Assembly: GCF_030936135.1 (NCBI RefSeq)
Contig: NC_082597.1
Location: 48,553,095 to 48,617,094 of the forward strand
DNA: 64,000 nt
Direction of reading: 5' to 3'
Source of the DNA: Gavia stellata
Taxonomy: Eukaryota; Chordata; Aves; Gaviiformes; Gaviidae
Under the pieces are notes generated by a model. It made no database searches and was not told where the DNA came from. It saw nothing but the letters and a program-made list of their open reading frames with translations. A program made the position numbers and the translations under genes. How positions within the stretch are numbered: the stretch's first letter is position 1; each line of letters opens with the position of its first letter. This document shows positions 1 to 64,000 of this stretch, in pieces.

Positions 1-547
1 TTGCACCACTGCGGCTCTTGCCTCTACCTGAAATTGTAAGGAAACTTTGTATTAAACTAGGCGAGACTCTACAGCTAGATTTTTACATTCATCCGCAGTA
101 GTTAATTGAGGACTTTAAATAGTGTCTTTGGATATAAAATTTCCCTGGTGGCAAATGAGAATTCGTACCTTTCCTTTTATGTAGTTGATTCTGCTGGTTT
201 TATCCCTCTGGAAACTCCAGGGCCACCCTATCCGTGGGCCAGGCTGGATGGACAACCCAACAAGCAGGCTGCAAAAAGGTTTAAACGATTCTAGTATCTC
301 AGGACTTATTTTCACGTCGTGTTAGTTTAAAGCAGCGGGGGGGGTCTGTCATGCAGCGAGTGTGTGAAAGCACAGAAATGCAATCTTTAGGGCCTCGCTG
401 CATGAAGTGTTGAATATCCTCAGTAGCCTTTGACTCCGCTCTGGGGCCCTAATGACAGAGACAACCAGGCAGAAGGGGATGAAGTAGTCTAACAGGGGAT
501 GCACCTGTGATCTGGAAAACAGGCATGTATTTTTATTACTTTCGTGG
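1..547. other. Spacer downstream of the gene, unit 1
   Basis: No exon, RNA gene or mobile element is recognised. Short open stretches here are not supported by splice sites. A G run (GGGGGGG near 338) is constant in the copies. It continues the AT-rich stretch from the right of the CpG island of the neighbouring unit (13,871-14,109). Confidence 0.5.
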
Positions 548-700
548 ACCTTGGTGCCTTTGAAGCTGTGGAAGGGAGCGGTAAGGTCTCCCCTCAGCCT
601 CCTTTTCTCCAGGCTAAAGAACCCCCGTTCCCTGAGCCCCAGCACGGCACAGCACAGCCTGCGCCTGCACAGGCTCGCTGTGTTGTGGATCGGTCACTCC
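548..700 (-). mobile_element. Old CR1 scrap, unit 1
   Basis: On the minus strand it reads [18 protein letters not shown], the usual CR1 ORF2 C-terminal motif, over a short stretch with no 3' tail. It is more decayed than the two other CR1 copies. It recurs at about 14,657, 28,802, 40,913 and 54,220. Confidence 0.65.
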
Positions 701-865
701 TCCATGCACAGGGCGCTGCCGGTTATGGGGTCGGGGGTGGGAATGGGAGAGAGGAAGATGCTTTGTTGATCTGAGGTGCAGAGTTTTCTGCAAATAACTT
801 CAAAGTTGAACGATGAGTTCAAAAAAGGCATACTTCATGCTTGTCAAGCCAACGTAGTCAAAGCT

Positions 866-2262
866 CACAGAATCACAGAATGATAGGGGTTGGGAGGGAC
901 CTCTGGAGATCATCTAGTCCAACCCCCCCGCCAGGGCAGGTTCACAGGTTCATTCCAGATTGCACAGGAATGCGTCCAGGTGAGTTCTGAATATCTCCAG
1001 AGAAGGAGACTCCACAACCTCTCTGGGCAGCTTGTGCCAGTGCTCTGCCACCCTCAAAGTAAAGAAGTGCCTCCTCATGTTTAGATGGAACTTCCTGTGA
1101 TGAAGTTTGTGCCCGTTACCTCTCGTCCTGTTGCTGGGCATCACGGAAAAAAGACTGGCCCCATCCTCCTGGCACCCACCCCTTAAGTATTTATCAGCAT
1201 TAATAAGATCCCCCCTCAGTCTTCTCTTCTCCAGACTAAAAAGACCCAAGTCCCTCAGCCTTTCCTCATAAGAAAGATGTTCCAGTCCCCTAATCATCTT
1301 CGCAGCCCTTTGCTGTACCCTCCCCAGCAGTTCCCTGTCCTTCTTGAACTGGGGAGCCCAGAACTGGACACAGTACTCCAGGTGCGGCCTCACCAGGGCA
1401 GGGCAGAGCAGAGTGGGAGGATAACCTCCTTCGGCCTGCTAGCCACACTCTTCTTGATGCACCCCAGGATGCCGTTGGCCTTCTTGGCCACAAGGGCACA
1501 TTGCTGGCTCATGGTCATCCCGTTGTCCCCCAGGACTCCCAGGTCCCTTTCCACAGAGCTGCTCTCCAGCAGGTCAGCCCCTGACCTGTACTGATGCATG
1601 GGGTTATTCCGCCCCAGGTGCAGTACCCTACGTTTGCCTTTGTTGAATTTCATGAGGTTCCTCTCTGCCCAACTCTCCAGCCCGTCCAGGTCACGCTGAA
1701 TGGCAGCGCAGCCTTCCGGTGTGTCAGCCACTCCTCCCAGTTTCCTGGCTCTTCCTTCTTGCCCTTTTTGAAGACTGGAGTGACATGGGCTTTCCTCCAG
1801 TCCTCAGGCACCTCACCTCACCTGTTCTCCAGGACCTTTCAGAGATGATGGAGAGTGGCCCAGCAATGACTTCTGCCAGCTCCCTCAGCGCTCGCGGGTG
1901 CATCCCATCAGGACCCACGGACTTGTGGGTGTCCAGTTTACTTAACGGGTCTCTAACTTGATCCTCCTCAACCAAGGGGAAGTCTTCCTTCTTCCACACT
2001 TTCTCTGTTACCTGCAAAGTCTGGGACTCCTGAGGGCTGGCCGGAGCAGTGAAGACTGAAGCCAAGAAGGCATTCAGTAACTCCGCCTTCTCTGCATCGT
2101 CCGTCACCACGGCACCTGTCTCATTCAACAGCGGGCCCACAATTTCTCTAGTTTTCCTTTTGCCTCCAATGCACTTGAAGTAACCCTTCCTGTTGACCTT
2201 GACATCCCTTGCCAGGTTTAATTCACAGGAGGCCTTGGCCTTCCTTGTTTCATCAGCTCAGT
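866..2262 (-). mobile_element. CR1 LINE (CR1-A), 5'-truncated and internally deleted, unit 1
   Basis: On the minus strand it reads the 3' half of CR1 ORF2. First comes an RT N-terminal part (VGPDGMHPRALRELAEVIAG, about 1,830-1,960). A jump near 1,735 then loses the catalytic core of the RT. The C-terminal part follows ([42 protein letters not shown]). It ends in the CR1 3' tail, CTATCATTCTGTGATTCTGTG at 866. Frame changes break it into three open stretches. It lies downstream of the gene's polyadenylation signals in the same orientation as the gene. Confidence 0.95.
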
Positions 2263-2329
2263 GGAATTTATTTTAACTGATGACAGTCCTCTTACAAGCA
2301 AGGGAAATAATGTCTCTAAAATATAATAA

Positions 2330-2584
2330 TACATCTTTGTTTTTATTAGCTACGTTTATTGTACCTTTATAATATACAAACAACTATTTTTAAACACAAA
2401 TTTCCATACAAACAACTACTTTTAAACACAAATTTCCATACAAACAACTACTTTTAAACACAAATTTACATTTTGGTCGGTTTCTAAACGTTAACAGTGT
2501 TCTTCCTCCCTCTTACTCGCTTCATCTCTTTCTCCTCTCTACGTAACCTTCTCCTTTTCTCCTCACTTCCATGTCTTCTCGGCT
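2330..2584 (-). CDS. Terminal exon with stop and 3' UTR, unit 1
   Basis: After an acceptor GACAACAG at 2585-2586, the frame from the previous exon gives 20 basic residues and a TGA at 2522-2524. Another frame of the same exon is open to 2483 (highly basic, ending RGRKNTVNV). The 3' UTR holds a 32-bp repeat present three times and two AATAAA signals. The acceptor pyrimidine tract is only moderate. The position at the end of all candidate exons and just before polyadenylation signals supports a real gene end. Confidence 0.55.
2342..2360 (-). terminator. Two polyadenylation signals, unit 1
   Basis: AATAAA occurs twice on the minus strand, at 2355-2360 and 2342-2347, separated by CGTAGCT. They follow the terminal exon and its 3' UTR repeat. 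The same pair is at 16451-16469, 30596-30614, 42017-42035, 56014-56032 and 63414-63432 in the other units. Confidence 0.7.
2376..2467 (-). repeat. 32-bp minisatellite in the 3' UTR, three copies
   Basis: CAAACAACTACTTTTAAACA with its following 12 bases is repeated three times, and the first copy has ATT in place of ACT. It lies within the transcribed 3' end just before the polyadenylation signals. Equivalent arrays with three copies are at 16485-16576, 30630-30721, 42051-42142, 56048-56139 and 63448-63539. Confidence 0.85.
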
Positions 2585-5500
2585 CTGTTGTCAAAATAGA
2601 TGTACAGAACATTTTGTGCATAATTTATCAGAGTAAAACTCTGTGCTCTTTCAGAAACATTTTAAGAGACACAAGATGGAGGTTCTAATCTCTGCTTTCA
2701 AGTCAGCTGTAAAATGTATTAATGGTCCTAAGGGCATCGTGTGCATGTTTCGTAGCCTGAGTCCCCTTACGAATTTGGACCTCGGCTGATCATCGTTCAG
2801 CTGTTGCAGATGCTTCCCGAGCAAGCAAGCAGAGAGAGAAATAGATCACACTCCTGTAGTCTCTACTGTGCTTTGTCCAGTGCCACAAGCCAAAACACGC
2901 TTCTTGTAGCTCCTCACTTTAAAGGCAGGTACAGAGTTTGCTTTCATAGCGGTAATACTGTGACAAATTAGATAGTCAGACAGGCAAAATTACGTGTCCG
3001 CAAACAAACGAAACCATTAACTGCTCTTTCAGACTACTCGGCGTTGCTTAGAATCTTGCGGGTTTTGGTTGGGCAAGTTTTCAGAGCCATTTCACGTTTT
3101 CTAGGTGGGGAGAGACATGTCACTTTTACTGACAAGACGGAATCGTAAAAATTTCTATCAAACAGTTACCTGAATGGTTGTTTGAAACTTAGAGAATGTT
3201 TTTGCTCGTGGATTTCTTTTCCTCCAAGTTGGTGCATTGTAAGATCCTGAAGTATATTTGTCTATAGAAAAAACATATACATTGTTTCTTAATATCAGGG
3301 GCAGTTTGAGGGAAGACTCCCTTAGCCTGATAACGTGAATTAAGTATCGCGTTAGCTGAAGTATCAATGAATGGACCAGGTGACTCACGCATCACCTCGG
3401 AAATACAAGTTAGGGTTAAATACAGACTCCCTCTCTGGCACTTTAAACATCATTTGTAACCTTGCAGCGTTTCCGTCAGGCTCGCAGGATCTTCCAATGA
3501 GGCGATTCTGCCACGGACATCCTTGCCTTGAACAAAGTGAATGTTCCTGTGTTGAAAATCTTCCCAAAGGCATCAATTGCTTTTAGATTAAACGAACCCA
3601 TAGTCCAATCTCCTGTTCTATCTCTGCTTGTGAAAGCACTAGATGCAAGGCAGTATGGTGTTTTTGTGCTAGGCAGTTGATTTTGCATTAGAGTATGCTG
3701 CCTAATGACTAACCATTTTCTGTAAAATCTGGTTCAAAGTCATTATTATTAACACTCTGGCTTTCTGTTAATTCCAGCTTAATTCCGTTAATTCACATTC
3801 TTAATTCCACAAGAAGCCTAACATCTTCAGTTTATACACAAGATGTAAGAATTACCGTAGTTTTCCCTTTGGGTCCAAACTCTTCTGTTTGTGTCAAGCT
3901 GATTCTTTTGTTTGGAGCATTTCCCACCATATGGCTCAGGTTCTGCTGAAAAGAAAGGTAGCGAAAATGGTAAAGGTCGTTCTTCTGAAAATTAGGAAAT
4001 ACGTAATAATTAAGTCCCTTTCACATTGGAATACTTGGATGCAGTTGGTCCTTTTTCCCAAGGTAGTGCCTCGTGTCTTTTCCCTTCAACAAATGTGTTC
4101 CTCTGCGCCACAGAGCAGTCACCTCCTACAGGAAAGGAGTCTCACAAAGTTACCTGTACTCAAGAGCACCCTGAGAAATGTGAACAGTGCACAGAGCCTG
4201 CTCTTCTTATAATTACATTAAGTTTTTAACTGAAATGAATACAAAAATGCAAAGAATACAGTGAAACCAAACAGCTGATTCATTAAGGCTCACAAAAAAT
4301 TAGAGACACAGTCCATTTAAAAAGCTTTAAATACAGAGGGGTATGAACGGAGGTTCAATTATGGAATTGTTTCTCAGTGGTAACTGTTTCTTACTGAGAG
4401 TAAAGAACACCTACAAGAAAGATACAATTTGTGCATAAAGGTGGGAGGAAAAGAAGTAGCATGTGAGATACATTTGTACTGTGCAGTACAGTTCTGGAGC
4501 TAGAAGATGCGTGCCGGTTTGCTCAAAGCTAGAGCAAGCATCCCTAACGTGGTACTGCATTATTTTGCATTGACAAACCAAGGGGAAAAAAGACGACTAC
4601 AACAATTACGGCTGTTTTTACCACTAATAAATGTTTATGAAGAAAAAGGATTAAATACCACTAAGTATTAAGTAAATGCAAGGAGAACGGGGCATTCTTC
4701 CACCTTGATGACATGATTCTATACTGAACTCAATGGGGCAAAACACTGTGTCTTCTTTAAGATCAAGCGAGTGTGTGCAGAGGGGTCAGCTCCCTTACAC
4801 AAGATGCAGGACTGCAGCTTTAATATTTCTCTGTATGATAACTGAAAAATACAAAGCCTTTTCATCTGAACTAGGGATAGTCTCACAAACATAACGGTTC
4901 TGAAAGCATTTTAACTTGTACGCATTTCTACGCTTGCGTTTTTGCATCATCCTACTCAAATCTGTTTTACATAATTATCAAGATTTTATCCCTAAGATTT
5001 ACACAAAATAAGCAACAGTATTGTTTTTTTAGTAAAAGTAGCAGGTCATATTTCTGCTTGGCAGTTTTTGATGACTGATCTACTGACTACTCTGGTGTCT
5101 TGTTATAGTAAGAACCTAACTCTCTGCTAAAATGGAATTACGTTATTACTTATTCACTAAAAAAACTACTACAGATTTTTTTCAGTCATGCCACTTGGCC
5201 AGGAATGAAGGAGAAGCATAATAAGGGAGGTAAATATTTATTAATTTGTATTTCTTTCACCTTAATTATGTTGGATAAAGCCCAACATTCGAAACAAAAT
5301 GGAACTCTCTCGTTCTTACCTTTCAGAAGACACTTAAAGGGGGTATTTATTTACTCTAAATTTAGTTCTAGAAAAGTTTGATGTGTCGCTACATTTCGTC
5401 ATCTGGACACCCAAGAGAGCCAGCAGAGAGCGTGGAGCACCTCTGGGGAAGTGACTCATCTCGCCTTTCGCTGGCGCTATCTTATGATGCAGTAAACAGC

Positions 5501-8500
5501 CCCATAGGAGTGCCTGTCTCAGTAAACAGCCCCATAAGAGTGCCTGTCTTTCTCCATTGACAACAGAGAGCCCAGATGAGAGACTTAAACTACATTCCTG
5601 ACCTTAGGATGGTTAAAATTAGACTACATAAATCTGGACCGTGAAGTAAAATTATATGAAAGACCTATGTTGTGTATCTCGGGCAAGTACACATAGGGTT
5701 AATAGCCCATTTCTACCTTTTCCATCTACAATCGATGCAGGTAGTCACCACGTGTGTGACACTACGTGTATCTATATCTATATATAGATGGGGAAAAATT
5801 AATGAAGTATTTTTACGCTCTTTGTAACATGCTCTCTTCTGTTGTCACTAAAGTAAGAAAGGGGGGAGGAGGGGCAAACTGTGTAATAGTTTCTCCCTGT
5901 AACAGTAAGTTTAAAAGCGGTAAACGTTGTCCAAGAAGATGAAAAGTACTTGCCTTTCTGCAAGTCTCGCTCGGTAGCTTCCAAGGGTGATAGCTCATTT
6001 TCCCGAGGTGAAGACACAGTTCTTCTTGATTGGTGTTTGTGAGGGTACCGAATCCTGTAATACTCTCCTAAACATTCACGAGGAGGGAAAAAAAAAACCA
6101 ACCAACGTTTACTATAGTGGCATCATTGCTGTTGAGGGAGGAGTGACTAATTTCATATTTACCAGATGTATAGCATATTTCCTTTATTGCTCTTTCCTCT
6201 TGAATGTCTTCAGCAGTCTTAGGCACCCGATTAGAAACATCTGTAGGAAATATTTTTAAAAGATTTTACTAGATAGCTATACAAAGACCTGCAACAATTC
6301 TTAATAATCAAAGACCATAGTGAATTTCATTTCGGTCACGATTTGGCTTTTTCTGACTGCAACCTCTGCTTCTGGACAGAAAAGTGATTCCTTAACAGTA
6401 GGTGTTTCCAAGTGCAATAAGAATTGCAGTTACAAGACATATTAAGAAGCAAATGCTTGTGGAATTAACATGATTCAGAAACATCTTCAGGACTCATTGT
6501 CAAAATAAGCCATCATTTACACCCAAAAGGAAATCTTCTGATTAAACCTGTCATCAGGGAGTGCTTGTGACGAAACCTCTGCCCAACGTTACTATCCTGT
6601 AATGTCTGCCGGCAGAGCTGGCATTACATCACTTTTTATATTGTTTAAATTAATGTGGCTTACTCAGCCTAAAACCGAGTTAGAAACCACGAACAGGCAG
6701 CCCTGCCCGCCAACCTGGAGGGCAGGGGGATGGTGCAAAGCAACTTGGGGCTGCCTGAGAACTAGCGGGGTAATTTGCGGAGTGAACGCGTGAGAGTAGG
6801 CCGTTCTCTCACTTTCCCTCGCTGGGAACGGGCAATTGGTTCCTTCCCTAGGATTCTCTCATCTCAAGGGAGATACAGTCACAGCTTAGAAGTACCTCCT
6901 AAACTTGTAAACTTGTAGTTTTGTCCCCAAATTTTGAGAAATTTTGAAGGGTCTTTGGTGTCCATCTGAATTGTGGATCACATTTTAAACTCTATTAAAT
7001 GAAAAAGAGCTATGTGAATTAGCTGGAAACTATTTCAAAAACTTGTCAACAACTCGCTTCTAAAAATGTAATGGTTATTATAATAAATCGGTTGCGAAGT
7101 ACATTGCAAGAGTCGAAAAAACCCATTCTAGTTCCTTGTAAAAGGAAGAAAAAAACTGTTTACAGTTCTCTTCCTCTTCATCGTCCTCTTCATCCTCTTC
7201 GCTGTTGACATTTATAATCAGTGGAGGGTGAATTGGTGGTAAAATATTCTCTCGCTTTCTGAGTGATTCTCGACGAAGGGTTGGATGTAGAATCCCTTCT
7301 TGGACACCCTCTTGCAATGGGACATCTGCAGAAAAGAACATCAAATTTATTTTTTTTAAGGAGGGAACTAGAACATGAAATCCAGGTTCAGACCAGCAGG
7401 TATGGGTTTGAAATCATTATGGCGTTGAAGGAATCATTAAATAGACTGATTGTGCCTTTTAGGCAACACCTTCTGCGGAGGTTGGCAAACGAGCATCTTC
7501 CAACTACAGAAAGTATGAGAAAACAGAGAGATACTTACAACATAGGGAAACGTGTGATTAGTAATACCTGGACTGAAGTGAGTAAATGAGTTTAGGACCC
7601 CACCTGTGAAAATATTTTAAACATGCTGAATAATAGGCAGGCCTGTATCACTCCCCATGGCATCGATTTTGAAGAATTTAGCAGTGCTAAGCACAGGATT
7701 ACCCATTTTTAGCTTGTAGACATTTTTCTCTATCAACATTTTCTGAATCACAGCTCTCTTTACAAGTACAGTACAAACTGTAGATTTTGAGAAAGAAGAT
7801 GAAGTTCCTGGACAGGCTGGATCGATGGGCTGAGGCCAACCGGATGAAGTTCAATAAGGCCAAGTGCCGGGTTCTACACTTTGGCCACAACAACCCCAGG
7901 CAACGCTACAGGCTTGGGGAGGAGTGGCTGGAAAGCTCCCCCGCAGAAAAGGACCTGGGGGTGTTGATCGACACCCGGCTGAATATGAGCCAGCAGTGTG
8001 CCCAGGTGGCCAAGAAGGCCAATGGCATCCTGGCTTGTATCAGAAATGGTGTGGCCAGCAGGAGCAGGGAGGTGATCATGCCTCCGTACTCGGCGCTGGT
8101 GAGGCCGCACCTCGAATACTGTGTTCAGTTTTGGGCCCCTCACTACAAGAAAGACATTGAGGTGCTGGAGCGTGTCCAGAGAAGGGCGACGAAGCTGGTG
8201 AGGGGTCTGGAACACAAGTCTTATGAGGAGCGGCTGAGGGAGCTGGGGTTGTTCAGTCTGGAGAAGAGGAGGCTGAGGGGAGGCCTTATCGCTCTCTACA
8301 ACTACCTGAAAGGAGGTTGCAGAGAGGTGGCTGTTGGTCTCTTCTCCCAAGTGACTAGTGACAGGACTAGAGGAAATGGCCTCAAGTTGCGCCAGGGGAG
8401 GTTCAGGCTAGATATTAGGAAAAAGTTCTTTACTGAGAGAGTAGTGAAACATTGGAATAGGCTGCCCAGGGAGGTGGTAGAGTCACCCTCCCTGGAGGTA

Positions 8501-10743
8501 TTCAAGGAGCGTGTGGATGTGGCATTGTGGGATGTAGCTTGATGGACATGGTGCTGTGTGGTGTTGGGTGGGTTGTGGCTTGTTGTTGTTGTGTGGCGTG
8601 GTTTTGTTTTTTTTTTTTTTTTTCTTGAGGTTGGACTCGATGATCTTACAGGTCTTTTCCAACCGTAGTGATTCTGTGATTCTGTGAAAATCATTTACGC
8701 TTAATTAGAAGGAAATCAGCAAAGATATTCTTTTCCTTAGGAATTTATATCTACCCACGACGTTTGCAGCAAAACTATTTCAGCACGGGGGTAGCATTTT
8801 CTGAGAGCCGGGAAATGCAACGGACTGAAAATTAAAATGATGAAAAATGGTGAGTCTATCTGTATTGTTCAAGCTGACCAATTTGCAACTCTAGGTACAA
8901 TCAGGATTCTGTGCATTATATTGAAAATACTGAGGTTGGATATGTTTCCCAGCTTTAAAGAAAGAAGATGAAGCATGGGCATTTTCTCTTATTCCGGTTG
9001 TTGTTATGCTTGTGAATTTGTACATATTGCAGTAACAAGGAAAAGGGTTGGGTCCATTTTCTCGTTCTGATTGTTGGACGCTGCTCTTTCTTACACAGGA
9101 TGCCCTTGTCCATAGTGCCTCTTGGGCGGCGTCTCTGACTCACACCACACCCAAAAGCGTGCCTACGTGGTGTGTACGACAGCACTAGCTGCCAGGGGCC
9201 GGTGCTGTGGATGTGGGAACTGTACTAAAAGCGGTATGGGCACTCATAGAAACAGCACTCAAGTTCTTGCCTTGGTCCTGGGTGGCTAGTTAGGCTCAAC
9301 ATGCCCAGATATGAGAGGCTGCCTTTTCCGGGGGGAATTTCCGGAACACGAGGTGTTTGCTTCTGACTCGAGGGCTTGCTGGACTTCTCTTACGACACCT
9401 GTCCACAGCTCTGGAGATAAGGCCCCTGAATCGGATGATATCTAGACAAGGGGTGTCTCACCCATGTACCATGTTGTGCTCTATCAACAGATACGGCTAC
9501 TAGGGGCCCTACCAACCTCCTCCCCCCACCGCACACACTACTTTTCCTTTCTCTTAAATGATTTCCTGCCTACTAACCATTTTCACTACTAGAGAGATTT
9601 ACTCTAGCAAATCCCCAAGTAAAGCAACGTTTTCACTCCATGGATCTTAGCAACCTAAACTGCCGTTTGTGACTTCATCTCTCATGTCACTCATAGGTAG
9701 GGAGATCCGTAACGTGACAGCTAAGCAAATCCATACGGCGACCCTAGACAATTGCCAATGCAATTCCTTTCTTGGCCTCGAACTTGCTGGGATAGCAAAT
9801 CAGACCTGATGATTGATTTGCCGTGGTACATTTCTTGACCTTAATATATATTACGTCAGCACTGGAAGTAAGCCCTGGAGGGGCATTTTCGTGTATTTAC
9901 TCACTCTAACGAACAAATTGTTGAGAAAATACTTTTACTCACTGTTACTAGGTGGCAAAAAAAGTCCATTTATATTACGAGGCTTGCTATGATGGAAGGC
10001 GCAATTGATCCTCGCACAGCCTGAGGGTTGTGTTTCCCAGAAGCAGGAGATGTTGCGGTACTTTTGCTGCAGGAGAAGACAGTTCTCAGACAGTGTAAAT
10101 ATCACCATGAAAATGGACTAAATGGATTAATACACGGTGCACTGCAGTGAGCAGAGGACTAAGATTTTGTGGGACCACGCTCTGATATTTTAGAACGTTT
10201 GAGGTTATCTTTACCCTGAACAGATACACTCAGGTTTATATCCTGGATGTGAACGACATCCCAGCTGAGAGCTGTAAATGCCAGGTTGCCGGTTATTTCT
10301 CAGTGAGTTTCCCCCAGTGCTGGAACGGATGCAATAACGAAGAGCCCTACAGCCAGCCCTGGATTTTCACCAGGTGGAATATAATTACTTCTTTGAAGAA
10401 CAAACCCATTTTGGAGGACGTTGTTTTAAATAACTGATTTTGCGCCATCTTTAACGTATGTGTTCCCTGAGTGCCTGAGCCTGAGTTCACCGGAGAAATT
10501 GTCCATAGTTTAGATGATCATTAGCTCTTCACACGACTTCCGACCATCAGAGCCTTGATCTACAGATGCTGCCATGACCCAGGCAGAGTGGCATATCAGC
10601 TTCTAAGTTTACATAACAAGCCTCCCTTTCAACACGGATATATCAAGAAAATCAAGGATACAAACCACTCTAAAATCTACAGCAGTTACCTGTGCGTAGG
10701 GGGCATGGAAATGGAAATAGCGGTCGTTCCCAACTGCGGCCAT
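2522..10743 (-). CDS. ZC3H11A-like CCCH zinc-finger gene, unit 1 copy (split gene, model)
   Basis: Six exons on the minus strand join in a single open frame of 585 bases (about 194 aa): 10690-10743, 9943-10066, 7164-7325, 3856-3945, 3170-3261 and 2522-2584. All junctions have GT and AG and the phases agree (0, 1, 1, 1, 0). ZC3H11A is a nuclear CCCH protein tied to the TREX mRNA-export complex. The finger exon and the acidic HPP exon resemble it clearly; the last three exons do not in this frame. The family length is about 810 aa, so this copy lacks most of the body. Fingers 1 and 2 are absent: exon 1 has lost their cysteines and exon 2 survives only as a relic that can be skipped in frame. 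The 90-bp and 92-bp exons are also open in a second frame, so the C-terminal half is uncertain. It may be a short derived protein or an expressed pseudogene. Confidence 0.6.
3170..3261 (-). CDS. 92-bp candidate exon, ZC3H11A-like gene, unit 1
   Basis: It has an acceptor with a T-rich tract (GTTTTTTCTATAG) and a donor CAG|GTAACT. In the model frame it encodes [20 protein letters not shown] and a short basic tail; another frame is also open. I do not recognise the sequence. Unit 4 has Arg to Gln in the RNPRAK segment, and unit 5 has a silent ACA to ACG change. It lies in the 3' part of the gene, about 590 bases from the terminal exon. Confidence 0.5.
3856..3945 (-). CDS. 90-bp candidate exon, ZC3H11A-like gene, unit 1
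   Basis: It has a strong acceptor (CTTTCTTTTCAG) and donor (ACG|GTAATT) on the minus strand, with 90 bases between. In the frame of the acidic exon it reads [15 protein letters not shown] and onward. In phase 0 it reads [16 protein letters not shown], which faintly resembles the VRLSLTERLGKRK segment of human ZC3H11A. The second reading may be the ancestral one, and the first may result from loss of intermediate exons. The splice sites are kept in units 1-5; unit 4 has a substitution near 43,435 that changes a codon. Confidence 0.5.
5490..5549. repeat. 30-bp tandem duplication in the intron
   Basis: CAGTAAACAGCCCCATAGGA and its next 10 bases are repeated once directly, with one base different (ATAGGAG / ATAAGAG). 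Also at 19599-19658, 44991-45050 and 59162-59221; absent from unit 3 with the surrounding ~521 bp. Confidence 0.9.
5954..6067 (-). other. Candidate cryptic exon with GC donor, unit 1
   Basis: The stretch has 114 bases with a long pyrimidine tract and TTTAG acceptor on the minus strand, and a GAAAG|GCAAGT end, which fits the consensus of the rare GC-AG intron class. Two frames are open across it. If placed after the acidic exon in the main model, the junction makes TGA, so it would end the protein. In phase 0 it is open and joins in frame with the 90-bp exon. It could be an alternative exon, a remnant of the missing ZC3H11A body, or chance. Confidence 0.35.
7164..7325 (-). CDS. Acidic exon with HPPLIIN motif, ZC3H11A-like, unit 1
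   Basis: The exon has 162 bases after an acceptor TTCTTTTCTGCAG. It starts with two bases, which fits the one base left by the finger exon. It encodes [20 protein letters not shown] followed by an unbroken acidic run. Human ZC3H11A has ENVPSPTHPPVVIN followed by a D-rich run. The donor used here is T|GTAAAC, which is weak. The frame also stays open past it to a stop near 7,078, so the exon may originally have been longer, as the human protein continues QFSEEG after the acidic run. Units 4 and 5 carry a cluster of amino-acid changes in the segment before ENILPP. Confidence 0.7.
7811..8686 (+). mobile_element. CR1 LINE (CR1-B), 3' fragment with open C-terminal ORF2, unit 1
   Basis: This is an 876-bp 5'-truncated CR1 of another subfamily on the plus strand. 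It has an unbroken reading frame to 8542 ([61 protein letters not shown]), a T-rich stretch near 8,607-8,623, then GGTTGGACTCGATGATCTTA and the ATTCTGTG tail. It inserted in the intron between the finger and acidic exons, antisense to the gene. No reverse-transcriptase core is present, so it cannot move by itself. Confidence 0.95.
8687..9942. other. Intron between finger-3 exon and CR1-B, unit 1
   Basis: No coding or repeat content is recognised. The unit 5 truncation point corresponds to about 8,758 here. Confidence 0.5.
9943..10066 (-). CDS. CCCH zinc-finger exon (finger 3 of ZC3H11A), unit 1
   Basis: The exon has 124 bases between a strong acceptor (CTTCTCCTGCAG) and a consensus donor (A|GTGAGT). 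It encodes 41 residues plus one base. The core [19 protein letters not shown] has the C-x8-C-x4-C-x3-H zinc ligands complete and is followed by NGLFLPPSN. Human ZC3H11A has CYWENQPTGCQKLNCAFHH followed by DGLFLPPSK. This is the best evidence for the family. All ligands are kept in units 1-4. The one difference noticed is CAA to CAG (Gln, silent) in unit 4. CCCH fingers of this type bind single-stranded RNA, so RNA binding is the likely residual role. Confidence 0.87.
10545..10632 (-). pseudogene. Probable relic of ZC3H11A exon 2 (fingers 1-2), unit 1
   Basis: Between the start exon and the finger-3 exon, the minus strand carries a stretch that can be lined up loosely with the human exon encoding the rest of finger 1 and finger 2. 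It has AAAGGGAGGC (KG), then GAAGCTG (EA), then ATATGCCACTCTG (VCTL) and TGTAGATCAAGGC (CRFR). It has stops in every frame I tried and no clean splice sites. Because the neighbouring exons both meet at phase 0, leaving this piece out keeps the frame. The alignment is by eye and weak; it could be chance. Confidence 0.35.
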
Positions 10744-10779
10744 TTTCACCTCTCGTGCTTCTCCTCCACTCTCCTAATA
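10690..10779 (-). CDS. Exon with start codon, ZC3H11A-like, unit 1
   Basis: ATG at 10743 in good context (GTGAAAATGG) opens [18 protein letters not shown], which ends at a CAG|GTAACT donor at 10690. It is 18 codons long, as in human ZC3H11A (MPNQGEDCYFFFYSTCTK), and the donor falls at what I take to be the matching point. The G-x-D-x-YF core is shared, but the two finger-1 cysteines of the human protein are replaced by R and A. The acceptor is probably the CAG before 10779, after a pyrimidine-rich stretch, leaving a short untranslated leader. The same bases occur in units 2, 3 and 4; unit 5 has lost the exon. Confidence 0.7.
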
Positions 10780-12214
10780 CTGGCAGAACATACACATGAA
10801 AACGTTAGAGCTGTCAACACTGAGGCAAATCGTAATCTTATCCTGAAAGCAGTAGCTTTCTTTCAAAAACTGGACCTTCAGAACCTTAGCTCTGGTGCTT
10901 TTTTCAAACAAAACCCCAACGGGCAGCGAAATATGCTTGGACGAAGGAGGCGGTACCTTCTCCAGGCTTGCTGAACCGACGAAGGCAGTTGCTAGCCGGT
11001 ATAGAATGTTACAGTTCCACGGTTGCCAACCGCTCCTCCAGCTCGTGACATCAGCATGATGGCGCTCTGTGGCCTGTCCAGCTTGAACATCTTCCTTTAC
11101 CTCCATTGCTTCAGCGTAAAGTAGGGGAAATCGGACCGTTGCAAAGAGTCTCCCATTCCGGTGTTTCCTTAACGTAAAACGGAACAAACCCGTTTGGCGG
11201 GGCTTAAATAATACCCAACGTCTTGCCGTAGGAACTGCGGTCTTAGAAACAGATCTTTGACACCACAAAGACAAACCTTATTCTCTGACTATTTTTTAAC
11301 CACCATCCCTGTGCCCAGTGTTTTTCTGACTCTACCTCTTTCTTTGGATGGAGAAACTTGCTGCTTCCTGTTAGTACACTGTTAGCTGTTAACTGCTTAC
11401 AGTGTTGGGGTTCATTGCTTTTTCTGGCTTCCATGACGTCCACGGCCACAGCTCAAGCAGAAAGAACAGCGTACGCTTGTGTCCCTAATTAACGCCTCTG
11501 TTCTCATTCAGGTCCTAGGCTGCCTCGGAACACAAAGTATCGAGGGGGGGGAAATGAAGTTTCAGTCCTGGAAAATGGTGAGGCATACTGGTATCGCCAG
11601 GACATGGGGTCAGATTTACAACACTGAGTGACATCAGTGACTTGGAGACGAACACTTCAGGTGCCAGTGACTCCGTGGGCACAAATGGTAGAAGGCTGGC
11701 TCAGCGGTGGTTACACCCAAGCCGGGGGAGAAGTACGAAGACACTGAAACGACTGGAAGTCGTCTGGTCTCTCTAGGAGCCTACCAATTTGCTTGTAACT
11801 CGGGTATCAGCGGATGGCCCGAAGACTAACCGGAAAGGAAAATACCGCATGCCTGACCACTGGGACTTTGCCACTGGAATAAAGTGATTTCTACAGGAAT
11901 GACCTCACCTAAGTACAGAAGGAAACTGCTCACTGGCAGCAAGGTGGGCAGTACTGGCGAGAGCTGTGAACAGAGAAGTGATGGGAAAAGGCTCCCACAG
12001 TTCTGCAAGCCCTACAACTGACTGGGGCACACAGGGGAAGGGAAGTTCAGAGAAGCAGACGAGGGCCGTGAGTAATGAACTCTCAGTGGGCAGGAGCCGC
12101 CTTTGGAAGAAAGTGTTACCACTGCCAAGAGCTACCCAAACAGGGGCGCTCTGCAGCTGTATAGCTGTGCCTAAATGAGGCACAGAAGCAGCTACGGCCA
12201 GGAGGAATTAATTC
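10780..12214. other. First intron, left of the LTR, unit 1
   Basis: Single-copy-looking intron DNA holding the segment that is duplicated (72 bp) in units 3 and 4. Open stretches on both strands have no matching splice sites or recognisable family. A GGGGGGG run near 11,544 is constant in all copies. Confidence 0.45.
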
Positions 12215-13293
12215 TGTACTGGGTTTGCGTGGCCGGGTTTTGGTAGCGGGGGGGGGGGGCTGGAGGGGCGGCCTCTGTGAGAAGCTGCTGGAGAGCTTCT
12301 ATCCCATGTCCGATAGAGCCAATGCCAGCCGGCTCCAAGGCGGACCCGCCGCCGGCCAAGGCTGAGCCCCTCAGCGACGGTGGTAGTGCCTCTGCGATAA
12401 CATGTTTAAGAAGGGGGAGAAACTGCTGGGCAACAGCAGCCGGAGAGGGGAGCGAGAATATGTGAGAGGAACAGCTCTGCAGACGCCAAGCTCAGTGAAG
12501 GAGGAGGGGGAGGAGGTGCTCCAGCGCCGCAGCAGAGATTCCCCTGCAGCCCGTGATGAAGACCATGGTGAGGCAGGCTGTCCCCCCGCAGCCCATGGAG
12601 GTCCACGGTGGAGCAGGTATCCACCTGCAGCCCGTGGAGGACCCCACGCCAGAGCAGGTGGATGCCCGAAGGAGGCTGCGACCCCGTGGGAAGCCCGTGC
12701 TGGAGCAGGCTCCCGGCAGGACCTGCGGCCCCGTGGAGAGAGGAGCCCACGCTGGAGCAGGTTTGCTGGCAGGACTTGTGACCCCACGGGGGACTCATGC
12801 TGGAGCAGTTCGTGAAGAACTGCAGCCCGTGGGAAGGGCCCACGCTGGAGAAGTTCGTGGAGCACTGTCTCCCGTGGGAGGGACCCCAGGCCGGAGCCGG
12901 GGAAGAGTGTGAGGAGGAAGGAGCGGCAGAGACAAGGTGTGATGAACTGAGCGCAACCCCCATTCCCCGTCCCCCTGCGCCGCTCGGCGGGGGGGAGGCA
13001 GAGGAAAATCAGGAGTGAAGCTGAGCCCGGGAAGAAGAGAGGGGTGGGGGGAAGGTGTTCCGAGATTTCGTTTTTCTCGCTCATAACCCTACTCGGATGT
13101 GCTTGGTAACAGATTCATTTCCCCGAGCCGAGTGTGTTTTGCCGGTGACGGTAACGGGTGCGTGATCTCTCCCTGTCCTTATCTCGACCCAGGAGCCTTT
13201 CGTTGTGTTTTCCCGCCCCTGCCCGGCTGAGGAGGGGAGCGATAGAGCGGCCTCGGTGGGCACCTGGCGTCCAGCCAGGGTCAAGGCAGCACA
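12215..13293 (+). mobile_element. Solo LTR of an avian endogenous retrovirus (fossil), unit 1
   Basis: It begins TGTACTGGGTTTGCGTGG and ends GGGTCAAGGCAGCACA, so it has the TG...CA ends of an LTR, and is about 1.08 kb. The internal text (repeated GCTGGAGCAG and CCCGTGG units, then GCCTTTCGTTGTGTTTTCCC) is one I recognise from many bird LTRs. I cannot fix the family; ERVL or ERVK are the candidates. No gag, pol or env is attached, so it is a solo LTR. A target-site duplication is not convincing. It lies in the first intron of the ZC3H11A-like gene, next to the CpG island. It was there before the array expanded. Confidence 0.75.
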
Positions 13294-13399
13294 CGTTCAA
13301 AGGCTGTACAGCGAGGCAGAGAGCCTGGGTAACGGCAGGAGGCAGCTGTCCCGGCGGAGGCAGAATGAGACCCAGCGAGGTCCCCACAGCCTGGGGCCA

Positions 13400-13870
13400 G
13401 GGCATCCATGACCCAGGCCCGGGCGTGCGGCACCCCGGGAAGCAGAAAAGGCAGCCTGAGGAAAGGCTGCCAGGCCAGGGGAACGGCACCGCCAACGGCG
13501 AAGGGCCGCCGCCCCGCGGCCGCCTCAGCCCGGCGCCGAGCACAGCCGGGGCGGGGCGGGGCGGGGCGGGACGGCCCTGCCAGGGCGGGGGCCGCCGCTG
13601 TGGGAAGCGGAGGTGCCCCAGGCCCGCGGCCGGGCTGGGCGGCGGAGAGCGGCGGAGCCACCGCCCCGCTGAGGGCTGCTGGAGAGAGGCGCCCGCGCCC
13701 CGCCCCGCCCCGCCCCGCCCCGCCGTCCCCGCCGCCCAGGTGCGTCGCGGCGCTCCTGGCGGGCGGGAGGCGACGGACTCCATTTCCCGACGCGCCCCGC
13801 GGCCGCGGGGCGGCGCAGGCGCAGTTCCGGCTCGGCGCTGGGCCGGCGGCGGGAGCCTTGGGCTGGAAGC
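13400..13870 (-). promoter_or_regulatory. CpG-island promoter, unit 1
   Basis: This is a sharply GC-rich, CpG-dense block in AT-rich surroundings. It has GGGGCGGGGC runs (Sp1-type sites, about 13,550-13,570 and, as CCCCG repeats, 13,694-13,727). A GGCGCAGGCGCAGTTCCGG stretch at 13,812-13,830 resembles an NRF1 site beside an ETS core. Position and orientation fit the promoter and non-coding first exon of the minus-strand gene. A plus-strand donor (CAG|GTGCGT at about 13,738-13,745) is also present, so bidirectional transcription is possible. No TATA box was seen. Confidence 0.65.
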
Positions 13871-14974
13871 CGTGTAGTTGATATGCAAAGTCGTCTCTAA
13901 GTGCTAAGTTCTTCTAGATTTCACTCTCTAAAATACATGAAGTATGGTTTAAGTGAACATGCCAATCGAGGAACTGTTCCAGTTTTAAAGTTTCCTATCC
14001 GTAAAGCTTCCTTGCACACTAGAACTTGTATAATAAAGGGCGTCTGATTTCCGTGGGGAGGATTAAAAGAAGCATGGAGGTTGGGAGGAAACGAGAAGAC
14101 TGTGGTTCGTTGCACCACTGCGGCTCTTGCCTCTACCTGAAATTGTAAGGAAACTTTGTATTAAACTAGGCGAGACTCTACAGCTAGATTTTTACATTCA
14201 TCCGCAGTAGTTAATTGAGGACTTTAAATAGTGTCTTTGGATATAAAATTTCCCTGGTGGCAAATGAGAATTCGTACCTTTCCTTTTATGTAGTTGATTC
14301 TGCTGGTTTTATCCCTCTGGAAACTCCAGGGCCACCCTATCCGTGGGCCAGGCTGGATGGACAACCCAACAAGCAGGCTGCAAAAAGGTTTAAACGATTC
14401 TAGTATCTCAGGACTTATTTTCACGTCGTGTTAGTTTAAAGCAGCGGGGGGGGTCTGTCATGCAGCGAGTGTGTGAAAGCACAGAAATGCAATCTTTAGG
14501 GCCTCGCTGCATGAAGTGTTGAATATCCTCAGTAGCCTTTGACTCCGCTCTGGGGCCCTAATGACAGAGACAACCAGGCAGAAGGGGATGAAGTAGTCTA
14601 ACAGGGGATGCACCTGTGATCTGGAAAACAGGCATGTATTTTTATTACTTTCGTGGACCTTGGTGCCTTTGAAGCTGTGGAAGGGAGCGGTAAGGTCTCC
14701 CCTCAGCCTCCTTTTCTCCAGGCTAAAGAACCCCCGTTCCCTGAGCCCCAGCACGGCACAGCACAGCCTGCGCCTGCACAGGCTCGCTGTGTTGTGGATC
14801 GGTCACTCCTCCATGCACAGGGCGCTGCCGGTTATGGGGTTGGGGGTGGGAATGGGAGAGAGGAAGATGCTTTGTTGATCTGAGGTGCAGAGTTTTCTGC
14901 AAATAACTTCAAAGTTGAACGATGAGTTCAAAAAAGGCATACTTCATGCTTGTCAAGCCAACGTAGTCAAAGCT

Positions 14975-16371
14975 CACAGAATCACAGAATGATAGGGGTT
15001 GGGAGGGACCTCTGGAGATCATCTAGTCCAACCCCCCCGCCAGGGCAGGTTCACAGGTTCATTCCAGATTGCACAGGAATGCGTCCAGGTGAGTTCTGAA
15101 TATCTCCAGAGAAGGAGACTCCACAACCTCTCTGGGCAGCTTGTGCCAGTGCTCTGCCACCCTCAAAGTAAAGAAGTGCCTCCTCATGTTTAGATGGAAC
15201 TTCCTGTGATGAAGTTTGTGCCCGTTACCTCTCGTCCTGTTGCTGGGCATCACGGAAAAAAGACTGGCCCCATCCTCCTGGCACCCACCCCTTAAGTATT
15301 TATCAGCATTAATAAGATCCCCCCTCAGTCTTCTCTTCTCCAGACTAAAAAGACCCAAGTCCCTCAGCCTTTCCTCATAAGAAAGATGTTCCAGTCCCCT
15401 AATCATCTTCGCAGCCCTTTGCTGTACCCTCCCCAGCAGTTCCCTGTCCTTCTTGAACTGGGGAGCCCAGAACTGGACACAGTACTCCAGGTGCGGCCTC
15501 ACCAGGGCAGGGCAGAGCAGAGTGGGAGGATAACCTCCTTCGGCCTGCTAGCCACACTCTTCTTGATGCACCCCAGGATGCCGTTGGCCTTCTTGGCCAC
15601 AAGGGCACATTGCTGGCTCATGGTCATCCCGTTGTCCCCCAGGACTCCCAGGTCCCTTTCCACAGAGCTGCTCTCCAGCAGGTCAGCCCCTGACCTGTAC
15701 TGATGCATGGGGTTATTCCGCCCCAGGTGCAGTACCCTACGTTTGCCTTTGTTGAATTTCATGAGGTTCCTCTCTGCCCAACTCTCCAGCCCGTCCAGGT
15801 CACGCTGAATGGCAGCGCAGCCTTCCGGTGTGTCAGCCACTCCTCCCAGTTTCCTGGCTCTTCCTTCTTGCCCTTTTTGAAGACTGGAGTGACATGGGCT
15901 TTCCTCCAGTCCTCAGGCACCTCACCTCACCTGTTCTCCAGGACCTTTCAGAGATGATGGAGAGTGGCCCAGCAATGACTTCTGCCAGCTCCCTCAGCGC
16001 TCGCGGGTGCATCCCATCAGGACCCACGGACTTGTGGGTGTCCAGTTTACTTAACGGGTCTCTAACTTGATCCTCCTCAACCAAGGGGAAGTCTTCCTTC
16101 TTCCACACTTTCTCTGTTACCTGCAAAGTCTGGGACTCCTGAGGGCTGGCCGGAGCAGTGAAGACTGAAGCCAAGAAGGCATTCAGTAACTCCGCCTTCT
16201 CTGCATCGTCCGTCACCACGGCACCTGTCTCATTCAACAGCGGGCCCACAATTTCTCTAGTTTTCCTTTTGCCTCCAATGCACTTGAAGTAACCCTTCCT
16301 GTTGACCTTGACATCCCTTGCCAGGTTTAATTCACAGGAGGCCTTGGCCTTCCTTGTTTCATCAGCTCAGT
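14975..16371 (-). mobile_element. CR1 LINE (CR1-A), unit 2
   Basis: It is the same internally deleted CR1 as in unit 1, with the same junction and the same open stretches. Confidence 0.95.
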
Positions 16372-16630
16372 GGAATTTATTTTAACTGATGACAGTCCTC
16401 TTACAAGCAAGGGAAATAATGTCTCTAAAATATAATAATACATCTTTGTTTTTATTAGCTACGTTTATTGTACCTTTATAATATACAAACAACTATTTTT
16501 AAACACAAATTTCCATACAAACAACTACTTTTAAACACAAATTTCCATACAAACAACTACTTTTAAACACAAATTTACATTTTGGTCGGTTTCTAAACGT
16601 TAACAGTGTTCTTCCTCCCTCTTACTCGCT

Positions 16631-19600
16631 TCATCTCTTTCTCCTCTCTACGTAACCTTCTCCTTTTCTCCTCACTTCCATGTCTTCTCGGCTCTGTTGT
16701 CAAAATAGATGTACAGAACATTTTGTGCATAATTTATCAGAGTAAAACTCTGTGCTCTTTCAGAAACATTTTAAGAGACACAAGATGGAGGTTCTAATCT
16801 CTGCTTTCAAGTCAGCTGTAAAATGTATTAATGGTCCTAAGGGCATCGTGTGCATGTTTCGTAGCCTGAGTCCCCTTACGAATTTGGACCTCGGCTGATC
16901 ATCGTTCAGCTGTTGCAGATGCTTCCCGAGCAAGCAAGCAGAGAGAGAAATAGATCACACTCCTGTAGTCTCTACTGTGCTTTGTCCAGTGCCACAAGCC
17001 AAAACACGCTTCTTGTAGCTCCTCACTTTAAAGGCAGGTACAGAGTTTGCTTTCATAGCGGTAATACTGTGACAAATTAGATAGTCAGACAGGCAAAATT
17101 ACATGTCCGCAAACAAACGAAACCATTAACTGCTCTTTCAGACTACTCGGCGTTGCTTAGAATCTTGCGGGTTTTGGTTGGGCAAGTTTTCAGAGCCATT
17201 TCACGTTTTCTAGGTGGGGAGAGACATGTCACTTTTACTGACAAGACGGAATCGTAAAAATTTCTATCAAACAGTTACCTGAATGGTTGTTTGAAACTTA
17301 GAGAATGTTTTTGCTCGTGGATTTCTTTTCCTCCAAGTTGGTGCATTGTAAGATCCTGAAGTATATTTGTCTATAGAAAAAACATATACATTGTTTCTTA
17401 ATATCAGGGGCAGTTTGAGGGAAGACTCCCTTAGCCTGATAACGTGAATTAAGTATCGCGTTAGCTGAAGTATCAATGAATGGACCAGGTGACTCACGCA
17501 TCACCTCGGAAATACAAGTTAGGGTTAAATACAGACTCCCTCTCTGGCACTTTAAACATCATTTGTAACCTTGCAGCGTTTCCGTCAGGCTCGCAGGATC
17601 TTCCAATGAGGCGATTCTGCCACGGACATCCTTGCCTTGAACAAAGTGAATGTTCCTGTGTTGAAAATCTTCCCAAAGGCATCAATTGCTTTTAGATTAA
17701 ACGAACCCATAGTCCAATCTCCTGTTCTATCTCTGCTTGTGAAAGCACTAGATGCAAGGCAGTATGGTGTTTTTGTGCTAGGCAGTTGATTTTGCATTAG
17801 AGTATGCTGCCTAATGACTAACCATTTTCTGTAAAATCTGGTTCAAGGTCATTATTATTAACACTCTGGCTTTCTGTTAATTCCAGCTTAATTCCGTTAA
17901 TTCACATTCTTAATTCCACAAGAAGCCTAAAATCTTCAGTTTATACACAAGATGTAAGAATTACCGTAGTTTTCCCTTTGGGTCCAAACTCTTCTGTTTG
18001 TGTCAAGCTGATTCTTTTGTTTGGAGCATTTCCCACCATATGGCTCAGGTTCTGCTGAAAAGAAAGGTAGCGAAAATGGTAAAGGTCGTTCTTCTGAAAA
18101 TTAGGAAATACGTAATAATTAAGTCCCTTTCACATTGGAATACTTGGATGCAATTGGTCCTTTTTCCCAAGGTAGTGCCTCGTGTCTTTTCCCTTCAACA
18201 AATGTGTTCCTCTGCGCCACAGAGCAGTCACCTCCTACAGGAAAGGAGTCTCACAAAGTTACCTGTACTCAAGAGCACCCTGAGAAATGTGAACAGTGCA
18301 CAGAGCCTGCTCTTCTTATAATTACATTAAGTTTTTAACTGAAATGAATACAAAAATGCAAAGAATACAGTGAAACCAAACAGCTGATTCATTAAGGCTC
18401 ACAAAAAATTAGAGACACAGTCCATTTAAAAAGCTTTAAATACAGAGGGGTATGAACGGAGGTTCAATTATGGAATTGTTTCTCAGTGGTAACTGTTTCT
18501 TACTGAGAGTAAAGAACACCTACAAGAAAGATACAATTTGTGCATAAAGGTGGGAGGAAAAGAAGTAGCATGTGAGATACATTTGTACTGTGCAGTACAG
18601 TTCTGGAGCTAGAAGATGCGTGCCGGTTTGCTCAAAGCTAGAGCAAGCATCCCTAACGTGGTACTGCATTATTTTGCATTGACAAACCAAGGGGAAAAAA
18701 GACGACTACAACAATTACGGCTGTTTTTACCACTAATAAATGTTTATGAAGAAAAAGGATTAAATACCACTAAGTATTAAGTAAATGCAAGGAGAACGGG
18801 GCATTCTTCCACCTTGATGACATGATTCTATACTGAACTCAATGGGGCAAAACACTGTGTCTTCTTTAAGATCAAGCGAGTGTGTGCAGAGGGGTCAGCT
18901 CCCTTACACAAGATGCAGGACTGCAGCTTTAATATTTCTCTGTATGATAACTGAAAAATACAAAGCCTTTTCATCTGAACTAGGGATAGTCTCACAAACA
19001 TAACGGTTCTGAAAGCATTTTAACTTGTACGCATTTCTACGCTTGCGTTTTTGCATCATCCTACTCAAATCTGTTTTACATAATTATCAAGATTTTATCC
19101 CTAAGATTTACACAAAATAAGCAACAGTATTGTTTTTTTAGTAAAAGTAGCAGGTCATATTTCTGCTTGGCAGTTTTTGATGACTGATCTACTGACTACT
19201 CTGGTGTCTTGTTATAGTAAGAACCTAACTCTCTGCTAAAATGGAATTACGTTATTACTTATTCACTAAAAAAACTACTACAGATTTTTTTCAGTCATGC
19301 CACTTGGCCAGGAATGAAGGAGAAGCATAATAAGGGAGGTAAATATTTATTAATTTGTATTTCTTTCACCTTAATTATGTTGGATAAAGCCCAACATTCG
19401 AAACAAAATGGAACTCTCTCGTTCTTACCTTTCAGAAGACACTTAAAGGGGGTATTTATTTACTCTAAATTTAGTTCTAGAAAAGTTTGATGTGTCGCTA
19501 CATTTCGTCATCTGGACACCCAAGAGAGCCAGCAGAGAGCGTGGAGCACCTCTGGGGAAGTGACTCATCTCGCCTTTCGCTGGCGCTATCTTATGATGCA

Positions 19601-22600
19601 GTAAACAGCCCCATAGGAGTGCCTGTCTCAGTAAACAGCCCCATAAGAGTGCCTGTCTTTCTCCATTGACAACAGAGAGCCCAGATGAGAGACTTAAACT
19701 ACATTCCTGACCTTAGGATGGTTAAAATTAGACTACATAAATCTGGACCGTGAAGTAAAATTATATGAAAGACCTATGTTGTGTATCTCGGGCAAGTACA
19801 CATAGGGTTAATAGCCCATTTCTACCTTTTCCATCTACAATCGATGCAGGTAGTCACCACGTGTGTGACACTACGTGTATCTATATCTATATATAGATGG
19901 GGAAAAATTAATGAAGTATTTTTACGCTCTTTGTAACATGCTCTCTTCTGTTGTCACTAAAGTAAGAAAGGGGGGAGGAGGGGCAAACTGTGTAATAGTT
20001 TCTCCCTGTAACAGTAAGTTTAAAAGCGGTAAACGTTGTCCAAGAAGATGAAAAGTACTTGCCTTTCTGCAAGTCTCGCTCGGTAGCTTCCAAGGGTGAT
20101 AGCTCATTTTCCCGAGGTGAAGACACAGTTCTTCTTGATTGGTGTTTGTGAGGGTACCGAATCCTGTAATACTCTCCTAAACATTCACGAGGAGGGAAAA
20201 AAAAAACCAACCAACGTTTACTATAGTGGCATCATTGCTGTTGAGGGAGGAGTGACTAATTTCATATTTACCAGATGTATAGCATATTTCCTTTATTGCT
20301 CTTTCCTCTTGAATGTCTTCAGCAGTCTTAGGCACCCGATTAGAAACATCTGTAGGAAATATTTTTAAAAGATTTTACTAGATAGCTATACAAAGACCTG
20401 CAACAATTCTTAATAATCAAAGACCATAGTGAATTTCATTTCGGTCACGATTTGGCTTTTTCTGACTGCAACCTCTGCTTCTGGACAGAAAAGTGATTCC
20501 TTAACAGTAGGTGTTTCCAAGTGCAATAAGAATTGCAGTTACAAGACATATTAAGAAGCAAATGCTTGTGGAATTAACATGATTCAGAAACATCTTCAGG
20601 ACTCATTGTCAAAATAAGCCATCATTTACACCCAAAAGGAAATCTTCTGATTAAACCTGTCATCAGGGAGTGCTTGTGACGAAACCTCTGCCCAACGTTA
20701 CTATCCTGTAATGTCTGCCGGCAGAGCTGGCATTACATCACTTTTTATATTGTTTAAATTAATGTGGCTTACTCAGCCTAAAACCGAGTTAGAAACCACG
20801 AACAGGCAGCCCTGCCCGCCAACCTGGAGGGCAGGGGGATGGTGCAAAGCAACTTGGGGCTGCCTGAGAACTAGCGCGGTAATTTGCGGAGTGAACGCGT
20901 GAGAGTAGGCCGTTCTCTCACTTTCCCTCGCTGGGAACGGGCAATTGGTTCCTTCCCTAGGATTCTCTCATCTCAAGGGAGATACAGTCACAGCTTAGAA
21001 GTACCTCCTAAGCTTGTAAACTTGTAGTTTTGTCCCCAAATTTTGAGAAATTTTGAAGGGTCTTTGGTGTCCATCTGAATTGTGGATCACATTTTAAACT
21101 CTATTAAATGAAAAAGAGCTATGTGAATTAGCTGGAAACTATTTCAAAAACTTGTCAACAACTCGCTTCTAAAAATGTAATGGTTATTATAATAAATCGG
21201 TTGCGAAGTACATTGCAAGAGTCGAAAAAACCCATTCTAGTTCCTTGTAAAAGGAAGAAAAAAACTGTTTACAGTTCTCTTCCTCTTCATCGTCCTCTTC
21301 ATCCTCTTCGCTGTTGACATTTATAATCAGTGGAGGGTGAATTGGTGGTAAAATATTCTCTCGCTTTCTGAGTGATTCTCGACGAAGGGTTGGATGTAGA
21401 ATCCCTTCTTGGACACCCTCTTGCAATGGGACATCTGCAGAAAAGAACATCAAATTTATTTTTTTTAAGGAGGGAACTAGAACATGAAATCCAGGTTCAG
21501 ACCAGCAGGTATGGGTTTGAAATCATTATGGCGTTGAAGGAATCATTAAATAGACTGATTGTGCCTTTTAGGCAACACCTTCTGCGGAGGTTGGCAAACG
21601 AGCATCTTCCAACTACAGAAAGTATGAGAAAACAGAGAGATACTTACAACATAGGGAAACGTGTGATTAGTAATACCTGGGCTGAAGTGAGTAAATGAGT
21701 TTAGGACCCCACCTGTGAAAATATTTTAAACATGCTGAATAATAGGCAGGCCTGTATCACTCCCCATGGCATCGATTTTGAAGAATTTAGCAGTGCTAAG
21801 CACAGGATTACCCATTTTTAGCTTGTAGACATTTTTCTCTATCAACATTTTCTGAATCACAGCTCTCTTTACAAGTACAGTACAAACTGTAGATTTTGAG
21901 AAAGAAGATGAAGTTCCTGGACAGGCTGGATCGATGGGCTGAGGCCAACCGGATGAAGTTCAATAAGGCCAAGTGCCGGGTTCTACACTTTGGCCACAAC
22001 AACCCCAGGCAACGCTACAGGCTTGGGGAGGAGTGGCTGGAAAGCTCCCCCGCAGAAAAGGACCTGGGGGTGTTGATCGACACCCGGCTGAATATGAGCC
22101 AGCAGTGTGCCCAGGTGGCCAAGAAGGCCAATGGCATCCTGGCTTGTATCAGAAATGGTGTGGCCAGCAGGAGCAGGGAGGTGATCATGCCTCCGTACTC
22201 GGCGCTGGTGAGGCCGCACCTCGAATACTGTGTTCAGTTTTGGGCCCCTCACTACAAGAAAGACATTGAGGTGCTGGAGCGTGTCCAGAGAAGGGCGACG
22301 AAGCTGGTGAGGGGTCTGGAACACAAGTCTTATGAGGAGCGGCTGAGGGAGCTGGGGTTGTTCAGTCTGGAGAAGAGGAGGCTGAGGGGAGGCCTTATCG
22401 CTCTCTACAACTACCTGAAAGGAGGTTGCAGAGAGGTGGCTGTTGGTCTCTTCTCCCAAGTGACTAGTGACAGGACTAGAGGAAATGGCCTCAAGTTGCG
22501 CCAGGGGAGGTTCAGGCTAGATATTAGGAAAAAGTTCTTTACTGAGAGAGTAGTGAAACATTGGAATAGGCTGCCCAGGGAGGTGGTAGAGTCACCCTCC

Positions 22601-24852
22601 CTGGAGGTATTCAAGGAGCGTGTGGATGTGGCATTGTGGGATGTAGCTTGATGGACATGGTGCTGTGTGGTGTTGGGTGGGTTGTGGCTTGTTGTTGTTG
22701 TGTGGCGTGGTTTTGTTTTTTTTTTTTTTTTTCTTGAGGTTGGACTCGATGATCTTACAGGTCTTTTCCAACCGTAGTGATTCTGTGATTCTGTGAAAAT
22801 CATTTACGCTTAATTAGAAGGAAATCAGCAAAGATATTCTTTTCCTTAGGAATTTATATCTACCCACGACGTTTGCAGCAAAACTATTTCAGCACGGGGG
22901 TAGCATTTTCTGAGAGCCGGGAAATGCAACGGACTGAAAATTAAAATGATGAAAAATGGTGAGTCTATCTGTATTGTTCAAGCTGACCAATTTGCAACTC
23001 TAGGTACAATCAGGATTCTGTGCATTATATTGAAAATACTGAGGTTGGATATGTTTCCCAGCTTTAAAGAAAGAAGATGAAGCATGGGCATTTTCTCTTA
23101 TTCCGGTTGTTGTTATGCTTGTGAATTTGTACATATTGCAGTAACAAGGAAAAGGGTTGGGTCCATTTTCTCGTTCTGATTGTTGGACGCTGCTCTTTCT
23201 TACACAGGATGCCCTTGTCCATAGTGCCTCTTGGGCGGCGTCTCTGACTCACACCACACCCAAAAGCGTGCCTACGTGGTGTGTACGACAGCACTAGCTG
23301 CCAGGGGCCGGTGCTGTGGATGTGGGAACTGTACTAAAAGCGGTATGGGCACTCATAGAAACAGCACTCAAGTTCTTGCCTTGGTCCTGGGTGGCTAGTT
23401 AGGCTCAACATGCCCAGATATGAGAGGCTGCCTTTTCCGGGGGGAATTTCCGGAACACGAGGTGTTTGCTTCTGACTCGAGGGCTTGCTGGACTTCTCTT
23501 ACGACACCTGTCCACAGCTCTGGAGATAAGGCCCCTGAATCGGATGATATCTAGACAAGGGGTGTCTCACCCATGTACCATGTTGTGCTCTATCAACAGA
23601 TACGGCTACTAGGGGCCCTACCAACCTCCTCCCCCCACCGCACACACTACTTTTCCTTTCTCTTAAATGATTTCCTGCCTACTAACCATTTTCACTACTA
23701 GAGAGATTTACTCTAGCAAATCCCCAAGTAAAGCAACGTTTTCACTCCATGGATCTTAGCAACCTAAACTGCCGTTTGTGACTTCATCTCTCATGTCACT
23801 CATAGGTAGGGAGATCCGTAACGTGACAGCTAAGCAAATCCATACGGCGACCCTAGACAATTGCCAATGCAATTCCTTTCTTGGCCTCGAACTTGCTGGG
23901 ATAGCAAATCAGACCTGATGATTGATTTGCCGTGGTACATTTCTTGACCTTAATATATATTACGTCAGCACTGGAAGTAAGCCCTGGAGGGGCATTTTCG
24001 TGTATTTACTCACTCTAACGAACAAATTGTTGAGAAAATACTTTTACTCACTGTTACTAGGTGGCAAAAAAAGTCCATTTATATTACGAGGCTTGCTATG
24101 ATGGAAGGCGCAATTGATCCTCGCACAGCCTGAGGGTTGTGTTTCCCAGAAGCAGGAGATGTTGCGGTACTTTTGCTGCAGGAGAAGACAGTTCTCAGAC
24201 AGTGTAAATATCACCATGAAAATGGACTAAATGGATTAATACACGGTGCACTGCAGTGAGCAGAGGACTAAGATTTTGTGGGACCACGCTCTGATATTTT
24301 AGAACGTTTGAGGTTATCTTTACCCTGAACAGATACACTCAGGTTTATATCCTGGATGTGAACGACATCCCAGCTGAGAGCTGTAAATGCCAGGTTGCCG
24401 GTTATTTCTCAGTGAGTTTCCCCCAGTGCTGGAACGGATGCAATAACGAAGAGCCCTACAGCCAGCCCTGGATTTTCACCAGGTGGAATATAATTACTTC
24501 TTTGAAGAACAAACCCATTTTGGAGGACGTTGTTTTAAATAACTGATTTTGCGCCATCTTTAACGTATGTGTTCCCTGAGTGCCTGAGCCTGAGTTCACC
24601 GGAGAAATTGTCCATAGTTTAGATGATCATTAGCTCTTCACACGACTTCCGACCATCAGAGCCTTGATCTACAGATGCTGCCATGACCCAGGCAGAGTGG
24701 CATATCAGCTTCTAAGTTTACATAACAAGCCTCCCTTTCAACACGGATATATCAAGAAAATCAAGGATACAAACCACTCTAAAATCTACAGCAGTTACCT
24801 GTGCGTAGGGGGCATGGAAATGGAAATAGCGGTCGTTCCCAACTGCGGCCAT
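16631..24852 (-). CDS. ZC3H11A-like gene, unit 2 copy
   Basis: The exon set matches unit 1: start exon 24799-24852, finger exon 24052-24175, acidic exon 21273-21434, then 17965-18054, 17279-17370 and terminal coding part 16631-16693. No change was seen in these exons relative to unit 1. The promoter CpG island is at about 27,550-28,014 and the LTR lies in the first intron. With unit 1 it is the best candidate for an expressed copy. Confidence 0.6.
21920..22795 (+). mobile_element. CR1 LINE (CR1-B), unit 2
   Basis: It has the same insertion point and open frame as in unit 1; no differences were noticed. Confidence 0.95.
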
Positions 24853-26304
24853 TTTCACCTCTCGTGCTTCTCCTCCACTCTCCTAATACTGGCAGAACAT
24901 ACACATGAAAACGTTAGAGCTGTCAACACTGAGGCAAATCGTAATCTTATCCTGAAAGCAGTAGTTTTCTTTCAAAAACTGGACCTTCAGAACCTTAGCT
25001 CTGGTGCTTTTTTCAAACAAAACCCCAACGGGCAGCGAAATATGCTTGGACGAAGGAGGCGGTACCTTCTCCAGGCTTGCTGAACCGACGAAGGCAGTTG
25101 CTAGCCGGTATAGAATGTTACAGTTCCACGGTTGCCAACCGCTCCTCCAGCTCGTGACATCAGCATGATGGCGCTCTGTGGCCTGTCCAGCTTGAACATC
25201 TTCCTTTACCTCCATTGCTTCAGCGTAAAGTAGGGGAAATCGGACCGTTGCAAAGAGTCTCCCATTCCGGTGTTTCCTTAACGTAAAACGGAACAAACCC
25301 GTTTGGCGGGGCTTAAATAATACCCAACGTCTTGCCGTAGGAACTGCGGTCTTAGAAACAGATCTTTGACACCACAAAGACAAACCTTATTCTCTGACTA
25401 TTTTTTAACCACCATCCCTGTGCCCAGTGTTTTTCTGACTCTACCTCTTTCTTTGGATGGAGAAACTTGCTGCTTCCTGTTAGTACACTGTTAGCTGTTA
25501 ACTGCTTACAGTGTTGGGGTTCATTGCTTTTTCTGGCTTCCATGACGTCCACGGCCACAGCTCAAGCAGAAAGAACAGCGTACGCTTGTGTCCCTAATTA
25601 ACGCCTCTGTTCTCATTCAGGTCCTAGGCTGCCTCGGAACACAAAGTATCGAGGGGGGGGAAATGAAGTTTCAGTCCTGGAAAATGGTGAGGCATACTGG
25701 TATCGCCAGGACATGGGGTCAGATTTACAACACTGAGTGACATCAGTGACTTGGAGACGAACACTTCAGGTGCCAGTGACTCCGTGGGCACAAATGGTAG
25801 AAGGCTGGCTCAGCGGTGGTTACACCCAAGCCGGGGGAGAAGTACGAAGACACTGAAACGACTGGAAGTCGTCTGGTCTCTCTAGGAGCCTACCAATTTG
25901 CTTGTAACTCGGGTATCAGCGGATGGCCCGAAGACTAACCGGAAAGGAAAATACCGCATGCCTGACCACTGGGACTTTGCCACTGGAATAAAGTGATTTC
26001 TACAGGAATGACCTCACCTAAGTACAGAAGGAAACTGCTCACTGGCAGCAAGGTGGGCAGTACTGGCGAGAGCTGTGAACAGAGAAGCGATGGGAAAAGG
26101 CTCCCACAGTTCTGCAAGCCCTACAACTGACTGGGGCACACAGGGGAAGGGAAGTTCAGAGAAGCAGACGAGGGCCGTGAGTAATGAACTCTCAGTGGGC
26201 AGGAGCCGCCTTTGGAAGAAAGTGTTGCCACTGCCAAGAGCTACCCAAACAGGGGCGCTCTGCAGCTGTATAGCTGTGCCTAAATGAGGCACAGAAGCAG
26301 CTAC

Positions 26305-26375
26305 GGCCAGGAGGAATTAATTCTGTACTGGGTTTGCGTGGCCAGGAGGAATTAATTCTGTACTGGGTTTGCGTG
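26305..26375. repeat. 35-bp tandem duplication at the LTR edge, unit 2 only
   Basis: GGCCAGGAGGAATTAATTCT and the following TGTACTGGGTTTGCG are present twice in succession. The other complete LTR copies have one. Confidence 0.9.
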
Positions 26376-27443
26376 GCCGGGTTTTGGTAGCGGGGGGGGG
26401 GGGCTGGAGGGGCGGCCTCTGTGAGAAGCTGCTGGAGAGCTTCTATCCCATGTCCGATAGAGCCAATGCCAGCCGGCTCCAAGGCGGACCCGCCGCCGGC
26501 CAAGGCTGAGCCCCTCAGCGACGGTGGTAGTGCCTCTGCGATAACATGTTTAAGAAGGGGGAGAAACTGCTGGGCAACAGCAGCCGGAGAGGGGAGCGAG
26601 AATATGTGAGAGGAACAGCTCTGCAGACGCCAAGCTCAGTGAAGGAGGAGGGGGAGGAGGTGCTCCAGCGCCGCAGCAGAGATTCCCCTGCAGCCCGTGA
26701 TGAAGACCATGGTGAGGCAGGCTGTCCCCCCGCAGCCCATGGAGGTCCACGGTGGAGCAGGTATCCACCTGCAGCCCGTGGAGGACCCCACGCCAGAGCA
26801 GGTGGATGCCCGAAGGAGGCTGCGACCCCGTGGGAAGCCCGTGCTGGAGCAGGCTCCCGGCAGGACCTGCGGCCCCGTGGAGAGAGGAGCCCACGCTGGA
26901 GCAGGTTTGCTGGCAGGACTTGTGACCCCACGGGGGACTCATGCTGGAGCAGTTCGTGAAGAACTGCAGCCCGTGGGAAGGGCCCACGCTGGAGAAGTTC
27001 GTGGAGCACTGTCTCCCGTGGGAGGGACCCCAGGCCGGAGCCGGGGAAGAGTGTGAGGAGGAAGGAGCGGCAGAGACAAGGTGTGATGAACTGAGCGCAA
27101 CCCCCATTCCCCGTCCCCCTGCGCCGCTCGGCGGGGGGGAGGCAGAGGAAAATCAGGAGTGAAGCTGAGCCCGGGAAGAAGAGAGGGGTGGGGGGAAGGT
27201 GTTCCGAGATTTCGTTTTTCTCGCTCATAACCCTACTCGGATGTGCTTGGTAACAGATTCATTTCCCCGAGCCGAGTGTGTTTTGCCGGTGACGGTAACG
27301 GGTGCGTGATCTCTCCCTGTCCTTATCTCGACCCAGGAGCCTTTCGTTGTGTTTTCCCGCCCCTGCCCCTGCCCGGCTGAGGAGGGGAGCGATAGAGCGG
27401 CCTCGGTGGGCACCTGGCGTCCAGCCAGGGTCAAGGCAGCACA
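26324..27443 (+). mobile_element. Solo LTR (fossil), unit 2
   Basis: This is the same solo LTR at the same place as in unit 1. Its left edge and the neighbouring flank are duplicated as a 35-bp tandem repeat, so a second LTR start appears at 26,359. Confidence 0.75.
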
Positions 27444-27549
27444 CGTTCAAAGGCTGTACAGCGAGGCAGAGAGCCTGGGTAACGGCAGGAGGCAGCTGTC
27501 CCGGCGGAGGCAGAATGAGACCCAGCGAGGTCCCCACAGCCTGGGGCCA

Positions 27550-28014
27550 GGGCATCCATGCCCCAGGCCCGGGCGTGCGGCACCCCGGGAAGCAGAAAAG
27601 GCAGCCTGAGGAAAGGCTGCCAGGCCAGGGGAACGGCACCGCCAACGGCGAAGGGCCGCCGCCCCGCGGCCGCCTCAGCCCGGCGCCGAGCACAGCCGGG
27701 GCGGGGCGGGGCGGGGCGGCCCTGCCAGGGCGGGGGCCGCCGCTGTGGGAAGCGGAGGTGCCCCAGGCCCGCGGCCGGGCTGGGCGGCGGAGAGCGGCGG
27801 AGCCACCGCCCCGCTGAGGGCTGCTGGAGAGAGGCGCCCGCGCCCCGCCCCGCCCCGCCCCGCCCCGCCGTCCCCGCCGCCCAGGTGCGTCGCGGCGCTC
27901 CTGGCGGGCGGGAGGCGACGGACTCCATTTCCCGACGCGCCCCGCGGCCGCGGGGCGGCGCAGGCGCAGTTCCGGCTCGGCGCTGGGCCGGCGGCGGGAG
28001 CCTTGGGCTGGAAG
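27550..28014 (-). promoter_or_regulatory. CpG-island promoter, unit 2
   Basis: It is the same GC-rich block as in unit 1. The GGGGC run is shorter by about two repeats, and there is an extra CCCTGC just to the left (27,361-27,372). The NRF1-like and ETS-like cores are unchanged. Confidence 0.6.
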
Positions 28015-29119
28015 CCGTGTAGTTGATATGCAAAGTCGTCTCTAAGTGCTAAGTTCTTCTAGATTTCACTCTCTAAAATACATGAAGTATGGTTTAAGTG
28101 AACATGCCAATCGAGGAACTGTTCCAGTTTTAAAGTTTCCTATCCGTAAAGCTTCCTTGCACACTAGAACTTGTATAATAAAGGGCGTCTGATTTCCGTG
28201 GGGAGGATTAAAAGAAGCATGGAGGTTGGGAGGAAACGAGAAGACTGTGGTTCGTTGCACCACTGCGGCTCTTGCCTCTACCTGAAATTGTAAGGAAACT
28301 TTGTATTAAACTAGGCGAGACTCTACAGCTAGATTTTTACATTCATCCGCAGTAGTTAATTGAGGACTTTAAATAGTGTCTTTGGATATAAAATTTCCCT
28401 GGTGGCAAATGAGAATTCGTACCTTTCCTTTTATGTAGTTGATTCTGCTGGTTTTATCCCTCTGGAAACTCCAGGGCCACCCTATCCGTGGGCCAGGCTG
28501 GATGGACAACCCAACAAGCAGGCTGCAAAAAGGTTTAAACGATTCTAGTATCTCAGGACTTATTTTCACGTCGTGTTAGTTTAAAGCAGCGGGGGGGGTC
28601 TGTCATGCAGCGAGTGTGTGAAAGCACAGAAATGCAATCTTTAGGGCCTCGCTGCATGAAATGTTGAATATCCTCAGTAGCCTTTGACTCCGCTTTGGGG
28701 CCCTAACGACAGAGACAACCAGGCAGAAGGGGATGAAGTAGTCTAACAGGGGATGCACCTGTGATCTGGAAAACAGGCACGTATTTTTATTACTTTCATG
28801 GACCTTGGTGCCTTTGAAGCTGTGGAAGGGAGCGGTAAGGTCTCCCCTCAGCCTCCTTTTCTCCAGGCTAAAGAACCCCCGTTCCCTGAGCCCCAGCACG
28901 GCACAGCACAGCCTGCGCCTGCACAGGCTCGCTGTGTTGTGGATCGGTCACTCCTCCATGCACAGGGCGCTGCCGGTTATGGGGTTGGGGGTGGGAATGG
29001 GAGAGAGGAAGATGCTTTGTTGATCTGAGGTGCAGAGTTTTCTGCAAATAACTTCAAAGTTGAACGATGAGTTCAAAAAAGGCATACTTCATGCTTGTCA
29101 AGCCAACGTAGTCAAAGCT

Positions 29120-30516
29120 CACAGAATCACAGAATGATAGGGGTTGGGAGGGACCTCTGGAGATCATCTAGTCCAACCCCCCCGCCAGGGCAGGTTCACA
29201 GGTTCATTCCAGATTGCACAGGAATGCGTCCAGGTGAGTTCTGAATATCTCCAGAGAAGGAGACTCCACAACCTCTCTGGGCAGCTTGTGCCAGTGCTCT
29301 GCCACCCTCAAAGTAAAGAAGTGCCTCCTCATGTTTAGATGGAACTTCCTGTGATGAAGTTTGTGCCCGTTACCTCTCGTCCTGTTGCTGGGCATCACGG
29401 AAAAAAGACTGGCCCCATCCTCCTGGCACCCACCCCTTAAGTATTTATCAGCATTAATAAGATCCCCCCTCAGTCTTCTCTTCTCCAGACTAAAAAGACC
29501 CAAGTCCCTCAGCCTTTCCTCATAAGAAAGATGTTCCAGTCCCCTAATCATCTTCGCAGCCCTTTGCTGTACCCTCCCCAGCAGTTCCCTGTCCTTCTTG
29601 AACTGGGGAGCCCAGAACTGGACACAGTACTCCAGGTGCGGCCTCACCAGGGCAGGGCAGAGCAGAGTGGGAGGATAACCTCCTTCGGCCTGCTAGCCAC
29701 ACTCTTCTTGATGCACCCCAGGATGCCGTTGGCCTTCTTGGCCACAAGGGCACATTGCTGGCTCATGGTCATCCCGTTGTCCCCCAGGACTCCCAGGTCC
29801 CTTTCCACAGAGCTGCTCTCCAGCAGGTCAGCCCCTGACCTGTACTGATGCATGGGGTTATTCCGCCCCAGGTGCAGTACCCTACGTTTGCCTTTGTTGA
29901 ATTTCATGAGGTTCCTCTCTGCCCAACTCTCCAGCCCGTCCAGGTCACGCTGAATGGCAGCGCAGCCTTCCGGTGTGTCAGCCACTCCTCCCAGTTTCCT
30001 GGCTCTTCCTTCTTGCCCTTTTTGAAGACTGGAGTGACATGGGCTTTCCTCCAGTCCTCAGGCACCTCACCTCACCTGTTCTCCAGGACCTTTCAGAGAT
30101 GATGGAGAGTGGCCCAGCAATGACTTCTGCCAGCTCCCTCAGCGCTCGCGGGTGCATCCCATCAGGACCCACGGACTTGTGGGTGTCCAGTTTACTTAAC
30201 GGGTCTCTAACTTGATCCTCCTCAACCAAGGGGAAGTCTTCCTTCTTCCACACTTTCTCTGTTACCTGCAAAGTCTGGGACTCCTGAGGGCTGGCCGGAG
30301 CAGTGAAGACTGAAGCCAAGAAGGCATTCAGTAACTCCGCCTTCTCTGCATCGTCCGTCACCACGGCACCTGTCTCATTCAACAGCGGGCCCACAATTTC
30401 TCTAGTTTTCCTTTTGCCTCCAATGCACTTGAAGTAACCCTTCCTGTTGACCTTGACATCCCTTGCCAGGTTTAATTCACAGGAGGCCTTGGCCTTCCTT
30501 GTTTCATCAGCTCAGT
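29120..30516 (-). mobile_element. CR1 LINE (CR1-A), unit 3
   Basis: It is the same element and internal deletion as units 1 and 2, with the units-1-2-3 set of single-base variants (for example GGCATCACGG near the 3' part). Confidence 0.95.
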
Positions 30517-30775
30517 GGAATTTATTTTAACTGATGACAGTCCTCTTACAAGCAAGGGAAATAATGTCTCTAAAATATAATAATACATCTTTGTTTTTAT
30601 TAGCTACGTTTATTGTACCTTTATAATATACAAACAACTATTTTTAAACACAAATTTCCATACAAACAACTACTTTTAAACACAAATTTCCATACAAACA
30701 ACTACTTTTAAACACAAATTTACATTTTGGTCGGTTTCTAAACGTTAACAGTGTTCTTCCTCCCTCTTACTCGCT

Positions 30776-33700
30776 TCATCTCTTTCTCCTCTCTACGTAA
30801 CCTTCTCCTTTTCTCCTCACTTCCATGTCTTCTCGGCTCTGTTGTCAAAATAGATGTACAGAACATTTTGTGCATAATTTATCAGAGTAAAACTCTGTGC
30901 TCTTTCAGAAACATTTTAAGAGACACAAGATGGAGGTTCTAATCTCTGCTTTCAAGTCAGCTGTAAAATGTATTAATGGTCCTAAGGGCATCGTGTGCAT
31001 GTTTCGTAGCCTGAGTCCCCTTACGAATTTGGACCTCGGCTGATCATCGTTCAGCTGTTGCAGATGCTTCCCGAGCAAGCAAGCAGAGAGAGAAATAGAT
31101 CACACTCCTGTAGTCTCTACTGTGCTTTGTCCAGTGCCACAAGCCAAAACACGCTTCTTGTAGCTCCTCACTTTAAAGGCAGGTACAGAGTTTGCTTTCA
31201 TAGCGGTAATACTGTGACAAATTAGATAGTCAGACAGGCAAAATTACATGTCCGCAAACAAACGAAACCATTAACTGCTCTTTCAGACTACTCGGCGTTG
31301 CTTAGAATCTTGCGGGTTTTGGTTGGGCAAGTTTTCAGAGCCATTTCACGTTTTCTAGGTGGGGAGAGACATGTCACTTTTACTGACAAGACGGAATCGT
31401 AAAAATTTCTATCAAACAGTTACCTGAATGGTTGTTTGAAACTTAGAGAATGTTTTTGCTCGTGGATTTCTTTTCCTCCAAGTTGGTGCATTGTAAGATC
31501 CTGAAGTATATTTGTCTATAGAAAAAACATATACATTGTTTCTTAATATCAGGGGCAGTTTGAGGGAAGACTCCCTTAGCCTGATAACGTGAATTAAGTA
31601 TTGCGTTAGCTGAAGTATCAATGAATGGACCAGGTGACTCACGCATCACCTCGGAAATACAAGTTAGGGTTAAATACAGACTCCCTCTCTGGCACTTTAA
31701 ACATCATTTGTAACCTTGCAGCGTTTCCGTCAGGCTCGCAGGATCTTCCAATGAGGCGATTCTGCCACGGACATCCTTGCCTTGAACAAAGTGAATGTTC
31801 CTGTGTTGAAAATCTTCCCAAAGGCATCAATTGCTTTTAGATTAAACGAACCCGTAGTCCAATCTCCTGTTCTATCTCTGCTTGTGAAAGCACTAGATGC
31901 AAGGCAGTATGGTGTTTTTGTGCTAGGCAGTTGATTTTGCATTAGAGTATGCTGCCTAATGACTAACCATTTTCTGTAAAATCTGGTTCAAAGTCATTAT
32001 TATTAACACTCTGGCTTTCTGTTAATTCCAGCTTAATTCCGTTAATTCACATTCTTAATTCCACAAGAAGCCTAAAATCTTCAGTTTATACACAAGATGT
32101 AAGAATTACCGTAGTTTTCCCTTTGGGTCCAAACTCTTCTGTTTGTGTCAAGCTGATTCTTTTGTTTGGAGCATTTCCCACCATATGGCTCAGGTTCTGC
32201 TGAAAAGAAAGGTAGCGAAAATGGTAAAGGTCGTTCTTCTGAAAATTAGGAAATACGTAATAATTAAGTCCCTTTCACATTGGAATACTTGGATGCAATT
32301 GGTCCTTTTTCCCAAGGTAGTGCCTCGTGTCTTTTCCCTTCAACAAATGTGTTCCTCTGCGCCACAGAGCAGTCACCTCCTACAGGAAAGGAGTCTCACA
32401 AAGTTACCTGTACTCAAGAGCACCCTGAGAAATGTGAACAGTGCACAGAGCCTGCTCTTCTTATAATTACATTAAGTTTTTAACTGAAATGAATACAAAA
32501 ATGCAAAGAATACAGAGAAACCAAACAGCTGATTCATTAAGGCTCACAAAAAATTAGAGACACAGTCCATTTAAAAAGCTTTAAATACAGAGGGGTATGA
32601 ACGGAGGTTCAATTATGGAATTGTTTCTCAGTGGTAACTGTTTCTTACTGAGAGTAAAGAACACCTACAAGAAAGATACAATTTGTGCATAAAGGTGGGA
32701 GGAAAAGAAGTAGCATGTGAGATACATTTGTACTGTGCAGTACAGTTCTGGAGCTAGAAGATGCGTGCCGGTTTGCTCAAAGCTAGAGCAAGCATCCCTA
32801 ACGTGGTACTGCATTATTTTGCATTGACAAACCAAGGGGAAAAAAGACGACTACAACAATTACGGCTGTTTTTACCACTAATAAATGTTTATGAAGAAAA
32901 AGGATTAAATACCACTAAGTATTAAGTAAATGCAAGGAGAACGGGGCATTCTTCCACCTTGATGACATGATTCTATACTGAACTCAATGGGGCAAAACAC
33001 TGTGTCTTCTTTAAGATCAAGCGAGTGTGTGCAGAGGGGTCAGCTCCCTTACACAAGATGCAGGACTGCAGCTTTAATATTTCTCTGTATGATAACTGAA
33101 AAATACAAAGCCTTTTCATCTGAACTAGGGATAGTCTCACAAACATAACGATACTGAAAGCATTTTAACTTGTACGCATTTCTACGCTTGCGTTTTTGCA
33201 TCATCCTACTCAAATCTGTTTTACATAATTATCAAGATTTTATCCCTAAAATTTACACAAAATAAGCAACAATATAATTTTTTTAGTAAAAGTAGCAGGT
33301 CAGCCCAAATGAGAGACTTAAACTACATTCCTGACCTTAGGATGGTTAAAATTAGACTACATAAATCTGGACCGTGAAGTAAAATTATACGAAAGACCTA
33401 TGTTGTGTATCTCGGGCAAGTATACATAGGGTTAATAGCCCATTTCTACCTTTTCCATCTACAATCGATGCAGGTAGTCACCATGTGTGTGACACTACGT
33501 GTATCTATATCTATATATAGATGGGGAAAAATTAATGAAGTATTTTTACGCTCTTTGTAACATGCTCTCTTCTGTTGTCACTAAATTAAGAAAGGGGGGA
33601 GGAGGGGCAAACTGTGTAATAGTTTCTCCCTGTAACAGTAAGTTTAAAAGCGGTAAACGTTGTCCAAGATGAAAAGTACTTGCCTTTCTGCAAGTCTCGC

Positions 33701-36700
33701 TCGGTAGCTTCCAAGGGTGATAGCTCATTTTCCCGAGGTGAAGACACAGTTCTTCTTGATTGGTGTTTGTGAGGGTACCGAATCCTGTAATACTCTCCTA
33801 AACATTCACGAGGAGGGAAAAAAAAAAAACAAACCAACGTTTACTATAGTGGCATCATTGCTGTTGAGGGAGGAGTGACTAATTTCAGATTTACCAGATG
33901 TATAGCATATTTCCTTTATTGCTCTTTCCTCTTGAATGTCTTCAGCAGTCTTAGGCACCCGATTAGAAACATCTGTAGGAAATATTTTTAAAAGATTTTA
34001 CTAGATAGCTATACAAAGACCTGCAACAATTCTTAATAATCAAAGACCATAGTGAATTTCGTTTCGGTCACGATTTGTTTTTTTCTGACTGCAACCTCTG
34101 CTTCTGGACAGAAAAGTGATTCCTTAACAGTAGGTGTTTCCAAGTGCAATAAGAATTGCAGTTACAAGACATATTAAGAAGCAAATGCTTGTGGATTTAA
34201 CGTGATTCAGAAACATCTTCAGGACTCATTGTCAAAATAAGCCATCATTTACACCCAAAAGGAAATCTTCTGATTAAACCTGTCATCAGGGAGTGCTTGT
34301 GACGAAACCTCTGCCCAACGTTACTATCCTGTAATGTCTGCCGGCAGAGCTGGCATTACATCACTTTTTATATTGTTTAAATTAATGTGGCTTACTCAGC
34401 CTAAAACCGAGTTAGAAACCACGAACAGGCAGCCCTGCCCGCCAACCTGGAGGGCAGGGGGATGGTGCAAAGCAACTTGGGGCTGCCTGAGAACTAGCGG
34501 GGTAATTTGCGGAGTGAACGCGTGAGAGTAGGCCGTTCTCTCACTTTCCCTCGCTGGGAACGGGCAATTGGTTCCTTCCCTAGGAATCTCTCATCTCAAG
34601 GGAGATACAGTCACAGCTTAGAAGTACCTCCTAAGCTTGTAAACTTGTAGTTTTGTCCCCAAATTTTGAGAAATTTTGAAGGGTCTTTGGTGTCCATCTG
34701 AATTGTGGATCACATTTTAAACTCTATTAAATGAAAAAGAGCTATGTGAATTAGCTGGAAACTATTTCAAAAACTTGTCAACAACTCGCTTCTAAAAATG
34801 TAATGGTTATTATAATAAATCGGTTGCGAAGTACATTGCAAGAGTCGAAAAAACCCATTCTAGTTCCTTGTAAAAGGAAGAAAAAAACTGTTTACAGTTC
34901 TCTTCCTCTTCATCGTCCTCTTCATCCTCTTCGCTGTTGACATTTATAATCAGTGGAGGGTGAATTGGTGGTAAAATATTCTCTCGCTTTCTGAGTGATT
35001 CTCGACGAAGGGTTGGATGTAGAATCCCTTCTTGGACACCCTCTTGCAATGGGACATCTGCAGAAAAGAACATCAAATTTATTTTTTTTAAGGAGGGAAC
35101 TAGAACATGAAATCCAGGTTCAGACCAGCAGGTATGGGTTTGAAATCATTATGACGTTGAAGGAATCATTAAATAGACTGATTGTGCCTTTTAGGCAACA
35201 CCTTCTGCGGAGGCTGGCAAACGAGCATCTTCCAACTACAGAAAGTATGAGAAAACAGAGAGATACTTACAACATAGGGAAACGTGTGATTAGTAATACC
35301 TGGGCTGAAGTGAGTAAATGAGTTTAGGACCCCACCTGTGAAAATATTTTAAACATGCTGAATAATAGGCAGGCCTGTATCACTCCCCATGGCATCGATT
35401 TTGAAGAATTTAGCAGTGCTAAGCACAGGATTACCCATTTTTAGCTTGTAGACATTTTTCTCTATCAACATTTTCTGAATCACAACTCTCTTTACTACGT
35501 ACAAGCTGTAGATTTTGAGAAAGAAGATGAAGTTCCTGAAAATCATTTACGCTTAATTAGAAGGAAATCAGCAAAGATATTCTTTTCCTTAGGAATTTAT
35601 ATCTACCCACGACGTTTGCAGCAAAACTATTTCAGTACGGGGGTAGCATTTTCTGAGAGCCGGGAAATGCAACGGACTGAAAATTAAAATGATGAAAAAT
35701 GGTGAGTCTATCTGTATTGTTCAAGCTGACCAATTTGCAACTCTAGGTACAATCAGGATTCTGTGCATTATATTGAAAATACTGAGGTTGGATATGTTTC
35801 CCAGCTTTAAAGAAAGAAGATGAAGCATGGGCATTTTCTCTTATTCCGGTTGTTGTTATGCTTGTGAATTTGTACATATTGCAGTAACAAGGAAGAGGGT
35901 TGGGTCCATTTTCTCGTTCTGATTGTTGGACGCTGCTCTTTCTTACACAGGATGCCCTTGTCCATAGTGCCTCTTGGGCAGTGTCTCTGACTCACACCAC
36001 ACCCAAAAGCGTGCCTACGTGGTGTGTACGACAGCACTAGCTGCCAGGGGCCGGTGCTGTGGATGTGGGAACTGTACTAAAAGCGGTATGGGCGCTCATA
36101 GAAACAGCACTCAAGTTCTTGCCTTGGTCCTGGGTGGCTAGTTAGGCTCAACATGCCCAGATATGAGAGGCTGCCTTTTCCGGGGGGAATTTCAGGAACA
36201 CGAGGTGTTTGCTTCTGACTCGAGGGCTTGCTGGACTTCTCTTACGACACCTGTCCACAGCTCTGGAGATAAGGCCCCTGAATCGGATGATATCTAGACA
36301 AGGGGTGTCTCACCCATGTAACATGTTGTGCTCTATCAACAGATACGGCTACTAGGGGCCCTACCAACCTCCTCCCCCCACCGCACACACTACTTTTCCT
36401 TTCTCTTAAATGATTTCCTGCCTACTAACCATTTTCACTACTAGAGAGATTTACTCTAGCAAATCCCCAAGTAAAGCAACGTTTTCACTCCATGGATCTT
36501 AGCAACCTAAACTGCCGTTTGTGACTTCATCTCTCATGTCACTCATAGGTAGGGAGATCCGTAACGTGACAGCTAAGCAAATCCATACGGCGACCCTAGA
36601 CAATTGCCAATGCAATTCCTTTCTTGGCCTCAAACTTGCTGGGATAGCAAATCAGACCTGATGATTGATTTGCCGTGGTACATTTCTTGACCTTAATATA

Positions 36701-37595
36701 TATTACGTCAGCACTGGAAGTAAGCCCTGGAGGGGCATTTTCGTGTATTTACTCACTCTAACGAACAAATTGTTGAGAAAATACTTTTACTCACTGTTAC
36801 TAGGTGGCAAAAAAAGTCCATTTATATTACGAGGCTTGCTATGATGGAAGGCGCAATTGATCCTCGCACAGCCTGAGGGTTGTGTTTCCCAGAAGCAGGA
36901 GATGTTGCGGTACTTTTGCTGCAGGAGAAGACAGTTCTCAGACAGTGTAAATATCACCATGAAAATGGACTAAATGGATTAATACACGGTGCACTGCAGT
37001 GAGCAGAGGACTAAGATTTTGTGGGACCACGCTCTGATATTTTAGAACGTTTGAGGTTATCTTTACCCTGAACAGATACACTCAGGTTTATATCCTGGAT
37101 GTGAACGACATCCCAGCTGAGAGCTGTAAATGCCAGGTTGCCGGTTATTTCTCAGTGAGTTTCCCCCAATGCTGGAACGGATGCAATAACGAAGAGCCCT
37201 ACAGCCAGCCCTGGATTTTCACCAGGTGGAATATAATTACTTCTTTGAAGAACAAACCCATTTTGGAGGACGTTGTTTTAAATAACTGATTTTGCGCCAT
37301 CTTTAACGTATGTGTTCCCTGAGTGCCTGAGCCTGAGTTCACCGGAGAAAATGTCCATAGTTTAGATGATCATTAGCTCTTCACACAACTTCCGACCATC
37401 AGAGCCTTGACCTACAGATGCTGCCATGACCCAGGCAGAGTGGCATATCAGCTTCTAAGTTTACATAACAAGCCTCCCTTTCAACACGGATATATCAAGA
37501 AAATCAAGGATACAAACCACTCTAAAATCTACAGCAGTTACCTGTGCGTAGGGGGCATGGAAATGGAAATAGCGGTCGTTCCCAACTGCGGCCAT
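30776..37595 (-). CDS. ZC3H11A-like gene, unit 3 copy
   Basis: The exons are 37542-37595 (start), 36795-36918 (finger 3), 34896-35057 (acidic), 32110-32199, 31424-31515 and 30776-30838. All splice sites are kept. Introns are shorter because the plus-strand CR1 is absent and about 521 bp is missing near 33,302. The first intron has the 72-bp duplication and only part of the LTR, which brings the CpG island (about 39,660-40,125) closer to the start exon. A distinct expression level is possible but only inferred. Confidence 0.6.
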
Positions 37596-37801
37596 TTTCA
37601 CCTCTCGTGCTTCTCCTCCACTCTCCTAATACTGGCAGAACATACACATGAAAACGTTAGAGCTGTCAACACTGAGGCAAATCGTAATCTTATCCTGAAA
37701 GCAGTAGTTTTCTTTCAAAAACTGGACCTTCAGAACCTTAGCTCTGCTGCTTTTTTCAAACAAAACCCCAACGGGCAGCGAAATATGCTTGGACGAAGGA
37801 G

Positions 37802-37945
37802 GCGGTACCTTCTCCAGGCTTGCTGAACCGACGAAGGCAGTTGCTAGCCGGTATAGAATGTTACAGTTCCACGGTGGTACCTTCTCCAGGCTTGCTGAAC
37901 CGACAAAGGCAGTTGCTAGCCGGTATAGAATGTTACAGTTCCACG
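37802..37945. repeat. 72-bp tandem duplication in the first intron, unit 3
   Basis: The stretch starting GGTACCTTCTCCAGGCTTGC occurs twice in a row, once in units 1 and 2, and twice also in unit 4 (about 50,445-50,588). The second copies in units 3 and 4 share GACAAAGG in place of GACGAAGG, so it is one ancestral event. Confidence 0.9.
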
Positions 37946-39042
37946 GTTGCCAACCGCTCCTCCAGCTCGTGACATCAGCATGATGGCGCTCTGTGGCCTG
38001 TCCAGCTTGAACATCTTCCTTTACCTCCATTGCTTCAGCGTAAAGTAGGGGAAATCGGACCGTTGCAAAGAGTCTCCCATTCCGGTGTTTCCTTAACGTA
38101 AAACGGAACAAACCCGTTTGGCGGGGCTTAAATAATACCCAACTTCTTGCCGTAGGAACTGCGGTCTTAGAAACAGATCTTTGACACCACAAAGACAAAC
38201 CTTATTCTCTGACTATTTTTTAACCACCATCCCTGTGCCCAGTGTTTTTCTGACTCTACCTCTTTCTTTGGATGGAGAAACTTGCTGCTTCCTGTTAGTA
38301 CACTGTTAGCTGTTAACTGCTTACAGTGTTGGGGTTCATTGCTTTTTCTGGCTTCCATGACGCCACGGCCACAGCTCAAGCAGAAAGAACAGCGTACGCT
38401 TGTGTCCCTAATTAACGCCTCTGTTCTCATTCAGGTCCTAGGCTGCCTCGGAACACAAAGTATCGAGGGGGGGGAAATGAAGTTTCAGTCCTGGAAAATG
38501 GTGAGGCATACTGGTATCGCCAGGACATGGGGTCAGATTTACAACACTGAGTGACATCAGTGACTTGGAGACGAACACTTCAGGTGCCAGTGACTCCGTG
38601 GGCACAAATGGTAGAAGGCTGGCTCAGCAGTGGTTACACCCAAGCCGGGGGAGAAGTACGAAGACACTGAAACGACTGGAAGTCGTCTGGTCTCTCTAGG
38701 AGCCTACCAATTTGCTTGTAACTCGGGTATCAGCGGATGGCCCGAAGACTAACCGGAAAGGAAAATACCGCATGCCTGACCACTGGGACTTTGCCACTGG
38801 AATAAAGTGATTTCTACAGGAATGACCTCACCTAAGTACAGAAGGAAACTGCTCACTGGCAGCAAGGTGGGCAGTACTGGCGAGAGCTGTGAACAGAGAA
38901 GCGATGGGAAAAGGCTCCCACAGTTCTGCAAGCCCTACAACTGACTGGGGCACACAGGGGAAGGGAAGTTCAGAGAAGCAGACGAGGGCCGTGAGTAATG
39001 AACTCTCAGTGGGCAGGAGCTGCCTTTGGAAGAAAGTGTTAC

Positions 39043-39552
39043 CCACGGGGGACTCATGCTGGAGCAGTTCGTGAAGAACTGCAGCCCGTGGGAAGGACCC
39101 ACGCTGGAGAAGTTCGTGGAGCACTGTCTCCCGTGGGAGGGACCCCAGGCCGGAGCCGGGGAAGAGTGTGAGGAGGAAGGAGCGGCAGAGACAAGGTGTG
39201 ATGAACTGAGCGCAACCCCCATTCCCCGTCCCCCTGCGCCGCTCGGCGGGGGGGAGGCAGAGGAAAATCAGGAGTGAAGCTGAGCCCGGGAAGAAGAGAG
39301 GGGTGGGGGGAAGGTGTTCCGAGATTTCGTTTTTCTCGCTCATAACCCTACTCGGATGTGCTTGGTAAGAGATTCATTTCCCCGAGCCGAGTGTGTTTTG
39401 CCGGTGACGGTAACGGGTGCGTGATCTCTCCCTGTCCTTATCTCGACCCAGGAGCCTTTCGTTGTGTTTTCCCGCCCCTGCCCGGCTGAGGAGGGGAGCG
39501 ATAGAGCGGCCTCGGTGGGCACCTGGCGTCCAGCCAGGGTCAAGGCAGCACA
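39043..39552 (+). mobile_element. Solo LTR, 3' part only (fossil), unit 3
   Basis: Only the right-hand ~510 bases of the LTR remain in this unit, ending at the same flank as the others. Everything to the left, including some flanking intron, is absent. Confidence 0.75.
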
Positions 39553-39659
39553 CGTTCAAAGGCTGTACAGCGAGGCAGAGAGCCTGGGTAACGGCAGGAG
39601 GCAGCTGTCCCGGCGGAGGCAGAATGAGACCCAGCGAGGTCCCCACAGCCTGGGGCCAG

Positions 39660-40125
39660 GGCATCCATGCCCCAGGCCCGGGCGTGCGGCACCCCGGGAA
39701 GCAGAAAAGGCAGCCTGAGGAAAGGCTGCCAGGCCAGGGGAACGGCACCGCCAACGGCGAAGGGCCGCGGCCACCTCAGCCCGGCGCCGAGCACAGCCGG
39801 GGCGGGGCGGGGCGGGGCGGGGCGGCCCTGCCAGGGCGGGGGCCGCCGCTGTGGGAAGCGGAGGTGCCCCAGGCCCGCGGCCGGGCTGGGCGGCGGAGAG
39901 CGGCGGAGCCACCGCCCCGCTGAGGGCTGCTGGAGAGAGGCGCCCGCGCCCCGCCCCGCCCCGCCCCGCCCCGCCCCGCCGTCCCCGCCGCCCAGGTGCG
40001 TCGCGGCGCTCCTGGCGGGCGGGAGGCGACGGACTCCATTTCCCGACGCGCCCCGCGGCCGCGGGGCGGCGCAGGCGCAGTTCCGGCTCGGCGCTGGGCC
40101 GGCGGCGGGAGCCTTGGGCTGGAAG
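39660..40125 (-). promoter_or_regulatory. CpG-island promoter, unit 3
   Basis: It is the same block. It has the GGGCCGCGGCCACCTC variant shared with unit 4 in place of the longer GCCGCCCCGCGGCC form of units 1 and 2. The CCCCG run is at least as long as in unit 1. Confidence 0.6.
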
Positions 40126-41230
40126 CCGTGTAGTTGATATGCAAAGTCGTCTCTAAGTGCTAAGTTCTTCTAGATTTCACTCTCTAAAATACATGAAGTA
40201 TGGTTTAAGTGAACATGCCAATCGAGGAACTGTTCCAGTTTTAAAGTTTCCTATCCGTAAAGCTTCCTTGCACACTAGAACTTGTATAATAAAGGGCGTC
40301 TGATTTCCGTGGGGAGGATTAAAAGAAGCATGGAGGTTGGGAGGAAACGAGAAGACTGTGGTTCGTTGCACCACTGCGGCTCTTGCCTCTACCTGAAATT
40401 GTAAGGAAACTTTGTATTAAACTAGGCGAGACTCTACAGCTAGATTTTTACATTCATCCGCAGTAGTTAATTGAGGACTTTAAATAGTGTCTTTGGATAT
40501 AAAATTTCCCTGGTGGCAAATGAGAATTCGTACCTTTCCTTTTATGTAGTTGATTCTGCTGGTTTTATCCCTCTGGAAACTCCAGGGCCACCCTATCCGT
40601 GGGCCAGGCTGGATGGACAACCCAACAAGCAGGCTGCAAAAAGGTTTAAACGATTCTAGTATCTCAGGACTTATTTTCACGTCGTGTTAGTTTAAAGCAG
40701 CGGGGGGGGTCTGTCATGCAGCGAGTGTGTGAAAGCACAGAAATGCAATCTTTAGGGCCTCGCTGCATGAAGTGTTGAATATCCTCAGTAGCCTTTGACT
40801 CCGCTCTGGGGCCCTAATGACAGAGACAACCAGGCAGAAGGGGATGAAGTAGTCTAACAGGGGATGCACCTGTGATCTGGAAAACAGGCATGTATTTTTA
40901 TTACTTTCGTGGACCTTGGTGCCTTTGAAGCTGTGGAAGGGAGCGGTAAGGTCTCCCCTCAGCCTCCTTTTCTCCAGGCTAAAGAACCCCCGTTCCCTGA
41001 GCCCCAGCACGGCACAGCACAGCCTGCGCCTGCACAGGCTCGCTGTGTTGTGGATCGGTCACTCCTCCATGCACAGGGCGCTGCCGGTTATGGGGTCGGG
41101 GGTGGGAATGGGAGAGAGGAAGATGCTTTGTTGATCTGAGGTGCAGAGTTTTCTGCAAATAACTTCAAAGTTGAACGATGAGTTCAAAAAAGGCATACTT
41201 CATGCTTGTCAAGCCAACGTAGTCAAAGCT

Positions 41231-41953
<723 letters not shown>

Positions 41954-42196
41954 GATGACAGTCCTCTTACAAGCAAGGGAAATAATGTCTCTAAAATATA
42001 ATAATACATCTTTGTTTTTATTAGCTACGTTTATTGTACCTTTATAATATACAAACAACTATTTTTAAACACAAATTTCCATACAAACAACTACTTTTAA
42101 ACACAAAATTCCATACAAGCAACTACTTTTAAACACAAATTTACATTTTGGTCAGTTTCTAAACGTTAACAGTGTTCTTCCTCCCTCTTACTCGCT

Positions 42197-45100
42197 TCAT
42201 CTCTTTCTCCTCTCTACGTAACCTTCTCCTTTTCTCCTCACTTCCATGTCTTCTCGGCTCTGTTGTCAAAATAGATGTACAGAACATTTTGTGCATAATT
42301 TATCAGAGTAAAACTCTGTGCTCTTTCAGAAACATTTTAAGAGACACAAGATGGAGGTTCTAATCTCTGCTTTCAAGTCAGCTGTAAAATGTATTAATGG
42401 TCCTAAGGGCATCGTGTGCATGTTTCGTAGCCTGAGTCCCCTTACGAATTTGGACCTCGGCTGATCATCGTTCAGCTGTTGCAGATGCTTCCCGAGCAAG
42501 CAAGCAGAGAGAGAAATAGATCACACTCCTGTAGTCTCTACTGTGCTTTGTCCAGTGCCACAAGCCAAAACACGCTTCTTGTAGCTCCTCACTTTAAAGG
42601 CAGGTACAGAGTTTGCTTTCATAGCGGTAATACTGTGACAAATTAGATAGTCAGACGGGCAAAATTACATGTCCGCAAACAAACGAAACCATTAACTGCT
42701 CTTTCAGACTACTCGGCGTTGCTTAGAATCTTGCGGGTTTTGGTTGGGCAAGTTTTCAGAGCCATTTCACGTTTTCTAGGTGGGGAGAGACATGTCACTT
42801 TTACTGACAAGACGGAATCGTAAAAATTTCTATCACAGTTACCTGAATGGTTGTTTGAAACTTAGAGAATGTTTTTGCTTGTGGATTTCTTTTCCTCCAA
42901 GTTGGTGCATTGTAAGATCCTGAAGTATATTTGTCTATAGAAAAAACATATACATTGTTTCTTAATATCAGGGGCAGTTTGAGGGAAGACTCCCTTAGCC
43001 TGATAACGTGAATTAAGTATCGCGTTAGCTGAAGTATCAATGAATGGACCAGGTGACTCACGCATCACCTCGGAAATACAAGTTAGGGTTAAATACAGAC
43101 TCCCTCTCTGGCACTTTAAACATCATTTGTAACCTTGCAGCGTTTCCGTCAGGCTCGCAGGATCTTCCAATGAGGCGATTCTGCCACGGACATCCTTGCC
43201 TTGAACAAAGTGAATGTTCCTGTGTTGAAAATCTTCAAAGTCATTATTATTAACACTCTGGCTTTCTGTTAATTCCAGCTTAATTCCATTAATTCACATT
43301 CTTAATTCCACAAGAAGCCTAACATCTTCAGTTTATACACAAGATGTAAGAATTACCGTAGTTTTCCCTTTGGGTCCAAACTCTTCTGTTTGTGTCAAGC
43401 TGATTCTTTTGTTTGGAGCATTTCCCACCATATCGCTCAGGTTCTGCTGAAAAGAAAGGTAGTGAAAATGGTAAAGGTCGTTCTTCTGAAAATTAGGAAA
43501 TATATAATAATTAAGTCCCTTTCACATTGGAATACTTGGATGCAATTGGTCCTTTTTCCCAAGGTAGTGCCTCGTGTCTTTTCCCTTCAACAAATGTGTT
43601 CCTCTGCGCCACAGAGCAGTCACCTCCTACAGGAAAGGAGTCTCACAAAGTTACCTGTACTCAAGAGCACCCTGAGAAATGTGAACAGTGCACAGAGCCT
43701 GCTCTTCTTATAATTACATTAAGTTTTTAACTGAAATGAATACAAAAATGCAAAGAATACAGTGAAACCAAACAGCTGATTCATTAAGGCTCACAAAAAA
43801 TTAGAGACACAGTCCATTTAAAAAGCTTTAAATACAGAGGGGTATGAACGGAGGTTCAATTATGGAATTGTTTCTCAGTGGTAACTGTTTCTTACTGAGA
43901 GTAAAGAACACCTACAAGAAAGATACATTTTGTGCATAAAGGTGGGAGGAAAAGAAGTAGCATGTGAGATACATTTGTACTGTGCAATGCAGTTCTGGAG
44001 CTAGAAGATGCGTGCCGGTTTGCTCAAAGCTAGAGCAAGCATCCCTAACGTGGTACTGCATTATTTTGCATTGACAAACCAAGGGGAAAAAAGACGACTA
44101 CAACAATTACGGCTGTTTTTACCACTAATAAATGTTTATGAAGAAAAAGGATTAAATACCACTAAGTATTAAGTACATGCAAGGAGAACGGGGCATTCTT
44201 CCACCTTGATGACATGATTCTATACTGAACTCAATGGGGCAAAACACTGTGTCTTCTTTAAGATCAAGCGAGTGTGTGCAGAGGGGTCAGCTCCCTTACA
44301 CAAGATGCAGGACTGCAGCTTTAATATTTCTCTGTATGATAACTGAAAAATACAAAGCCTTTTCATCTGAACTAGGGATAGTCTCACAAACATAACAGTT
44401 CTGAAAGCATTTTAACTTGTACGCATTTCTACGCTTGCGTTTTTGCATCATCCTACTCAAATCTGTTTTACATAATTATCAAGATTTTATCCCTAAGATT
44501 TACACAAAATAAGCAACAGTATTGTTTTTTTAGTAAAAGTAGCAGGTCATATTTCTGCTTGGCAGTTTTTGATGACTGATCTACTGACTACTCTGGTGTC
44601 TTGTTATAGTAAGAACCTAACTCTCTGCTAAAATGGAATTACGTTATTACTTATTCACTAAAAAAACTACTACAGATTTTTTTCAGTCATGCCACTTGGC
44701 CAGGAATGAAGGAGAAGCATAATAAGGGAGGTAAATATTTATTAATTTGTATTTCTTTCACCTTAATTATGTTGGATAAAGCCCAACATTCGAAACAAAA
44801 TGGAACTCTCTCGTTCTTACCTTTCAGAAGACACTTAAAGGGGGTATTTATTTACTCTAAATTTAGTTCTAGAAAAGTTTGATGTGTCGCTACATTTCGT
44901 CATCTGGACACCCAAGAGAGCCAGCAGAGAGCGTGGAGCACCTCTGGGGAAGTGACTCATCTCGCCTTTCGCTGGCGCTATCTTATGATGCAGTAAACAG
45001 CCCCATAGGAGTGCCTGTCTCAGTAAACAGCCCCATAAGAGTGCCTGTCTTTCTCCATTGACAACAGAGAGCCCAGATGAGAGACTTAAACTACATTCCT

Positions 45101-48100
45101 GACCTTAGGATGGTTAAAATTAGACTACATAAATCTGGACCGTGAAGTAAAATTATACGAAAGACCTATGTTGTGTATCTCGGGCAAGTACACATAGGGT
45201 TAATAGCCCATTTCTACCTTTTCCATCTACAATCGATGCAGGTAGTCACCACGTGTGTGACACTACATGTATCTATATCTATATATAGATGGGGAAAAAT
45301 TAATGAAGTATTTTTACGCTCTTTGTAACATGCTCTCTTCTGTTGTCACTAAATTAAGAAAGGGGGGAGGAGGGGCAAACTGTGTAATAGTTTCTCCCTG
45401 TAACAGTAAGTTTAAAAGCGGTAAACGTTGTCCAAGAAGATGAAAAGTACTTGCCTTTCTGCAAGTCTCGCTCGGTAGCTTCCAAGGGTGATAGCTCATT
45501 TTCCCGAGGTGAAGACACAGTTCTTCTTGATTGGTGTTTGTGAGGGTACCGAATCCTGTAATACTCTCCTAAACATTCACGAGGAGGGGAAAAAAAAACC
45601 AACCAACGTTTACTATAGTGGCATCATTGCTGTTGAGGGAGGAGTGACTAATTTCATATTTACCAGATGTATAGCATATTTCCTTTATTGCTCTTTCCTC
45701 TTGAATGTCTTCAGCAGTCTTAGGCACCCGATTAGAAACATCTGTAGGAAATATTTTTAAAAGATTTTACTAGATAGCTATACAAAGACCTGCAACAATT
45801 CTTAATAATCAAAGACCATAGTGAATTTCATTTCGGTCACGATTTGGCTTTTTCTGACTGCAACCTCTGCTTCTGGACAGAAAAGTGATTCCTTAACAGT
45901 AGGTGTTTCCAAGTGCAATAAGAATTGCAGTTACAAGACATATTAAGAAGCAAATGCTTGTGGAATTAACATGATTCAGAAACATCTTCAGGACTCATTG
46001 TCAAAATAAGCCATCATTTACACCCAAAAGGAAATCTTCTGATTAAACCTGTCATCAGGGAGTGCTTGTGACGAAACCTCTGCCCAACGTTACTATCCTG
46101 TAATGTCTGCCGGCAGAGCTGGCATTACATCACTTTTTACATTGTTTAAATTAATGTGGCTTACTCAGCCTAAAACCGAGTTAGAAACCACGAACAGGCA
46201 GCCCTGCCCGCCAACCTGGAGGGCAGGGGGATGGTGCAAAGCAACTTGGGGCTGCCTGAGAACTAGCGGGGTAATTTGCGGAGTGAACGCGTGAGAGTAG
46301 GCCGTTCTCTCACTTTCCCTCGCTGGGAACGGGCAATTGGTTCCTTCCCTAGGAATCTCTCATCTCAAGGGAGATACAGTCACAGCTTAGAAGTACCTCC
46401 TAAGCTTGTAAACTTGTAGTTTTGTCCCCAAATTTTGAGAAATTTTGAAGGGTCTTTGGTGTCCATCTGAATTGTGGATCACATTTTAAACTCTATTAAA
46501 TGAAAAAGAGCTATGTGAATTAGCTGGAAACTATTTCAAAAACTTGTCAACAACTCGCTTCTAAAAATGTAATGGTTATTATAATAAATCGGTTGCGAAG
46601 TACATTGCAAGAGTCGAAAAAACCCATTCTAGTTCCTTGTAAAAGGAAGAAAAAAACTGTTTACAGTTCTCTTCCTCTTCATCGTCCTCTTCATCCTCTT
46701 CGCTGTTGACATTTATAATCAGTGGAGGGTGAATTGGTGGTAAAATATTCTGTCGCTTTCTGAATGATGCTTGACGAAGGGTTGGATGTAGAATCCCTTC
46801 TTGGACACCCTCTTGCAATGGGACATCTGCAGAAAAGAACATCAAATTTATTTTTTTTAAGGAGGGAACTAGAACATGAAATCCAGGTTCAGACCAGCAG
46901 GTATGGGTTTGAAATCATTATGGCGTTGAAGGAATCATTAAATAGACTGATTGTGCCTTTTAGGCAACACCTTCTGCGGAGGTTGGCAAACGAGCATCTT
47001 CCAACTACAGAAAGTATGAGAAAACAGAGAGATACTTACAACATAGGGAAACGTGTGATTAGTAATACCTGGGCTGAAGTGAGTAAATGAGTTTAGGACC
47101 CCACCTGTGAAAATATTTTAAACATGCTGAATAATAGGCAGGCCTGTATCACTCCCCATGGCATCGATTTTGAAGAATTTAGCAGTGCTAAGCAGAGGAT
47201 TACCCATTTTTAGCTTGTAGACATTTTTCTCTATCAACATTTTCTGAATCACAACTCTCTTTACTGAGTACAAACTGTAGATTTTGAGAAAGAAGATGAA
47301 GTTCCTGGACAGGCTGGATCGATGGGCTGAGGCCAACTGGATGAAGTTCAATAAGGCCAAGTGCCGGGTTCTACACTTTGGCCACAACAACCCCAGGCAA
47401 CGCTACAGGCTTGGGGAGGAGTGGCTGGAAAGCTCCCCCGCAGAAAAGGACCTGGGGGTGTTGATCGACACCCGGCTGAATATGAGCCAGCAGTGTGCCC
47501 AGGTGGCCAAGAAGGCCAATGGCATCCTGGCTTGTATCAGAAATGGTGTGGCCAGCAGGAGCAGGGAGGTGATCATGCCTCTGTACTCGGTGCTGGTGAG
47601 GCCGCACCTCGAATACTGTGTTCAGTTTTGGGCCCCTCACTACAAGAAAGACATTGAGGTGCTGGAGCGTGTCCAGAGAAGGGCGACGAAGCTGGTGAGG
47701 GGTCTGGAACACAAGTCTTATGAGGAGCGGCTGAGGGAGCTGGGGTTGTTCAGTCTGGAGAAGAGGAGGCTGAGGGGAGACCTTATCGCTCTCTACAACT
47801 ACCTGAAAGGGGGTTGCAGAGAGGTGGCTGTTGGTCTCTTCTCCCAAGTGACTAGTGACAGGACTAGAGGAAATGGCCTCAAGTTGCGCCAGGGGAGGTT
47901 CAGGCTGGATATTAGGAAAAAGTTCTTTACTGAGAGAGTAGTGAAACATTGGAATAGGCTGCCCAGGGAGGTGGTAGAGTCACCCTCCCTGGAGGTATTC
48001 AAGGAGCGTGTGGATGTGGCATTGTGGGATGTAGCTTGATGGACATGGTGCTGTGTGGTGTTGGGTGGGTTGTGGCTTGTTGTTGTTGTGTGGCGTGGTT

Positions 48101-50238
48101 TTGTTTTTTTTTTTTTTTTTTCTCGAGGTTGGACTCGATGATCTTACAGGTCTTTTCCAACCGTAGTGATTCTGTGATTCTGTGAAAATCATTTACGCTT
48201 AATTAGAAGGAAATCAGCAAAGATATTCTTTTCCTTAGGAATTTATATCTACCCACGACGTTTGCAGCAAAACTATTTCAGTACGGGGGTAGCATTTTCT
48301 GAGAGCCGGGAAATGCAACGGACTGAAAATTAAAATGATGAAAAATGGTGAGTCTATCTGTATTGTTCAAGCTGACCAATTTGCAACTCTAGGTACAATC
48401 AGGATTCTGTGCATTATATTGAAAATACTGAGGTTGGATATGTTTCCCAGCTTTAAAGAAAGAAGATGAAGCATGGGCATTTTCTCTTATTCCGGTTGTT
48501 ATGCTTGTGAATTTGTACGTATTGCAGTAACAAGGAAAAGGGTTGGGTCCATTTTCTCGTTCTGATTTTTGGACGCTGCTCTTTCTTACACAGGATGCCC
48601 TTGTCCATAGTGCCTCTTGGGCGGCGTCTCTGACTCACACCACACCCAAAAGCGTGCCTACGTGGTGTGTACGACAGCACTAGCTGCCAGGGGCCGGTGC
48701 TGTGGATGTGGGAACTGTACTAAAAGCGGTATGGGCACTCATAGAAACAGCACTCAAGTTCTTGCCTTGGTCCTGGGTGGCTAGTTAGGCTCAACATGCC
48801 CAGATATGAGAGGCTGCCTTTTCCGGGGGGAATTTCCGGAACACGAGGTGTTTGCTTCTGACTCGAGGGCTTGCTGGACTTCTCTTACGACACCTGTCCA
48901 CAGCTCTGGAGATAAGGCCCGTGAATCGGATGATATCTAGACAAGGGGTGTCTCACCCATGTAACATGTTGTGCTCTATCAACAGATACGGCTACTAGGG
49001 GCCCTACCAACCTCCTCCCCCCACCGCACACACTACTTTTCCTTTCTCTTAAATGATTTCCTGCCTACTAACCATTTTCACTACTAGAGAGATTTACTCT
49101 AGCAAATCCCCAAGTAAAGCAACGTTTTCACTCCATGGATCTTAGCAACCTAAACTGCCGTTTGTGACTTCATCTCTCATGTCACTCATAGGTAGGGAGA
49201 TCCGTAACGTGACAGCTAAGCAAATCCATACGGCGACCCTAGACAATTGCCAATGCAATTCCTTTCTTGGCCTCGAACTTGCTGGGATAGCAAATCAGAC
49301 CTGATGATTGATTTGCCGTGGTACATTTCTTGACCTTAATATATATTACGTCAGCACTGGAAGTAAGCCCTGGAGGGGCATTTTCGTGTCTTTACTCACT
49401 CTAACGAACAAATTGTTGAGAAAATACTTTTACTCACTGTTACTAGGTGGCAAAAAAAGTCCATTTATATTACGAGGCTTGCTATGATGGAAGGCGCAAT
49501 TGATCCTCGCACAGCCTGAGGGTTGTGTTTCCCAGAAGCAGGAGATGTTGCGGTACTTCTGCTGCAGGAGAAGACAGTTCTCAGACAGTGTAAATATCAC
49601 CATGAAAATGGACTAAATGGATTAATACACGGTGCACTGCAGTGAGCAGAGGACTAAGATTTTGTGGGACCACGCTCTGATATTTTAGAACGTTTGAGGT
49701 TATCTTTACCCTGAACAGATACACTCAGGTTTATATCCTGGATGTGAACGACATCCCAGCTGAGAGCTGTAAATGCCAGGTTGCCGGTTATTTCTCAGTG
49801 AGTTTCCCCCAATGCTGGAACGGATGCAATAACGAAGAGCCCTACAGCCAGCCCTGGATTTTCACCAGGTGGAATATAATTACTTCTTTGAAGAACAAAC
49901 CCATTTTGGAGGACGTTGTTTTAAATAACTGATTTTGCGCCATCTTTAACGTATGTGTTCCCTGAGTGCCTGAGCCTGAGTTCACCGGAGAAATTGTCTA
50001 TAGTTTAGATGATCATTAGCTCTTCACACGACTTCCGACCACCAGAGCCTTGATCTACAGATGCTGCCATGACCCAGGCAGAGTGGCATATCAGCTTCTA
50101 AGTTTACATAACAAGCCTCCCTTTCAACACGGATATATCAAGAAAATCAAGGATACAAACCACTCTAAAATCTACAGCAGTTACCTGTGCGTAGGGGGCA
50201 TGGAAATGGAAATAGCGGTCGTTCCCAACTGCGGCCAT
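42197..50238 (-). CDS. ZC3H11A-like gene, unit 4 copy
   Basis: The exons are 50185-50238 (start), 49438-49561 (finger 3; one silent CAA to CAG change), 46665-46826 (acidic), 43357-43446, 42843-42934 and 42197-42259. The acidic exon differs at four residues in a short stretch before ENILPP/QNILPP. The 90-bp and 92-bp exons each have a substitution that changes a residue. A 172-bp loss lies in the intron between these last two. CpG island at about 52,970-53,433. Confidence 0.6.
47308..48184 (+). mobile_element. CR1 LINE (CR1-B), unit 4
   Basis: It has the same insertion as unit 1, with a few substitutions (for example CTCTGTACTCGGTGCTGG and GGGAGACCTT) shared with unit 5. The reading frame is still open. 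Confidence 0.95.
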
Positions 50239-51781
50239 TTTCACCTCTCGTGCTTCTCCTCCACTCTCCTAATACTGGCAGAACATACACATGAAAACGT
50301 TAGAGCTGTCAACACTGAGGCAAATCGTAATCTTATCCTGAAAGCAGTAGCTTTCTTTCAAAAACTGGACTTTCAGAACCTTAGCTCTGGTGCTTTTTTC
50401 AAACAAAACCCCAACGGGCAGCGAAATATGCTTGGACGAAGGAGGCGGTACCTTCTCCAGGCTTGCTGAACCGACGAAGGCAGTTGCTAGCCGGTATAGA
50501 ATGTTACAGTTCCACGGTGGTACCTTCTCCAGGCTTGCTGAACCGACAAAGGCAGTTGCTAGCCGGTATAGAATGTTACAGTTCCACGGTTGCCAACCGC
50601 TCCTCCAGCTCGTGACATCAGCATGATGGCGCTCTGTGGCCTGTCCAGCTTGAACATCTTCCTTTACCTCCATTGCTTCAGCGTAAAGTAGGGGAAATCG
50701 GACCGTTGCAAAGAGTCTCCCATTCCGGTGTTTCCTTAACGTAAAACGGAACAAACCCGTTTGGCGGGGCTTAAATAATACCCAACTTCTTGCCGTAGGA
50801 ACTGCGGTCTTAGAAACAGATCTTTGACACCACAAAGACAAACCTTATTCTCTGACTATTTTTTAACCACCATCCCTGTGCCCAGTGTTTTTCTGACTCT
50901 ACCTCTTTCTTTGGATGGAGAAACTTGCTGCTTCCTGTTAGTACACTGTTAGCTGTTAACTGCTTACAGTGTTGGGGTTCATTGCTTTTTCTGGCTTCCA
51001 TGACGTCCACGGCCACAGCTCAAGCAGAAAGAACAGCGTACGCTTGTGTCCCTAATTAACGCCTCTGTTCTCATTCAGGTCCTAGGCTGCCTCGGAACAC
51101 AAAGTATCGAGGGGGGGGAAATGAAGTTTCAGTCCTGGAAAATGGTGAGGCATACTGGTATCGCCAGGACATGGGGTCAGATTTACAACACTGAGTGACA
51201 TCAGTGACTTGGAGACGAACACTTCAGGTGCCAGTGACTCCGTGGGCACAAATGGTAGAAGGCTGGCTCAGCGGTGGTTACACCCAAGCCGGGGGAGAAG
51301 TACGAAGACACTGAAACGACTGGAAGTCGTCTGGTCTCTCTAGGAGCCTACCAATTTGCTTGTAACTCGGGTATCAGCGGATGGCCCGAAGACTAACCGG
51401 AAAGGAAAATACCGCATGCCTGACCACTGGGACTTTGCCACTGGAATAAAGTGATTTCTACAGGAATGACCTCACCTAAGTACAGAACGAAACTGCTCAC
51501 TGGCAGCAAGGTGGGCAGTACTGGCGAGAGCTGTGAACAGAGAAGCGATGGGAAAAGGCTCCCACAGTTCTGCAAGCCCTACAACTGACTGGGGCACACA
51601 GGGGAAGGGAAGTTCAGAGAAGCAGACGAGGGCCGTGAGTAATGAACTCTCAGTGGGCAGGAGCCGCCTTTGGAAGAAAGTGTTACCACTGCCAAGAGCT
51701 ACCCAAACAGGGGCGCTCTGCAGCTGTATAGCTGTGCCTAAATGAGGCACAGAAGCAGCTACGGCCAGGAGGAATTAATTC

Positions 51782-52864
51782 TGTACTGGGTTTGCGTGGC
51801 CGGGTTTTGGTAGCGGGGGGGGGGCTGGAGGGGCGGCCTCTGTGAGAAGCTGCTGGAGAGCTTCTATCCCATGTCCGATAGAGCCAATGCCAGCCGGCTC
51901 CAAGGCGGACCCGCCGCCGGCCAAGGCTGAGCCCCTCAGCGACGGTGGTAGTGCCTCTGCGATAACATGTTTAAGAAGGGGGAGAAACTGCTGGGCAACA
52001 GCAGCCGGAGAGGGGAGCGAGAATATGTGAGAGGAACAGCTCTGCAGACGCCAAGCTCAGTGAAGGAGGAGGGGGAGGAGGTGCTCCAGCGCCGCAGCAG
52101 AGATTCCCCTGCAGCCCGTGATGAAGACCATGGTGAGGCAGGCTGTCCCCCCGCAGCCCATGGAGGTCCACGGTGGAGCAGGTATCCACCTGCAGCCCGT
52201 GGAGGACCCCACGCCAGAGCAGGTGGATGCCCGAAGGAGGCTGCGACCCCGTGGGAAGCCCGTGCTGGAGCAGGCTCCCGGCAGGACCTGCGGCCCCGTG
52301 GAGAGAGGAGCCCACGCTGGAGCAGGTTTGCTGGCAGGACTTGTGACCCCACGGGGGACTCATGCTGGAGCAGTTCGTGAAGAACTGCAGCCCGTGGGAA
52401 GGGCCCACGCTGGAGAAGTTCGTGGAGCACTGTCTCCCGTGGGAGGGACCCCAGGCCGGAGCCGGGGAAGAGTGTGAGGAGGAAGGAGCGGCAGAGACAA
52501 GGTGTGATGAACTGAGCGCAACCCCCATTCCCCGTCCCCCTGCGCCGCTCGGCGGGGGGGAGGCAGAGGAAAATCAGGAGTGAAGCTGAGCCCGGGAAGA
52601 AGAGAGGGGTGGGGGGAAGGTGTTCCGAGATTTCGTTTTTCTCGCTCATAACCCTACTCGGATGTGCTTGGTAACAGATTCATTTCCCCGAGCCGAGTGT
52701 GTTTTGCCGGTGACGGTAACGGGTGCGTGATCTCTCCCTGTCCTTATCTCGACCCAGGAGCCTTTCGTTGTGTTTTCCCGCCCCTGCCCCTGCCCGGCTG
52801 AGGAGGGGAGCGATAGAGCGGCCTCGGTGGGCACCTGGCGTCCAGCCAGGGTCAAGGCAGCACA
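51782..52864 (+). mobile_element. Solo LTR (fossil), unit 4
   Basis: It is full-length and at the same position as in units 1 and 2, with the same ends. Units 5 and 6 have no LTR in this window because that segment is missing. Confidence 0.75.
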
Positions 52865-52969
52865 CGTTCAAAGGCTGTACAGCGAGGCAGAGAGCCTGGG
52901 TAACGGCAGGAGGCAGCTGTCCCGGCGGAGGCAGAATGAGACCCAGCGAGGTCCCCACAGCCTGGGGCC

Positions 52970-53433
52970 AGGGCATCCATGCCCCAGGCCCGGGCGTGCG
53001 GCACCCCGGGAAGCAGAAAAGGCAGCCTGAGGAAAGGCTGCCAGGCCAGGGGAACGGCACCGCCAACGGCGAAGGGCCGCGGCCACCTCAGCCCGGCGCC
53101 GAGCACAGCCGGGGCGGGGCGGGGCGGGGCGGGGCGGCCCTGCCAGGGCGGGGGCCGCCGCTGTGGGAAGCGGAGGTGCCCCAGGCCCGCGGCCGGGCTG
53201 GGCGGCGGAGCGCGGCGGAGCCACCGCCCCGCTGAGGGCTGCTGGAGAGAGGCGCCCGCGCCCCGCCCCGCCCCGCCCCGCCCCGCCGTCCCCGCCGCCC
53301 AGGTGCGTCGCGGCGCTCCTGGCGGGCGGGAGGCGACGGACTCCATTTCCCGACGCGCCCCGCGGCCGCGGGGCGGCGCAGGCGCAGTTCCGGCTCGGCG
53401 CTGGGCCGGCGGCGGGAGCCTTGGGCTGGAAGC
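52970..53433 (-). promoter_or_regulatory. CpG-island promoter, unit 4
   Basis: It is the same block with the unit-3-like GGGCCGCGGCCACCTC variant and the unit-2-like doubled CCCTGC. One substitution lies in GGCGGAGCGCGGCGG. Confidence 0.6.
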
Positions 53434-54537
53434 CGTGTAGTTGATATGCAAAGTCGTCTCTAAGTGCTAAGTTCTTCTAGATTTCACTCTCTAAAATACA
53501 TGAAGTATGGTTTAAGTGAACATGCCAATCGAGGAACTGTTCCAGTTTTAAAGTTTCCTATCCGTAAAGCTTCCTTGCACACTAGAACTTGTATAATAAA
53601 GGGCGTCTGATTTCCGTGGGGAGGATTAAAAGAAGCATGGAGGTTGGGAGGAAACGAGAAGACTGTGGTTCGTTGCACCACTGCGGCTCTTGCCTCTACC
53701 TGAAATTGTAAGGAAACTTTGTATTAAACTAGGCGAGACTCTACAGCTAGATTTTTACATTCATCCGCAGTAGTTAATTGAGGACTTTAAATAGTGTCTT
53801 TGGATATAAAATTTCCCTGGTGGCAAATGAGAATTCGTACCTTTCCTTTTATGTAGTTGATTCTGCTGGTTTTATCCCTCTGGAAACTCCAGGGCCACCC
53901 TATCCGTGGGCCAGGCTGGATGGACAACCCAACAAGCAGGCTGCAAAAAGGTTTAAACGATTCTAGTATCTCAGGACTTATTTTCACGTCGTGTTAGTTT
54001 AAAGCAGCGGGGGGGGTCTGTCATGCAGCGAGTGTGTGAAAGCACAGAAATGCAATCTTTAGGGCCTCGCTGCATGAAGTGTTGAATATCCTCAGTAGCC
54101 TTTGACTCCGCTCTGGGGCCCTAATGACAGAGACAACCAGGCAGAAGGGGATGAAGTAGTCTAACAGGGGATGCACCTGTGATCTGGAAAACAGGCATGT
54201 ATTTTTATTACTTTCGTGGACCTTGGTGCCTTTGAAGCTGTGGAAGGGAGCGGTAAGGTCTCCCCTCAGCCTCCTTTTCTCCAGGCTAAAGAACCCCCGT
54301 TCCCTGAGCCCCAGCACGGCACAGCACAGCCTGCGCCTGCACAGGCTCGCTGTGTTGTGGATCGGTCACTCCTCCATGCACAGGGCGCTGCCGGTTATGG
54401 GGTCGGGGGTGGGAATGGGAGAGAGGAAGATGCTTTGTTGATCTGAGGTGCAGAGGTTTCTGCAAATAACTTCAAAGTTGAACGATGAGTTCAAAAAAGG
54501 CATACTTCATGCTTGTCAAGCCAACGTAGTCAAAGCT

Positions 54538-55934
54538 CACAGAATCACAGAATGATAGGGGTTGGGAGGGACCTCTGGAGATCATCTAGTCCAACCCCCC
54601 CGCCAGGGCAGGTTCACAGGTTCATTCCAGATTGCACAGGAATGCGTCCAGGCGAGTTCTGAATATCTCCAGAGAAGGAGACTCCACAACCTCTCTGGGC
54701 AGCTTGTGCCAGTGCTCTGCCACCCTCAAAGTAAAGAAGTTCCTCCTCATGTTTAGATGGAACTTCCTGTGATGAAGTTTGTGCCCGTTACCTCTCGTCC
54801 TGTCGCTGGGCACCACGGAAAAAAGACTGGCCCCATCCTCCTGGCACCCACCCCTTAAGTATTTATCAGCATTAATAAGATCCCCCCTCAGTCTTCTCTT
54901 CTCCAGACTAAAAAGACCCAAGTCCCTCAGCCTTTCCTCATAAGAAAGATGTTCCAGTCCCCTAATCATCTTCGCAGCCCTTTGCTGTACCCTCCCCAGC
55001 AGTTCCCTGTCCTTCTTGAACTGGGGAGCCCAGAACTGGACACAGTACTCCAGGTGCGGCCTCACCAGGGCAGGGCAGAGCAGAGTGGGAGGATAACCTC
55101 CTTCGGCCTGCTAGCCACACTCTTCTTGATGCACCCCAGGATGCCGTTGGCCTTCTTGGCCACAAGGGCACATTGCTGGCTCATGGTCATCCCGTTGTCC
55201 CTCAGGACTCCCAGGTCCCTTTCCACAGAGCTGCTCTCCAGCAGGTCAGCCCCTGACCTGTACTGATGCATGGGGTTATTCCGCCCCAGGTGCAGTACCC
55301 TACACTTGCCTTTGTTGAATTTCATGAGGTTCCTCTCTGCCCAACTCTCCAGCCCGTCCAGGTCACGCTGAATGGCAGCGCAGCCTTCCGGTGTGTCAGC
55401 CACTCCTCCCAGTTTCCTGGCTCTTCCTTCTTGCCCTTTTTGAAGACTGGAGTGACATGGGCTTTCCTCCAGTCCTCAGGCACCTCACCTCACCTGTTCT
55501 CCAGGACCTTTCAGAGATGATGGAGAGTGGCCCAGCAATGACTTCTGCCAGCTCCCTCAGCGCTCGCGGGTGCATCCCATCAGGACCCATGGACTTGTGG
55601 GTGTCCGGTTTACTTAACTGGTCTCTAACTTGATCCTCCTCAACCAAGGGGAAGTCTTCCTTCTTCCAGACTTTCTCTGTTACCTGCAAAGTCTGGGACT
55701 CCTGAGGGCTGGCCGGAGCAGTGAAGACTGAAGCCAAGAAGGCATTCAGTAACTCTGCCTTCTCTGCATCGTCTGTCACCACGGCACCTGTCTCATTCAA
55801 CAGCGGGCCCACATTTTCTCTAGTTTTCCTTTTGCCTCCAATGCACTTGAAGTAACCCTTCCTGTTGACCTTGACATCCCTTGCCAGGTTTAATTCACAG
55901 GAGGCCTTGGCCTTCCTCGTTTCATCAGCTCAGC
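54538..55934 (-). mobile_element. CR1 LINE (CR1-A), unit 5
   Basis: It is the full-length form of CR1-A with the unit-4-like variants in its 3' half. Confidence 0.95.
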
Positions 55935-56193
55935 GGAATTTATTTGAACTGATGACAGTCCTCTTACAAGCAAGGGAAATAATGTCTCTAAAATATAATA
56001 ATACATCTTTGTTTTTATTAGCTACGTTTATTGTACCTTTATAATATACAAACAACTATTTTTAAACACAAATTTCCATACAAACAACTACTTTTAAACA
56101 CAAATTTCCATACAAACAACTACTTTTAAACACAAATTTACATTTTGGTCAGTTTCTAAACGTTAACAGTGTTCTTCCTCCCTCTTACTCGCT

Positions 56194-59100
56194 TCATCTC
56201 TTTCTCCTCTCTACGTAACCTTCTCCTTTTCTCCTCACTTCCATGTCTTCTCGGCTCTGTTGTCAAAATAGATGTACAGAACATTTTGTGCATAATTTAT
56301 CAGAGTAAAACTCTGTGCTCTTTCAGAAACATTTTAAGAGACACAAGATGGAGGTTCTAATCTCTGCTTTCAAGTCAGCTGTAAAATGTATTAATGGTCC
56401 TAAGGGCATCGTGTGCATGTTTCGTAGCCTGAGTCCCCTTACGAATTTGGACCTCGGCTGATCATCGTTCAGCTGTTGCAGATGCTTCCCGAGCAAGCAA
56501 GCAGAGAGAGAAATAGATCACACTCCTGTAGTCTCTACTGTGCTTTGTCCAGTGCCACAAGCCAAAACACGCTTCTTGTAGCTCCTCACTTTAAAGGCAG
56601 GTACAGAGTTTGCTTTCATAGCGGTAATACTGTGACAAATTAGATAGTCAGACAGGCAAAATTACATGTCCGCAAACAAACAAAACCATTAACTGCTCTT
56701 TCAGACTACTCGGCGTTGCTTAGAATCTTGCGGGTTTTGGTTGGGCAAGTTTTCAGAGCCATTTCACGTTTTCTAGGTGGGGAGAGACATGTCACTTTTA
56801 CTGACAAGACGGAATCGTAAAAATTTCTATCAAACAGTTACCTGAATGGTTGTTTGAAACTTAGAGAACGTTTTTGCTCGTGGATTTCTTTTCCTCCAAG
56901 TTGGTGCATTGTAAGATCCTGAAGTATATTTGTCTATAGAAAAAACATATACATTGTTTCTTAATATCAGGGGCAGTTTGAGGGAAGACTCCCTTAGCCT
57001 GATAACGTGAATTAAGTATCGCGTTAGCTGAAGTATCAATGAATGGTCCAGGTGACTCACGCATCACCTCGGAAATACAAGTTAGGGTTAAATACAGACT
57101 CCCTCTCTGGCACTTTAAACATCATTTGTAACCTTGCAGCGTTTCCGTCAGGCTCGCAGGATCTTCCAATGAGGCGATTCTGCCACGGACATCCTTGCCT
57201 TGAACAAAGTGAATGTTCCTGTGTTGAAAATCTTCCCAAAGGCATCAATTGCTTTTAGATTAAACGAACCCATAGTCCAATCTCCTGTTCTATCTCTGCT
57301 TGTGAAAGCACTAGATGCAAGGCAGTATGGTGTTTTTGTGCTAGGCAGTTGATTTTGCATCAGAGTATGCTGCCTAATGACTAACCATTTTCTGTAAAAT
57401 CTGGTTCAACGTCATTGTTATTAACACTCTGGCTTTCTGTTAATTCCAGCTTAATTCCATTAATTCACATTCTTAATTCCACAAGAAGCCTAAAATCTTC
57501 AGTTTATACACAAGATGTAAGAATTACCGTAGTTTTCCCTTTGGGTCCAAACTCTTCTGTTTGTGTCAAGCTGATTCTTTTGTTTGGAGCATTTCCCACC
57601 ATATGGCTCAGGTTCTGCTGAAAAGAAAGGTAGCGAAAATGGTAAAGGTCGTTCTTCTGAAAATTAGGAAATACGTAATAATTAAGTCCCTTTCACATTG
57701 GAATACTTGGATGCAATTGGTCCTTTTTCCCAAGGTAGTGCCTCGTGTCTTTTCCCTTCAACAAATGTGTTCCTCTGCGCCACAGAGCAGTCACCTCCTA
57801 CAGGAAAGGAGTCTCACAAAGTTACCTGTACTCAAGAGCACCCTGAGAAATGTGAACAGTGCACAGAGCCTGCTCTTCTTATAATTACATTAAGTTTTTA
57901 ACTGAAATGAATACAAAAATGCAAAGAATACAGTGAAACCAAACAGCTGATTCATTAAGGCTCACAAAAAATTAGAGACACAGTCCATTTAAAAAGCTTT
58001 AAATACAGAGGGGTATGAACGGAGGTTCAATTATGGAATTGTTTCTCAGTGGTAACTGTTTCTTACTGAGAGTAAAGAACACCTACAAGAAAGATACAAT
58101 TTGTGCATAAAGGTGGGAGGAAAAGAAGTAGCATGTGAGATACATTTGTACTGTGCAATACAGTTCTGGAGCTAGAAGATGCGTGCCAGTTTGCTCAAAG
58201 CTAGAGCAAGCATCCCTAACGTGGTACTGCATTATTTTGCATTGACAAACCAAGGGGAAAAAAGACGACTACAACAATTACGGCTGTTTTTACCACTAAT
58301 AAATGTTTATGAAGAAAAAGGATTAAATACCACTAAGTATTAAGTACATGCAAGGAGAACGGGGCATTCTTCCACCTTGATGACATGATTCTATACTGAA
58401 CTCAATGGGGCAAAACACTGTGTCTTCTTTAAGATCAAGCGAGTGTGTGCAGAGGGGTCAGCTCCCTTACACAAGATGCAGGACTGCAGCTTTAATATTT
58501 CTCTGTATGATAACTGAAAAATACAAAGCCTTTTCATCTGAACTAGGGATAGTCTCACAAACATAACGGTTCTGAAAGCATTTTAACTTGTACGCATTTC
58601 TACGCTTGCGTTTTTGCATCATCCTACTCAAATCTGTTTTACATAATTATCAAGATTTTATCCCTAAGATTTACACAAAATAAGCAACAGTATTGTTTTT
58701 TTAGTAAAAGTAGCAGGTCATATTTCTGCTTGGCAGTTTTTGATGACTGATCTACTGACTACTCTGGTGTCTTGTTATAGTAAGAACCTAACTCTCTGCT
58801 AAAATGGAATTACGTTATTACTTATTCACTAAAAAAACTACTACAGATTTTTTTCAGTCATGCCACTTGGCCAGGAATGAAGGAGAAGCATAATAAGGGA
58901 GGTAAATATTTATTAATTTGTATTTCTTTCACCTTAATTATGTTGGATAAAGCCCAACATTTGAAACAAAATGGAACTCTCTCGTTCTTACCTTTCAGAA
59001 AACACTTAAAGGGGATATTTATTTACTCTAAATTTAGTTCTAGAAAAGTTTGATGTGTCGCTACATTTCGTCATCTGGACACCCAAGAGAGCCAGCAGAG

Positions 59101-60865
59101 AGCGTGGAGCACCTCTGGGGAAGTGACTCATCTCGCCTTTCGCTGGCGCTATCTTATGATGCAGTAAACAGCCCCATAGGAGTGCCTGTCTCAGTAAACA
59201 GCCCCATAAGAGTGCCTGTCTTTCTCCATTGACAACAGAGAGCCCAGATGAGAGACTTAAACTACATTCCTGACCTTAGGATGGTTAAAATTAGACTACA
59301 TAAATCTGGACCGTGAAGTAAAATTATACGAAAGACCTACGCTCTTATACGAAAGACCTACGCTCTTTGTAACATGCTCTCTTCTGTTGTCACTAAATTA
59401 AGAAAGGGGGGAGGAGGGGCAAACTGTGTAATAGTTTCTCCCTGTAACAGTAAGTTTAAAAGCGGTAAACGTTGTCCAAGATGAAAAGTACTTGCCTTTC
59501 TGCAAGTCTCGCTCGGTAGCTTCCAAGGGTGATAGCTCATTTTCCCGAGGTGAAGACACAGTTCTTCTTGATTGGTGTTTGTGAGGGTACCGAATCCTGT
59601 AATACTCTCCTAAACATTCACGAGGAGGGAAAAAAAAAAAAAAAAAACAACGTTTACTATAGTGGCATCATTGCTGTTGAGGGAGGAGTGACTAATTTCA
59701 GATTTACCAGATGTATAGCATATTTCCTTTATTGCTCTTTCCTCTTGAATGTCTTCAGCAGTCTTAGGCACCCGATTAGAAACATCTGTAGGAAATATTT
59801 TTAAAAGATTTTACTAGATAGCTATACAAAGACCTGCAACAATTCTTAATAATCAAAGACCATAGTGAATTTCGTTTCGGTCACGATTTGTTTTTTTCTG
59901 ACTGCAACCTCTGCTTCTGGACAGAAAAGTGATTCCTTAACAGTAGGTGTTTCCAAGTGCAATAAGAATTGCAGTTACAAGACATATTAAGAAGCAAATG
60001 CTTGTGGATTTAACATGATTCAGAAACATCTTCAGGACTCATTTGCAAAATAAGCCGTCATTTACACCCAAAAGGAAATCTTCTGATTAAACCTGTCATC
60101 AGGGAGTGCTTGTGACGAAACCTCTGCCCAACTATCCTGTAATGTCTGCCGGCAGAGCTGGCATTACATCACTTTTTACATTGTTTAAATTAATGTGGCT
60201 TACTCAGCCTAAAACCGAGTTAGAAACCACGAACAGGCAGCCCTGCCCGCCAACCTGGAGGGCAGGGGGATGGTGCAAAGCAGCTTGGGGCTGCCTGAGA
60301 ACTAGCGCGGTAATTTGCGGAGTGAACGCGTGAGAGTAGGCCGTTCTCTCACTTTCCCTCGCTGGGAACGGGCAATTGGTTCCTTCCCTAGGAATCTCTC
60401 ATCTCAAGGGAGATACAGTCACAGCTTAGAAGTACCTCCTAAGCTTGTAAACTTGTAGTTTTGTCCCCAAATTTTGAGAAATTTTGAAGGGTCTTTAGTG
60501 TCCATCTGAATTGTGGATCACATTTTAAACTCTATTAAATGAAAAAGAGCTATGTGAATTAGCTGGAAACTATTTCAAAAACTTGTCAACAACTCGCTTC
60601 TAAAAATGTAATGGTTATTATAATAAATCGGTTGCGAAGTACATTGCAAGAGTCGAAAAAACCCATTCTAGTTCCTTGTAAAAGGAAGAAAAAAACTGTT
60701 TACAGTTCTCTTCCTCTTCATCGTCCTCTTCATCCTCTTCGCTGTTGACATTTATAATCAGTGGAGGGTGAATTGGTGGTAAAATATTCTGTCGCTTTCT
60801 GAGTGATACTTGACGAAGGGTTGGATGTAGAATCCCTTCTTGGACACCCTCTTGCAATGGGACAT
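56194..60865 (-). pseudogene. ZC3H11A-like gene, unit 5 copy, lacking its 5' end
   Basis: The acidic exon (60704-60865), 90-bp exon (57528-57617), 92-bp exon (56842-56933) and terminal exon (56194-56256) remain. The promoter, start exon and zinc-finger exon are gone because the unit breaks at 62,298. The copy cannot make the CCCH protein unless a far upstream promoter reads through. It carries acidic-exon changes partly shared with unit 4. Confidence 0.75.
59325..59366. repeat. 21-bp duplication at a deletion site, unit 5
   Basis: TTATACGAAAGACCTACGCTC occurs twice in tandem where about 147 bases of the other units are missing, joining GAAAGACCTA to ACGCTCTTTG. It looks like one deletion with local template copying. 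Confidence 0.85.
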
Positions 60866-61346
60866 CTGCAGAAAAGAACATCAAATTTATTTTTTTTAAG
60901 GAGGGAACTAGAACATGAAATCCAGGTTCAGACCAGCAGGTATGGGTTTGAAATCATTATGGCGTTGAAGGAATCATTAAATAGACTGATTGTGCCTTTT
61001 AGGCAACACCTTCTGCGGAGGTTGGCAAACGAGCATCTTCCAACTACAGAAAGTATGAGAAAACAGAGAGATACTTACAACATAGGGAAACGTGTGATTA
61101 GTAATACCTGGGCTGAAGTGAGTAAATGAGTTTAGGACCCCACCTGTGAAAATATTTTAAACATGCTGAATAATAGGCAGGCCTGTATCACTCCCCATGG
61201 CATCGATTTTGAAGAATTTAGCAGTGCTAAGCAGAGGATTACCCATTTTTAGCTTGTAGACATTTTTCTCTATCAACATTTTCTGAATCACAACTCTCTT
61301 TACTGAGTACAAACTGTAGATTTTGAGAAAGAAGATGAAGTTCCTG

Positions 61347-62223
61347 GACAGGCTGGATCGATGGGCTGAGGCCAACCGGATGAAGTTCAATAAGGCCAAG
61401 TGCCGGGTTCTACACTTTGGCCACAACAACCCCAGGCAACGCTACAGGCTTGGGGAGGAGTGGCTGGAAAGCTCCCCCGCAGAAAAGGACCTGGGGGTGT
61501 TGATCGACACCCGGCTGAATATGAGCCAGCAGTGTGCCCAGGTGGCCAAGAAGGCCAATGGCATCCTGGCTTGTATCAGAAATGGTGTGGCCAGCAGGAG
61601 CAGGGAGGTGATCATGCCTCTGTACTCGGTGCTGGTGAGGCCGCACCTCGAATACTGTGTTCAGTTTTGGGCCCCTCACTACAAGAAAGACATTGAGGTG
61701 CTGGAGCGTGTCCAGAGAAGGGCGACGAAGCTGGTGAGGGGTCTGGAACACAAGTCTTATGAGGAGCGGCTGAGGGAGCTGGGGTTGTTCAGTCTGGAGA
61801 AGAGGAGGCTGAGGGGAGACCTTATCGCTCTCTACAACTACCTGAAAGGAGGTTGCAGAGAGGTGGCTGTTGGTCTCTTCTCCCAAGTGACTAGTGACAG
61901 GACTAGAGGAAATGGCCTCAAGTTGCGCCAGGGGAGGTTCAGGCTAGATATTAGGAAAAAGTTCTTTACTGAGAGAGTAGTGAAACATTGGAATAGGCTG
62001 CCCAGGGAGGTGGTAGAGTCACCCTCCCTGGAGGTATTCAAGGAGCGTGTGGATGTGGCATTGTGGGATGTAGCTTGATGGACATGGTGCTGTGTGGTGT
62101 TGGGTGGGTTGTGGCTTGTTGTTGTTGTGTGGCGTGGTTTTGGTTTTTTTTTTTTTTTTTCTCGAGGTTGGACTCGATGATCTTACAGGTCTTTTCCAAC
62201 CGTAGTGATTCTGTGATTCTGTG
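61347..62223 (+). mobile_element. CR1 LINE (CR1-B), unit 5
   Basis: It has the same insertion as in units 1, 2 and 4. The truncation of unit 5 occurs only 75 bases to its right. Confidence 0.95.
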
Positions 62224-62298
62224 AAAATCATTTACGCTTAATTAGAAGGAAATCAGCAAAGATATTCTTTTCCTTAGGAATTTATATCTACCCACGAC

Positions 62299-63334
62299 CT
62301 CTGGAGATCATCTAGACCCAAGTCCCTCAGCCTTTCCTCATAAGAAAGATGTTCCAGTCCCCTAATCATCTTCGCAGCCCTTTGCTGTACCCTCCCCAGC
62401 AGTTCCCTGTCCTTCTTGAACTGGGGAGCCCAGAACTGGACACAGTACTCCAGGTGCGGCCTCACCAGGGCAGGGCAGAGCAGAGTGGGAGGATAACCTC
62501 CTTCGGCCTGCTAGCCACACTCTTCTTGATGCACCCCAGGATGCCGTTGGCCTTCTTGGCCACAAGGGCACATTGCTGGCTCATGGTCATCCCGTTGTCC
62601 CCCAGGACTCCCAGGTCCCTTTCCACAGAGCTGCTCTCCAGCAGGTCAGCCCCTGACCTGTACTGATGCATGGGGTTATTCCGCCCCAGGTGCAGTACCC
62701 TACGTTTGCCTTTGTTGAATTTCATGAGGTTCCTCTCTGCCCAACTCTCCAGCCCGTCCAGGTCACGCTGAATGGCAGCGCAGCCTTCCGGTGTGTCAGC
62801 CACTCCTCCCAGTTTCCTGCCTCTTCCTTCTTGCCCTTTTTGAAGACTGGAGTGACATGGGCTTTCCTCCAGTCCTCAGGCACCTCACCTCACCTGTTCT
62901 CCAGGACCTTTCAGAGATGATGGAGAGTGGCCCAGCAATGACTTCTGCCAGCTCCCTCAGCGCTCGCGGGTGCATCCCATCAGGACCCATGGACTTGTGG
63001 GTGTCCGGTTTACTTAACTGGTCTCTAACTTGATCCTCCTCAACCAAGGGGAAGTCTTCCTTCTTCCAGACTTTCTCTGTTACCTGCAAAGTCTGGGACT
63101 CCTGAGGGCTGGCCGGAGCAGTGAAGACTGAAGCCAAGAAGGCATTCAGTAACTCTGCCTTCTCTGCATCGTCTGTCACCACGGCACCTGTCTCATTCAA
63201 CAGCGGGCCCACATTTTCTCTAGTTTTCCTTTTGCCTCCAATGCACTTGAAGTAACCCTTCCTGTTGACCTTGACATCCCTTGCCAGGTTTAATTCACAG
63301 GAGGCCTTGGCCTTCCTCGTTTCATCAGCTCAGC
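62299..63334 (-). mobile_element. CR1 LINE (CR1-A), rearranged, unit 6
   Basis: It starts with a ~17-base piece of the CR1 3' tail region (CTCTGGAGATCATCTAG) and then jumps about 330 bases to GACCCAAGTCCC. From there it follows the normal element. The missing part is most of the 3' half of the element. Confidence 0.9.
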
Positions 63335-63593
63335 GGAATTTATTTGAACTGATGACAGTCCTCTTACAAGCAAGGGAAATAATGTCTCTAAAATATAATA
63401 ATACATCTTTGTTTTTATTAGCTACGTTTATTGTACCTTTATAATATACAAACAACTATTTTTAAACACAAATTTCCATACAAACAACTACTTTTAAACA
63501 CAAATTTCCATACAAACAACTACTTTTAAACACAAATTTACATTTTGGTCAGTTTCTAAACGTTAACAGTGTTCTTCCTCCCTCTTACTCGCT

Positions 63594-63656
63594 TCATCTC
63601 TTTCTCCTCTCTACGTAACCTTCTCCTTTTCTCCTCACTTCCATGTCTTCTCGGCT
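63594..63656 (-). pseudogene. ZC3H11A-like terminal exon, unit 6 (window edge)
   Basis: Only the terminal exon, 3' UTR repeat and polyadenylation signals of this copy lie inside the window. The rest of the gene would continue past 64,000, so whether this copy is whole cannot be told. Confidence 0.5.
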
Positions 63657-64000
63657 CTGTTGTCAAAATAGATGTACAGAACATTTTGTGCATAATTTAT
63701 CAGAGTAAAACTCTGTGCTCTTTCAGAAACATTTTAAGAGACACAAGATGGAGGTTCTAATCTCTGCTTTCAAGTCAGCTGTAAAATGTATTAATGGTCC
63801 TAAGGGCATCGTGTGCATGTTTCGTAGCCTGAGTCCCCTTACAAATTTGGACCTCGGCTGATCATCGTTCAGCTGTTGCAGATGCTTCCCGAGCAAGCAA
63901 GCAGAGAGAGAAATAGATCACACTCCTGTAGTCTCTACTGTGCTTTGTCCAGTGCCACAAGCCAAAACACGCTTCTTGTAGCTCCTCACTTTAAAGGCAG

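Follow-up and report, generated by a model that had tools for sequence, protein, structure and literature searches.

Which gene has been multiplied in this part of the red-throated loon (Gavia stellata) genome, in what chromosomal setting did this happen, and do the copies matter to the bird? The window, i.e., the whole 64,000-nucleotide stretch that was analysed, had been read in an initial annotation as a tandem array of a ZC3H11A-like CCCH zinc-finger gene, perhaps an ampliconic family of the Z or W chromosome or of a germline-restricted chromosome.

Layout of the array

Self-BLAST of the window placed unit starts at positions 1, 14110, 28255, 40366, and 53673 (unit lengths of 14109, 14145, 12111, and 13307 bases), with unit-to-unit identity of approximately 98.5-99.9% over long blocks. 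A tandem array of a CCCH zinc-finger gene, with at least four complete and two partial head-to-tail units of 12-14 kb as initially described, is thus borne out by self-BLAST and exon counts, which give four complete units and two partial ones of 12.1-14.1 kb. The CCCH exon was detected four times in the window, exons 3-8 five times, and exon 9 six times, and the genes comprise four complete copies, one without the first two exons, and one with only its last exon inside the window (Table 1). The gene C unit lacks a LINE-like insert and two further stretches that are present in the gene A unit.

The array extends past both window ends. It consists of 18 whole or truncated copies arranged head to tail over approximately 204 kb of contig C4 (85,811,070 bases), with one 200-N gap and 12 CCCH exons on this single contig. 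When the loon genome was searched with C12orf50 (E <= 0.001), 81 of 82 matches were located in the array on C4, and no match outside the array was detected at this threshold apart from ZC3H11A on contig C30. The view that every unit has its own CpG island, CCCH exon, and polyadenylation signals holds for the four complete copies (island GC content 0.66-0.67, CpG o/e 0.82), and the signal region is found six times in the window, but gene E (~56.2-60.9 kb) has lost the CpG island along with exons 1 and 2 through a deletion whose junction is at ~62298/62314; the same junction is found six times across the array. RLIG1 exon 3 relics were matched at ~226, 14335, 28480, 40591, and 53898, i.e., at the start of each unit; there are 12 of them across the array, and none in the window encodes a whole RLIG1.

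Table 1. Positions of genes, exons, and other features within the window
Feature	Position	Strand	Remarks
C12orf50 gene A (g13), start to stop	2522..10743	-	Exon matches to C12orf50, splice sites, 258-codon frame
Gene A exon E1	10743-10690	-	
Gene A exon E2 (CCCH finger)	10066-9943	-	
Gene A exon E3	7325-7164	-	
Gene A exon E4	6240-6163	-	
Gene A exon E5	6067-5954	-	GC donor
Gene A exon E6	4125-4016	-	GG at donor position; left out of working model
Gene A exon E7	3945-3856	-	
Gene A exon E8	3261-3170	-	
Gene A exon E9	2584-2522	-	
C12orf50 gene B (g12), complete	16631..24852	-	Model protein identical to that of gene A
C12orf50 gene C (g11), complete	30776..37595	-	Model protein identical to that of gene A
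C12orf50 gene D (g10), complete	42197..50238	-	Model protein differs from that of gene A at 6 residues
Gene E (g9), truncated	56194..60865	-	Exons 3-9 only; no CpG island
Gene F (g8)	63594..63656	-	Exon 9 alone inside window; also truncated beyond it (exons 3-9)
Deletion junction with short filler	62298..62314	.	Gene E lost its CpG island and exons 1-2 here
CpG island, gene A	12781..14040	.	Copy of island common to C12orf50/RLIG1; matches island beside RLIG1
CpG island, gene B	26941..28180	.	
CpG island, gene C	39041..40300	.	
CpG island, gene D	52361..53600	.	
Relic of RLIG1 at unit boundary (intron 2, partial exon 3)	13906..14410	+	Identity to RLIG1: 94.9% in a 394-base match, 84.7% in a 111-base match
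Two AATAAA signals, 3' of gene A	2335..2365	-	Stretch found six times in window

Gene identity and chromosomal setting

Sequence comparison indicates that the amplified gene is C12orf50, which is related to ZC3H11A but has one finger. The finger exon is 71% identical to C12orf50 versus 52% to ZC3H11A (third finger exon), and six ordered collinear segments were found with human C12orf50 versus two clear ones with ZC3H11A, both probe sequences having been entered by hand. Collinear exons from the finger to the C-terminus were also found against bird C12orf50 homologues. The loon protein contains Pfam DUF5571 (183 bits, cut-off 25) and a single zf-CCCH_3 finger (52.8 bits, cut-off 31). It resembles ZC3H11A, a TREX-associated protein of mRNA export, in having the counterpart of its third CCCH motif, an acidic stretch, and a KTxEEI-type helix motif (one versus three in ZC3H11A), but it lacks two of the three fingers and the long C-terminal part; clear matches to ZC3H11A, whose hallmarks are three CCCH fingers and the long C-terminal region, are confined to the third finger and the acidic stretch. 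The ZC3H11A identity is ruled out by this exon comparison, in which the CCCH exon matches another family better, and by the separate ZC3H11A gene on C30. A public loon protein, P0002, maps onto gene A and carries an E6 variant that gene A alone has among the 18 copies.

The array starts at the CpG island that C12orf50 shares with RLIG1/C12orf29, and RLIG1 itself (seven segments, C4:48691055-48700303) begins at the same island. GHR, which we take to be Z-linked in chicken, is located on contig C44 and not on C4. In chicken, C12orf50 lies beside C12orf29 on GGA1, with a single locus reported in PMC9498448, whereas the loon assembly has 18 copies, whole or partial. Because the array adjoins RLIG1 as in chicken and GHR is on a different contig, it is an in-place expansion at the C12orf50-RLIG1 locus and, as judged by RLIG1 adjacency and the GHR contig, not an amplicon of the Z, the W, or a germline-restricted chromosome. 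The placement first proposed is contradicted by this arrangement. The loon array does show the hallmark of an ampliconic gene family, namely near-identical tandem copies (18 whole or partial), and as in the sex-linked or germline-restricted ampliconic families of birds, most of its copies have their own promoter island; however, it differs from them in lying beside RLIG1 on a contig without GHR.

Reading frames, origin, and constraint

A 258-codon frame with the expected splice sites is present in 12 of 12 complete copies when exon 6 is skipped; the frame is lost if E6 is spliced to E7, so the working model omits E6. The public model P0002 includes E6 via other junctions. For the last exon, an alternative frame was abandoned because the SQEDMEVNRKGE frame is the one in which bird homologues terminate. 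The loon genes are similar to C12orf50 of other vertebrates in their collinear exons, zf-CCCH_3 and DUF5571 domains, and RLIG1/C12orf29 neighbour, but differ in the GG at the E6 donor position and the absence of three internal exons of the long form of other birds (exD, exK, and exG), for which no match better than E 0.28 was found in a 250-kb stretch (positive control matched 22 times). Duck residues 222-317 were unmatched in the loon genome search, nor do all bird homologues have the full set of these exons. Structure prediction gave a mean pLDDT of 48 and pTM of 0.22.

The reading that we favour, with a probability of roughly 0.55, is that an 18-copy C12orf50 array beside RLIG1, 12 copies of which have an intact predicted frame, was probably multiplied by unequal crossing-over and probably raises the dose of a predicted mRNA-binding protein, perhaps in germ cells. 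The first duplication may have fused a point within RLIG1 with one lying 3' of C12orf50, which would explain why a promoter island and an RLIG1 relic are present in each full unit. The units, including the promoterless 7.4-kb form, could then have been multiplied by unequal exchange, and it is likely that unequal crossing-over also kept the copies alike. By analogy, loon C12orf50 probably acts in mRNA processing or export as a short adaptor of the ZC3H11A type because it has kept the third-finger equivalent and one KTxEEI-type helix. As described in PMC10371797, ZC3H11A binds PABPN1 preferentially via fingers one and three, whereas its THO binding needs no fingers, and mutation of finger one has the strongest effect on binding. 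Finger one is absent from loon C12orf50, which counts against a ZC3H11A-like binding role. Overall, the array would likely raise the dosage of a putative germline mRNA adaptor. We take 1700017N19Rik to be the mouse equivalent of C12orf50. Assuming this equivalence, a mouse report points to Leydig cells, not germ cells (PMC10628492), which counts against a germ-cell role; in favour of the preferred reading, human C12orf50 is among the genes differentially expressed between male-infertility groups (PMC8875138).

It is also quite conceivable, and we hold it as a serious but tentative alternative, that the expansion was neutral, with one or two working copies and the rest being recent duplicates under no selection that repeat-mediated recombination has spread. 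Variable sites amount to 10/777 in coding sequence versus 137/5450 in introns (Fisher p = 0.032); this roughly halved coding variation argues against neutrality and hints at weak constraint on the copies. However, seven of the 10 variable coding sites are nonsynonymous and only three synonymous, and the promoterless copies that have E3 (5/5) are as open as full ones. Intact frames may thus just reflect the youth of the copies, and we rejected them as proof of selection since promoterless copies are open too. Neutral expansion would also fit the multiplication of the promoterless unit, the loss of three internal exons and the E6 donor, and the single loon protein among the best 120 of 472 homologues, but less well the preservation of frame and splice sites in all full copies, the CpG-side promoter sequence in most units, and the distinct copies listed for several other birds. 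That one or a few true copies were duplicated by haplotype or repeat handling during assembly is very improbable: in its favour, the 200-N gap lies between near-identical 7.4-kb units and makes the exact copy count unsure, but private insertions/deletions, lengths, and substitutions set the units apart, and unique flanks join the array, with RLIG1 on one side. We give almost no credence to an amplification of ZC3H11A on a sex or germline-restricted chromosome, which the 52% identity of the finger exon and the zf-CCCH_3 match could suggest, given the better fit to C12orf50, the location of ZC3H11A itself on C30, and the position of the array beside RLIG1 with GHR on another contig.

C12orf50 copies in other birds

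Several distinct C12orf50 proteins within a species were found in 13 of 17 species sets checked, and since cranes, pigeons, storks, owls, parrots, and gulls list such proteins, amplification of C12orf50 in birds looks recurrent. The loon copies form their own clade. Loon shares with these groups the presence of several distinct copies per species, but theirs are known as listed proteins whereas the loon array was read in place in the genome. A broader proposal, that C12orf50 is a hot spot amplified many times independently across Neoaves and that germline conflict keeps pushing up the dosage of this mRNA adaptor, which resembles ZC3H11A but has one finger, with loon at 18 copies in place beside RLIG1, is speculative and on balance unlikely. 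Among the papers listed by our literature searches, none was about C12orf50 amplification in birds; for ZC3H11A in birds, nothing on amplification (judged by title) or on chicken copy number was found, and for testis-specific tandem amplification in birds, only Drosophila Y work was retrieved.

Because loon is represented by one protein among the best 120 of 472 homologues, automatic annotation, this suggests, can miss such arrays. A gene with one reported locus in chicken and unclear function forms a large array in loon, and other bird orders list several distinct proteins for it. Should the copies be expressed in germ cells, they would offer a naturally replicated case, off the sex chromosomes, for asking why germline mRNA-handling genes amplify, as well as a lead on the function of C12orf50.

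Identity and genomic location of the array gene

The repeated gene, which the initial annotation had taken for ZC3H11A, is C12orf50. With human probe sequences, ZC3H11A gave clear matches in two places alone, residues 57-100 (52%) and part of residues 133-172, whereas C12orf50 matched collinearly on the minus strand at residues 4-45 (71%), 33-97, 97-130, 123-174, 198-233, and 376-400. The spliced model scored 183 bits against Pfam DUF5571 and 52.8 bits against zf-CCCH_3. A protein search returned 472 matches; the 120 listed come from birds and other reptiles, and almost all bear the name C12orf50 homolog. A separate ZC3H11A gene is present on another loon contig (C30), where probe residues 1-518 are collinear within 10 kb and all three fingers are found; given this and the better fit of C12orf50, ZC3H11A was rejected as the array gene. 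When the whole genome was searched with the duck C12orf50 protein, 81 of the 82 matches fell in the array on contig C4 (NC_082597.1) and the remaining one at the C30 ZC3H11A, so that no further C12orf50 was detected outside the array among the best-scoring candidates. The public Gavia stellata C12orf50 homolog (P0002) maps onto gene A of the window; the two have in common a GPT for GPI variant in exon 6 (E6) that no other of the 18 array copies carries.

At the right edge of the array lies RLIG1 (C12orf29), in seven segments; it starts at the CpG island that belongs to the array's first gene and is followed by a CEP290-like stretch. GHR, which is Z-linked in chicken, was found in the loon on contig C44 and not on C4. 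According to a passage of PMC9498448, C12orf50 adjoins C12orf29 near 42.8 Mb on chicken chromosome 1. Since RLIG1 stands beside the array as in chicken and GHR is on C44, the array is at the ancestral C12orf50 place, on a contig other than that of GHR, and the supposed Z, W or germline-restricted placement did not hold.

Structure and origin of the array

Comparison of the window with itself revealed head-to-tail units that are ~98.5-99.9% identical across long blocks. The CCCH exon (E2) is present in four copies, exons 3-8 in five, and exon 9 in six, which agrees with the proposed four complete and two partial units. A CpG island lies 5' of each of the four complete copies (genes A-D), as had been suggested for every unit, but the fifth copy has lost its island together with the first two exons. 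The array as a whole is real and large, with 18 recognisable gene copies (12 complete and six truncated). An assembly gap of 200 N is abutted by a truncated copy (g7) and adjoins promoterless units of 7.4 kb, and therefore the true copy number may differ. An identical junction with its filler was seen six times in this promoterless form, indicating that the form itself multiplied.

Relics of RLIG1 recur in the units (12 relics of exon 3 in the stretch); the relic tested was 94.9% identical to intron 2 over 394 bases and 84.7% identical to part of exon 3 over 111 bases. As the units resemble one another more than they resemble their RLIG1 source, the first duplication probably predates the homogeneity now seen among them, and this homogeneity would reflect unequal exchange or conversion.

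The units also carry copies of two reverse-transcriptase-like frames that lie in opposite orientation, are ~73-74% alike, and resemble those of CR1-type LINEs; a Pfam search of the LINE-like frames in the window returned no match. Unit C is devoid of the second frame.

Locations of features in the array and related sequences
Feature	Location	Strand	Remark
Window	C4:48553095-48617094	
Unit homology	C4:48489732-48693915	
Assembly gap	C4:48626817-48627016	
RLIG1	C4:48691055-48700303	plus	
Unit starts	1, 14110, 28255, 40366, 53673		window positions
CCCH exon (E2)	10066-9943	minus	gene A
Junction in fifth copy	near 62298/62314		island deleted
First reverse-transcriptase-like frame	950-2257	minus	
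Second reverse-transcriptase-like frame	7784-8542	plus	
Further exon of P0002	near 6965-6897		
E3 of gene D	46826-46665	minus	
E3 of copy E	60865-60704	minus	truncated copy
KTxEEI-type helix motif, loon	6240-6163		E4
KTxEEI-type helix motif, ZC3H11A	residues ~215, 359, 472		human sequence
Gull proteins of two contig sizes	P0004, P0061, P0053 vs P0008, P0051, P0038		kittiwake, yellow-legged gull

Coding potential and recurrence across birds

All 12 complete copies have 258 codons and a stop codon in a model that skips E6, with AG/GT splice sites throughout except for a GC donor after E5. The predicted proteins of genes A, B, and C are identical and that of D differs at six residues. E6 ends in GG in all five window copies, where, with the duck reading frame as guide, GG appears to replace a former GT donor; its translation is alike in 17 of the 18 array copies, g7 being frame-shifted. 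The 250-kb stretch lacks three internal exons that occur in other birds. Across the complete copies, variable sites amount to 10 of 777 coding positions versus 137 of 5450 ungapped intron columns (Fisher p = 0.032), seven of the coding ones being nonsynonymous and three synonymous, and the truncated copies with E3 are also open (5/5). Coding constraint on the copies is weakly supported at best.

Compared with gene A, E3 shows four differences in D and three in E, all amino-acid-changing and within seven codons. P0002, the only loon protein among the 120 homologues listed of 472, forms a cluster of one member and differs from our model by a further exon and by other junctions at E3, E6, and E8.

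In a quick tree with 86 rows, made up of 82 proteins from the 120 listed and four of the 12 complete loon copies, the loon copies and P0002 formed one clade with support of 100, and several branches within a species or close kin were seen in pigeons, storks, owls, cranes, parrots, and shorebirds. Among 17 multi-row species sets chosen by eye from the 120 listed of 472 matches, 13 contained at least two cores differing by at least three residues; no such pair was found in the sets of Aptenodytes, Opisthocomus, Anser, and Anas. Some sets may represent alleles, isoforms or assembly errors. In Rissa and Larus, C12orf50 was located, among the matches listed, on contigs of ~219-224 Mb and ~94.8 Mb, and the proteins from the two contig sizes fell into two clades, possibly reflecting a second locus in gulls.

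Possible function of C12orf50

In the predicted structure, the finger (residues 26-55) forms short strands and residues 144-160 form the one helix predicted with confidence, the rest being mostly of low confidence. The helix begins within a motif of 10 residues, and the pattern KT..[DE][IL]..[EK][RK], picked after the sequences had been inspected, occurs three times in ZC3H11A and once in human C12orf50, as well as in 85 of the 120 homologues listed of 472 matches; 27 and 8 of 10,000 shuffles contained a match. Such a KTxEEI-type helix could be a common docking site for mRNA export factors in both proteins. According to PMC10371797, binding of ZC3H11A to PABPN1 is mediated preferentially by fingers one and three, and the fingers are not required for THO proteins to bind; PMC10789772 describes ZC3H11A joining TREX upon ATP binding by UAP56. 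C12orf50 would be a short relative of ZC3H11A in which the third finger and a single helix are retained, and it probably acts in mRNA processing or export.

A mouse gene that we take to be the counterpart of C12orf50 is mentioned in a review. The mention (PMC10628492) concerns a subset of Leydig cells; a role in germ cells accords less well with it. Human C12orf50 is named in PMC8875138 among the genes whose expression differs between groups of male infertility, in keeping with a role in reproduction. In the loon, the arrayed C12orf50 copies may be expressed in the germline, may act in a TREX-like manner, and may confer a dosage benefit.
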